DNA of 64,000 nucleotides from Sipunculus nudus (lineage: Eukaryota > Annelida > Sipuncula > Golfingiida > Sipunculidae). The translations under genes and the position numbers were made by a program. The notes beneath the pieces are model-generated. The model worked only from the letters and a program-made list of their open reading frames with translations. It ran no database searches and had not been told where the DNA came from. The stretch spans positions 43,256,456-43,320,455 of the forward strand of contig CM049318.1 in assembly GCA_026874595.1 (NCBI GenBank). Direction: 5' to 3'. Below, one piece after another: positions 1 through 64,000 of the stretch (its first letter is position 1; every line of letters begins with the position of its first letter).

Positions 1-77
1 TCATGATTTTTCGCATACATATTGATCATGAGGTTTTCAATCAGTTTCTGCAGACTGGGTGCGCCACCTCTATTTTT
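1..77 (+). repeat. HA' core unit fragment, 5' flank of nested HA copy
   Basis: This is the end of an approximately 310-bp repeated unit, recognised by 'gcatacatattgatcatgaggttttcaatcagtttctgcagactgg' style sequence followed by a degenerate copy of the GGTGGCGCCACC palindrome. It is interrupted at the T-run at 73-77 by the HA element that begins at 78. The same unit resumes at 2739, so the two pieces were once contiguous. Confidence 0.7.
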
Positions 78-2738
78 AGCTCAGCTGACTATAAGTCATC
101 TGAGCTATAGTCGTGGTCCATTGTCCGTCGTCCGTCCGTCTGTCCGTCCGTCCGTCCATCCGTCCGTCCGTCCGTCCGTCCATAGATGTGGCACGTTTTG
201 AAACCGTAAGACCTAGGAATCCAAAATTCGGCATAATGTTAGATGTCCCCAAGATCTCCTACCAAGCCGAAAACTGGGTCTTTGCGACTTTGTTCCTTTG
301 AGAAATTAAAGAAAAACCTCAATTTTTTATTAAAAACCTATTTTTACACTTCAGGACTGCCTAATATCAAAACCACTCATCTGTTTTTCCTCATATTTAC
401 CATAGTTATTCCTCTATAAAGTTCCTATGTACATGCCAGAAATTATGTCTGTATTATAAAAATTTAAAAAGTTATGGGCCCAAACATAATGCATTGTTAA
501 AAAAATCAGGAAAGATATTTGATCACTTAACACAAAATATGTTAAAGCTATAAACTTTTTTTCCAGTAATATAACTTTAATAAATCAAAATTAAATTGTA
601 TACCCAAAATTAGATCAAAATCTTTTAATTTTGTTAAAATATTAACAAAAATAAAAAATTGGTACCTTAAATTTTGCCACACTTTGACCATGGCACGTTT
701 TTTTCCTGAAAGTACTGTGGATTTAATTTTCACAGCATGTTTTTTTTAAGCATTTTGTCTGTAAACACCAAAAATTTGAAACCAGTTGATCAAAAACTGT
801 ATATTTTATTCAAGCTTTCAAGCACCATGTAACATATTGTTTACATCAAACTAGTGTCATGCAGTTTGCAAGTGCTCAGCTCCCCAACTTTAGCTCTCAG
901 TTCCTAAAATTTGGCATACAATTAGATGTCTCCAAATTCCCCTACCATGCCAAGAATTTGATCACTAGGACTTAATACCTTTGAGATATTAATGAAAAAC
1001 TTCATTTTTCCATTAAAAACCCATTGTTACACTTCAAGACAGCCTATTATCAAAACCTATGATCTGACTTTAATCATATATAATATACATATTTTTCTAT
1101 ATATTCTCTATGCACATGCCAGAAATTATGTCAGTATTGCGTAATTGTTTTAAGTTATGGGCCCAAACATAATGCACTTTGTAAAAAATCAAGAAATATA
1201 TTTACTCCCTTAACAAGAGGATTGCTGAAGCTAGAGATTTTTTGTCAGGGATGTAACATTATTTAATCAGGATTCAATTGAATACCCAAAATTAGTTCTG
1301 AATTTTTCAAATTGTATAAGTTATTAGTATAAATATAAAATTAGTACCTTAAATTTTGCCCAACTTTGACCATGGCATGTTTGTTTCCTGTGAGTACTGT
1401 TGATATAATTTTCATATCATGCACACATAAAGATTTCAGCTTTTTAGTTTGAAAAGCTGAAAGAAATTGGCCAAAAATTGTAGCTTTTATTAATGTTTTT
1501 ATGAGACCATGTCAGACCTTGGCTCTCTGTAGCACCTCTTGAGTCACCTGTATGTTGACCTGGTTGAACTTTCAGCAAATTATGCATGCTTGAGGCGAGA
1601 CATAAACTGGGGCTCCAGGCAGCTTATTATATAATGGCCAGCCACAGTTGATCTAGGTGTCCAACCCAACGCATCTAGTAGTTTTAACCAACAACATAAC
1701 AATAAACAATAAATTAATAAATTTTTATTGGTTTATAATAACAAATTAAAGAAAAATAGAAAAGGAATTTGTTAGTTGATAATAACAGGAAATTAACCTG
1801 CAGTTACTGATGATATAAGAATCTTGTATCGATGGATAGAATGTCATGTATTCCAAATAACACCATGCAGTCACCTATGGTATTTTTCAGTTCAATTTAT
1901 ATGATAAAAAAGTAAATCATATTATTCATTACTAATCATTAGGGATCATATGAAGGAAATTAATGATAGACAAAGATGCAGTTGATAATATTAATCTAGA
2001 TTCCTACTGTGTCTAGTGTGTACATTGATGTGAAATTAGTCCAAAATAAATATATTACATTTTTTTAAAATATAAATAAAAGCCATAAAACCAGGTACTT
2101 ATGATCATTATTCAAATGTGTGAATTTTGTATATTCTGGATTCTCAACATCATTGTTTGGTGAAAACTGAATAAATACCAGACATGGTGCGAATACTTTG
2201 CAATTGTATTTAAACACGAATATGAATATGTACTCCATTATAAAATTTCTTTCATAAGAATGGAAATTCAGGTAAAAATGAAAGTATATGAATACCAGTG
2301 CAAATATTTTCAAAATGTATTAATGAATGCATTCATGAATATATTCTTTAATATTATTTTAATAATCATTTCAGTCATATTTTATTTGAAAAAATCATAC
2401 TATTCTCTTATTATTTTTAATAAAAATTATATTTAGGACAATATTTGTAATTTTTCTAATAAATAGTTAAACTCTTATATTATATGTTCTGCTTATATTA
2501 GTTATATGGCCAAGTCAAAATCTGTGTGACAATCCCACTCCATTTTTTAATGAAATAAATGAAATTTATCCTCTTTCCTGTCTCCAAAGGTACTATCAAA
2601 ATCATACATTAGCTAAACAACAGCAACTCATAATACAGCTTATTTTTATTACCATATAAAACCAGCATGTGCCTCATTTCTAAATCATATTTTTTTATCA
2701 TATATATCAGCTGAGCGCCGTGACCCATAGGTCCCTTG
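78..2738 (+). mobile_element. HA family element, short subfamily, complete copy
   Basis: It starts with a near-perfect hairpin (78-110) containing GCTCAGCTGA. A TCCGTC-rich microsatellite follows at about 120-180. It ends with the inverted motif TCAGCTGAGC, the palindrome region GACCCATAGGTC and CTTG (2735-2738) against TTTT. The body holds two diverged units about 681 bp apart: 'ataatgcattgtt' near 488 recurs as 'ataatgcactttg' near 1169. A closely similar body is found at 46238-48681. There is no transposase or helicase reading frame; the short ORFs here are chance. The end structure suggests a non-autonomous Helentron-type element, which is an inference from termini only. Confidence 0.8.
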
Positions 2739-3246
2739 TTTTCAAATTTTGACGAATTTTTTTCTCTATTTTGAGACCTTTTAAGATGTGGTTATCTGTC
2801 AACAGGGTACAAATAGTAACAACTCAACCTAGAATCTTCATTCTTGTCATGCAAGGAGGCCCATGAAAAGTGTCTGTGGAAACCTGAAATTAGGTCTCTG
2901 TTTCCCATATCCTTCAAGCTATAGGACTCCGAAGTATCCCTCAGAATAATGGAAAATTTGATACAAAAGCTGAAGTATCTGAACAACTAATGCAGAGATC
3001 ACCATGATTCTTTGCATGTATATTGACCATTAAGTGTTTTTATTAGTTTCTGCAGACTGGTGGAGCCACCTGTATTTTTTTAAGTTTACGCATTTTTTCT
3101 CTATTTTTAAAATGCAGACACAATCATGGCCTGTTGGTTAATCTGTTTGATGCTTCAGCTGAATGGCTATATACATACAGATGATAAAATTTCCTTGTGC
3201 GAATCTCTTCCCATTCAGCTGAGCATCATGACCCATGGGTCACTTG
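2739..3246 (+). mobile_element. HA' element, 3' part with core unit
   Basis: The core unit interrupted at 77 continues here ('ctctattttgagacctt...' then 'tgcagactggtggagccacctg'). It ends with the HA-type terminus: CAGCTGAGC, the palindrome GACCCATGGGTC and CTTG at 3243-3246. HA' shares the HA termini but has a different body of roughly 310-bp units. The flank after 3246 is HB body, so this element was itself inserted in an HB copy. Confidence 0.7.
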
Positions 3247-4162
3247 TTAAATGACGCCACTGAAGCCAATTTGTTTAATATTTTACAAGAATAATCCCCA
3301 CAATAATTCTTATAATAATTATCTTTAATGGTTCCAGATGGATGATTTTTGGCTGAAATATGGAGATTGAATTGAGTCATTTTACCATATATGTTAGCTG
3401 TTTGAAGCAGTTACATCTAGCCTGGCACCAATTTATCAGCATCTATTACATCATGCTATTGACATTTAGATTTCAGGCTATATATGGTTAATATTGATTA
3501 CAATGCTTTTTAAAAGCTTAAAAAAAATCTATTATTTAAATTATTCGTCATACCAGGCAATGTTACAATCATGGATATTCAACTGTCTGTGGCTATGTAA
3601 AGACAGGTGAACATGGATTAAAAATAATTGGTATCCATGATCAACTTTATTCAAGAATTTGCCATGAGTGAGATGTATCTGTTTTATAATTTTGCTGTCT
3701 TTCATTATGTATAAAAAGATTTACCAACAGGCCAAGATTGTGTCTGTAACTAAAAATAGCTTGGCAGACTGCCAACTATTTCAGATTTGGCAACAGGCCA
3801 AAGGTCAGCCTGGATCTATTTATAGCTTTGGCAGACTGCCAACTGTATCAGATTAGGCAACAGGTCAAGAGTTTCGCTCAGTGCAGTAGCTGCATTCTAT
3901 TTATAGCTTTTGCAGACTGCCAACTGCATCAGATTTGGCACCAAAATTCAGCCTGGATCTATTTATAGCTTTGGCAGACTGCCCACTGAGTCAGATTATG
4001 CAACAGGTCAAGAGTTCACTCAGTGCAGCCAGGTACAGGTCAAAAGTTTACTCAGTCTAGCCAGGTGCAGGTCAAGTGTTCACTCAGTGCAGTAGCTTGA
4101 GCCAGCAATCTGTAACAGTTCACTCAGGGTAACTGCCTTTCTCACCTTAGCCTGGGCAGCCC
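3247..4162 (+). repeat. HB body fragment with diverged minisatellite
   Basis: The segment matches HB body sequence seen again near 34370-34790 and 36060-36830. From about 3757 to 4130 it contains diverged tandem units of roughly 60-85 bp built on 'tttggcagactgccaactg', 'gcaacaggtcaagagttcactcagtgcag' and similar phrases. The HB match stops near 4160, where the gypsy element begins. The ORFs at 3668-4095 fall in these repeats and are not genes. Confidence 0.65.
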
Positions 4163-4292
4163 TGTAATGTGTTAAAGTATACATGGCGTGATCTCCAGTA
4201 TGACTTTAAGTCACTTGATTGGTATAGGTTGCCATCTTGTGAACGTGCACACATATACGAGGGGGAAGTAGACGGACAGTAAATGCTGTTAT

Positions 4293-5320
4293 ATGGTTAA
4301 GAGCCATCTAGTGTTATATACCAACGCTACAAACATTACATTGGCGAATGAGTGTGCCACGACTACTCCGAAGGGACTGGATTTATCAGTTATCTCTCTG
4401 TTTGACCCCAATGGATATCAGTCAAGTGTCTCGCAAGGATGGGCCGATTGGATCCACAGGTTCCCATATTACATTCATGTCGTTGGTGTTACAGACCCTG
4501 CTCAGAAGCAAGCTTTGCTTCTTCATCTAACTGGTTGGCTACACAAGACTTTTTGAAACTCTACAAGATGTAGGAGGTGAGATAGACTTTGATAAAGCAA
4601 TAAATGCACTCACAAACTATTTTCAGATGCTGATGAATGTTGCATTTGAACGCCATGTCTTCAGGAAAGCCGAAAAAACCCCAGTTGAGAATATAGAAAG
4701 TTTTGTGACTCGTTTTAGAAAATTAACAATATCTTGCGAGTATGGTACTTTAAAAGAGGATATGATCAGGGACCAGGTGCTTGAAAAGTGTCAATCACAG
4801 GCCCTCAGTAAACGTCTTTTAAGAGAACAGGACCTTACTTTGACTAAAGTCTTAGATATATGCGTAGCATAGACCTAGTGGATCAACATGCAGTAGAAAT
4901 GACATAGTTGGCTAAGACCAGTGCTGATAGCCCCAGAGAACATGTCCAGGCAATTAGACAAGGCAGACCTAAAACTTGGTTTCCAAACCGAGGCAGACCC
5001 CAGTGACTAGACAGGCCCACAAGCCTAGTAGAGATCAGCATGTTTCAGGCTATTCCAAGCACAGTTCTAATCAAACCAAGCCTACATGTACAAGATATGG
5101 AAATACAGGCCACTTTGCTAGAAACTGTTTTGTGACGTGATAAGCAGTGCTGCAGGTGTGGTGGTTTTGGGCACTCCGCATCAGTTTGTAGAACTAAACT
5201 TAAACCCAGACGCCCAGATCAGGCAAGTGATAGACACCTACCACAGACATTGAATGTTGTCCCTCAAGACATTTCAAACCCTGCACAGGATGATCAGTTG
5301 GATGATAGACATTTGTTTGT
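4293..5320 (+). pseudogene. gypsy gag remnant with two CCHC knuckles
   Basis: This is a retrotransposon gag-like polyprotein in several frames. The capsid-like part is visible as DPAQKQALLLHLTG (about 4490-4530), then after a frameshift as INALTNYF and FVTRFRKL (about 4600-4870). Near 5085-5215 two zinc knuckles can be read. The first is CTRYGNTGHFARNC, where the second cysteine has become tyrosine. The second is CCRCGGFGHSASVC, which keeps the C-x2-C-x4-H-x4-C spacing. In the family, gag packages element RNA in a cytoplasmic particle. A stop at 4870 and several shifts show the gene is broken. Confidence 0.8.
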
Positions 5321-5383
5321 GATTGACAGAACAATCAAGACACCATTAGTTTACAGGTCAGTGGCAGGAATACTACATTTTTA

Positions 5384-5854
5384 ATGGACTCTGGTGCAGC
5401 TGTTGATATCATGGATGAATTCACGCATTATAGTGTCAGTGGGAATACAGATCTGAGATTACTTAAACCTGCCATAGCTCGCATTTTCTCATATGATGCA
5501 ACAGAACGGATTAAAACACTAGGTGTTTATGAGGCAGAGATTGACCTTGCCAATAAATGTTATATGGTTGACTTTCACATTACTCCAGGTGCTAATGGAT
5601 CCTTGATAGGCCGCAAGACTGCCAAAAGATTGCACATCCTGAAAATCAGTATACCAACAAGAGTGACAGAGGTCAATGATGTAACAGATTGTGCGCCTGA
5701 TAGTTCAGTGAAACAAATTATCAATGAGAAAGCTAAGTGTTTTGAAGTCCTAGGCAAATTGAAAGATTTCCAGTTGAAATTGCACATTGACACTGATATT
5801 ATGCCAGTTGCATGCACAACCAGTGAGGCACATTCCATTCCTGGTGAGAGATAA
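5384..5854 (+). pseudogene. gypsy aspartic protease and start of RT region
   Basis: An uninterrupted stretch of 156 codons begins with FLMDSGAAVDIMD, read just before and after the first methionine. DSGA is the expected retropepsin active-site motif. Further on SLIGRKTAKRLHIL fits the second conserved region of gypsy proteases. The remainder (FEVLGKLKDFQLKLHID) is the linker leading into reverse transcriptase. The methionine at 5384 is only the first Met of the open stretch, since in the family the protease is cut from a polyprotein. The frame stops at 5854 where the next RT segment shifts frame. Confidence 0.8.
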
Positions 5855-6560
5855 AGTGAAAACAGAAATTGACAAATTGCTTTGTGAGGATATTATCAAA
5901 CCAGTGACGTCATGGGTGTCACCACTTGTTTCTGTACTGAAGAACAAAGGCAGGATGAGATAATGGGTTTGTATGCAACAGGCAAATGCAGCTATATTCC
6001 AAGAACAATTTCCCATTCCAATCATTTAGGAGACACTGCAAGATTTAAATGGTGCCACAGTTTTCTCCATCCTTGACCTTCGCTCAGGTTATCATCATAA
6101 TCGAGCTTGAGCCCTGCTCTTGTGACATCACTACATTCATATCACATGTACAATTCTTCAGATATAAAAGACTAATATTTGGTGTCACATCAGCTGCAGA
6201 GGTCTACCAGAGAATCATACAGAACATCTTACAAGGTCTGAAAGGCTGTAAGAATATATCAGATGACATCGCGGTCTACAGTAAGACCAGAATCTCAGAG
6301 CAGTTTTAGAGAAACTTCTTCATGTCACCTTACTCTCAACAAGTCAAAGTGTAAATTCTCACAACCAAAACTGACCTTCATGGGCCACTGCTTGTCAGCA
6401 AAAGGAGATGAATCAGATCAGCATAAAAATTGAAGCCATCAGGTACACCAAAACTCCAACCAATGCCAAGGAAGTTCGCAGTTTCTTGGGGTTAGTGACA
6501 TTTTGCTCTTAGTTCATGAAAGACTTTTTTACACTCTCTGAACCTTGACACAAGCTTACA
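5855..6560 (+). pseudogene. gypsy reverse transcriptase remnant
   Basis: Reverse transcriptase segments lie in shifted frames. They include LLCEDIIKPVTSWVSPLVSV (about 5878-5935), FSILDLRSGYHH (about 6061-6096) and the catalytic region GCKNISDDIAVYSK (about 6244-6286), where SDD takes the place of the usual YxDD. The connection motif TNAKEVRSFLGLVTFCS is near 6460-6510. Stops occur after KNKGRMR (about 5960) and at several later points. SDD at the active site is also seen in intact members of some gypsy lineages, so it need not be damage. The enzyme would copy element RNA into DNA, but this copy cannot make it. Confidence 0.85.
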
Positions 6561-6599
6561 TGAAAAGGACAGCAATGGCAGTGGATGCAACAACACCAG

Positions 6600-7325
6600 G
6601 AATCATTTGAAACCCTGAGAATTAGTCTGACAGACTCTACAGTGCTAGCATTCTACAAACCAAGTGGCAAACTTCTTGTGACAGTTGATGCCAGTCCAGT
6701 TGGCCTGGGAGCCATTTTATCACAGCAACAAACAGATATGTCATATCGAACACTTGCTTAAGCAAGCTGTGTTCTTACAACAACAGAACAGCATTACTCT
6801 CAAACAGATTGTGAAGCCCTTGGTGTATTTTGGGGAATTGAGAGATTTCAAATGTATCTATATGGCAGTGAATTTCAAGTCAAACCTGATCCCAAACCTC
6901 TTGAGGTTATCTTCAACACAAGAATACACCAGGCGCCCCCTAGAATCCAGAGATGGCTGATCAAGCTACAAGGTTACACTTATGAAGTTGTTTATCAAGC
7001 AGGATCTACTAATGCTGCAGACATGTTGTCAAGATCACCCTGCACAGTGTCAGAGCACACAGAATGCACTGCAGATGACTACCTCATTTGTGTAGCCTAC
7101 CATAGTGCGCCTAAGGCTCTCCAGTACAAAGACTTTGCAATGGCAACAGTTACTGATGAAGTGTTGCAGAAGGTAATCACTGCTGTTAAAGAAGGATCCT
7201 GGCCAAAGATAAATCTGGATTTCCAACCATACTTCAGAGTCCAATCACAACTCTCAACTGGTGGCCAGTGCTTATTGAAAGACAATCGCTTGTCATACCA
7301 CACAAGTTACGTACACACACACTAA
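6600..7325 (+). pseudogene. gypsy RNase H and linker remnant
   Basis: VTVDASPVGLGAILSQQ (about 6677-6727) gives the first catalytic Asp of RNase H. YSQTDCEALGVFWGIERF (about 6793-6846) carries the catalytic Glu. YEVVYQAG and NAADMLSRSP (about 6979-7038) form the typical RNase H tail. The frame is open from 6852 to 7325 and runs on into the region before the integrase zinc-binding domain. A stop after YRTLA (about 6760) and a frame change near 6850 interrupt the domain. Confidence 0.85.
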
Positions 7326-7752
7326 AACTTGTACACCAAGGCCATCAAGGCATAGAAAATTAAGTGCAAGCAGAGAATTCATGAAAAAGTATGGTTGCCA
7401 GGAGTCGACCATGAGCTAGAACACTTGATCTCATCATGTCATGCTTTCCAGTTACCATCCATACCAGATCGCTCACCACCGGTGCAGATGTCAAAACCCC
7501 CAGACTATCCCTGGTAACATGTAAGTGCAGATCTCATGGGACCATTTCCCACTGGTGAATACTTGTTAGTACTGATTGATTACTACACCAGATACCTAGC
7601 AGTTCATATTTTTAGTTCAACCACAACACACAAAATAATACAACAGATTCATGAAACCTTTACAGAACACGGGTTTCCGGAGATGCTCACGACAGATAAT
7701 GGTCCGCAATTTATCACGGAGGATTTAAGAACTTATCTCAGTTAATGTGGTA
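7326..7752 (+). pseudogene. gypsy integrase, N-terminal and core part, split by Tigger
   Basis: The zinc-binding HHCC region can be traced as GHQGIE (about 7342-7360) and HELEHLISSCHAFQL (about 7410-7455); the last cysteine of the pair appears lost. The catalytic core has SADLMGPFPTGEYLLVLIDY (first Asp, about 7528-7585) and MLTTDNGPQF (second Asp, about 7684-7713). The reading frame ends at 7745, seven bases before the Tigger insertion at TA 7751-7752. The third catalytic residue lies beyond the insertion in the continuation at 9738. Confidence 0.88.
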
Positions 7753-7948
7753 CAGTCGGACCCTTCTAATCCGGCCTTCGATAGTCCAGCATTTGGTGTA
7801 AACCGGCACATTTCTTGAGAACGGATTTCCCACATTATATTTTTAGGTCGTAATCCGGCTTTTTGTGTAATCCGGCTCCGGCACAATTACCGAGAACCAA
7901 CATCCCTATTTATGATAAACATCATCTACGTAATCCGGCACGCCTCAG

Positions 7949-8159
7949 TGACTTCCCCGCCGGTGAACATCAAACAGCTCACTGTCGGTCATGCATAAGT
8001 CGCACGCCCGGCAGAGCAAACAGACCCGCGGTTTCGGTGTAAACTGATAATTAATTAGCTGTGACTTCCCGGCTGGTGAACATCATACGGCTCACTGGCG
8101 GTCATGCGTGCAGAGCAAACAGACCCGCGGTTTCGGTGTAAACTGATAATTAATTAGCT
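7949..8159 (+). repeat. tandem duplication inside the Tigger element
   Basis: A 112-bp segment (7949-8060) is followed directly by a 99-bp diverged copy (8061-8159) that lacks about 13 bp in the middle. Both begin 'gtgacttcc' and end 'ctgataattaattagct'. The duplication lies upstream of the surviving transposase reading frame, where the missing DNA-binding part would be expected. Confidence 0.85.
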
Positions 8160-8167
8160 TTGACCGA

Positions 8168-9368
8168 ATGATTGACTTCCAATACTCGAATGGATGGATA
8201 GATAGGATGAAAGCACAAGGTGGCATCAAACAGCACGTCATGCATGGTGAATCAGGGAGCGTAAACCAACAAGTCGAATCAAAGGGTCGAAGTGATGTTC
8301 AAGCAGCACTTGTCGGATACAGTCTTTGCAACATTTTCAATTTTGACGAAACTGGATTATTCTTCCGCCTAGGCCCTGACAGAACACTTGCTACAGCACC
8401 AGTCAAGGGAACTAAGAAGTGCAAGGATCGGCTGACAGTTGGTCTTGCTGCAAATGCGGACGGATCTGAGAAACTAAAACCAATCGTGATCGGAAAATCT
8501 GCTAAACCTTGCTGCTTTAAAGGATTCGACCCCGCGCCCATCGTTACGTACAAGAATAACAAGAAAGCGTGGATGGTCAGCACTATGTTTGAAGAATATG
8601 TCAGCCAGATAAACAGGAAGATAAATCTTCAAGGAAGGAAAATCGTGCTGTTGGTCGACAACCACACTTCTCACAAAGACCAGCACTGGGATCATGTTCG
8701 ACTGGTTTATCTGCCGCCCAATACCATGTCAAAGTTACAGCCACTGGACGCGGGGGGTTATTCAAGCCTTCAAATGTCACTACAGAAAGATACAGGCAAA
8801 GGACTGGATTGCACAAGTTGAGGACCGTGGGGCAATAGAGAAAACGTCTGTGAAAGATGCAATCTACTTCATAAGACAGGCTTGGAACGAGGTCAGCGAG
8901 CAGACTATCGCCAACTGTTTCAAGCATACAGGCATTCTCCCAAACAGCGATGAGACAGCCCCGCCCCCTTCTGCGTCACTGCCGGATACTGCCGAGCTTG
9001 CCCGAGTTTTTGCTCAGCTACCAATCGAAAACACATTGACCGCAGATGAATATCTTGTGGTTGATTCTGGTGTTCCTACAGGAGATATGCTTAGTGACGT
9101 GGACATTTTGGATATTGTGTTGGTCAGGAAGAAAGATGATGATGATAGCGAGGACGAGTGTGACGCGAGTCCGGACGAACAGCAGCCGCCAACTGCTAAG
9201 ATCGCCAGACAGGGACTGCGGGATATGGTCAGATATGCGGAGACGAAGTCCCAGGATTTTGGCGAGCGGGATTTGCTGCTACTGCGAGACATGCTGTCTA
9301 GACTCAATTCAGCCGCTCTCCGTGACAACAAGCAGTGCACATTGGACAGATACTTCAGTGCAAAGTAA
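8168..9368 (+). pseudogene. Tigger/jerky-type transposase, N-truncated, one frameshift
   Basis: This is a DDE_1 superfamily transposase related to pogo, Tigger, jerky and CENP-B. The first frame (8168-8821) starts inside the second helix-turn-helix (FQYSNGWIDRMKAQGGIKQ). It then gives FNFDETGLFF with the first catalytic Asp (about 8337-8370) and IVLLVDNHTSHKD with the second (about 8641-8680). LPPNTMSKLQPLDAG carries the third acidic residue (about 8709-8755). A run of six G (8752-8757) has one base too many. In the next frame GVIQAFKCHYRK continues the family pattern to a stop at 9366-9368. The C-terminus has an acidic stretch (KKDDDDSEDE). The first DNA-binding helix domain is absent. Confidence 0.92.
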
Positions 9369-9501
9369 CTCAGTCATTTACCCTGGTGAAAACTAGTCAC
9401 ACTGTGTAAAAATGTATATGGACATTGTATATAGGTGATGATTCTGTAATTCCTCCGATTTGCATTATTTTTTGTATCGATACATTCTGCTGGAACTTTT
9501 G

Positions 9502-9507
9502 AATAAA
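9502..9507 (+). terminator. poly(A) signal of the Tigger transposase
   Basis: AATAAA lies 134 bases after the transposase stop codon and inside the element, followed by T-rich sequence. It is the likely 3' end signal of the element's own transcript. Confidence 0.55.
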
Positions 9508-9737
9508 GTTTATTTGCACATTGTTTGAAGTGTTTTATTTACTTTTATTATCACTCAATTTTTACTTTATGCATAATATAATTCATTTTTAATTATAATC
9601 ACAGATACGGCAAATATTGCTCTTCCCTGGGTTTGTGTTTTTAGCTGTGGGTGTCCCTGATACGTAATCCGGCAAACTGCGTAATCCGGCATAATTCCTA
9701 ATCCCCGATGGTGCCGGATTAACGGGGTCCGACTGTA

Positions 9738-10378
9738 TACATCATCATCACACAACTCCATTGTGGCCAAATGCAAATGGAGAGGTTGAACGCTTTAATC
9801 CTTCCTTAACGAAAGCCATACATACAGCCAATGGGGAAAGCAAAGATTGGCATTTTGAAATATATACCTTTGTAATGTGTTCCAGAAATACTGTGCACTC
9901 CACCAGGGGGAAGTCTACGGCAGAGTAACTATTTTCCCGTACAATTTGCACCAAATTACCACAGATTCCTTGTGTACCACCACAGCGCCACCTGCGAGCA
10001 AGAGATCAAATAAAAAAACAGAAAATTGCATCATACACTAACCATAATCGCAGACAGTACGTGACAGTGTTTCATGAAGGTGACAAGGTTTTCATTCGCC
10101 AGCAGTACTAAAACAAGTTTACCAGTACATATGCCAACCAAATCTTTACTGTTGTGAAGTAGAAAGGACCTTGTATTTTGTTAAAATTGCCGAATGATCG
10201 CCACTTCACACATCATAGTTTCCATCTCAGAAAATATATTGGTGCTCCAAACCAAGCTAATGACATTTATTCAGATGACCTTACCACTACTAAAACACCG
10301 ATTCAACCCAACAGCCCCTTCCAGACCCAGATATTCCAACCCGTTCAGAGAGGAGGAGGAAAGAACCAGTGTGGTTAA
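9738..10378 (+). pseudogene. gypsy integrase, C-terminal continuation after Tigger
   Basis: Right after the second TA the integrase resumes: HHHHTTPLWPNANGEVERFN (about 9740-9800), where the Glu of GEVER is the third catalytic residue of the D,D35E core. After a stop, DQIKKQKIASYTNHNRRQY and FHEGDKVFIRQQY (about 10000-10110) and then KLPNDRHFTHHSFHLRKYIG (about 10184-10240) form the C-terminal GPY/F-like region. Without the Tigger the codons before and after the insertion are one frame apart, so a separate small indel has also occurred. Confidence 0.85.
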
Positions 10379-11013
10379 AGGACTTTGTTTAATATTAAGC
10401 TCCGTTTTATTTACTTTCACATGTGATGTAATTATTCATTTTGCACTCATGTGAATCCTTAATCATGTACAGTGTTTGAATTATACATACAATAATACTC
10501 TTTAGCACTTAATGACCGAGAGTGTATAGGCCTACCATTTGGCTTTGATCCCATCTTATGTATTGACAGTAAAGTATTTCATCAAATTTGCCTACAGATT
10601 ATATTCTTTTGATATGGTTTACTTTTGATTCTGTAAAATATGGTATTCTTTATTAGATATAATTAATGTTTAATTTTTCATATTCCTCAGGTGCTTCAGA
10701 TGCTGTAAATATGTATGTATAAAATATCTTCCTCTATTCTTTGTCCTCTTTTCCATTAACAATTTGAGTAACAATAAATATATACAAGTCTAAGTGCCAG
10801 ATAGATCACTTTTACTCACTGGAGACGCACATGCAGGACACAGCTCAACTCTTCGTAAACAGAGGCAGATCACAGATATTATGTAAATTACTTAGGACAT
10901 TTTGTATATTTTCTATATTATACCATTTTAAAAATGAGCAGAACATTACCCTTGTAAATATATGTTACCTTTGTTTACCCCATTATGGCTAGGCTTTTAA
11001 TTTGTGCTTTTAT
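10379..11013 (+). other. probable gypsy 3' non-coding region; no LTR pair identified
   Basis: AT-rich sequence without coding capacity follows the integrase. It has a possible promoter-like 'tgtatgtataaaatatcttcc' near 10711 and an AATAAA near 10773, as expected in a 3' LTR. I could not match it to the 130 bases between 4163 and gag, so LTR status is unproven. The right boundary is set only by the HB element that starts at 11014. Confidence 0.35.
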
Positions 11014-11185
11014 TAGCGAACCTGTGAGCTTATGCAATGGTGTGTCGTCGTCTGTCTTGTGTAGTGCCTCCTGTGTCCTCTGTACATTAACCATATCTAT
11101 CTCTACAATGGCAGGAGCTAGCATCACCAAAGTTTTTGCAAATAATCAGTCGTCCAAAAAACTATCTGGGATTTTGTTTATTTTT

Positions 11186-12944
11186 AGCGAACCTGTGAGC
11201 TTATGCGATGGCGCTGCGTCGTACGTCCGTCATCAGCCGTCCGCCGTCTGCCGTCCGCCGTCCAGGGCTGGCTTTCTGTCGTCCATGGCTGTAAGTCAGA
11301 AACTGTCTGAGCTAGCAGCTCCAAATTACATGTAAGAATTCGTCACATGTGAAACTTGGTGCCCTGGAGCTTATTATTGGGTATCTGCATTAATTTAGAT
11401 TTTATAGAGAAAAAGCTTAAAAACCTTAATTTTCTTCTCTGAAACTGAAATTTTGCAGGTATTTTACATCCTTGACAGCTTGACATCCCAGACAGGTGGC
11501 ACCACCTACATTCACGTTTACTCTGCAGACATCCAAGCTCATATCTCGGGAACCATTTGACCGATTGGGCCAAAATTTTGCTTGTGTATAGATCTCACAT
11601 AGCTCTTCATCATAGGCAAAACTGGTGGCGCCACCTGCAACCACTTATGCACAACATCCATCTGTTCATCTGCCTTTGGATAATATCACTCATATCTCAG
11701 CAGTGGTTTGACTTATCCACCTGAAATTTTGCAGGTATATACATCCTTTACAGCTTTCTTGATTTATGACAGGTGGCGCCACCTACGTTCACGTTTACTC
11801 TGCAGACATCCAAGCTCATATATCAGAACCATTTGACTGATTGGGCAAAAAGTTTGCATGTGTATAGATCTCACATAGCTCTTCATCATAGGCAAAACTG
11901 GTGGCGCCATCTGCAACCACTTATGCACAGCGTCCATCTGTTCATCTGCCTTGGGATAAAATCGCTCATATCTCAGGAGTGGTTGGACTTATCCACCTGA
12001 AATTTGCAGGTTTATACATCATGGACAGGTTTCTCGATTTTATGACAGGTGGTGTCACCTACATTCACATTTACTCTGCAGACATCCAATCTCAAATCTT
12101 GGGAACCGTTTGACCGATTAGGCCAAAAATTTTGCATGTGTATAGATCTCACATAGCTCTTCATCATAGACAAAACTGGTGGGGCCACATGCAACCATTT
12201 ATGCACAGCATCCATCTGTTCATCTGCCTAAGGTTAAAATTATTCATATCTCAGCAGTGGTTTGACTTATCCACCTGAAATTTTGCAGGTATTTTACATC
12301 CTTGACAGCTTTCTCGATTTTTTGACAGGTGTCGCCACCTACATTCACATTTACTCTGCTGACATCCAAGCTCATATCTTGGGAACCGTTTTACCGATTA
12401 GGCCAAAATTTTGCATATGTATAGATCTCACAGAGCTCTTCATTATAGGCAAAAATGATGGCGCCACCTGCAACCACTTATGCACAGCATCTATCTGTTG
12501 ATCTGCCTTGGGATAAAATCACTCATATCTCAGCAGTTGTTTGACTTATCCACCTGAAATTTTGCAGGTTTATACATTTATACACCTGGACAATTTTCTT
12601 GATTTTATGACAGGTGGCACCACCTAAATTCACATTTAAGCTGCAGACATCCATGCTAATATGCAACACACCACGCTCTATTCCCCTTGCCACTTAATCC
12701 ATGCCTCACTTCACCCGTCCCACTCTGATTTATGCGGATACACATAGTGGCTTGTCGACTACCCATATTCTGGTTTTAAAATTTTCTAGTCCGAAACTTG
12801 CAGGTCAGAAATGCCATTTTGCTGAAATCATAATGACTAAGGTAGATATGCAGGACTTAGGAGGATCAATATTAAATTTTAAAAATAAACCTCCATTCAT
12901 ACTCCTAAACTTTGCACAGGTTCGCATTAGGCCTGTAGGCCTTG
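11186..12944 (+). mobile_element. HB element, complete inner copy
   Basis: The 5' end at 11186 is AGCGAACCTGTGAGC after TTTTT, followed by GTCCGTC/CCGTCC microsatellite (11223-11270). The 3' end carries the exact inverse CACAGGTTCGC, hairpin AGGCCT-GT-AGGCCT and CTTG (12941-12944). GCGAACCTGTG and its subterminal inverse match at 11 of 11 positions. The core is a tandem array of about 280-bp units. No protein-coding gene is present. Confidence 0.85.
11460..12660 (+). repeat. HB core tandem array, about 280-bp period
   Basis: Units repeat at about 11492, 11770, 12044, 12325 and 12610, judged by 'gacaggtgg(c/t)(a/g)(c/t)cacctac'. Each unit carries two GGTGGCGCCACC-like palindromes about 140 bp apart. 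Related arrays occur in other HB copies at about 27490-28640, 37340-38290 and 50495-51200. Confidence 0.88.
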
Positions 12945-13050
12945 TTCATATACATGTAACACATGTTCTTGAAAAGTAATGGTCCAGCATTGAAGCATTA
13001 TACCTGGTGTAATCTCATTGCACAGGTTCGCATTAGGCCTGTAGGCCTTG

Positions 13051-13814
13051 TATAATTTATTATTTTTTATAAATTATTCAAAACACTATTGTTTTATTCC
13101 TTATCACCATGAAAATAGTGTTACAAAACTGAGCCCAAATTATTATTATTCGGCGGTACAATAAACCATTCGGCTTCCCCTTACACATGTTAAAAGGGGA
13201 ACTTCGCCTTAACACAACGTCAGTTTATCACCATTAATTTGCTTGTCAAAAGCTTCTTGCAATTAAGCAGCTTCATTTGTGTATATATATATATATATAT
13301 ATATAACAAAAGCCAGTGTAGATAAAAGGGCACTAGGTAGCCCTGGTCACCTGTGGTCAACTAATGCCAAACAAATAGGATGATATCATTGTATGTATCC
13401 ATGAGCATTGTATTTAAGTGATTTGTTGCAATCTCAAATTACACTGTTCAAATGAATAACTTAATCTGAAAGGGTGCGCACTCAACATGCTATTTTGTGG
13501 TCAGCTCCTTTCTTTGTTTGTTCACCTTGATGGTTAATTACTGCAGACAGCATGTATAAGGACTTCTTGTTCTTGCCTGAGGCCTACAGCTGCATCCATA
13601 CACACAGCAAAAAAAAAAAAAAAAGAACCATAGTGTGCAATAATTTAACAATTAAACAAATAAAGTATGCACAGATTGCTTTGCACACATATAGGCTATA
13701 GACTATAGAAAGCACATATGCCTGGCCTCCACATCGCCTCCAGTAACTGATAGCTGCCCTCCTACAGGGCTCTGGCCTGTGACCAGCTGGCCTGTGACGT
13801 AATGTGGGAACCCT
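13051..13814. other. AT-rich non-coding sequence, no gene seen
   Basis: No homology to the repeat families described here and no plausible exon. It contains a TA dinucleotide run (13281-13305) and an A-run (about 13609-13624). The segment near 13720-13800 has short repeats of 'ggcctgtgac'. Confidence 0.6.
13281..13305. repeat. (TA)n microsatellite
   Basis: An uninterrupted alternating T/A tract of about 24 bases. Confidence 0.95.
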
Positions 13815-14203
13815 CTATTGATCATGGAGTGTTTCATCAGTTCCTGCAGGCAAGTGGTGCCACCTGGATTTTTTTTTTAATTTTTGAGACCTTAAAAGAT
13901 CTGGTTGTCTGTTAAAAGGGCACACATGGTTAAAATTGGACCAAGAATCTTCTAACTTGACATCCAAGGAGGTCCTTGAAAAACCTCCATGGAAACTTGA
14001 AATAAGGTCTCTGTTATTCATATCCTCTGAGCTTTGGAGCTCAGAATTACCAACCCCCCACCCCTCAGAATAATAAAAAGAATTGTTACAAAAGCTCCAG
14101 TATCTGAAGAACTGATGCATTGTTCACTATGATCCTTTGCATGCATATTCATCACGGACTGTTTCAACAGTTCTTGCAGACTGATGGTGCCACCTGGATT
14201 TTT
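13815..14203 (+). repeat. HA' core unit hosting the HC element
   Basis: One diverged 310-bp HA'-type unit ('gatcatggagtgtttcatcagttcctgcag' to 'tgatggtgccacctggattttt'). It is cut at the T-run before 14204, where the HC element starts. Confidence 0.65.
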
Positions 14204-16273
14204 ATGCGCCCGCCACAAAGTGGCCGGGGCATTTAGTTTTACCCATGTCCGTCCTTCCGTCATTCCGAAATCAAACAGTTGTACGGACTTTTTTTCACAA
14301 TGCCTGCAGATATTGGCCTGATTTTTGGTGTGTGGGCAGATAATGACCAGTTACAGATCGAGTTCGTGTTCTGTCCCAGTTGACCTACTTTTGACCGTTA
14401 AACGGCTCCTAAACTTAAAAAATTTCATGAAAAATAGAAATGTTCATGACAAATACACATGTACAGACTTTTTTTCACAATGCCTGCATATATTGGCCTG
14501 ATTTTTGGTGTGTGGGCAGATATTGACCAGTTACAGATCGAGTTCACGTTTCATCCCAGTTGACCTACTTTTGACTGTTTTACGGCTCCTAAACTTATAA
14601 AATTTCATGGAAACTAGAAATTTTCCTGACAAATACACATGTACAGACTTTTTTTCGCAATGCCTGCAGATATTGGCCTGATTTTTGGTGTGTGGGCAGA
14701 TAATGACCAGTTACAGATCGAGTTCACGTTTCATCCCAGTTGACCTACTTTTGACCGTTTAACGGCTCCTAAACTTAGAAAATTTCATGAAAAATAGAAA
14801 TTTTCATGACAAATACACATGCACGGACTTTTTTTCGCAATGCCTGCATATATTGGCCTGATTTTTGGTGTGTGGGCAGATATTGACCAGTTACAGATCG
14901 AGTTCACGTTTCATCGCAGTTGACCTACTTTTGACTGATTAACGGCTCCTAAACTTAGAAAATTTCATGAAAAATATAAATTTTCATGACAAATACACAT
15001 GTACAGACTTTTTTTCGCAATGCCTGCAGATATTGGCCTGATTTTTGGTGTGTGGGCAGATATTGACCAGTTACAAATCGAGATCACGTTTCATCCCAGT
15101 TGTCCTACTTTTGACCGTTTAACGGCTCCTAAACTTAGAAAATTTCATGAAAAATAGAAATCTTCATGACAAATACACATGTACGGACTTTTTTTTGCAG
15201 TGCCTGCAGATATTGGCCTGATTTTTGGTTTGTGGGCAGATATTGAACAGTTACAGATCGAGTTCACGTTTCATCCCAGTTGACCTACTTTTGACCGTTT
15301 AACAGCTCCTAAACTTAGAAAATTTCATGAAAAATAGAAATTTTCATGACAAATACACATGTACGGACTTTTTTTCCCAATGTCTGCAGATATTGGCCTG
15401 ATATTTGGTGTGTTGGCAGATATTGACCAGTTACAGATCGAGTTCTCGTTTTGTCCCAGTTGACCTACTTTTGACTGTTTTACGGCTCCTGAATATATAA
15501 AATTTCATGAAAAATATAAATTTTCATGACAAATACACATGTACAGACTTTTTTTTGCAATACCTACAGATATTGGCCTGATTTTTGGTGTGTGATTAGA
15601 TAATGACCAGTTATAGATCAAGTTCATGTTTTGTCCCAGTTGACCTACTTTTGACCGTTTGACGGTGCTCTAACATAGAAAATTTCATTAAAATATGCAT
15701 GTACAGACTTTTTTTTTGCAATACCTACAGATATTGGCCTGATTTTTGGTGTGTGAGCAGATAATGACCAGTTACAGATCGAGTTCTTGTTTTGTCCCAG
15801 TTGACCTACTTTTGACCATTTGACTGCTCCTGAACATAGAAATTTTCATGAAAGTAGAAATTTTCATAACAAATGCACATGTACGGACTTTTTTTCCTCA
15901 ATGCCTGCAGATACCACCCTGATTTTTTATGTGTGGGCAGATAATGACAGTTACAGATCAGGTTCGTGTTTTGTCCCAGTTGACCTACTTTTGATTGATT
16001 TACGGCACCTTAACATAGAAAATTTCATGAAAGACAGAAATTTTTATGGAAAATGCACATGTATGGACTTTTTTTCACAATGCCTGCAGATACTGGCCTG
16101 ATTTTTGGTGTGTTGCTTGATAATGACCTGTTACAGATGGAGTTTGCATTTTGCCCTTGTTGACCTACTTTTGACCAAACGACACCTCCTTAACATAAAA
16201 AAATTTTCAAAATTTAACAAATGTTTCTAATTTGCCCCAGGCGGGGGCATTTGTCTCGTTTCGACACATCTAG
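14204..16273 (+). mobile_element. HC element with ~11 core units (Pearl-like)
   Basis: The 5' hairpin is ATGC-(G/C)CCCGCCAC-AAA-GTGGC-CGGGGCAT, followed by CCGTCCTTCCGTC. At the 3' end the inverse GGCGGGGGCAT is followed by a stem (about TCG-TTT-CGA here, longer in the second copy) and CTAG (16270-16273). Between them lie about eleven 180-bp units: the phrase 'tgcctgcagatattggcc' recurs at about 14302, 14482, 14662, 14842, 15022, 15202, 15382, 15562, 15725, 15902 and 16081. This is the organisation of bivalve Pearl elements and of Drosophila DINE-1. There is no coding capacity. Confidence 0.85.
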
Positions 16274-16279
16274 TTTTTT

Positions 16280-17140
16280 AGCTCAGCTGACTATAAGTCA
16301 TCTGAGCTATAGTCATGGTCCATTGTCCGTCGTCCGTCTTGCTGTCTGTCGGTCCGTCCGTCTTGCTGTCTGTCCGTCCATAAGACTGGCACGTTTGGAC
16401 ACCATTGGACCTACGAATCTGAAATTCGGCATACAGTTAGATGTCCCCAAAATCTCCTACCATGCCAAAAATTGGGTCAATATGACTTCGTTCCTTCGAG
16501 ATATTAAGGAAAAACCTCATTTTTTTATTAGAAATCTATTTTCACACTTCAGGACTGCCTAATATCAAAACCACTCATCTGGTTTTCTTCATTTTTACCA
16601 TAAATATTCCTCTGTATGGTTCCTATGTACACGCCAGAAATTAAGTCAGTATTATTAAATTTAAAAAAGTTATGGGCCCAAACATAATGGACTTTGTAAA
16701 AAAATGAGGAAAGATATTTTGTCACCTAAGACCAAAAGTGTTAAAGGTAGGAATTTTTTTTCAGTAATACTACTTTAAATAATCAAAATTTAATTGTATA
16801 CCAAAAATTAGATCAAAATCTGTTAAATTTTTTTAAATATTGGCAAAAATATAAAATTTGTACCTTAAATTTTGCCCAAGTTTGACCATGGCACGTTTTT
16901 TTTCCTGTAACTGCTGTGGATTTAATTTTCAAAGCATGTTTTTGTTACCATTTCAACTGTTAAAACAAAAAATTTGAAACCAGTTGATCAAAAACTGTAG
17001 ATTTTATTCAAGTTTTCAAGCACCATGTCACATATTGTTTACATCAAGCTAGTGTTATGCAGTTTACTAGAGCTCAGCTCCCCAGCTTCAGCTCTAAGTT
17101 CCTTAAATTTTGCATACAGTTAGATGTCCCCCAAATCCGA
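16280..17140 (+). mobile_element. HA element, 5' fragment
   Basis: It begins with the HA hairpin AGCTCAGCTGACTATAAG six T residues after the end of HC, and carries the TCCGTC microsatellite. Homology to HA stops at 'ttagatgtcccccaaatcc' near 17140, so the 3' two-thirds are missing here. Confidence 0.75.
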
Positions 17141-17517
17141 TCACAAAGGTAATTTTACATTTCTCATGATGATATTAATTAAATAGAACTAAATATTCCA
17201 AACATTTTTCCCTATCCAGAAGGAATGTATAAGATGTAATGTAACTATGATGACCTTCCGTGTATTTTTCATATTAATTTGAGAACCCCAAATTTAACAT
17301 AGGATCCGCCCCGTTACACTGAGAAGATTTGGTGGAACTAATAAAAAAATGAAAATGTATTATCCAAACTTCATCTCCACCAAATTTAGTACTTTTATCA
17401 CAATCTGAACAATTCTTCTGTATTATGCCGTTAACCGCTGCACTATTGCGATATCCACTGCTTGCACGGTCACTGGGACCACTGAGACAGACCCCGGAGA
17501 GATGACGCTTTTTTTAT
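17141..17517. other. non-repeat segment between two HA copies
   Basis: About 375 bases of AT-rich sequence without recognisable repeat identity or coding capacity, separating a truncated HA from the next HA start. Confidence 0.5.
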
Positions 17518-19601
17518 AGCTCAGCTGACTATAAGTCATCTGAGCTATAGTCGTGGTCCATTGTCCGTCGTCCGTCCGTCTGTCTGTCCGTCCGTCTTGC
17601 CGTGCTGTAAGCACTGTGGATTTAGTTTTCATAGCATGTTTTTGTTACCATTTTGTCACCAAAAATTTGAAACCAGTTGATCAAAAGCTGTAGATTTTAT
17701 TCAAGTTTTCAAGCACCATGTCACATATTGTTTACATCAAGCTAGTGTTATGCAGTTTACTAGAGCTCAGCTCCCCAGCTTCAGCTCTAAGTTCCTTAAA
17801 TTTTGCATACAGTTAGATGTCCCCCAAATCCTCTACCATACTAAGAGTTTGGTCACTAGGACTGCATTCCCTCGAGATATTAAGAAAAAACTTCATTTTT
17901 CCATTAAAACCCCATTGTTACACTTTAAGATTGCCTAATATCAAAACCACTGATCTGACTTTGATCATATATAATATACATATTTTTCTATACATTCGCT
18001 ATGCATATGCCAGGAATGATGTCATTATTGTGTAATTGTTTTAAGTTATGGGCCCAAACATAATGCACTTTGTAAAAAATCAAGAAATATATTTACTCTC
18101 TTAACATAAAAATTGCTGAAGGTAGACATTTTTTGCCAGGGATATAACATTATTTGATCAAGATTCAATTGTATTCCCAAAATTAGTTCTGAATTTTTCA
18201 AATTTTATAAGTTATTAGCATAAATATAAAATCAGTACCTTAAATTTTGCCCAACTTTGGCCATGGCATGTTTTTTCCCTGTAAGCACTGTTGATTTAAT
18301 TTTCATATCTTGCACATGTAAGGATTTTAGCTTCTAAATTCTGAAGTTATAAAAGGAATTGGTCAAAAACTAGCTTTAATGAAAGTTTTTATGAGACCAT
18401 ATCACACCTTAGCTGTACAGAAGCCCCTCTTTTATGTCCCCACATTGACCTTTCAGGCCAATTATGCATGCTTGAAGGGAGGCACTCTGCAGCCAGCCAG
18501 CTCTTGGGTGGCTTCACCTGGATCTAACCGTCCAACCCCCTCCACTAGTATTTGTTTAGGCCATAAACATAACAATAAACTTTTTTTTTAATTCTTGGTT
18601 TATGATAAGAACTTAAAAAAAATAAATGGAAAAGGAATTTATAGTTAATGAGTTAAAGGGGAGTACCTTGCAATTACTGATCATTTATGGATCTTCCATG
18701 GATGGCCAAAATTGTATTTCAAATGACACCATGCAGTAACCATTGGGTATTTTTCACTTCAACCATAAAAATGAAAAATAAATAATTAAAATAAATTGTT
18801 GTTTACTATTAGGGATTATATGAAGCAAGATAATGATCGATAGACAAGGATGCAGTTGCTTATATTAAATTAATCTAAATTTCCATGTCTTTTCCAGGTG
18901 TTTAACTTGTTGGTTTATATTTATTACAAAATTAAAATAATAAATAAATGTGTAAAAAATTTTAAATATTACTCAGACAAGTGCTCATTAAAGATTTTAA
19001 TTTGTTTGACTTACAACTCATGGTTGTATCAGTTGTTACATGATACTGGCTAAATAATCAAAATTTATATTGCTGGTCCTTTATTTCAGTTCATAAAATT
19101 AAACATTCCCAACTCCAGTTTGCTCCTAGTATGATATATTGGGTGTTTTGATCCTTGGATTAATTTTAACACATGTATTAGTTTTATAGCTGAGAATACT
19201 TTTCTTTTTTTCCTGATACCATTTAAAAAAATATAAATATTCAAATTTTTCCTGTTAGTGCTGTGGATTTAATTTTCATAGCATGTTCCCATTAACATTT
19301 CATCTGTTAAAATCTGAAATTTGAAAACAATTGATCAAAAACTGCAGATTTCATTCAAGTTTCCAGGTACCATGTCTTCATTGTTTACATCAGATCAGTA
19401 TAAATGCAGTGTACTGGGCAGTTACATAACACCTTCAGGTCTGACCTACTGCCACTGTGAGTGTCTGGGTCAGGCTGGGTCAGGCAGTAATTACCAGAGA
19501 GCCTCTCTTTCTCTCTCTCTCTGGCAGTCTAGGTCTCTCTTTCTCTCTCTCTCTCTCTCCTCTGCTTTTTCTCTTTCTTTCTCCATCTTTCTTTCTCTCT
19601 T

Positions 19602-19640
<39 letters not shown>

Positions 19641-21011
19641 AATTGCCTCCCTTCCTCCCTCCATCCCATTCTGTTGACAGGTACTATAAACTAGATACAT
19701 TAGCTATAAATGTTGATGCAATTTAGAAATGCGAATCAACTGAAATATTCACAATCACATGTATGTTATACTGTAAATTTATAGTAACATTCGGAAACTT
19801 GGATTAAAATTATGTAATGAAAAAAAGGAATTAATGCAAATATTGTTAATTTTTTCTTGGCTCAGTAGAATGAGGAAAAAAATTATTTGCTTTGTTTCTC
19901 CATCTTTCTGTCTGTTTTAAATATTTGATGTTCATGAATAAACTTTTTTTTATGAGCACTGTTGAATTAAATTTCATATCTTGTATGTATATGCAAGGGT
20001 GTTGTAACTCTCACCATCCCCTTCTTCATCCCACTGAGGCTTTGCTCCTTGGCACTGTGAACAATAGTTCTTTGGCTATAGCATAAAATTTAATAATTAA
20101 AGAAAATATCTACAGAGAGACAGAGGCATTGTAACTCTGATCATAACACAACACCCCCCCCCCCCCCCCTCCATCAAGTCATTGCACCTGTGGAATGGGG
20201 ACGTTATGGCAACTGTATACATATCATAAAATTGATAAAAAAAGGTTTACCAAATAAATTGGATCTCATCAGACAAATGTGTAAACTGTTGAACTGTCAA
20301 CAGCTTATCAAAAAGGTAACCAATGGAAAGGCATGGTCAGGTCTCAAATATTATTTGCAACATTTTCTTCAATCATATAAACCAACCATGGCCCAGATTA
20401 CCTCTTCCTCCAAAACATTATCTACATTTCATCATATTTTTAAGATTTTAACCTTCCAGGTGGTTCAGTACTGTTGACCATTTGTCCATAGGTACCTATG
20501 TACATGCCAAAAATTATGTCAATATTGTGTAATATGTAGACGTGAGGGGCATCAAAATAATGCACCTTGTCAAGACCGATCTTGTCAAGATATTATGTCC
20601 TACAGTCACAAATTCATAAATCCCCTCATCAGCATAGTTAATCATAACCTTGTATCTGTCAAATTGAACTCTTGCAGTTTTCCATACACTATAGATCCTT
20701 CAACAAATAGCCTTATCATCATTATACCACTGCTTAGCATACTGTCATTGCATTCATATTTGCTCAAATAAATTGCTTTTTTCGACCCCTCCCAAATAAA
20801 TAAAAAATAAACCACTATATTTTACTCCATATTAATCCATCTGTCAGGTTATTTCATATATCATTTACTCACATATTACATTATATTCCTTTATAAAAGC
20901 CCAACATGACCATGATATTCTAAGCTTTATCTACTCAGTATAGTATCACTATGGTGATACATTTATAGTCCAATCATGATCAGCTGAGCGCCGTGACCCA
21001 TGGGTCCCTTG
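17518..21011 (+). mobile_element. HA element, long subfamily, complete ends
   Basis: The 5' hairpin AGCTCAGCTGACTATAAG starts at 17518. The 3' end has CAGCTGAGC, GACCCATGGGTC and CTTG at 21008-21011. The first part is deleted relative to other HA copies (the 5' microsatellite joins directly to 'ctgtaagcactgtgg'). The long body includes a CT-rich tract (19500-19640), a C-run near 20156-20169 and about 2.4 kb that recurs at 22440-24784. Confidence 0.78.
19500..19640. repeat. (CT)n low-complexity tract
   Basis: Long pyrimidine tract rich in TCTCTC and TTTC. Open frames across it on both strands are artefacts of the simple repeat. Confidence 0.93.
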
Positions 21012-21035
21012 TTTTCAAATTTTTATGCATTTTTT

Positions 21036-24000
21036 AGCTCAGCTGACTATAAATCATCTGACCTATAGTAGTGGTCTTTTGTCCGTCGTCTGTCCGTCTG
21101 TCCGTCCGTTAAACTAGCACGTTTTGAAACCATTGGACCTACGAATCTGAAATTCGGCATCCCATTAGATGCCCCCAAAATCTCCTGCCATACCAAAAAT
21201 TGGGTCAATTGGACTTTGTTCCTTCAAAATATTAAGGAAAAACCTCCATTTTCCATTAAAAACCCATTGTTACATTTCAAGATTGCCTAGTATCAAAACC
21301 ACTGACCTGATATTTATCATTTTTGATATAATAATTCCTCTATATATTGCCCATGTACATACCAGAAATTAGTTTAATATTTTATAAATTCTTTAAGTTA
21401 TGGGTCCAAACATAATGCATTTTGTAAAAATTCAGGAAATCTGTTTACTCCCATAACTTGAGAATTACTGAAGCTAGAGACTTTTTTTCAGGTATGTAAC
21501 TACATTTATCCAAGATTCAATTGTATACCCAAAATTAGATCTGCTTTTTTCAAATTTTATAAGTTATAAGCAGAAATATGAAATCATTACCTTACATTTT
21601 GCCAATATTTGACCATGGCACATTTTTTTCCTGTAACTTCTGTGGATTCAATTTTTACTGCATGTTTTCATTAGCATTTCACCTGTTAACATCTGAAATT
21701 TGAAACCAGTTGATCAAAAACTGTAGATTTTATTCAAGTAATCAAGTATTAGATTTTATGCAGTTTGCTAGAGCTCAGCTCCCCAGCTTCCTAGGCCAGA
21801 TCTCAGCCCCAAAAATTTGGCATACAGTTAATGTCCCCCAAATCCCCTACCATACCAAAAGTTTGGTCACTAGGACTGCGTTCCTTCTAAATATTAAGAA
21901 AAAACTTCAATTTTCCATTAAAACCCCATTGTTACACTTCAAACCCAACTATTATCAAAACCACTGATCTGACTTTGACCATATATAATATACATGTTCT
22001 TCTATACACTTTATATGCACATGGCTAGAAATGATGTCAGTATTGCGTAATTGTTTTAAGTTATGGGCCCAAACATAATGCACTTTGTAAAAAATCAAGA
22101 AATATATTTACTCCCTTAACATTAGAATTGCTGAAGGTAGAGATTTTTTGCCAGGGATATAACATTATTTAATCAAGATTAAATTGTATTCCCAAAAATA
22201 GTTCTGAATTTTTCAATTAAAATTCTAAAGTTATTTGCATAAATATAAAACCAGTACCTTAAATTTTGCCCAACTTTGGCCATGGCATGTTTTTTCCCTG
22301 TAAGCACTGTTGGTTTAATTTTCATATCTTGCATACGTAAGAATTTTAGCTTCTAAATTCTAATTGATCAAAAACTAGCTTTTATGAAAGTTTTTATGAG
22401 ACCATATCACACCTAGGCTGTACTGAAGCCCCTCTTTATGTCCCCACATTGACCTTTCAGGACTATTATGCATGCTTGAAGTGAGGCACTCTGCAGCCAA
22501 CCAGCTCTTGGGTGGCTTCAGCTGGATCTTACTGTCCCCCCCCCCTCTAGTATTTGTTTTGGCCAAAAACATAATAATAAACTTTTTTTTAAATTATTGG
22601 TTTATGATAAGAACTTAAAAAAATAAATGGAAAATGAATTTATAGTTAATGAGTTATAGGGAATTACCTTGCAATTACTGATAATTTATGGATCTTCCAT
22701 GGATGGCCAAAATTGTATTTCAAATCACACCGTGCATTAACCATTGGGAATTTTTCATTTCAACCTTAAAAATGAAAAATTAATAATTAAAAAAAAAATG
22801 TTGTTTACTTTTAGGGATTATATGAAGCAAGATAATGATAGACAAGGATGCAGTTGATAATATTAAATGAATCTAAATTTCCAGGTCTTTTCCAGGTGTT
22901 TAACTTGTTGGTTATATTTATTACAACATTAAAAACATAAATATATATGTCAAAAATTTAAAATATTACTTAGACAAGTGCTCATTAAAGATTTTAATTT
23001 GTTTGACTTATAACTCATGTTTGTATCAGTTGTTACATGATACTGGCTAAATAATCAAAATTTATATTGCTGGTCCTTTATTTCAGTTTATAAAATGAAA
23101 CATTCCAAACTCCTGTTTTCTCCTGGTAAAATATATTGGGTTTATTGATCCTTGGATTAATTTTAACACATGTATTAGTTTCATAGCTGAGAATACTTTT
23201 CTTTTTTACCTAATACCATTTAAAAAATATGAATATTCAAATTTTTCCTGTTAGTGCTGTGGATTTAATTTTCACAGCATGTACACATAAGCATTCCATC
23301 TGTTAAAATCTGAAATTTGAAACCAATTGATCAAACACTAGATTTCATTCAAGTTTTCAAGCACCATGTCTTGATTGTTAACATCAGCTCAGTATAAATG
23401 CAGTGTACTGGGCAGTTACATAACACCTTTAGGTCACCAGAGAGCCTCTCTTTCTCTTTCTCTCTGGCAGTGTAGCTCTCTCTTTCTCTCTCTTTCTTTC
23501 TCTCTCTCTCTCTCCATGACAGTCTAGCTCTCTCTCTCCTGCTTTTTCTCTTTCTCTTTCTCTCTCCATCTTTCTTTCTCCCTTTCTCTCTCTCTCTCTC
23601 TCTCTCCCTAATTGCCTTCCTTCTTCCCTCCATCCCATTCTGTTGACAGGTACTATAAACTAGATACATTAGCTATAAATGTTGATGCAATTTAGAAATG
23701 TGAATCAACTGAAATATTCACAATCGCATGCAAATGTTAAATTGTAAATTTATAGTAACATTTGTAAACCTGGAAAAAATTATGTAATGAAAAAAGGGAA
23801 TTAATGCAAATATTGTTAATCTTTTCCTGGCTCAGTAGAATGGGAAAAACAATTATTTGCTTTGTTTCTCCATCTTTCTGCCTGTTTTAAATATTTAATG
23901 ATCGTGAATAAACATTTTTCCTTATTAGCACTGTTGAATTAAATTTCATATCCTGTATGTATATGCAAGGGTGTTGTAACTCTCACCATCCCCTTCTTCA

Positions 24001-24784
24001 TCCCACAGAGGCTTTGCTCCTTGGCACTGTGAACAATAGTTCTATGGCTATAGCATAAAATTTAATGATTGAAGAAAATATCTACAGAGAGACAGAGGCA
24101 TTGTAACTCTGATCATAACCCATCCCCCCTTCAAGTCATTGCACCTGTGGAGTGCGGATGTTATGGCGACTGTATACATATCATAAAATTGATAAAAAAG
24201 GTATACTAAATAAATTGGATCTCATTAGACAAATGTGTAAACTGTTGAACTGTCTACAGCTTATCAAAAAGGTAACCAATGGAAACGCATGGTCAGATCT
24301 CAAAATATTATTTGCAACATTTTCTTCAAACATATCAACCATCCATGGCCTAAATTATCTCTTCCTCTCAAACTTTATCTACATTTCATCATATTTTTAA
24401 GATTTTAACCTTCCAGGTGTTTCAGTACTGTTGACTATTTGTCCATAGGTACCTATGTATGTGCCAGAAATTGTGTCAATATTGTGTAATATTTAGACGT
24501 GGGGGGCATCAAAATAATGTACCTTGTCAAAACCAAAGAGATATCATGTCATAGTACTCATACAGTCACAAATTCATAAATCCCCTCATCAGCATAGTTA
24601 ATCAAAACCTTGTATCTGTCAAATTGAAACTTGCAGTTTTCCATACACTATAGATCCTTCAACAAATAGCCTTATCATCATTGTACTACTACTTAGTATA
24701 CTGTCATTGCATTCATATTTGCTCAAATAAATTGCTTTTTTTCAACCCCTCCCATATAAATAAAAAATAAACCACTATATTTTA
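21036..24784 (+). mobile_element. HA element, long subfamily, 3'-truncated
   Basis: It starts with the HA hairpin at 21036, only 24 bases after the previous HA terminus, and follows the same long body (compare 18440-20830 with 22440-24784). It breaks off at 'accactatattttac', where the neighbouring copy continues for another 180 bases to its CTTG end. Unrelated sequence leading to a host exon follows. Confidence 0.75.
23445..23612. repeat. (CT)n low-complexity tract
   Basis: Equivalent of the 19500-19640 tract in the second long HA copy, with different unit numbers. Confidence 0.92.
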
Positions 24785-24852
24785 CCAAGATGCCAAGAAA
24801 TATTTAGTTTTCATTTTGGTTCACAGTTGATCTGAAGTATGGCTTCTTTCAG

Positions 24853-24892
24853 ATTGGACATGGAAACCATGCTTAATAAACTGGTGCCAGAG
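24853..24892 (+). CDS. host gene exon: YjbQ/UPF0047 family protein, internal exon
   Basis: A 40-nt exon follows 'cttctttcag' and precedes 'gtgagaat'. It supplies the last base of a codon and then LDMETMLNKLVPE. In YjbQ/UPF0047 proteins a segment of the form DVRxDxExxLNRLVPE follows the conserved HTSA-type motif, so this is the expected position. It joins in phase 0 to the exon at 25281. An upstream AG at 24828-24829 ('ttcacag') is an alternative acceptor. The upstream part of the protein, including HTSA, was not found in this window. Bacterial members have been linked to thiamine-phosphate synthesis, but their role in animals is unclear. Confidence 0.85.
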
Positions 24893-25280
24893 GTGAGAAT
24901 TTAAAACCTTTTAATATTTAATCAATACATGTATTTTATTTTAAATTCAGATATAAACAAACACCTTTTTACCTCTAAGAAATATCTAGGTCACAGTAGT
25001 GTCCATAGTAGCAGGTTCCACAAACTCTGACATTACTTACCTCGTATCATTTTTGCATGATCTAGGATACAAACCTTGATCAATTACTGATCCAGATGGT
25101 AGTTAGGAGTATTACTGTCCTCACAGACTCTGGCATTATTTGGCTTATATCAAATTCCCATGATCTAGGATTAAAAACTTGAGCATTCAATGAACCATTT
25201 TTCTCACATACTGGTAATTAATCATAATTTGTAATCCTTAGATTGTATGATGAACATTGCATGTTTCTGATGTGTTTCAG

Positions 25281-25322
25281 AGCACACCATTCAGACACAG
25301 CTGTGAGGGTCCTGATGACATG
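25281..25322 (+). CDS. host gene exon: YjbQ/UPF0047 family protein, internal exon
   Basis: A 42-nt exon lies between 'tgatgtgtttcag' and 'gtgagtgt'. It encodes STPFRHSCEGPDDM. The pattern xxRHxxEGPDDM directly before PAH is characteristic of the UPF0047 family. Both flanking introns (24893-25280 and 25323-25685) are phase 0 and under 400 bp, so they are ordinary in size, unlike the final intron. Confidence 0.9.
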
Positions 25323-25685
25323 GTGAGTGTGATTAAATAAAAAAAAGTCTGTTTGTTTGTACCACTGCACCATAATTCACCAGTGTTTGTAAAGTAAACA
25401 CACAGAGTTGTGGGAATATACTTTGAGATTAATATCACTTGCTCACATTGAAAACTTTAAACTGTTAAGTGAAAAGCCAAATCTTGTTAGTAGTTTATGT
25501 ATGTTGTATCAATCACTGACCTACTGATGGATGTTTACGGTGTTTGACTCTGGACTAAGGAGGATCTCAATCAAGCCATGTCCACCCTAGACCTGTATAG
25601 TAGACCTTAGATGTGTACTTTATGTTCTAGTACCTAATTTATTAAATGCCATACTAAAAAACAGCCTGACCTTTTCTTTCTGCAG

Positions 25686-25803
25686 CCAGCCCATGTCAAG
25701 GCCAGTATGATGGGAGCAAGTGTCACAATACCAATTACTGATGGTAAACTGAACCTCGGAACTTGGCAGGGAATTTGGCTCTGTGAACATCGCAACCATG
25801 CAA
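25686..25803 (+). CDS. host gene exon: YjbQ/UPF0047 family protein, core exon
   Basis: A 118-nt exon lies between 'tctttctgcag' and 'gtaagtcag'. It encodes 39 full codons, including [20 protein letters not shown] and [16 protein letters not shown], plus one base of the next codon. The segment centred on LGTWQG is the most conserved part of UPF0047/YjbQ proteins and makes the family assignment firm. The exon ends in phase 1, which fits exactly with the terminal exon 28 kb downstream. No stop codon or frameshift is present, in contrast to every other coding remnant here, so the gene is probably active. Confidence 0.93.
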
Positions 25804-26059
25804 GTAAGTCAGATCAACCGTGAACAAAAATGAAAACTAAATATTTCTTGGCACGCAGGTGCCATGGTATCCCCAGACAATTAATCCACCCCCACCCCCC
25901 CTTTTAAGAATAGACCCCCCATCTTCAGCAGCATATACTGACACTTGGCAAGCAACTATGGTTTCTTCCATCCATCAACTTGAGAACCAATATTTTTCAC
26001 CAAATATGGGGGCTAATACGGTGAATCACTCCTGAGAAAATGGGATTAATTTATACTAT
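25804..26059. other. start of the 28-kb intron, no repeat recognised
   Basis: Follows the GTAAGT donor. The sequence includes a C-rich stretch ('ccacccccacccccc', about 25888-25905) and no coding potential. Confidence 0.6.
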
Positions 26060-26478
26060 AACAAGTGACCCAGGGGTCATGATGCTCAGCTGACTAGGAT
26101 AACATTCACCAATGAAATTTTATTAATGCCACATTTTGTAGGTGGTATCCCCATTCAACTTACACATAGCTCAGAGGATATGGGTAACAGAGACCTATTT
26201 CAGGTTTCCATGCAGATTTTTCATGGATCTCCCTGGATGTCAGTTAGAAGATTCTAGGTGCAATGGTTTTATTTAATGCCCTATTAACAGACAACTGCAG
26301 CTTTGAAGATCTCAAAAATAGAAAAAAAAATGTATAAAAAAATTCGAAAAAAAAAAATCCAGGTGGCACCATCAGTCTGCAGGAACTGTTAAAACAGTCC
26401 TTGATGAATATGCATACAAAGGATCATGGTAATCAATGCATCAGTTCTTCAGATACTGGAGCTTTTGTAACCATTTTT
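26060..26478 (-). repeat. HA' element fragment, inverted
   Basis: The HA' 3' terminus is read in reverse ('acaagtgacccaggggtcatgatgctcagctga', 26060 onward). Part of a 310-bp core unit follows in the same reverse orientation, with 'ccaggtggcaccatcagtctgcaggaactg' near 26360. Inserted in the host intron in the minus orientation. Confidence 0.7.
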
Positions 26479-28930
26479 AGCAAACCTGTGAGCTTATGCG
26501 ATGGTGCGGCACTGTGTGTCAGCCGTCGTGCATTGTCCGTACATTAACCATAGCTATCTAAAAGATGGCAGAAGCTAGCATCACCAAATCTTTTGCAAAT
26601 AATCAGTCATCTGAAAAACTCTATCAGATTTTGTTTATTTCTTTATTAACTGCATTTTCTTAGTCTTAGATTTTATAGGGAAAAAGCTAAAAAAGGTTAA
26701 AAAATCTTCTTCTCCAAAACTGTCCAGGCAAATTGTCCAATATTTCACAGAAATGATCCCTGGAACAATCTCTTTCAAGTTTGTTCAAATGGTTGCATTT
26801 CGTAGAGATTTTTGGCTTAGTTACAGGAGGTTGTACTGAGTCATCTGTCCAAAAAAGCACACTAAAATTAAAATCTCAGAAATGGCTAGGGCTATAATCA
26901 CCAAATTTTATACCAATGTTTGTCACATGTCATATCTGAAATTGAGGTATTGGTGGCGCCACCTTAATTGATGTGTTTTTTACAAGCGAAAATGTAATTT
27001 TAAAGTCTTCTAGCTTATACACTGATTTATGATGAAACTGTTAAAGCTGATTGGTTTAAACTTTACAAGAATTATTCTATGGTAGGGTTCTGCCAGTTTT
27101 ATAAGAATAGATTGGGTAAATACAGCTTTAAAAAAGCATTGTAGCCAATTGAAAAAGGCTTTCTGTGTTTGAAAACAGATTTGACAACATGCTGAGTTTC
27201 AGCAGCCAAGTCAAGAGGTCACTCAGTACAACCAGGTGGGGTCCAGACATCACCATGGCAACTGACCAGGCTCTAGCAGATGTCTAGACAATGTGTCTAG
27301 ATGTCTAGACACAGCGTTTAGATGTCTAGACACTGTCTAGATGCAGAATTCCCAGATTATTGGAACTACATCTTTCAACTGTTTGAAAAAAATTTGGTTT
27401 GCATTTTTAGCAAATCAGGTTTATCATCAGGTCACATGTAAACTGCTGCGCCCTCATCTTTGGTTGACCTCTGACCTTTCCTCGCTGCCCAGCGTCCATT
27501 TGTGCATCTGTTTCCACACATAAACCCACATATCTCGGGAAGCGTTTGACCGATCAGGCTAAAAATTTTGCACAAATCTAGCCCTTTGATAGCTTTATAA
27601 CATACACTAAAAATGGTGGCACCACCTGCAACCATTTATGCACAGCGTCCATTTGTTCATCTGCCTTGGGATAATATTACTCATATCTCAGCAATGGTTT
27701 GACTTATCCACCTGAAATTTTGCAGGTTTATACATCCTGCACAGCTTTCTTGATTTTATGACAGGTGGCACTACCTACATTCACATTTACTCTGCAGACG
27801 TCCAAGCTCATATCTCGGGAACCGTTTGACTGATTGGGCCAAAATGTTGCTTGTGTATAGATCTCGCATAGCTCTTCATCATAGGCAAAACTGGTGGTGC
27901 CACCTGCAACCATTTATGCACAGCGTCCATCTGTTCATCTGCCTTGGGATAACATTACTCATATCTCAGCAGTGGTTTGACTTATCCACCTGAAATTTTG
28001 CAGGTTAATACATCCTGGACAGCTATCTCGATTTTATAACAGGTGGCGCCACCTACATTCACATTTACACTGCAGACATCCAGGCTCATATCTTGGGAAC
28101 CATTTGACTGATTGGGCAAAAAGTTTGCACGTGTATAGATCTCACATAGCTCTGCATCATAGGCAAAACTGGTGGCGCCATCTGCAACCACTTATGCACA
28201 GCGTCCATCCGTTCATCTGCCTTGGGATAAAATCCCTCATATCTCAGCAGTGGTTTGACTTATCCACCTGAAATTTTGCAGGTTTATACATCATGGACAG
28301 GTTTCTTGATTTTATGACAGGTGGCGCCACCTACATTCACATTTACTCTGCAGACATCCAAGCTCATATCTTAGGAACCATTTGACTGATTAGGCCAAAA
28401 TTTTGCATGTGTATAGATCTCACATAGCTCTTCATCATACGCAAAACTGGTGGCGCCACCTGCAACCACTTATGCACAGCATCCATCTGTTGATCTGCCT
28501 TGGGATAAAATCACTCATATCTCGGCAGTGGTTTGACTTATCCACCTGAAATTTTGCAGGTTTATACATCCTGGACAATTTTCTCGATTTTATGACAGGT
28601 GGCACCACCTACATTCACGTTTAAGCTGCAGACATCCATACTAATATGCAACACACCACGCTGTATTCCCCTTGCCACTTAATCCATGCCTCACTTCACC
28701 CGTCCCACTCAGATTTCTGCGGATACACATAGTGGCTTGTCGACTACCCATATTCTGGTTTTAAAATGTCCTAGTCCCAAACTTGCAGGTCAGAAACGTC
28801 CATTTTGCTGAAATAATAATGACTAAGGTAGATATGCAGGACTTAGGAGGATCAATATTAAATTTTAAAAATAAACCTCTATTCATACTCCTAAACTTTG
28901 CACAGGTTTGCATTAGGCCTGTAGGCCTTG
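26479..28930 (+). mobile_element. HB element, full-length copy
   Basis: Starts AGCAAACCTGTGAGC after TTTTT and ends CACAGGTTTGC, hairpin AGGCCT-GT-AGGCCT and CTTG (28927-28930). The first third is single-copy HB body. A cluster of TCTAGA palindromes lies at 27275-27345. The ~280-bp array runs from about 27490 to 28640 with four units. No coding gene is present. Confidence 0.85.
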
Positions 28931-29001
28931 TTACTTGATCATTCCATGTGTTTATTTTAATTGTTTATTATCCTAAATATGAAGCCTTTGCAAATATTTT
29001 T

Positions 29002-30704
29002 ATGCCCCCGCCACAAAGTGGCCGGGGCATATAGTTTTACCCATGTCCGTCATTCCGTCCTTCCGTCATTCCAAAATGAAACAGTTGTACGGACTTTTTT
29101 TCGCAATGCCTGCCGATATTGGCCTGATTTTTGGTGTGTGGGCAGATATAGACCAGTTACAGATCGAGTTCGCGTTTTGTCCCGGTTGACCTACTTTTGA
29201 CCGTTTTACGGCTCCTAAACTTAGAAAATTTCATGAAAAACAGAAATATTCATGACAGATACACTTTTTTTCGCAATGCCTGCAGATATTGGCCTGATTT
29301 TTTTTGTGTGGGTAGATATAGACCAGTTACAGATCGAGTTCGCGTTTTGTCCCGGTTGACCTACTTTTGACCGTTTTACGGCTCCTAAACTTAGAAAATT
29401 TCATGAAAAATAGAAATATTCATGACAGATACACTTTTTTTCGCAATGCCTGCAGATATTGGCCTGATTTTTTTTGTGTGGGCAGATATAGACCAGTTAC
29501 AGATCGAGTTCGCGTTTCGTCCTGGTTGACCTACTTTTGACCGTTTTACAGCTCCTGAACATAGAAAATTTCCTTAAAAAATATGAAATTTCATGACAAA
29601 TACACATGTACGTTTTTTTTTTCTCAGTGCCTGCAGATATTGGCCTGATTTTTTGGTGTGTGGACAGATATAGACCAGTTACAGATTGAGTTCGCGTTTC
29701 GTCCTGGTTGACCTACTTTTGATCGTTTTACGGCTCCTAAACTTAGAAATTTTCATGAAAAATAGAAATATTCATGACAGATACACATGTACGGACTTTT
29801 TATCGCAATGCCTGCAGATATTGGCCTAATTTTTGGTGTGTGGGCAGATATAGACCAGTTACAGATCGAGTTCGCGTTTCGTCCCGGTTGACTTACTTTT
29901 GACCATTTTACGGCTCCTGAACATAGAAAATTTCATGAAAAATATGAAATTTCATGACAAATACACATGTACAGACGTTTTTTCGCAATGCCTGCAGATA
30001 TTGGCCTGATTTTTGGTGTGTCGGCAGATATTCACCAGTTACAGATGGAGTTCACGTTTTGTCCCAGTTGACCTATTTTTGACCGTTTGACGGTGCTCTA
30101 ACATAGAAAATTTCATAAAAAAGGTGCACATGTATGGACTTTTTTTCGCAGTGCCTGCAGATATGGGCCTGATTTTTTGGTGTAGGCAGATAATGACCAG
30201 TTACAGATCAAGTTCTTGTTTTGTCTCAGTTGACCTACTTTTGACCATTTGACTGCTCCTGAACATAGAAAGTTTCATGAAAAATATAAATTTTCATAAC
30301 AAATGCATATGTACTGACTTTTTTTCCTCAATGCCTGCAGATACCACCCTGATTTTTTATTGTGTGGGCAGATAATGACAGTTAAAGATCGAGTTTGCGT
30401 TTCATCCTGGTTGACCTACTTTTGATTGTTTTACGGATCCTAAACATAGAAAATTTCATGAAAGACAGAAATTTTTATGGAAAATGCACATGTATGGACT
30501 TTTTTTTCACAATGCCTGCATATACTGGCATGATTTTTGGTGTGTTGCTTGATAATGACCTGTTACAGATCGAGTTTGCATTTTGCCCTTGTTGACCTAC
30601 TTTTGACCATACGACACCTCCTAAACTTAAAAAATTTTCCAAATTTTACAAATGTTTCTAATTTGCCCAAGGCGGGGGCATTCGTGTCGTTCCGACACAT
30701 CTAG
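29002..30704 (+). mobile_element. HC element, second copy with ~9 core units
   Basis: 5' hairpin ATGCCCCCGCCAC-AAA-GTGGC-CGGGGCAT, then GTCCGTCATTCCGTCC. The 3' end has GGCGGGGGCAT (exact inverse of ATGCCCCCGCC), the stem GTGTCG-TTC-CGACAC and CTAG at 30701-30704. About nine units carry 'tgcctgcagatattggcc', with phrases near 29107, 29278, 29452, 29630, 29809, 29989, 30152, 30329 and 30515. Some early units are shortened by about 10 bp. Confidence 0.87.
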
Positions 30705-30964
30705 TTTAACAAATGAGAGGGTAAAATATCCACATTTTTTTAAATAATGACTTAAATATATTTAACTATATATGTATTCTTCCAGCTATATTTTTCATAT
30801 CTAAATGATTGAGGATGATCTGCATCCTGCATCGACAGTTGCCTAAGTAACATTTATATGTCAAAGTGACAAGGAAACGGTCATGATTTTTTTGTCGCAG
30901 GTCCTGAAAAAGTCATGAAGAAGTCATGAAATTTTGATTTGCTGGAAGTGTATGAACCCTGAAA
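30705..30964. other. unassigned AT-rich sequence
   Basis: About 260 bases between HC and an HB fragment. No coding potential or family identity recognised. Confidence 0.5.
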
Positions 30965-32797
30965 TTATTCTTAGGTGGCCTTTGTTCAAGTTTACTTAAA
31001 TGATTTTTGGCAGAATTATTGGACCTTTTACAATGAAAGAACTGCATCTTTTTATAATTTTCTCGATTTTATGACAGGTGGCACCACCTACATTCACGTT
31101 TAAGCTGCAGACATCCATGCTAATATGCAACACACCTCACTCTATTCCCCTTGCCACTTAATCCATGCCTCGCTTCACCCGTCCCACTCTGATTTCTGCG
31201 GATACACAGTCCCTTGTTGACTACCGTAAAATCTCCACTTAAAACTGCACTTCCGATTAAAACCGCACCCAGACTTCGCCGAAATTCCAGGTGAGACATC
31301 GCGAGGGGCTCAAATACTAAGAACCCCCCTTTAAAACCGCACCAACTTTCGCTACGGATTGATTTGACAAAAGACACAATCAAGCTATCATCTAGAAATG
31401 AACACGCGTAGGTTGCAACTCGGCCATTCCTGTCCACTTTTAAATTCCTTGGGCATTTTATTTAAACACATCATAACACTTTTTTTGCCCCTAGGGTCAC
31501 TCAAGCATGAAGTTTGGGAAGACGCAAGGGCCGGTGAACCTCTGCCTGTTTATACAGATTTTATATTCCGTGCCGTATTCTTGTTTGCTACTGATTTATC
31601 ATTATATTTTGGAAAAAAATATTCTGATGATCCATTTCAAGTCACTGTATATTTTAATTCTAAAATTTTTTTATGAAAATACCATTTTCTGGAATTACTC
31701 GGAAGATTCAAATCATTTTCATACTGGTTACTTCGGTATTATCATCGTCACATCGTACGTTGACATCGCTCCACGTCACAATTTGCTGGCACGTTTGAAA
31801 ACATCGCTGGTCAACTTAACTAAATATCAAAGTAATTGAAGTTAGCTTGTCGAGATACGCACGTATAGGAAACATGACGCTTGATAACAAGTGATTTTAA
31901 GGTGAAATTAAAGTGGCCAGTCGGGGTAAGCAAGTTTTTTTTCCTGAAGAAAGTTTCTGTGTGGGGAGCCATTTTGTCAAGGCAGTGTTCACGCAAGGCA
32001 CGCTGGGACAAAATAGGTGGCTGTTCTGTTTACCACCCACCGCGTACAGCCGTTCAAAATATTCTTAGCAGAATACCGGGGCGTTTCAGCACATGGCGGC
32101 ACTCAAACTTGATTTTAAAACGATCGTCTGCCATTGTGTGACTCCTTACGATGTCAGCTTTTTATTCATTTTACGTTTTAAACAAATAATCATTGCTAAA
32201 TAATGCCGCAAATGGGTTTAAAGTAGGCTTTTATTTCAATTTTGCTTGACCATGCCCAACGAAGTGGGCCGCTGTGTGTTACAGCAGGGTTGTTGTAACG
32301 TATTATTTGGTGACAATTACCAAAATTTTATAACAAGTTATATATCACACGAAAACTTATTAGCAATATTTAATTTATAAATAACAAATAATCGTAAATA
32401 ATACATTTACACATGGTTCCCATACATGCGAGACTGCTGCTAAGAACGGCCTTCGAAAGTTGCCCACTCGCCGGCCCCAAAACGATGTCTGTCAGGAAGA
32501 TATTCAGGAAACCCTTCTAGTATAAACCGCACTGTGCTTTCAGGAAATCAACCTGATTTCAAGATTTTGAATTTCTTGATTAAACCGCGGTTTTAAGTGG
32601 AGATTTTACGGTACCCATATTCTGGTTTTAAAATGTCCCAGTCTGAAACTTGCAGGTGGGAAACGTCAGTTTTGCTGAAATCATAATGACATAGGTAGAT
32701 ATGCAAGACTTAAGAGGATCAATATTAAATTTTAAAAATAAACCTCCATTCATAATCCTAAACTTTGCACAGGTTTGCATTAGGCCTGTAGGCCTTG
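30965..32797 (+). mobile_element. HB element, 3' part, interrupted by a TA transposon
   Basis: HB body ('attattcttaggtggcctttg', also at 35950) and array end lead to the HB terminus CACAGGTTTGC, AGGCCT hairpin and CTTG at 32794-32797. Between 31224 and 32611 it is interrupted at 'gacta|cccatattctgg', a phrase that is continuous in the HB copies at 12755 and 28744. The 5' end is missing. Confidence 0.75.
31224..32611. mobile_element. non-autonomous TA-target DNA transposon, 1,388 bp
   Basis: Terminal inverted repeats of about 25 bp start CCGTAAAATCTCCACTTAAA on both strands, with one mismatch just beyond (AACTGC against AACCGC). TA is duplicated at 31222-31223 and 32612-32613. The empty site is seen in two other HB copies, so the ends are certain. 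Several TTAAAACCGC motifs lie just inside the left end, similar in layout to the Tigger element. The inner sequence has no transposase; short open frames at 31398-32141 match nothing I recognise. Likely a Tc1/mariner or pogo-type derivative. Confidence 0.88.
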
Positions 32798-33472
32798 TTT
32801 ATTATTCTGAGGGGTAGTGGGTGGGTAATTATGAGCTCCAAAGCTCAGAGGATATGAGTAACAGAGACCTTATTTCAAGTTTTCTTGGAGATTTTTCAAG
32901 GACCTCCTTGGATGTCAAGTTAGAAGATTCTTGGTCCAATTTCAACCATTTGTGCCCTGTTAACAGACAACCATATCTCAAAAATTAAAAAAAAAAATCC
33001 AGGTGGCACCACCAGCTGCAGGAACTGTTGAAACACTCCATGATCAATATGCATGCAAAGAATCATGCTGATCAATGCATTAGTTGTTCAGATACTGGAG
33101 CTTTCGTATCATATTTTTGATTATTCTGGGGGGGGGGGGGGGGGGAGGGGGTATTTCTGAGCCCCATATCTCAAAGGATATGAGTGACAGAGACCTAATT
33201 TCAGGTTTCCATGGAGACTTTTCATAGGCCTCATTGCATGTCAAGAGAGAAGATTCTACGTGCAACCTATACAATTTGTGCCCTGTTAACAGATGATCGC
33301 ATCTGAAGAGATCTCAAAATAAAGAAAATAATTTGTGAAAAGAGAAAAAATATAGGTGGCACCACCAGGCTGCAGAAACTGATGAAACATTTCATGATCA
33401 AGATCCTTGCAAAAAATCATGATGATCAATGCAATAGTTGTTCAGATAATGGAGTTTTATTATCCCATTTTT
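32798..33472 (-). repeat. HA' core units, inverted, two copies
   Basis: Two roughly 310-bp units in reverse orientation. Each reads 'cagaggatatgagtaacagagacc...tgtgccctgttaacagac...ccaggtggcaccacc...ctgcag...catgatca'. A G-run (33128-33151, one A) marks the variable spot between units. Confidence 0.7.
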
Positions 33473-36400
33473 AGTGAACCTGTGAGCTTATGCGATGGTG
33501 TGGCGGTGTCTGGCCTCTGTTGTCTGTATGTTAATCCATACTATCTTGAAAATGGCAAAAGTTAGCATCACGAAATTAAATGCAAAAAATTAGTCATATA
33601 AAAAACTTTTATCAGCTTTTGCTTATTTTTAAGCTAACTGCATTTTCTTAGATTTTATAGGGAAAAAGCTAAAAAAGCTTTAAAAATCTTCTTCTCCGAA
33701 ACTGTTCAGCCAAATTTTCCAGTATTTCACAGAAATGATTTCTGGAACAATCTCTTTTAAGTTTGTTTGAATGGTTTAAGTTCGGTTATTTTTGGCCAAG
33801 TTACAGGAAGTTGAACTTAGTCATCTGTCCAAAAAAGCATACAAAAAATACAATCTCAGAAACTGCTGGAGCTACCATCACCAAATTTTATGCCAATGTT
33901 GGTCACATGAGTCATATCTGAAATTGAGATATTGTTGGCGCCACCTGCATCAGCCTTTTTCGTACGGGGGTCATCAGTGCAGGATCATACTAACGGCTAC
34001 AAAAAACTTCTTCTCTGAAACCATATGGCCAAATTGTCTAATATCACACAGAAATGATCCTAGAGTAGTGCTTTTTGAAGTTTGTTCAATTGGTCTCAGT
34101 TCAGTGACTTTTGGCTGAGTTATGGGAAGCTGAATTTAGTCATATGCCATAACAGCCCATTTTAGCTCAGTTGCTAGAAAGATCTTCTTCTCAAAAACCA
34201 CTGGGCCACATTTTTAAATCTCACATATTAGTTATCCTTGGATGTTGATAATTCAAGTTTGTTGAAATTTTTTTTGGTTCAGTGAATTTTGGCTAAGTTA
34301 TGGGAAGCTTAACTTAGCCATTTTGCTGTATTTTCGCAAATGAGTTATAAACCTGCAAAACGTTTTTTGACTGACACCACTGAGGCCAATTTGTTTAATA
34401 TTTTACAAGAATAATACCCTGAATAATTTGTATAATATTTTTCTTTTATGGTTCCAAAGAATGAATTTTGGCTGAATTATAAAGATTAATTTGAGTCATT
34501 TTACCATATATGTAAGCTGTGTGAAGCAGATACATCTAGCCTGGCACCAGTTTATCAGCATCTGTTGGATCATGCCTTTAGACATTTAGATTTCAGGTTA
34601 TCTTTGGTTAATATTGACAAGAATGTTTTTTAAAAGCTTTTAAAAAATGTAGATTTATGATTTTAGATATTCCTCATTCCAGGGCAATGTTTACAATCAC
34701 AGGTATACAGCTCTCTGTGGGTATATATTTCAAGATTTTGCCATCAGTGAGATGTATCTGTATTATAATTTTGCATTCAATATACATCTGTAGTAATTTT
34801 TAGCGAACCTGTGAGCTAATGCGATAGTGTGGTGGAGTCTGTCATGTGTACGTTAACCCATACTATCTCCAAAATGACTGGAGCTGGCATCATGAAATTT
34901 CATGCAAAAAAATTGCCATCTGAAAAACTCTGCATTTTCTTAGATTTTATAGAGAAAAAGCTCAAAAACCTTTAAAAATCTTCTCCTTCGAAACAGTCAA
35001 GCCAAATTGTTCAATATTTCACAGAAATAATTTTTTATACCATCTCTCTCAAGTTTGTTTGAATTGTTCAAGTTTGGTGAATTTTGGCTGAGTTACAGGA
35101 AGTTGAACTTAGTCATCTACAAAAAAGCACACTAAAATGACAGTCTCAGAAACGGCCAGAGCTATCATCACCAAATTTTATGCCAGTGTTCGTCTCATGA
35201 GTCATATATGAAATTCAGGTATTGGAGGTTCCACTTGCATTGACCTTTTTTGTACGGGGGTCATTGGTCATCTGTACATTAACCCCTAATTTCTCAGGAA
35301 TAGCAGGAGCTTCCATACCCAGATTTTATGCAATAATCTGTCACATATCAAATTTTGTGGGATTCAGCTTTTTTTTTTGCTATTTGCATTTACTTAGATT
35401 TTATAGGGAAAAAGCTGAAAAACTTTTAAAAGTCTTCTTCTTGTTAACGGTCCAGCCAAATCATTCAATATTTAACAGAAATGATCCTTGAGGCAAACCC
35501 TCTCAAGTTTGTTCAAATGGTTAGCATTTGATGAATTTTAATGGATTTACATGAATTTAAACAGTCATTTGGACAAGTAAGCATACTGACAAAGTAATCT
35601 CAGAAATGACAGAAGCTAGCATTACCAAGTATTGTGCAAATGTTGGTCACATGACCCATATTTGAAATTGCAGATTTTGTGGTGCCTCCTTCATTGACCT
35701 GTTTTTTATGGGGCAAAAACCTCATAATTTTAGCCTCTTTCAGCTTAAAATGTTTATGATGAAACTGTCAAGTTAAATCGTCAAATTTTTCAAAAGAATT
35801 ATCCTAGGACGTGGTTCTTTCAATCATTTCAGAAAAGCTTAAGTTGGTCTTATGGCCATTATTATGTCTAACCTATTTCAAACTGAGGACTGCAATAGTG
35901 TTCTTCTACAAAATTATTGTTTCACTTATAACTTCTGTAACATGGCACAAAAATTATTCTTAGGTGGCCTTTGTTCAAGTTTACTTGAATGATTTTTGGC
36001 AGAATTATTGGACCTTCAACAATAAAAGGACTGCATCTTTTATCATTCTAGATATTTTGATAACAAGTTTATGAATATGTCAGCTTGGCAAAAAAAACAT
36101 TTTAGCCAAAGTCTTTCAGTATGTGTAAACAGTTTTACCAACAGGCCAAGATTGTGTCTGTATCTTCAAATAGGTTGAGAAACTGCCAACTGTTTCAGAT
36201 TTGGCAACAGATCAAGAGTTCATTCAGTGCAGCGAGATATAGGTCATGAGTTCAATCAGTGCAGCCAAGCACAAGGCATGTGATCACCTCATGGGTGACA
36301 TATGAACACCTCATGGGCACCATGTGATTACTTCATGGCTGTCATGCCCCTCAGGGCAGGGCCCCTGCATGAGCTGATGCAATGGTGTGGCTACTATTTC

Positions 36401-38290
36401 AGATTGGGCAACAGGCTAGAGGTCAGTCTGGATCTATATATAGCTCTGGCAGACTGCCAACTGTATCAGATAAGGCAACAGGTCAAGAGTTCACTCTGTG
36501 CAGCCAGGTATGGGTCAGGAGTTCACTATGTGCAGTTGTTGCATTCTATTGATAGCATTGGCAGACTGCATACTGCATCAGTTTGGCACCAAAGTTCAGC
36601 CTGGATCTATTTATAGCTTTGGCAGACTGCCAACTGTGTTAGATTATGCAACAGGTCAAGAGTTCACTCAGGGCAGCCAGATACAGGTCAAAAGTTCACT
36701 CAGTCAAGCCAGGTGCAGGTCATGAGTTCACTCAGTGCAGTAGCCTGAGCCAGCAAATATGTCACAGTTCACTCATCTAAGCCGTGTCAGCCCCATGCAT
36801 CAGACTCAAGGTAAGTTTGATGTATTGGCCTGATATTATGACCTGTCTATGTGTCTTTGATGGCTTTCTTGTTCACAAGACAGGTTTCACCACCTACAAT
36901 GACTTTTGCACAGTGTATGTGCCTGCTTATTTCTACAGAGAAATTTGATATATCAGCCTAAAATTGGGCATGTTTATACATATCAGGTAGCTTTATAGTG
37001 TACAAGACTGGTGGTGCCACCTACAATAACTTTTGCACAGTGTATCCCCCTGCATATTTCACAGGAGGGGTTTGACATATCAGTCTGACATTGGGCATAT
37101 GTATGTATCTCTTCCTTGTATACAAGACTGGTGGTAACAGCTACAATCATTGTATTTACCAATACAGAGTTTTGCAGATACTATGTTTTCAGTCGATGCC
37201 ACTGCTGCTCCGGCGACCGCTACCGCCACATAGATTTCCGGAGAAATCCTCCGTAACCATTTGGCAGAATTTTTTTAAATTCAGAATTATGATCGGGTCA
37301 CATGTGAACTGCTGCACCCTCATTTTTGGTTGACCTCTGACCTTTCCTCTCTGCCCAGTGTCCATTTGCGCTTCTGTTTCCACACATAAACCAACATATC
37401 TTAGGAACCTTTTGACTGATCACTCATATCTCAGCAGTGGTTTTACTTATCCACCTTAAATTTTGCAGGTTTATACATCCTTGACAGCTTTCTTGATTTT
37501 ATGACAGGTGGCACCAGCTACATTCACATTTACACTGCAGACATCGAAGCTCATATCTCAGGAAACCATTTGACAGATTGGGCAAAAATTTTGCATGTTT
37601 ATAGATCTCACATAGCTCTTTATCATACGCAAAACTGGTGGCGCCACCTGCAACCATTCTTGCACAGCGTCCATCTGTTCATCTGCCTTGGGATAAAATC
37701 ACTCATATCTCAGCAGTGGTTTTACTTATCCACCTGAAATTTTGCAGGTTTATACATCTTGGACAGCTTTCTTGATTTTATGACAGGTGGCGCATGCTAC
37801 ATTAATATTTACACTGCAGACATCCAAGCTCATATCTTAGGAACAATTTGACCGATTGGGCAAAAAATTTGCATGTTAATAGATCTCACATAGCTCTTTA
37901 TCATTTGCAAAAGTGGTGGCGCCACCTGCAACTATATTTGCACAGTGTCCGTATGTTTGTTTGCCATGGGATAAAGTCACTCATATCTTGGCAGTGGTTT
38001 GACATATCTGCCTAAAATTTTGCAGGTTTATACATCTTGGATAGCTTTCTGGATTTTGTGGCAGGTGGCACCACGTACATTTATGTATATGCTGCAGACA
38101 TTCAGGCTTATATCTCAGGACTGGTTTGACATATCCCCCTGAAACTTTGTATGTTTATAAACCTCACATAGCTCTTAATCATACACAAAATTGGTGGCGC
38201 CATCTGTCACCATTTTTGCACAGCATCCATCTGTTTGTCTGCATGAGCTAAAATCACTCATAACTCAGTAATGGTTTGACTTATCTGCCT
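33473..38290 (+). mobile_element. HB elements, overlapping 5' ends, 3'-truncated
   Basis: HB-type starts AGTGAACCTGTGAGC at 33473 and AGCGAACCTGTGAGC at 34802 suggest one HB inside or duplicated within another. The body continues through the 'cagactgccaactg' minisatellite (36130-36800) into the ~280-bp array at about 37340-38290. No AGGCCT-hairpin terminus follows; HA' sequence takes over near 38290. No coding gene is present. Confidence 0.65.
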
Positions 38291-39088
38291 AATTGATCAT
38301 TGATCACCATGATTCCTTGCATGGATATTGATCATCAAGTGTTTCATCAGTTTTTGCAGACCAGTGGCGCCATTTATATTTTTTTCCATTTTTTACGATT
38401 TTTTTCTCTATTTTAGAGACATTTAAAGATGCACAACAGGGCACAAATAGTAAAGACTGAACCTAGAATCTTCTTTCATGACATGCAGGGAGGTCCATGA
38501 AAAGTCTGCTTGGAGACCTGAATGTAGGTCTCTGTTACCCATATACTTTGAGCTATTGGGTTCAGAAGTTCTCCCCAAATATTAAAAAAATTGATACAAA
38601 AGCTCCAGTATCTGAACAACGAATGTATTATCACCCTGATTTCATGCATGTATATTAATAATGAAGTGTTTCATCAGTTCCCGCAGACTGGTGGCACCAC
38701 CTTGTTTTTAGCTCAGCTGACTATAAGTCATCTAAGCTATAGCGATCACTCTTTGTCTGCTGGCCATCCGGCCGTCTGTCCGTTAACAAGGCATGAATTG
38801 TAACCACTGGACCTGAATTCTTCTTACTTTACAAATTACATCCACAGAGGTCCATGAAGAATCTCCTTGGAAACCTGGAATTAGGTCTCTGTTACCCATA
38901 TTCTACAAGCTATTGGGCTTCAAAGTACCCCCCAGAATAATGAAAATTTTTATACAAAAGCTCAAATATCTGAACAACTATTGCATTGATCACCATGATT
39001 CTCTGCATGAACATTGATCATGGAGTGTTCCATCAGTTCCTGCAAACTGGTGGCGCCACCTGTGTTTTTCCAATTTTTAAGAATTTTT
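38291..39088 (+). repeat. HA' core units and HA'-type 5' end
   Basis: Core units occur at 38291-38709 and 38810-39088. Between them AGCTCAGCTGACTATAAG (38710) and a CCGTCTGTCCG tract mark another HA-type 5' end. An A-to-T-rich junction leads into the HA copy at 39089. Confidence 0.65.
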
Positions 39089-42000
39089 AGCTCAGCTGAC
39101 TCTAAGTCATCTTAGCTATAGTCGTGGTCCATTGTCCGTCATCCTTCCGTCTGTCTGTCGTGCTGTCCGTCCGTCTGTCCGGATGTCCGTCCGTAAGACC
39201 GGCACGTTTCGACACCATTGGACCTACGAATCTGAAATTCGCCATACAGTTAGATGTCCCCAAAATCTCCTACCATGCCGAAAATTGGGTCAATAGGACT
39301 TCGTTCCTTTGAGATATTTTTGAGATATCAAGGCTTTAAACTCCAATAACGCCCGCCAGGGCGCGCGGTTTGTCACGGGCCTAGAATTCAAAGGCGCCCG
39401 CCCGGGCGCACTAAAGCCCATTTTACATACCCATAATTGGGGCAAGTTTTGGGGGTGAAACGCAGACTTGTTGGAAAATATATAAAAATGATTGACTTTC
39501 ACTCACGTGGCCTTGTTACGTGGGCCCTGGTAACATGTCGGCTGCGAGAGTAAAATCAGACACCTACGCTAAATTCATCAGAAATCGGTAAATTACTAAA
39601 TGTTGGCAATCAATCCCGGTGACAAAATCAAGTGCAGTGTGTTTGAAGATTTAACTTCGGTTAAATATTTCCAAGATCATATATTATCCCCTTTTTTATT
39701 GGTTTAACTTGTGACCAATGATCGCCGTCTGACTGACTGACGCGTCTGACAGACACCACACACGTGATCTGCGTGACCTCCTGTGTCATGTATTGGCACT
39801 GGAAAACCATTTTTAACCGATATCATATAATAAGATGAGTATTTATTTTAAATATTTACATATTTTCTCAACTAAAAATCGAAGATACTGTCATATATCA
39901 TGTCGCATATATATGTGATGTCTGATAGTTTACTAGTGATCATTTCTGTGCCAAACATTCTATGTACAATCGTAATTGGGCACAATCGGCCGTGCACAAG
40001 AACTGTCAATCATTTTAAGAGGCTTTTTGGATTGAAAATAAAATTAATACCGTCTTAAATTAGAAAGATCCAGATAATTTTCCAGTGTAAAATATAAAGA
40101 TAACTTTATACTCCATGAAATATTGATGTAATTTTTATACGACGTACATGGAACTGTACGCCTATACACCCGAATCCTTGAATATGTAAAACAAGACAGT
40201 AAGTGACTTATACGCTTGAACAAATATGTATTAATACGGTTTTAACACATACTGAACAGATTTTACAAATTTTTATATGTGTAGTACTTCCTGTATATGT
40301 ACAGGCTACATGTGTACGTGCACGTGTGCGCGCTTTTGTGTGTGTAAATATATAGGCCTATGTGCGTATTATAATTTTCATTAGTGATTGAAAAAAGCAC
40401 CAGTAGTTGTCACTGCCAGTGAAACAGATTTTGGGCGGAGCTGCAAAACATCCTTAAATATATATGGCACATAGCAAACTAAATTTTAAAAATATAGCCT
40501 ATTATATTATGAATTGAAGTAAATATTTTTTTTTTTTGTAATACGTTTGCCTATAACAGGCTATTCATTGTTGTAAGGAATAGTAGCCTACTGCATTATA
40601 AATGTTTGTACCTTTTAAACATAAAATCTTATCACTAATACCAGAACTTATAACTCCTTTTTATATTTCATCCATGAAAGTTTCTCAAATCGGGTTCATT
40701 TGCCACCTATATTCATAAAAAATACATAACGTATACCCCAGACTGCATATATAACGCATATACCGTACGTGCACCCGGTATAAACGCCGCTTTATAGCCT
40801 ATTGATATTGCTCTCAAAACCCGGTCAACGCGTGCATGCATGGCCCAGGGAATAAATATAGAAAATGTGTCGTGGTCATGATAATCCTTTAAAGTCATAT
40901 GGCGGAGTCAGTCTCAGTCATGATACATGCAAGAAAATGAATAAAATGCATTGGCCAATCTTAAATTAGAAGCTAAAGCGTATATATATATTGACGGTGA
41001 CACAGTGAAAGTAAAATATAAAGACCAAAGATGCAGACTTTCGATATGCATGCGCATGGTGTATTCAAAATGACGATCGAGAAAGCATGCAGGTGGACAA
41101 ATTAGACTGAAATCTAATTGTACCTTTCCATTGCTGTAAGATAAGATTTAAAAGATGCAGGTAAACAAATATATCTATATTGCAAAATGTTTGATGGCTT
41201 TGTCTCAAACTTGCCTCTTTCGAAGACCTAAAATACCACAGGATGTCGGCTTCTATTTTTACCCATTTTCACGTTTGATTGACAGTTTTATTAGCACAAG
41301 GAAATTTTCCTATCACACAGAAGATTTTAGCAGAAAGACAGCACACAACATGTGGCCAACCAGACGGGGATTTGGAGTGAAAATTACTACTTTAAATTGG
41401 CATCTATTACATTAATCATCAAAGGATAATGACATCATTTACAATGTTCTGGAACTGAACGACATGTATAATTGCCAGGTGTAGGTCATGGTCCGCGTCT
41501 CTACAGCTGACGGGACTGGTGAATACAAAATTAATAAATAAACAAACACCCAAGAGATCATAACTTATTAGAAGTTTTTGGAACATTCCAGGTGCTTATT
41601 TAGAATTATTGAATTATTGCTGCATGTTGTTTTATAATTAACTGGAACTCTGCCTCTCCGTGAAATCACCACCTTGCAGCCTGGGGAGACCGCATGCTTT
41701 CCTGCTGAAGCTGAAGTTTTATCAGCAGTGCATGATTTCTGACTATATGAGGGCTTAAATGTACAAAGTTGCATACGGGGGTTACCAGATTAGATATATG
41801 ATTTGAAGTTAGGTCTCGTGTGTACATCTAGTTAACCAAGGAATTGTTCATCTCAAAATTATTAAATAAATTTCCTACTTTTCTTCAAGTGAAGTTGAAT
41901 CGAATAATTGTAATTATATATTATATTTCCATTTTATATTAATTTCATATGACGTAATTATGCTTCATTTAAATGTCACTGAAATAAAGTGCAAATCGAA

Positions 42001-42409
42001 AACCTGGATAAGTAAGTGCATGAAGATATGAACGTGCAACTTTCCTCTAAGATACCAGAATGTACTGCTATGAAATCATAGTAACTAGGCATAATTTTGA
42101 TAAGCATTGTTGGACTTACGTAGGCCTATATATTTGAATAACATAACATACATTATGTACTGTGAAAACATGTTTCTTTATAAACTTTGGTATTATGTGC
42201 ATTATCCCCAAAAGCACATTTTAAAAACACCTTTCCAACAATAAAAAATATCGATTTTCTTTTATTTTATATTCTTGTTAATAACAATTTGTTTACATTA
42301 ATGTGCATATTTATTATATATGTAATAAATTATTGTTCTACTAGTACTACCAGTGTTCTCTTTGTTTCTGATCCCTGCGGGAAAGAATCGATTCTAATGC
42401 ATACATATT

Positions 42410-42476
42410 GCATGACGTGAGAGGATGTTTCCAGGTAACTCTTGCATGACGTGAGAGGATGTTTCCAGGTAACTCT
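42410..42476 (+). repeat. 34-bp tandem duplication
   Basis: 'gcatgacgtgagaggatg' begins two adjacent copies at 42410 and 42444 that are identical almost to the end. The TGACGT core is CRE-like, but no function is claimed. Confidence 0.85.
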
Positions 42477-42537
42477 CCCCACAAAAAAAAGAATAATTCG
42501 ACCACCAGTCGGCACTTCATCTCATGGTGCTTCTTAT

Positions 42538-42703
42538 AATAAACACGCCAGACTCAGTCACGTGAACCTTGTCCATTTTAAAGACTTTACAAAATAAACA
42601 CGCCAGACTCAGTCACGTGAACCATGTCCATTTAAAAGACTTTACAAAATAAACACGCCAGACCCAGTCACGTGAACCTTGCTGATGTAAAAGTAGATAC
42701 GAT
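42538..42703 (+). repeat. 55-bp tandem repeat, three copies, with CACGTG
   Basis: Three units start at about 42538, 42593 and 42648. Each contains 'aaacacgccagac(t/c)cagtc' and TCACGTGA, an E-box palindrome. The third unit diverges after 'gaaccttg'. Confidence 0.88.
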
Positions 42704-43285
42704 TGGGTGAGAAAAGTTTGCAGCGTCAGTGCGTCACTGCTGGCTAAGGGATGACACGGTAGAATTGGACCGTTCAGGAAAAAAACGAAACAGATGTGTC
42801 GTCTTGCATCTTAATTGCCCAGTAAATGTTTTATTTATTTTTATTTTTCCGTTATATTGACTAGATAGGATAATTCTGGGACTAAAGTCTGCAAAACCGC
42901 CTCGTTAATGTACATTGTGTGCTACATATTGCTAAATTCACTCATTATCGCTCAATCAGCGTCAGCCGCGGAGGGGCGGGTACTTCAAAGGAAATTTCAT
43001 GGATACCCTCAATTAAGAAAATAAGAGTTTTCACAAGTGTAAGACATATTTGTTTTGATTTTTTTATTTCAAATTTTAGTACATTTGCACTGTTTCGAAT
43101 GGGAAAGATTTGGATATATCAACGTTTATTTAGGCTAATCGTTGATCGAACCAAGTGCACACCTGTTTACCTGTCGCACCTGGATTTTTACCTGTGCAGA
43201 TAAACGCGACAGACTAACTAAACAGCAATTTTATTATTGCATGAAATGTTGACAAACATAGTAGACACAATTTTCCAGATTTTAT

Positions 43286-44300
43286 TAGCTCAGCTGACTT
43301 TCAATCATGCTGGGCTATAGCGAGGGGTCTTTGTCCGTCGTCCTTCCGTCTGTCTGGCCGGCCGTCCAGCCGTTAGCAGGGCACAAATCGTAACCGCAGG
43401 GGCTAGGCCATGAACCCTATGCAGTCTTAGAGGTTCCAAAAAGATCTCCTTGCAAACCTGAAATAAGGTCACTGCGACCTTTATTATGGAAGTTATGGGG
43501 TGTGTTTGCACCCCCAGAAATAAATCTTTAAGCCAAAAGTTTCATCCAAAACCTTCCATCTTTCACATACAGCTCACCTACCAACAGGGGAAGAACCATA
43601 ATTGTTTTGAGGTCACAAGGTCAAAGGTCAAGGTCACAGAACCAACTTCTTTGAAAAGCCTGTGGATGCATTTTAAGCCAAACCTTTCATCCCAATTCTT
43701 TGATCTTTCACATATAGCTCACCTACTAAGTAGGAGAAGAATCCTATAGATGTTGAGGTCACAAGGTCAAAGGTCAGGGTCACAGGATCCTTGTCTTTGA
43801 AAAGGTTGTGGACACATTTCAAGCTAGACCTTTCATTCCAAACCTTTCAGCACTGATATCGCTTCCCTGCCAACAGGGGAAAAGACCTGTTGATTTTGAG
43901 GTCAAAGGTCAAGTTCACAGCACCCTCTTCTTGCGTGGAGTCATTTTCAGGCAAACTTTTCAATCTATACTTTCCATCTGTCATATATGGCTTACCTATC
44001 AATAGGGGAAGAAGCCTATTGATGTTGAGTTCAAAAGGTCAAAGGTCAAGGTCACAATATTGTTCTAAATGCTTGTGAACATATTTCAAGTGAAACTGTT
44101 CAACCCAAACATATGCCACATCTATGCTTCACTCAGTGTGATTCTAACTTCATATTTATGGGCTTTTTGCATGAAGAAATAACTAATTGACTTTGAGGTC
44201 AGCTGGTCAGGAGGTTAAAGGTTGCAGGTCTAAGTTATTCACTCATTGGTTGCCAACTAATTACACCCGGCCAGATGTAATTGGTTAGTAGTTACCCATC
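43286..44300 (+). mobile_element. HA-like element with ~140-bp units carrying AGGTCA repeats
   Basis: The 5' end AGCTCAGCTGACTTTCAATC and hairpin are followed by GTCCGTCGTCCTTCCGTC and an HA'-type segment. From about 43537 to 44100 there are four to five units of about 140 bp with 'aaggtcaaaggtca' followed by 'aggtcaca' (near 43617, 43759, 43899 and 44036). No matching 3' terminus was recognised. Open frames here (43486-44078) follow the repeat period and are not genes. Confidence 0.65.
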
Positions 44301-46237
44301 ATTTAGAAAGAATCCAGTTGATCTGTAGGCAAAAGGCCAAGGTCATAGGTCAGGTCAACTATTTTGTAGACCATCTCTATTTTTCTTGTATACATAAGCT
44401 TGCACTCCAGCTGGTACATCTCACCGTGTGGCTGTAATTGTGAGTGACACTGGTGACATATGACTCCCTTTTGTATCAGGCTATTAAGTGAATATGACTG
44501 AGTGATAAGTACCTCGTTACTGCATAACAAAACACTGTTGTTGGAATACTTCAGCCAGGAATTAACACTATGAGAGTATAGAATTAAGGTTTAGCTACTG
44601 ATTTATAAGATGATGGGAACATTTTTTTTTTGCAGTTTATTTTATGGAATCATAGCAATAAACTTAGTTTCCTAGATATCTGAATATTTTTATATAAATC
44701 ACCACATATAAAAGCAAGTGTTTGTTCTCATAATATGTGGATGTGTACTTGATTTAGGATGGCTTTATTTTATTACAAGACTTTTAGTCATGCTTTCTGC
44801 ATTTCTTTTCTTTCAGGTTTTGCAGTTTACCAACCCTGCTGACCCCATTGAAAAGCAGAGTGATAATAAAAAATATTGGACCTACACTTTTACATTTGCA
44901 TATCTATAAATCTGATATGAGCGCCTGAACATGCCTTTTGAATTGTTTTGGACATTCATTACTGTAACATCATTTGGAGAATTTGCCCCAAGTTTGGTCT
45001 CTTATTGGAGGATGTCTGATATCAAATGTCAGACTTGGAGGAAATCCATTATGTCTGCCAGTTAGCCACCTTAGAAATCCTTTTTTCAGTGCAGTTTCAG
45101 TAATTTTCCTTCGGTTTTTGGTCCGATTTAGAGAATGGTTGTTGTCTGATTTCAGACCTGTCAGAAGTCCAAAATGGCCACCAGGGAACCATCTTTAACA
45201 CATGGCACTCAAAATTAAGTTGTATGTTTTTTTTTTCTCCCTTATTACATGTATAAAATATATACTTCATTAAAAAAAATAATTTACCTGTATTTACCTG
45301 AACTCACCTGTACAGGTGAGTATGTTGAGTATGTTTTTATGTGTAACCGTAACCAAAATTATCAATTTATGTTTTACTTGTCTGAAAAATGAAAATATAA
45401 TGGTTTTACACAGTTAACACTTGTTTATCCATATTCTTCTCAGCCACTTTTCAGCATGATTTTGTCACTGGCACAGGTAATTAGATCAGTTGAAGAACAA
45501 AGGTACTATTCACATAGGTAACTTAATTACTGTATTAAAAGCACCTGTTCTTATATCAAAATGAATCATACAGTCCATAAATAGAGAAGGTATTAATTTA
45601 TAGTAACTATAATGATGAACAAAATTTACCTGTTTTACCATATTCAGAAAAAAAATAATTTACCTTTACTTACCTGTACAGGTAAACATATGTGTTATAT
45701 GTTAATAGTCATAGAATGTGCTCTTTTGGTCAGCAAGCCTTTCAGGTGAAAAATATATGATTTCCACAGAAAAATCCAATTTTACTTGCACATTCTGGTT
45801 CGTCGGTGGTTCCCTTTCCAGTGTTAAACCAAATCATTTACCTTTTTCTTACTTTTAATTTATAATTACCTTAGAGTGAAAAAAAAATCCTTACATTTCC
45901 CTTTTTTTATCAAACGGTTCATGGGTTACCTGAACAGGATGAAAGGGGTCATTTTGGTGATATACCAGTGAGTGGAAATACAGGTAGTACAGATTTACCT
46001 GTTTTTACCTGTATATACCTTAGTTACATACATATCAAACCAGGTATGAAGAAAATAAATTAAATAACATGAAGGACATATACCTGACAGTAAAAGCTGA
46101 AAATTTCACAAAGATACCTTTAACCGTTACTGAGTTAATGTCTCATATAGATTCATGTCAAAATGTGGAAAAAATGCAAAATAAATCTGAACAGTAGGAG
46201 TGTGACAATCCACAGGCTAATCTGAACAGTAAAGGGT
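44301..46237. other. AT-rich, TTACCTG-rich non-coding segment
   Basis: No gene. The phrases 'ttacctgt' and 'acaggt' recur many times between 45280 and 46050, for example 'cacctgtacaggtgagt' and 'acctgtacaggtaaac', each containing the palindrome ACCTGTACAGGT. An acceptor-like site before 44818 and a 90-nt open frame after it could mimic an exon, but no donor or family match supports it. Confidence 0.5.
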
Positions 46238-48681
46238 TAAGGAAAAACCTCAATTTTTTATTAGAAATCTATTTTCAAACTTCAGGACTGCCTAATATCA
46301 AAACCACTCATTTGGTTTTCTTCATATTTACCATAAATATTCCCCTATATAGTTCCTATGTACATGCCAGAAATTAAGTCAGTATTATTTAATTTAAAAA
46401 AGGTATGGGCCCAAACATAATGGACTCTGTAAAAAAAATCAGGAAAGATATTTGGTCACTTAAAACCAAAAGTGTTAAAGGTAGGGACTTTTTTCAGTAA
46501 TACAACTTTAATTGATCAAAATTTAATTGTATACCAAAAATTAGATCAAAATCTGTTAAATTTTTTGAAATATTGGCAAAAATATAAAATTGGTACCTTA
46601 AATTTTGCCCAAGTTTGACCATGGCACGTTTTTTTTCCTGTAAGTACTGTGGATTTAATTTTCATAGCATATTTTTGTAAGCATTTTGTCTGTTAACACC
46701 AAAATTTGAAACCAGTTGATCAAAAACTGTAGATTTTATTCAAGATTTCAAGCACCATGTCAAATCAAGTTTACATCAAGCTAGTGTTATGCAGTTTGCT
46801 AGAGCTCAGCTCCCCAGCTTCAGCTCTAAGTTCCTTAAATTTAGCATACAGTTAGATGTCTCCAAAATCCCCTACCATGCCAAGAATTTGATCACTAGGA
46901 CTTAATTCCTTCAAAATATTAATGAAAAACTTCATTTTTCCATTAAAAACCCATTGTTCCACTGTAAGACTGCCTAATATCAAAACCACTGATCTGACTT
47001 CGATCATATATAATATACATATTTTTCTATACATTCGCTATGCACATGCCAGAAATGATGTCAGTATTGCGTAATTATTTTAAGTTATGGGCCCAAACAT
47101 AATGCACTTTTTAAAAAATCAAGAAATATATTTACTCCCTTAACAAGAGCATTGCTGAAGCTAGAGATTCTTTTGTCAGGGATGTAACATTAATCAAGAT
47201 TCAATTGAATACCAAAAATTAGTTCTGAATTTTTCAAATTTTATAAGTTATTAGTATAAATATAAAATTAGTACCTTAAATTTTGCCCAACTTTGACCAT
47301 GGCACGTTTGTTTCTTGAGAGCACTGTTGATATAATTTTCATATTATGCACACATAAGGATTTCATCTTCGTAGTTTAGAAAGCTGAAAGAAATTGGCAA
47401 AATATTGTAGCTTTTATTAATGTTTTTATGAGACCATGTCAGACCCAGGCTTAATCCAGCCCCTCTTCAGTCACCTGTATGTTGACCTTGTTGACCTTTC
47501 ATCAGATTATGCATGCTTGAGCAAAGCATAGACTGGGGCAGCCAGGCAGCTAATGCCCAGCCACAGTTGATCCAGGTGTCCAACCCAACTCATCTAGTAG
47601 TTTTTTTGAAAAACAACATAACAATAAAACAATAAATTAATAATTTTGTATTGTTTTTTTTATAACAAATTAAAGAAAAATTTATAGAAAAGGAATTTGT
47701 TAGTTGATGAGTAACAGAAAATTAACTTGCAGTTACTGATGATGTAAGAATCTTGTATGGATGGATAGAATGTCAATGTCAGTGTTATTCCAAATAACAC
47801 CATGCAGTCACCTATGGTATTTTTCAGTGAAATTTTAATGATAAAAAAATAAATTATATTATTCATTACTATTCATTAGGGATCATATAAAGGAAATTAA
47901 TGATAGACAAAGATGCAGTTGATAATGTTAATCTAGATTCCTACTGTGTCTAGTGTGTAGATTGATGTGAAAATAGTACAAAGTGAATATATTACATTTA
48001 TTTTTTTTTAACATAAATAAAAGCCATAAAACCAGGTACTTATAATCATTATTTTAAATTTGTGAATTTTGTATATTCTGGATTCTCAACATCATTGTTT
48101 GGCTAAAACTGAATAAATACTAGACATGGTGCGAATGCTTTGCAAATGTATTTGAATACGAATATGAATATGTACTGCATTAAAAAATTTTATTGCATAA
48201 GAATGGGAATTCAGGTAAAAATGAAAGTATTTGAATACCAGTGCAGATACTTTCAAAATGTCATCATGAATGCATTCATGAATATATTCTATAATATTAT
48301 TTCAATAATCATTTCAGTTATATTTTATTTAAAAAAATCATATGATTTTCTTATTATTTTTTTTAAATAAAAATTATATTGGCACAATATTTGTTATTAA
48401 ATTTTAATAAATAGTTAAACTCTTTTATTATATGTGCTGCTTATAAGTTATATGGCCAAGTCAAAATCTGTGACTGTAGCACTCCATTTGTTAATAAAAT
48501 AAATGAAATCAATCCTCTTCCCTGTCTCCAAAGATACTATCAAAATAATACATAAGCTAAACACCAACAACTCATAATAAGGCTTATATTTATTACCACA
48601 CAAAACAAGCATGTGCCTCTTTCCCAAGTCATATTTTTTATCATATATAACAGCTGAGCGCCGTGACCCATGGGTCCCTTG

Positions 48682-49338
48682 TTTTCTCTATTTTTGAGAC
48701 CTTCAAAGAAGCTGTCATCTGTTAACAGGGCAAAAATTGTTACTGTTGGACCTGGAATCTTCTAACTTGACATCAAGGGAGGTCCATGAAAAATTCCTCA
48801 GGGAGACCTGAAATTAGGTTTCTGTTACCAATATCATCCGAGCTATGGGGCTCGTAAGTACCCCTCAGAATAATTGAAAATATAAAACAAAAGCTCAAAT
48901 ATCTGAACAACTATTGCATTGATCACCATGTTTCTCTGCATGAACATTGATCATGGAGTGTTCCATCAGTTCCTGCAAACTGGTGGCGCAACCTGTATTT
49001 TTTCAATTTTTTACGATTTTTTTTTCTCTATTTTTGAGACTTAAAGATGTGGTGATCTGTTCACAGGGCACAAATCCTTACCGCTGGACCTTTAATCTTC
49101 TCACTTTACATCCAGAGTGGTTTATGAAAAGTCTCCTTGGAAACCTAAAATTAGATCTCTGTTATCCATATTCTTTAAGCTATTGGGATTCCAAGTATCC
49201 CCCAGAATTATGAAAAATTTGATACAATGCTCAAGTATCTGAACAACTTATGCATTGATCACCATGATTCTTAGCATGGATATTAATCATGGAGTGTTTC
49301 ATCAGTTTTTTGTAGACCAGTGGCGCCACCTGAATTTT
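48682..49338 (+). repeat. HA' core units
   Basis: Two 310-bp units ('gatcaccatg...gttccatcagttcctgcaaactggtggcgcaacctg') follow the HA terminus and end at the HB start. This is the flank of the HA' element into which the split HA was inserted. Confidence 0.68.
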
Positions 49339-51322
49339 AGCGAACCTGTGAGCTTATGCAATGGTGCAGCGTCGTGCGTCGTGCGTCATCTGTAGGTTAA
49401 CCATAGCTATCTCAAAAATGGCAGGAGCTAGCACCACCAAATATTTTGCAAATAATCAGTCATCTGAAAAACTCTTTTGGATTTTATTTATTTTTTTCTA
49501 ACTGCATTTTCTTAGATTTTATAGGGAAAAAGCTAAAAAAGCTCTCAAAATCTTCTTCTCTGAAACTGTCCAGCCAAATTGTCCAATATTTCACAGAAAT
49601 GATCCCTGGAACAATCTCTCTCAAGTTTGTTTGAATGGTTCCAGTTTGGAGATTTTTGGCCGAGTTACAGGATGTTGAACTTGGTCATCTGTCCAAAAAA
49701 GCACACTAAAATTAAAATCTCAGAAACAGCCAGAGCTATAATCACCAAATTTAATACCAATGTTTGTCACATATGCCATATCTGAAATTGAGGTATTGGT
49801 GGTGCCACCTACATTGATCTGTTTTTTACAAGCGAAAATGTAATTTTAAACTCTTCTAGCTTATACACTGATTTATGATGAAACTGTTAAGCTGATTGGT
49901 TTAAACTTTACAAGAATTATTCTATGGTAGGGTTCTGCCAGTTTTATAAGAATAGATTGGGTAAATACAGCTTTAAAAAAGCATTGTCGCCAATTGAAAA
50001 AGGCTTTCTGTGTTTGAAAACAGATTTGACAACATGCTGAGTTTCATCAGCCAAGTCAAGAGGTCACTCAGTACTAGGTAACTAGGTGGGGTCCAGACAT
50101 CACCATGGCAACTGACCTGGCTCTGGCGGATGTCTGGACAATGTGTCTAGACGTCTAAACATTGTGTCTAGACGCAGAATTCCCAGATTATTGGATCTAT
50201 ATCTTTCAGCTGTTTGAAAAATTTTGGTTTGCATTTTTAGCAAATCTGTGAGATTATTCAATGTTGTGGCAACGTCCGTCGTTCATCTTCCGTCATGCGT
50301 CATAGCTATCTCAAAAAGGGCAGGAGCTAGCATCACCAATTGTTTTGCAAAAGATTTGTCATCTAAAAAATTATCCGATTTTTAGCGAACCTGTGAGCTT
50401 ATGCAATGTTGCTGCATCGTCCATCGTGCGTCATGCGTCGTCTCTAGTTAACCAATCCTATCACAAAAATGGCAGGAGCTAGTGTCACCAGATTGCGCAG
50501 CGTCTATCTGTTCATCTGCCTTTGGATAATAACACTCATATCTCTGCATTGGTTGGACCTATCGACCTGAAATTTTGCATGTGTATACATCTTGGACAGC
50601 TTTCTTGATTTATGACAGGTGGCGCCACCTACATCATGTTTAAGCTGCAGACATCCAAGCTCATATCTCAGGAACTGTTTGACCAGTTGGGCCAAAATTT
50701 TGCATGTTTACAGATCTCCCTTAGCTCTTTATCATAAGCAAAACTGGTGGCGTCACCTGCAACCATTTTTGCACAGCGTCCATCTGTTCATATGCCTTAG
50801 GATAAAATCACTCATATTTCAGCAGTGGTTTAACTTATCCACCTGGAATTTTGCAAGTTTATAGATCCTGGACAGCTTTCTCGATTTTCTGACAGGTGGA
50901 GCCACCATTCAGGACTCTACAGATATCCAAGCTCATATCTCAGGAACCGTTTGACCGATTGGGCCGAAATTTTGCTTGTGTATAGATCTCACGTAGCTCT
51001 TCATCACAGGCAAAACTGGTGGCCCATCCTGCAACCACTGATGCACAGCATCTGTCTGTTCATCTGCTTTGGGATAAAATCACTCATCTCAGCAGTGGTT
51101 TGACTTATCCACCTGAAATTTTGCAGGTTTATACATCATGGGAAAAATTCTCGATTTTATGACAGGTGGCACCACCTACATTCTCGTTTAAGCTGCAGAC
51201 ATCCATGTTAATATGCAACACACCTCAATCTATTCCCCTTGCCACAATATTAAATTTTAAAAATAAACCTCCATTCATACTCCAAAACTTTGCACAGGTT
51301 TGCATTAGGGCTGTAGGCCTTG
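49339..51322 (+). mobile_element. HB elements, three 5' ends in series and one 3' end
   Basis: HB starts are seen at 49339 (AGCGAACCTGTGAGC), 50239 (AGCAAATCTGTGAG) and 50384 (AGCGAACCTGTGAGC). A single terminus, ending in CTTG, lies at 51319-51322. The 49339 part closely follows the HB copy at 26479, including the TCTAGA-rich spot near 50118-50175. The 50384-51322 copy is short, with about 2.5 array units. Confidence 0.75.
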
Positions 51323-53110
51323 TTTATCATATATAACAGCTGAGTGATGTGACCCATGAGTCCCTCGTTTATCTATTTTTGAGACCTTAAAAGATGTGGT
51401 CATCTATTAACAGGGCACTTATCGTAACAAATAGACCTAGAATCTTCTTTCTTGACATGCTGGGAGGCCCATGAAAAGTCTCCTTAGAAACCAGAAATTA
51501 GGTCGCTGTTACCCATTTTCTTCAAGCTATGTGGCTCCAAAGTACCCCCCAGAATAATGAAAAATTTGATACAATAGCTCAAATATCTGAACAACTAATG
51601 CATTGATTACCATGATTCTTTGCATGGATATTGATCATGGGGTGTTTCATGAGTTTCTGCAAACTGGTGGCGTCACCTATATTTTTTCAATACTTTTTTA
51701 CGATTTTTTTTCTCTATTTTTGATACCTCAAAAGATGATGTCATCTGTTAACAGGGCACAAATCTTAACCACTTGATCTAGAATCATCTTTCTTGACATG
51801 TGGGAGGCCCATGAAAAGTTTCCTTGGAAACCTAAATTAAGGTCTCTGTCATCCATATTGTCCGAGCTATAGGGCTCAGAAGTACCCCCCTGAATAACTT
51901 AAAATTTGATACCAAAGCTCTAGTATCTTAACAACAACTGCAATGAGCGGCATGATTTTTTGCATGCATATGCATCATAGAGTGTTTCATCAGTTCCTGC
52001 AGACTGGTGGCACCACCTGGCCTTTTTTCGAATTTTAGGCATTTTTAACTTTATTTTTGAGACCTTCTAAGTTGTGGTCGTCTGTTAACAGGGCACAAAT
52101 CATAACCATTTGACCTGAGATCTTCTTTCTTGACATCCCAGGAGGTAGATAATCTCTATGGATAATCTCCATGGAAACCTAAAATCTGGTCTCTGTTAGT
52201 TACCCATATCCTCTGAGCTATGGGGCTTAATTAGAAGTACCTCCCAGAATAACTAAAAAGTTGATACAAAAGTTCCTGTATCTGAACAACAAATGCATTG
52301 ATCACCCTGATTCTCTGCATGCATAATCCTAATGGAGTGTTTCATCTGTTCTTGCAGACTGGTGGTGCCACCTGGATTTTTAAAAAGTTTTAACACATTA
52401 CTTTCTCTATTTTGAGACCTTTACAGATGCAGTCATCTGTTAACAAGGCACATATTGTAACCATTGGTCCTAGAATCTTCTAACTAGACATCCATTGAGG
52501 TCTGAGAAAAATATCTTTAGAAACTTGAAATTAAGTCTCTGTTACCCATATTCTCTGAGCTATGGCGCTTATAAGCACCCCCAATATAATTAAAAATTTG
52601 ATACTGTGCAGGGCACAAATCATAACCATTGGACCTAAAAATCTTTTAATTTAAAATCCATAGAGGTCCATGAAAAGTCTCCAAGGGAACATGAAATTAG
52701 GTCTCTGTTACCCATATTTTCTGAGCTATAGGGCTTATAAGCACCCCCAGAATAATTAAAAATTTGAAACCAAAGTAGGGTACAAATCATAACCATTGGG
52801 CCCAGAATCTTCTAAGTCCCTCCGAAGTTCTACCCAGAAACCTGAAATTCGGTCATTGTTACCTATATTCTCAGAGTTTTGAGGTATGTTTGAGCACCCC
52901 AGAAATAATGCAAAATACACACAAATTGCCAGAGTCCTCAGGAAAGGTTGGTTGGATTGTCATCAAATATGTTATGCTTATGGGTCTTGGTGAACATAAG
53001 CTAATATACATGAACAATGATGCCACCTTAATTATCGTAATTAGTTGCCTGTGCAAGTACATATTGTCAACATGTCAGTCGGCTGAGCGTCATGACCCTT
53101 GGGTCACTTG
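51323..53110 (+). mobile_element. HA' element with at least four core units
   Basis: An HA-type terminus-like sequence (51340-51372) is followed by units of about 310 bp starting 'ctctatttttgagacc', each with 'gttaacagggcacaaat', 'cctgaaattaggtctctgttaccc' and a GGTGG-CCACC site. The copy ends GGCTGAGCGTCATGACCC, GGGTCACTTG at 53107-53110. No coding gene. Confidence 0.7.
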
Positions 53111-53670
53111 GTATATTTTTCCTCTATTCTTGAGACCTTTAAAGATGTGGTTTTCTGTTAACAGGGTACAAATGGTAACCATTGGTCATAGAATCTTCTA
53201 AACTGATATCCAGGGAGGTCCATTCAGAATATCCTTGGAAACCTGAAATTAGGTTTCTGTTACCCATATTCTCCAAGCTATGGGGCTTATAAGCACCTAG
53301 AATAATTGAAAATTTGATACCAAAGAAGGGCACAATTCATAACCTTGGACCCAGAATCTTCTAACTTGACATTCTGAGAGTTACTTAAAATTTCTCCCGT
53401 GAAACCTGAAATTGGGTCACTGTGACCTATATTCTCAGAGTTTTGGGGTATGTTTGAGCACCCCAGAAATAACAATCTGTTAACAATCTGTTCGTCAGAT
53501 GGGCACAACTGGTAGCCTTTGGATGTAGAATAAGGTCACTGTAAGCTAAATCAAAGATCTGTTGGCAAATGCATGATTTAAGCACTCTGGGAGTAATGTA
53601 ATTTTACCCATTGTTCAAGGCTCCTTGAATTCAGCTGACCGTCATGGCCCATGGGTCCCATGTTTACCCT
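53111..53670 (+). repeat. HA' core units and decayed terminus
   Basis: Further HA' units lead to 'cagctgaccgtcatggcccatgggtcccatg' near 53633-53662, a mutated HA-type end (CATG in place of CTTG). After this the sequence is unique and leads to the host terminal exon. Confidence 0.65.
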
Positions 53671-53809
53671 TATTTGAAAATGCATGAGAGTTTTACTTAG
53701 ACTGGCTCTTGATGGGGTGCTTCTTATATTTGCAGATGCTAATCAACTTCATCTGGTCTTTTGTGAGGAACATGAGCTATGTGCCTTCAGTTTGGCTTTT
53801 ATTTTACAG

Positions 53810-53853
53810 GTTCTAGGCATCTTGTGGTGACAATGCAAGGAAAGGCAAAATAA
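53810..53853 (+). CDS. host gene terminal exon: YjbQ/UPF0047 family C-terminus
   Basis: After the acceptor 'ggcttttattttacag', the two bases GT complete the codon left open at 25803 (A+GT, Ser). Then SRHLVVTMQGKAK and TAA (53851-53853) follow. UPF0047 proteins end with an RxLVVTxxGE-like strand directly after the EHRxH region, so content, frame and position all agree. The intron between is 28,006 bp. Everything between the two splice sites belongs to repeat families or unassigned DNA, so this is a gene stretched by insertions rather than broken by them. Confidence 0.9.
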
Positions 53854-54058
53854 GGAAGGAACATTTCAATTGTCAAATCGGTGGCACTGTGAAGACCAAA
53901 GTTTTACAGGATGTAGAACTGGTTTATGATATATGTGTGGTCAGTCTGACACAGCAAAAGTACATTATGTATGGACAATATATCACCCATTTACCCTGCA
54001 GGAACCAGCTCAAGGTCCTAGAAAGAGATGAATTCAATTAATAATTCACTATGTTTTT
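53854..54058 (+). other. probable 3' UTR and downstream flank of the YjbQ-like gene
   Basis: About 200 unique bases between the stop codon and the next HA element. No perfect AATAAA is seen, so the polyadenylation site is undefined. Confidence 0.5.
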
Positions 54059-55340
54059 AGATCAGCTGACAATAAGGCTGTCCCTCCATCTGTCTGTTTT
54101 TTAAATGGCACATTTTGAAACCATTAGATCTACAAATCTGAAATTCACCATACTGTTCGATGTCCCTCACTTGTCCTGCCAAACTGAAAACGTGTCACTG
54201 CAACTTTTGTTCCTTGGAGAAATTCAGGAAAATCCTCCCTTTTACAATAAAAATCTTTTATCACACTTCAGGACTGCCTAACATGGAAACCACTTGTCTG
54301 TTTTTCTCCATATTTACCATAAATATTCTCTAATATATTTCCTATAAACAGGCCAGAAATTAGGTCTGTAAATTGTAATTAGGGCCCTGCTTGATAAGCT
54401 ATGCCCTATAGTGATCGCCGTGTCTGTCCGTCCTTCCGTCCTTTCGCCAGTGACACTTTCTTTCGCACGTGATAACTCAACAACAACATACTGCAGCTTT
54501 CCCAAATTCACAGGGATGATTGGTACCTATGATGGCTCCAGACCTATTGAATTACAGACGTTAGATATCCAGTATGGCTGCCACAGCCCAATTGCTTATT
54601 TTCTTTCGCACGCAATAACTCAACTCATATTTTTCAAATTTAACTTAATTTTTCACCCATATGTATACGAGTCCAGCACTAGCAGAAACGCGGGGCCCTC
54701 TGAGGACCATTGTCTGACCACATCTAATTTTCTAAATGTTATGGGCCCAAACATAATGACCTTTGATAAAATCAGGAAAAATATTTATTCACTTAACATG
54801 GTAAATGTTAAAGCTAGAGACAATTTCCTAATTTATAACTTTATTTAAGCAAAATTTATTGGTATACCCGAAATTAGATCAGAATCTTTTACATTAAAAT
54901 CAGTACCTTAAATTTTGCCCAACTCTGACATTGGCACATTTTTTCCTGTAGGAATATTTCATTTAATTTTCACAGCATGTACACATAAGGATTAATCTTT
55001 TGAATTCAAAATTTGCACATAAAAGCCAAAAAAATTAGGCTAGTTACTGATTTTTTTTTTTGGAGGGGCTCTATTGTATTCACTTGCATTGTCAAGGCAG
55101 CCCACTTCTGGTCATATCCCCTCATGTACGTCACAGGTGTAAATGTTGTTGCAATTTAGATTTATATATTTAGAAATGTATGTTATTCAGCAAATGTATA
55201 AAGTTTATAAACTTAAATTTTTTATAAGCTTTAAAAAAAAAGGATCAAAAGCAGACATTTTCTCATTATTTTCCTGCTCAGTGTGCTAGAATGGGAAATA
55301 AAGTGATTGGCTTTGTCTTTCAACATCTGTACCTATTTTT
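54059..55340 (+). mobile_element. HA element, 3'-truncated, hosting HE
   Basis: Starts AGATCAGCTGACAATAAG at 54059 after a T-run and follows HA body. It is interrupted at 54381-54727 by HE and continues to about 55340, where HB begins. An open frame at 54411-54848 spans HE and HA sequence and is fortuitous. Confidence 0.72.
54381..54727 (+). mobile_element. HE element, 347 bp
   Basis: The 5' hairpin AGGGC-cct-GCTT-gat-AAGC-tat-GCCCT is followed by GTCTGTCCGTCCTTCCGTCC. Near the 3' end lies GCGGGGCCCT, the inverse of AGGGCCCTGC at 9 of 10 positions, and the element ends at CTAA before TTTT. The HA copy it interrupts reads straight across the junction (AATT | TTTTC), which fixes both ends. Smallest of the five families and without a tandem core. 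Confidence 0.8.
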
Positions 55341-58300
55341 AGCAAACCTCTAAGCTTATGCGATGGTGTGGCATTAGCCGTCATCTGTCTGTTCACCCAT
55401 ACTATCTCGAAAATGGCAGGAGCTAGCATCACCAAATTTTAAGCAAATAATTAGTCTTCTAAAAAACTCGGATTGTGCTTATTTTTTTAGCTAACTGCAT
55501 TTTCTAAGATTTTATTGGGAAAAAGCTAAAAAATCATCTTCTCCGTAACTGTTCAGCCAAATTGTCCAATATTTCACAGAAATGATTCCTGGAACAGTCT
55601 CTCTCAAGTTTGTTCAAATGGTACAAGTTTAGTGATTTTTGGCCCATGTTACAGGAAGTTGAACTAAGTCATCTGTCCAAAATAGCATACTAAAATTACA
55701 ATCTCCGAAAAAGCTTGAGTTATCATCACCAAATTTCATGCAAATGTTGGTCACATGAGTATTTATTGAAATTGAGGTATCGTTGGCGCCACCTGCATCG
55801 ACCATAACTGTACAGGGGTCATCAGTCATCAGTACATTAATCCATAATTTCTCAGGAAAAGCAGGAGTTGGCAGCCCAAAATTTTATGCAAAAATGTCAC
55901 ATATCAAATGTTGTGGAATTTAGTGTTTTGTGGCACCATCTGCATTAACTAACATTTTATGGTGATAAAGCTAAAAACCTTTGAAAATCTTCTTCTCAAA
56001 AGTCATTTAACCAAATTGTTCAGTATTTCACAGAAATGATTCCAGAGACCAGCTCTTTCACGTTTGACAAATGGTTTTGGTTTGATGAATTTTGGCCGAG
56101 TTACAGGAATTTGAAATTAGTCATTTTGCAAGTAAGCATACACATAATATCAGAAGCAATATGAGCTAGGATCACTAAATATTGTGCAAATGTTGGTCAC
56201 ATGACTCATTTGAAATTGCAGTTTTTGTGCGCCACCTACATCGACCTGATTTTACAGCAGAAACCTAGTAATTTTAGCCACAGATTTACAGATATGAAAT
56301 GTTTTATGATGAAACTGTCAAACTAAATGGTTTAATTTTTCACATGAATATTCTAGGATAGGTTTTTTGCTTGCCGGAATCAAAGATTTGGGCAAGCATA
56401 TTGGTCAGTTGCGTATGTCTGTTTGTCTGTCTGTCTGTCTGTTTGTCATCACTCTCCTGGCCACAATTTTGCCATAATCACCTTGAAACTTACAGGGATA
56501 ATGGAAAACAAAATTTTTCTAGGTGCCCTATTGTTTTTGGTTAATATAGGTCAACAGTTAAGGTCAAGGTCATCGAAAAACCACGAAATTTCATTTTCCT
56601 CATAACTTGGTCAAAAATGGTCGTATCAACCTCATTCTAAGATCATTTTGTTCGTCTTTCCTTTCCCCATATCATGGTATGATCAACTTTTGTTGACTTT
56701 GTGTCACCTTGTCAGTATGTCTGTCTGTTCCTCTGTTGTTGTCAATTTTGACAATGACCTTGATGTTCTGTCTGACATTTAGTACAGTACAGGCCACAAT
56801 TCTGCAGCAATCACCTTGAAACTTACAAGAACGATGAAAAACCGAAGTTCGAGGTAGCCCATTGTTTTTGGTTAATTTGGGTCCAAGGTCAAGATCATTG
56901 AAAAACCTTGAAATGTTATTTTCCTCATAACTTGGTCAAAATGGCCATATCAACCTCATTCTAAGGTCATTTTCGTCATCTCTCCCTTCCTTATACCATG
57001 GTATGATCAATCTTTGTTGACCTTGTGTCACCTTGTCAGTATGTCTGTCTGTTCCTCTGCTGTTGTCAATATGGTCAACGGCCTTGATGGTCTCAATGAC
57101 ATTTAGCACACTTCAGGTCACAATTTCGCCACAATAACTTTCAAACTTTCAGAGACAATGGAAATCTAATCTTCTAGATGCCCTATTGTTTTTTGGTCAA
57201 TATAGGTCCAAGGTCAAGGTCAAGATCATTAAAAAACTTTGAAACGTTATTTTCCTCATAACTTGGTCAAAAATGGCCGTATCAACCTCATTCTAAGGTC
57301 ATTTTGTTCGTCTCACCCTTCCCTATATCATGGCATGATTAAACTTTGTTGACCATGTGTCACCTTGTCAGTATATCTGTTCGTTCCTCTGTTGTTGTCA
57401 ATTTTGTCATCGGCCTTGATGTTCTCTCTGACATTTAGCACATTACAGGCCACAATTTTGCAGCAATCACCTTGAATCTTTTAGAGATGATGTAAAACTA
57501 AATTGCCAGGTGCCCTATTGTTTTTCGTCAATATAGGTCAAGGGAAGGTCATCGAAAAACCTTGAAATTTTATTTTCTTCATAACTTGGTCAAATATGGT
57601 GGTATCAACCTCATTCTAAGGTCATTTTCCTCGTTTTTCAATTCCTCATGTTATGGTATGATCAACATTTGTTGACCATGTGTCACCTTGTCAGTATGTC
57701 TGTCTGTTTCTCTGTTGTTGTCAATTTTGTCAACGGCCTTGATATTCTCTCCGACATTTAGCACATTACAGGCCACAATTTTGCAGCAATCACCTTGAAA
57801 CATTTAGAGATGATGGAAACTTGTTGGTGCCCGATTGTTTTTGGTTAATTTGGGTCAAAGGGAAAGGTCAAGGTCATAGAAAAACAGAGACATTTTGTTT
57901 TCCTCATAACTTGGTCGTATCAACCTGAGTCTTACTTCATTTTGTTCGTCTGACCATTTACCATGCATATCATGATATCATCAACCTTTGTTGACCTTGT
58001 GTCATCTTGTTTTTATTTCTGTCAAAAATGAATTGTCCTGTATAGGATAGCTACTAATAATAACACTAACAATGTCACTCTATCTGTCTGTCTGTCTCTC
58101 TGTCTGTCTGTCTGTCTACTCATCTTTGACTTTTGAAAATCAGCAAAACCTTATTCATATGTGCTTCTATTTCCCCCATGATAGGGGTTTTATATTTGAT
58201 CAGATCCAAATGTTCCCTGTCTGTCTGCCTAGTAACTGTCCATCTATTTCGCTGTCCTATTTCCAGTCACTTCCGGCAAGCGTTCGACCTCTGGTCGTCT

Positions 58301-58860
58301 AGTTTTGTAATGTATATGGATAGGTTGGGTTTATTGATTTTTGGTAGAGTCATAGAGAGCTCAAGTTGGTCTTGAGGCCATTTGTAAGCATTTTGATAAA
58401 AAAAATCTTATGGATATGTCAGCTTGAAAAAAAGTATTGTAGCCAAAGTCTTTCAGTACCATGTGTAAACAGATTTACCAACAGGCCAAGATTGAGTCTG
58501 TATATATCTTTTAATAGCTTCGCAGACTGCCAACTGTTTCAGATTTTTCAACAGGCCAAAGGTTAGTCTAGATCTATTTATAGCTTTGACAGACTACTAG
58601 ATGTGTCAGATTATAATACAGGTCAAGAGCTCACTCAGTGCAGCCAGGTGCAGGTCAAGAGTTCACTCGCTTTTCTCACCTACGCCCATTGCACCTGACT
58701 CAAGAGAAGTTTGACCTGTCCATGCATCTTTCATGGCTTTCTCATTCACAAAACTGGTGTCGCAACCTACAGTGACATTTGCGTAGTGTTAGTGCTTGCT
58801 TATTTCTCAGGATGGGTTTAATATATCAGCCTGAAATTGTGCATATTTATACATCTCGTA
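55341..58860 (+). mobile_element. HB element, 3'-truncated, hosting HD
   Basis: Starts AGCAAACCTCTAAGC at 55341. HB body runs to the T-run at 56363, then HD intervenes, and HB body resumes after 58302 ('gagctcaagttggtcttgaggcca', compare 35850). It goes on through the 'cagactgccaactg' minisatellite and into 'gactggtgaag' near 58880. No HB 3' end is present. Confidence 0.7.
56368..58302 (+). mobile_element. HD element with five ~325-bp core units
   Basis: After TTTTT it starts with the hairpin TGCTTGCCGGAATC-aaa-GATT...GGCAAGCA and the microsatellite (GTCT)n near 56415-56445. The 3' end carries TTCCGGCAAGC, the exact inverse of GCTTGCCGGAA (11 of 11). Then come the stem CGACC-TCT-GGTCG and CTAG (58299-58302) before TTTT. 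Core units recur every 324-330 bp, with 'cctcataacttggtc'-like phrases at about 56598, 56923, 57253, 57578 and 57902. No coding capacity; a second GTCT run lies at 58081-58117. Confidence 0.87.
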
Positions 58861-59291
58861 TAGCTTTATCGTATACAACAAGACTGGTGAAGTCATTCGG
58901 AAGTCACGAAGACTCACTGGTCAACCTGTGGTCAGTTTAGAGCCACATGGCAAAGGCAATTTCATTGCATGCATATATTTAAATTGCTTATGGTTGTGCT
59001 TGTAATGATTGTATAATACAATACATGATACATACTAAATTATTATATATGAAACCCGTATACGTCTTTTAAAATACATTTATAAATTAAGATATCATTA
59101 AATATTAAAACAGTTTTAATATATTTTCCATACATACAAATATTCAGTATATTAATATTATTATAATATATGGAAAATTCAATATATCCTAATAGGACAT
59201 CGCTGGAATACCAACAAATATATATATGTACCACACAAAATGTAACTGGAATGTTTTAAAATTTTAGAGTTCTACGATCTTTTTTTTTTTA
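58861..59291. other. AT-rich non-coding sequence
   Basis: Very AT-rich with no repeat-family match recognised. It lies immediately 5' of the first LINE fragment. There is no trace of a LINE ORF1, so the LINE is probably 5'-truncated. Confidence 0.5.
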
Positions 59292-60519
59292 ATGTTGTTG
59301 GTCTTTAATGCCCAGTCTGTTCGCCAGACAGTAACTTCCACCCATGAGTTGGTCATCGACTACCAAGCCGATATTGTTATACTGATAGAGACCACAGGCG
59401 CTTGAATCGCTCTTTGTGTTGATATTGGCTTAAATAGTGTTCAATTTACATTAACAGCAATCCCCTGCCGTTTAATGAGCTTTAAACCATGATATATCGC
59501 TTGCCGGTACTTGTTTATTTAATAAATACACAAGGCCGGCATCCAAGTCTGCGGACGGGTAGGCGATAACACAAGAAATCAATTGAAATTCCCAAATATT
59601 TCAAAGATTTTCGAGGGAAGAAACTTACAGTCGTTAAATGGCCAGTTCTTCTTTCTATAAAAGCATCAACAATTCCAATACACACAGTGTACCACTTGTA
59701 ATGAGCTCTTATTTGTAACTAGTCTGCATCCATTAAGCAGCTGTTACCCCAAACAAGGAAATCCCCATGTATCTTGGTCAGCAGTAAGGATTCCCCCCTG
59801 GAACCTAACACCTGATTGGTTGATAATGATGGAAATAGTAATCTGGGATTAATCTGTCTGTTTGTCGCTTAATGGATACAGACTCGTCCGCAGACTTGGA
59901 TGCCGGCCTTGTGTATCTATTTTATAAACAAGTACCGGCAAACAATATAACATGGTTTACAGCTCATTAAACGGTAGGGGATTGTTTTTAAGTTAAATTG
60001 GACACTATTTAAGCCAATATCAACACAAATAGCGATTCAAGCGCCTGTGTAGAGACCCTGCTTTACCCACAAGGCGATGAACCTTCCTCGCTGCCTTGAC
60101 ACCGACAGGTTACGAGTTTCGTTCGTTACACCGTGTTCGATCAGGGCAGGTGGCAGCAGCGTCGTCATCAAATCATGCTTGGTTTCCAATGCTTCGTTTG
60201 CGTCATTAAAGTTTTCGTCCATTCGTATCGGTTGAATAAAAAAAAATCTCAGAATCAGATTTCGATTGCACTTGTATGCTTATATAGACCTCCTTCCAGT
60301 AAGCGTAATAAACTGACTAATTCTGTGTTTCTTCAGGAATTTTCTTAACCTTGTCAAGTTATATTAGTTTCTCTGGTGATTTTGCAATTTTGGGCGATTC
60401 CAATTTCCATTATGACCATGTTGAGCGACCGTAATCTCACCCAGCTAGTCGATGTCTCCACCCATAAACAAGTCCACACTCTCGACTGGGTGGTTGTACG
60501 CATCGGTTCCAGTACACTG
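59292..60519 (+). pseudogene. LINE endonuclease domain, split by the foldback element
   Basis: Before the insertion: LLVFNAQSVRQT and HELVIDYQADIVILIET (59292-59391), the N-terminal metal-binding region of an APE-like endonuclease (N and E residues). After it: YPQGDEPSSLP, then ALVCLYRPPSSKRNK (about 60268-60312), GDSNFHYDHV recoverable across a frame change near 60390-60420, and THKQVHTLDWVVVR (about 60461-60505). The domain nicks target DNA to prime reverse transcription in the intact element. Frameshifts near 60345 and 60500 break it. Confidence 0.85.
59393..60049. mobile_element. foldback/MITE-like element, 657 bp, 168-bp arms
   Basis: The arms 59393-59560 and 59882-60049 are inverted copies of each other, mostly identical (CACAGGCGCTTGAATCGCT at the tip). 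TAGAGAC is duplicated on both sides (59386-59392 and 60050-60056). The 321-bp middle holds a smaller inverted pair, 'gtctgcatccattaag' (about 59722) and 'cttaatggatacagac' (about 59868), next to the right arm. No coding capacity. Long arms suggest a non-autonomous cut-and-paste element. A 7-bp duplication is unusual and leaves the superfamily open. Confidence 0.9.
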
Positions 60520-61323
60520 TGTTACAGGTGCTCTTTTTATTATGTGATACGGGCGTAACTTCTGTTGTGGTACTCGTGTCTGGCCGCGTATTACGTTCTA
60601 TGTTTAATCCGTAGTGGTTGAACTCTCGTTGTCATGTGAGCCTTGAGCTTTCACGCCTGGTCGTTGGTCACATGATGAGCCTGGTGTGAAGAGATACACG
60701 GCGCTGTTTTTCTCGAGAATTCCTGAAGCGCGTGTTATTGTGATTGTGCAAGATCTTATAGACTGTTCGAGAAGTGGAAAATTCTCGGCTTAGGGTGTGA
60801 AGGTATGTGAAGGGACTCTGTTGTAGAACGAGAGGGCAGAAAGCAGAGAAGATTCCAGCGGACGCAGAAGCGTGTGTCAGATTCGAAGAATGCGGCAATT
60901 ATACATTTTCAAAGACTTTCTCCTGGATATTATGCATTTGGACGTCAGTTTACTTTCTGGGTTGTTGAAAGAACTTTCCACTGGACTGGCATTCTCCGAG
61001 AGTTTACATTTAAAGGTCGTATCGTTATGATGGTGTTGGTATTCAGGTACTGTGCACATACATTATTTTCTGTGTGATTGTATTGACTTGTTGCTATGCC
61101 GCTGTTTTACTGTATAATTGTATTGATTTAGTGTATTGTAATGTTAGGGTTGTTTTAAGCATAAATTATAGTTATTTGTTAACAAAAATACACTGACTTC
61201 TTTATTCATTCCCCTAGACATTTCACGCCGCCTAGTGTTACAGAATCTGATTTGTTTTTATCTCCATTACAAAATTTGTGTTCATCACGCATACATGATC
61301 TGTTTATATTAGGTTTCGTAACA
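60520..61323 (+). mobile_element. solo LTR, copy 1, 804 bp
   Basis: Begins TGTTACAGGTGC and ends TTTCGTAACA, so the ends are inverse copies (TGTTAC/GTAACA). The flanks are ACTG (60516-60519) and AGTG (61324-61327), a 4-bp target duplication with one change. Removing the LTR and one copy restores the LINE frame (Ser-Thr-Leu-Leu-Leu-Glu-Gly). A poly(A)-type AATT/ATAAATTATAG region lies near 61160. No internal retroelement sequence is attached, hence a solo LTR; TGTTAC ends and 4-bp duplications point to a Ty3/gypsy-type element. Confidence 0.82.
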
Positions 61324-64000
61324 AGTGTTACTTGAGGGAATCCATGAATGTGCTGGTCTGTCTGATAACAAAGTCGTTTCCTGTATTTTAACAGTAACCA
61401 TGCCACGTCCATGCAAAAGACTTGTGACCTCGCGGAAAAACCGAGCGGTTTCGCTTTATGAATTGTGGTCTGATATTAAGAAGATATTAGAATCTGCAGA
61501 ATATGTTCAGTCAGCCTGTCCTGACCTGGACTGTCTCGTTGAGAGACAGACCTTCGGCCCTGTGGTTGTCTGATGACATCAGAGTTGCCCGCCGTAAACG
61601 GAGACAAGCGGAACGACGCTGGCGAAGTTCAGGTCTATCTGTCCATCGTGAAATCTTCGTCGGAGAGAAAGCTGTAGTGAAAGCAACCATTAATGAGGCC
61701 AAGAGACAATTCTACATGGATAAAACTGACTCATGTTTGTCATCAAAACAGCTGTTTTCTGTGTCTGGTGAGCTTTAGGGCAAGTCCCGGATAATACCTC
61801 TGCATATACCTCGCTGTGACCTTCCGAAACGTTTATGTGACTTTTTCTTGGCCAAAATTGAACGAATCCGTCGTGAACTTGACTCTTGAACCTCCTAATT
61901 TTGATATGTATGATGGTCCCTCTTTGTCCTGGTTTACCCCAGTGACTTATCAGTAGATACATAAACTCATAATGTCTTCACCAACAAAAATCTGTATACT
62001 TTATCCCTTTCCCATTCCCCTTCTTAAGCAATGCATAGATGACCTTAACTCCATTGATTACATTCATTATAAATGTCTCTCTATTAACAGGTACAGTCCC
62101 TTTTCAGTTTAAAGAGGCTGTTGTGACCCCACTTTTGAAGGAGCCCAGATTAGATCTAAATGACCTTAAACATTTTAGGCCAGTTTCAAACCTTCCCTTC
62201 GTTTCTAAAATCCTTGAGAAGACTGTTCTAAAGAGGTTACAATGTCATCCTTATGAAAATAGCTTAATGGAAATCCATCAGTCCGCGAATAGAAGGCACC
62301 ATAGCACAGAGACCGCCTTACTGAGTGTCATGGATAGTCTAAGTTACATGTATGTGTTTATAATGCGCAGGCATTCTGATTCGTGTTAGGCGCTAGCCCT
62401 GTTCGTTGCTATGGAAAACGCGCGAGTTGGGCTCTGGCTTGCGTGTGAACAGTGAAACGTGGAGACACGGCGTTATATCTGTTCTAGATGATTTGGTCTG
62501 TTCAGGCGCTGTAGGCGCTCGTGTATTGTTATGTTCTTTGGAATGTTCCAGAATGGAAAGTTCTGGGCTTCAGGTGGAAAAGCTATAAATGGGGGCTGTG
62601 TTTAGAGCCGGCAGAGAGAAAAATACCAGCGGATACGAAAGAGTGTGAGTCTCTAGTCATTGTTTTAGGACTTTTCCGCCGATAATTGCAGAACTTAATA
62701 TACGGATTGTCTCAGTTTGCCTTTGGGATTATAACCAGAACTTCACTTTTGGATTTGTATTTCGCGATTAAATTGGACTATTCTCTGAGAAGATTAATAT
62801 GAGCTGTTCATCTGGAATATTTGTGTTAAAGGACTTGTTGAGCTGTGACAGTGGTGGTATCTAGGAATCAAAGCCTAGGACCCGGACACTCTGGTACTGT
62901 ACTTTATATTGTTGTTATGCTGTGTAATTGTATTGATTTAGTGTATTGTAATGTTAGGGTTGTTCTAAGAATAAATTATAATTATTTGTTAACAAAAAAC
63001 ACTGACTTCTTCATTCATTCCCCTAGACATTTCACGCTACCTAGTGTTGCGGAATCTGATTTTTTTTATTTCCGTAACAAAATTTATGAACGTCACGATT
63101 ATGTGATCTGTTGTAATTAGGTTCTGTTACATCTGCTGATGGCGTCAGATCAGAGACGCGTTTCTCTTCTAGCATTGTTGAGCCTCGGTGCAGCGTTTGA
63201 CACTCTTAATCATTCAATTTTGCTTAAAAGACTAGAATTTACCTTTGGTATACACGACACCGTGCATTCATGGTTTACTCCATACCTCGCCAATTGTTCC
63301 CAAGCTGTTGCGATCGACAGTAGAAAATCAGACCAATGTACTTTGCTGTACGGGGTTCCCCAGGGATCCGTGTTATGACCTATATTGTTCACTCTATATT
63401 CATAACCCGTATCTCGCATAATATCTGCACATGATTGTTCTTTTCATAAGCTTGCCGATGACGCTGAACTGTCAAAAAGTAGTCAACTAGGTGAGTTCAG
63501 TTCTGTCCAGTTCAGCATACAGGCTTGTATTGATGATGTACTATCAAGGATGACCAGCACCAAACTTAAATTGAATACTTACAAGACTGAAATTATGCAT
63601 GTCGGATCTAAGCCCCTCCTAAGGATAATTGGGTCCATTAGCATTGGGGGCTGCACTGTTCCTTTACAAAATTCCAGTGAAGTATCCAGGTGTTAAGATT
63701 GATTGTAATCTTTCAATGCATGATTATATTAGTATAGTATATGTCGTGCGGCCTTTCTCGAGCTCCGCCGTATAGCTTCCATCCGGCGTTTCCGCTCTAC
63801 TAATGCTTGCTGCGGCTCATTTGCGCCACAGTATTACTAGTATCTCACCTGGATTACTATAATTCCATTCTTGCTGGGTTACCGGCAGAGCAGGTCTGTC
63901 GGCTACAGATGGTCCAGAATAATGCTGCGCGTCTCATTCTTAAGAAGCGTAAGACCGGCCACGCCACGCCACTGCTCAAACAGCTCCATTAGCTTCCCGT
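61324..64000 (+). pseudogene. LINE endonuclease end and reverse transcriptase
   Basis: The piece opens with GIHECAGLSDNKVVSCIL, the SDH-type end of the endonuclease (His replaced by Asn). LSDDIRVARRKRRQAERRW (about 61567-61623) is the linker. Reverse transcriptase follows: VVTPLLKEPRLDLNDLKHFR and PVSNLPFVSKILEKT (62119-62230), STETALLSVMDSL (62303-62341). After the second LTR come LLALLSLGAAFDTLNHSILL (63166-63225; the catalytic Asp of LDLSAAFD has become Gly-containing SLGAAFD), GVPQGSVL (63355-63378) and LADDAELS (63451-63474, the YADD-type box). KLKLNTYKTEIMHVGS and QMVQNNAARLI follow. Stops and shifts occur throughout. Confidence 0.87.
62342..63131 (+). mobile_element. solo LTR, copy 2, 790 bp
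   Basis: Begins AGTTACATG (first base changed from the TGTTACA consensus) and ends TTCTGTTACA. The flanks are TCTA (62338-62341) and TCTG (63132-63135). Excision restores Asp-Ser-Leu-Leu-Met-Ala in the LINE reverse transcriptase. The last ~200 bases are very similar to copy 1 ('gtattgatttagtgtattgtaatgttagggttg'). The middle contains 'gctataaatggggg' (about 62579), a TATA-like promoter element, and 'aagaataaattataat' near the end. Confidence 0.82.

What the first reader, a model, noticed from the sequence alone, without database searches (positions are those of the whole stretch)
78..58302. Five unrelated repeat families share one Helentron-like terminal plan
HA, HB, HC, HD and HE have different bodies, yet each begins with a short motif after a T-run. 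Near its 3' end each repeats that motif inverted: GCTCAGCTGA/TCAGCTGAGC, GCGAACCTGTG/CACAGGTTCGC, ATGCCCCCGCC/GGCGGGGGCAT, GCTTGCCGGAA/TTCCGGCAAGC and AGGGCCCTGC/GCGGGGCCCT. In four families a small hairpin and CTTG or CTAG follow, abutting T; HE ends at CTAA. Subterminal inverted repeats, a 3' hairpin and T-T junctions are the described signature of non-autonomous Helentrons (DINE-1, Pearl). Several such families crowded into one locus suggests one replication machinery served many derivatives.
Basis: partly seen in the sequence, partly recalled or inferred. Interest (0 to 1): 0.85.

Follow-up and report, generated by a model that had tools for sequence, protein, structure and literature searches.

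The report
Helentron-derived repeats with matched coding partners
The five repeat families have the end structure of short, protein-less relatives of rolling-circle jumping genes (Helentrons), and for two of them, and probably a third, longer enzyme-coding relatives with the same ends and the same satellite-like array were found in this genome, each on its own enzyme lineage.

Summary
In detail: five multicopy families have the subTIR / 3' palindrome / CTWG|T plan of non-autonomous Helentrons (HINEs), four of them with a clear inner inverted repeat at the 5' end; HE's pair has one mismatch. That plan is published for DINE-1 and for the oyster Cg_HINEs, whose autonomous partners the authors could not identify. 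Here partners were found. HC ends bracket a 12.0-kb element with Rep and PIF1-helicase frames (this copy broken); HA ends bracket Rep elements at two loci (12.1 and 11.5 kb); HD ends bracket a 20.8-kb stretch whose Rep-lineage ORF lies antisense to the ends (one locus with both ends; nesting not excluded). HINE copies look like internal deletions: they keep the 5' module with its satellite-like array (180 bp in HC, 340 bp in HA-gamma, ~330 bp in HD) and the last tens of bases. Among 22 labelled loci terminus type follows the Rep tree without conflict (4 steps for 5 states; lowest of 10,000 shuffles 8). So 'one replication machinery' is not supported: several related machineries (34-88% Rep identity), with different ends. 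Empty sites show insertion in T-runs without a longer duplication. HB and HE remain without partners. New members of a known kind; the partner link is the gain.

The parts
79..2738 (+). HA copy; 5' subTIR 79-88 with inner inverted repeat 96-105, 3' subTIR/palindrome/CTTG 2707-2738; sits in a 340-bp array whose sequence resumes after 2738
17519..21011 (+). HA copy; a further HA 5' end at 16281 lies upstream (two 5' ends, one 3' end 20980-21011)
38711..39089 (+). HA 5' end followed by a 340-bp array unit; 83% to the 5' module of the Rep-associated HA-gamma element L016; interrupted by the next HA
39090..48681 (+). HA 5' end and HA 3' end flanked on both sides by the same T-rich part of the 340-bp unit (outer element; another HA 5' end at 43288 lies inside; pairing inferred)
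11187..12944 (+). HB copy with 278-bp tandem units; another HB 5' end at 11016 and 3' end at 13021-13050 lie around it
26480..28930 (+). HB copy with 278-bp tandem units; both subTIRs carry the same matched one-base variant
50385..51322 (+). HB copy (3' subTIR with one mismatch to its 5' one); further HB 5' ends at 49340 and 50240 upstream
14204..16273 (+). HC copy with 180-bp tandem units (5' subTIR one mismatch); its 3' end is followed by an HA 5' end at 16281
29002..30704 (+). HC copy with 180-bp tandem units
56369..58302 (+). HD copy with tandem units of about 330 bp
54381..54727 (+). HE copy (subTIRs with one mismatch)
48682..49338 (+). 340-bp tandem array of the HA-gamma 5'-module type, interrupted by HB at 49340
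51368..52604 (+). 340-bp tandem array of the same type, resuming after HB and HA 3' ends
44809..45198 (+). uninterrupted paralogue of the insertion site of the HA-gamma element at C8:33.93 Mb (80% over 399 bp; about 20 bases at the junction unaligned)

Best explanation
HA-HE are families of HINEs: internally deleted, protein-less Helentrons moved in trans by Rep/helicase proteins of longer Helentrons. Each keeps (i) a 5' module with the subTIR, usually its inner inverted copy, and a satellite-like tandem array, and (ii) a short 3' tail of subTIR, palindrome and CTWG. Replication is inferred (established Helitron model, not tested here) to start at the 5' end, stop at the 3' palindrome and end in insertion between Ts. 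Different Rep lineages have different subTIRs, so each HINE family is probably served by its own lineage; close lineages share a subTIR (HA alpha, beta, gamma) and differ in the palindrome. Shown: ends, T-run target for HA and HD, both-end brackets around Rep genes for HC and HA-gamma (and, with the nesting caveat, HD), shared 5' arrays, agreement with the Rep tree. Inferred: trans-mobilisation, rolling circle, recognition of the subTIR by the protein.
For: Rep (PF14214): 143 matches in the genome, 150 of 195 candidates scored; none lies in the window. Of 44 Rep loci whose 3' flanks were read, 21 carry a same-strand HA or HC 3' end (two weak: L050, 8 mismatches; L051, 5) and 1 of them also an opposite-strand one. 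The same scan of the six 13.9-kb stretches E1-E6 found only the two 3' ends behind the ORFs of E5 and E6. Homology between Rep copies stops within about 8 bp of these ends in the pairs seen (L016 with L043, L042, L020, L018, L041, L017; L017/L019; E5 with L053, L022, L023; E6/L014); L017/L040 runs 17 bp past, and E6/L013 runs through (segmental duplication); the listing was cut. HC: 12,003-bp element C3:41766495-41778497(-) with HC5, HC3 (one mismatch), and Rep, DUF6570, PIF1; window HC copies match its first ~1.24 kb at 83-85% and last ~55 bp at 84-88%. HC3 also follows Rep at L057. HA-gamma: both ends around Rep at C8:33928240-33940366 and C8:22648313-22659851, the 340-bp array beginning within about 80 bp of the 5' end. 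HD: C8:80128783-80149625 has HD5 (first 215 bp 89% to the window copy), the HD array (75-82%), an antisense 2,250-codon open frame of the E1 lineage, and HD3 (3 mismatches); HD subTIR + inner repeat at 3 of 3 loci of that lineage read far enough. Tree: 22 labelled loci, 5 states, 4 steps; lowest of 10,000 shuffles 8; HA alone, 17 loci, 2 steps, lowest 4. Empty sites: C8:22620187-22620327, 97% over 142 bp of HA-gamma joined flanks; window 44809-45198 for L016; HD at C1:82.58 Mb, 5 diverged sites read; two HA insertions in the 340-bp array.
Against: Both ends were found at only 3 of 12 loci whose 5' sides were read (L016, L018, L021; not E1-E6, L014, L020, L023), plus E2 for HD after reading further. 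No partner for HB or HE at any of the 44 loci (one HB3, at L041, follows an HA3). HA-alpha: no HA5 between 2 and 18 kb upstream of L014's Rep (the nearest 2 kb not read), and E6/L014 homology begins at a non-HA sequence. HA-beta: 5' end not reached; a one-mismatch subTIR at E5 and L023 lies inside longer homology. L014, L016 and L022 each have two HA 3' ends of different subtype. The HC coding copy is broken (964- and 877-codon frames in different phases); of the HA-gamma coding part only 1 kb per locus was read. Two of four genome searches for empty sites found none (40 of 365 candidates scored, 2 of 2, both the site itself). 23 of 44 loci show no known 3' end: at least 10 of these belong to the HD-type lineage by tree or flank homology, where none is expected on that side, but L024, E4 and others are unexplained.
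Confidence: 0.9

Rival explanations
1. One shared machinery (a single Rep lineage) moves all five families, the subTIR being irrelevant to recognition.
For: The families share architecture and T-run targets and sit side by side. HB and HE have no partner of their own so far.
Against: Partners found have different subTIRs on different Rep lineages; terminus type follows the tree, none of 10,000 shuffles being as low.
Confidence: 0.07
2. The HD-type Rep gene is not part of an HD Helentron but of another element nested among HD repeats.
For: HD ends occur in tandem around these loci; the ORF is antisense to the ends; only E2 has both ends; no HD3 was found in the E1 stretch. The HD5 count of 1,610 does not cover the HD5 variant at E1 and E3, so the chance of such a neighbour is not known.
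Against: The HD subTIR with inner repeat lies on the same side and strand at 3 of 3 loci of the lineage. An antisense Rep is on record for Helentron-Da-40 (PMC4067079, passage read).
Confidence: 0.25
3. The families are MITEs or foldback elements of a cut-and-paste transposon.
For: They have inverted repeats and are non-coding.
Against: One-sided 3' palindrome, no target duplication beyond Ts where tested, partners with Rep/PIF1.
Confidence: 0.02

Closest known systems
Cg_HINE elements of Crassostrea gigas (PMC7492417, passages read)
   Same: 5' subTIR of 11-12 bp, complementary inner IR, GTCY/GTCC/GTCK microsatellite, satellite-like central array, 3' subTIR + palindrome, T-rich target; several unrelated families in one genome
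   Different: There ten autonomous elements were known from Repbase but none could be related to a Cg_HINE; here coding partners are identified for HA, HC and probably HD
DINE-1 / HINE-Mo and their Helentrons (PMC4067079, passages read)
   Same: subTIR, IR, 3' stem-loop, TT target, derivation from coding Helentrons, variable terminal Ts; one Helentron (Da-40) with the protein in minus orientation
   Different: Other animals; no satellite-like array in the coding partner was mentioned in the passages read
Pearl elements, MgE, DTC84 of bivalves (as described in PMC7492417; originals not read)
   Same: Two modules around short arrays of repeats (about 160 bp in Pearl)
   Different: No sequence comparison made here

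Membership tests
Helentron/HINE | subTIRs of about 10-13 bp at both ends | tested here: met
   exact in HA-HD, one mismatch in HE
Helentron/HINE | inner inverted repeat next to the 5' subTIR (DINE-1 and Cg_HINE type) | tested here: inconclusive
   clear in HA, HC, HD, HE; not evident in HB
Helentron/HINE | 3' palindrome, then CTWG and T | tested here: met
   HB 10 of 10, HC 5 of 5, HD 5 of 5, HA 23 of 27; HE ends CTA in two copies read
Helentron/HINE | insertion in T-runs, no duplication beyond Ts | tested here: met
   empty sites for HA and HD, paired flanks for HD 4 of 4; HB, HC, HE by flanks only; two searches without result
Helentron/HINE | coding partner with Rep and PIF1-type helicase and the same ends | tested here: met
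   HC; HA-gamma (Rep segment only); HD with nesting caveat; not found for HB, HE
Helentron/HINE | endonuclease domain in the partner | tested here: inconclusive
   clear in E1 of the HD-type lineage (3.8e-13), below cut-off in E5 (HA-beta), not found in the HC pieces or the E6 frame; E2 itself not scanned
canonical Helitron | 5' TC and insertion between A and T | tested here: not met
   families begin GCTC, GCGA, ATGC, GCTT, AGGG; HA and HD empty sites are T-runs. HA and HB are usually preceded by A, read here as element or T-run variation
Helentron/HINE | rolling-circle transposition | not testable with these tools
   needs an activity assay

The most novel reading that the evidence does not exclude
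The satellite-like array is a built-in 5' part of coding Helentrons themselves, lineage-specific like the subTIR, so each Rep lineage carries its own subTIR + satellite cassette. Helentron turnover would then be a standing source of new satellite DNAs, with recognition sequence, array and enzyme diversifying together.
Probability: 0.45. Interest if true: 0.7.

Novelty: new member of a known kind. Interest (0 to 1): 0.5.

Why it matters
Oyster HINEs are abundant carriers of satellite-like repeats, and their coding partners were left unresolved (PMC7492417, passages) or not detected (PMC7992393, passages). Coding Helentrons with the same ends and the same arrays explain what the arrays ride on, show that several Rep lineages with different recognition sequences coexist in one genome, and give matched end/Rep pairs for testing what the subTIR does.

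Tried and rejected
A single machinery for all families was rejected on the Rep tree. Chance was rejected by shuffles and reversed patterns (0 for HD and HE; 81 + 78 for the short HB motif). That HB 11016-13050 is a short HB with another nested in it was tested with joined flanks: no spanning match among the 40 of 365 candidates scored; the two sides match different places, so it was dropped. HD at C1:35.26 Mb gave only itself. The HA-alpha 5' end was sought and not found. E1-E3 first seemed to have no known ends until the far side was read on the other strand. No HE 3' subTIR (up to 1 mismatch) was seen in the ~0.5 kb read of four copies; one diverged 3' end appeared further on. The species was not identified; a bivalve is a guess from the resemblance to Cg_HINEs and the layout (153 contigs, 1.43 Gb). 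Rows dropped before counts: L051 and four loci without ends were left out of the 22 labelled; L049 was counted as HA-beta though its end has 2 mismatches; loci with two HA 3' ends (L014, L016, L022) were labelled by the one nearer the ORF; alpha, beta and gamma were assigned by eye from the palindrome. E6 and L013 are segmental duplicates and count as two. Two scripts failed (time limit, redone; wrong option, redone).

Full report
What was checked. HA-HD pairs are exact reverse complements. HE has one mismatch, matching a variant seen at other HE 5' ends. A family-blind search for the whole plan gave 5 sites in the window (3 HA, 1 HC, 1 HD) and none in 20 dinucleotide shuffles; without the inner repeat 5 against a mean of 1.2 (maximum 4), without the hairpin/end 7 against 0.65 (maximum 3). 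It does not pick up HB, HE or the mutated HC14204. Ten representative copies are unrelated between families except for 19 bp between HA38711 and two HB copies; HA79 and HA38711 share only their first 32 bp.

Copy number and ends. Pattern searches give 7,099 + 7,037 HB subTIRs (5' and 3' ends together), and with up to 3 mismatches 655 + 955 HD 5' ends, 1,217 + 1,299 HD 3' ends and 40 + 43 HE 5' ends; reversed controls gave 81 + 78 for the short HB motif and 0 for the others. Distinct 3' tails in the window and fetched loci show CTWG followed by T in HB 10 of 10, HC 5 of 5, HD 5 of 5 and HA 23 of 27. Four HD copies with both flanks read ..TT|GCTTGCC...CTAG|TTT in 4 of 4. One HB copy (26480-28930) carries the same variant in both subTIRs; another (50385-51322) has a mismatch between them.

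Coding partners. PF14214 (Helitron_like_N) has 143 matches, 150 of 195 candidates being scored; none lies in the window. I read 2.0-2.9 kb of 3' flank at 44 Rep loci (26, 18): 21 have a same-strand HA or HC 3' end (two of them weak), and one of these also an opposite-strand end. Homology between copies at different loci mostly stops within about 8 bp of these termini; L017/L040 runs 17 bp past and the segmental duplicates E6/L013 run through; the listing was cut at 9,000 characters. 5' sides were read at 12 loci. Both ends were found at 3: HC around C3:41766495-41778497 (12,003 bp), HA around C8:33928240-33940366 and C8:22648313-22659851. At L016 a second HA 3' end of another subtype lies 0.6 kb further on; homology with L043 supports the nearer one. 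The proteins scanned (HC pieces, E5, E6, E1) carry Rep, DUF6570 and PIF1 domains; E1 also a clear endonuclease and an OTU domain. The HC copy's reading frame is broken, and of the HA-gamma coding parts only the Rep segment was read.

Satellite arrays. Window HC copies match the first ~1.24 kb of the coding HC element, including its 180-bp array, at 83-85%, and its last ~55 bp at 84-88%. The 340-bp array of the window begins within about 80 bp of the HA 5' end in both coding HA-gamma elements. The HD array lies behind the HD 5' end at the E2 locus. In these elements the arrays are therefore 5'-module parts of the coding element, and the HINEs look like internal deletions.

HD. Three Rep loci of the lineage nearest HC (E1, E2, E3) first showed no known end. 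Reading 6 kb further gave the HD subTIR with inner repeat beyond the ORF's 3' side on the opposite strand at 3 of 3 loci. At E2 an HD 3' end lies on the other side, giving 20.8 kb with an antisense 2,250-codon frame. At E1 no HD 3' end was found; E3 was not read on that side beyond 4 kb. HD ends occur in tandem around these loci, and the genome-wide HD5 count does not cover the E1/E3 variant, so nesting is not excluded. An antisense protein is on record for Helentron-Da-40 (PMC4067079, passage read).

Rep tree. About 250 aa of Rep from 27 loci (FastTree). 22 were labelled: HA-alpha 3, HA-beta 5 (L049 included), HA-gamma 9, HC 2, HD 3. Unlabelled: L015, L025, L024, E4 (no end seen) and L051 (5 mismatches). 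Subtypes were assigned by eye from the palindrome; loci with two HA ends were labelled by the nearer. Five states need at least 4 steps; the tree needs 4; the lowest of 10,000 shuffles is 8. Within HA, 2 steps against a lowest of 4. Identities: alpha-beta 70%, alpha-gamma 68%, beta-gamma 88%, HA to HC or HD 34-37%, HC-HD 43%. One subTIR (HA) thus spans 68-88%, and lineages below 45% have different subTIRs. The plan is common, the machinery is not one. HD labels rest on the link above.

Target. HA-gamma at C8:22.65 Mb has a paralogous empty site 28 kb away (97% over 142 bp) with a run of eight Ts at the junction. The other HA-gamma site has its uninterrupted paralogue in this window at 44809-45198 (80% over 399 bp; about 20 bases at the junction unaligned). 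HD at C1:82.58 Mb has diverged empty sites, five read, without a long duplication. HA79 and HA39090 interrupt the 340-bp unit in its T-runs, and the unit resumes on the other side. Two searches found no empty site.

Literature. PMC7492417 (passages) describes the same plan for 11 Cg_HINEs and says that none of ten autonomous elements could be related to them. PMC7992393 (passages) did not detect autonomous elements in the oyster assembly. PMC4067079 (passages) links HINEs and Helentrons in mite, Culex and Drosophila. PMC10294476 and PMC12628747 were seen as passages. Six searches were seen as listings, some of them the top of longer lists (25 of 90, 15 of 155); in those I saw no paper announcing coding partners for satellite-bearing bivalve HINEs. 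Subscription journals are mostly not held.

Open. HB and HE partners, the HA-alpha and HA-beta 5' ends, the species, and any function of the arrays.

Noticed in passing
window 11495-12624, 27615-28609, 37507-38204, 50618-51176 (278-bp units); 57, 3059, 13853, 14183, 38690, 39049, 48982, 49319, 51666, 52006, 52361 (340-bp units): The 12-bp palindrome GGTGGCGCCACC (up to 2 mismatches) recurs in two otherwise unrelated array units, about twice per 278-bp HB unit and once per 340-bp unit. Meaning unknown.
   Followed up: partly
window 16240-16281; L093; E1 locus (L098): Ends lie next to each other across a few T-rich bases: HC3|HA5, HB3|HA5, HD3|TT|HD5.
   Followed up: partly
G000 C1:65-67 Mb, C2:66-70 Mb, C3:42-46 Mb: Among the 100 listed exact HD 3' ends (of 2,516 matches) many cluster here, a few to tens of kb apart and often on one strand.
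   Followed up: no
window 59393-59560 and 59882-60049: A 168-bp inverted repeat, 91% complementary, 321 bp between the arms; possible foldback element.
   Followed up: no
L006/L012 (C7:71.19 Mb) and L013 (C7:70.98 Mb): Two Rep elements about 209 kb apart share their flank beyond the 3' end: a segmental duplication.
   Followed up: no
E2, L015, L025, L027, L028, L056: Tandem repeats follow the Rep ORF in several loci of the HD-type lineage and match each other; they differ from the HD 5' array at E2.
   Followed up: no
L005 2342-aa frame, residues 63-210: Match to PF04843 (Herpes_teg_N) at 1.8e-11, an extra N-terminal domain in an HA-beta type protein; E1 has an OTU protease domain instead.
   Followed up: no
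L033 position 5299, minus strand: An HC 3' end lies on the opposite strand upstream of the Rep of the HA-alpha locus L014, apparently a separate insertion.
   Followed up: no
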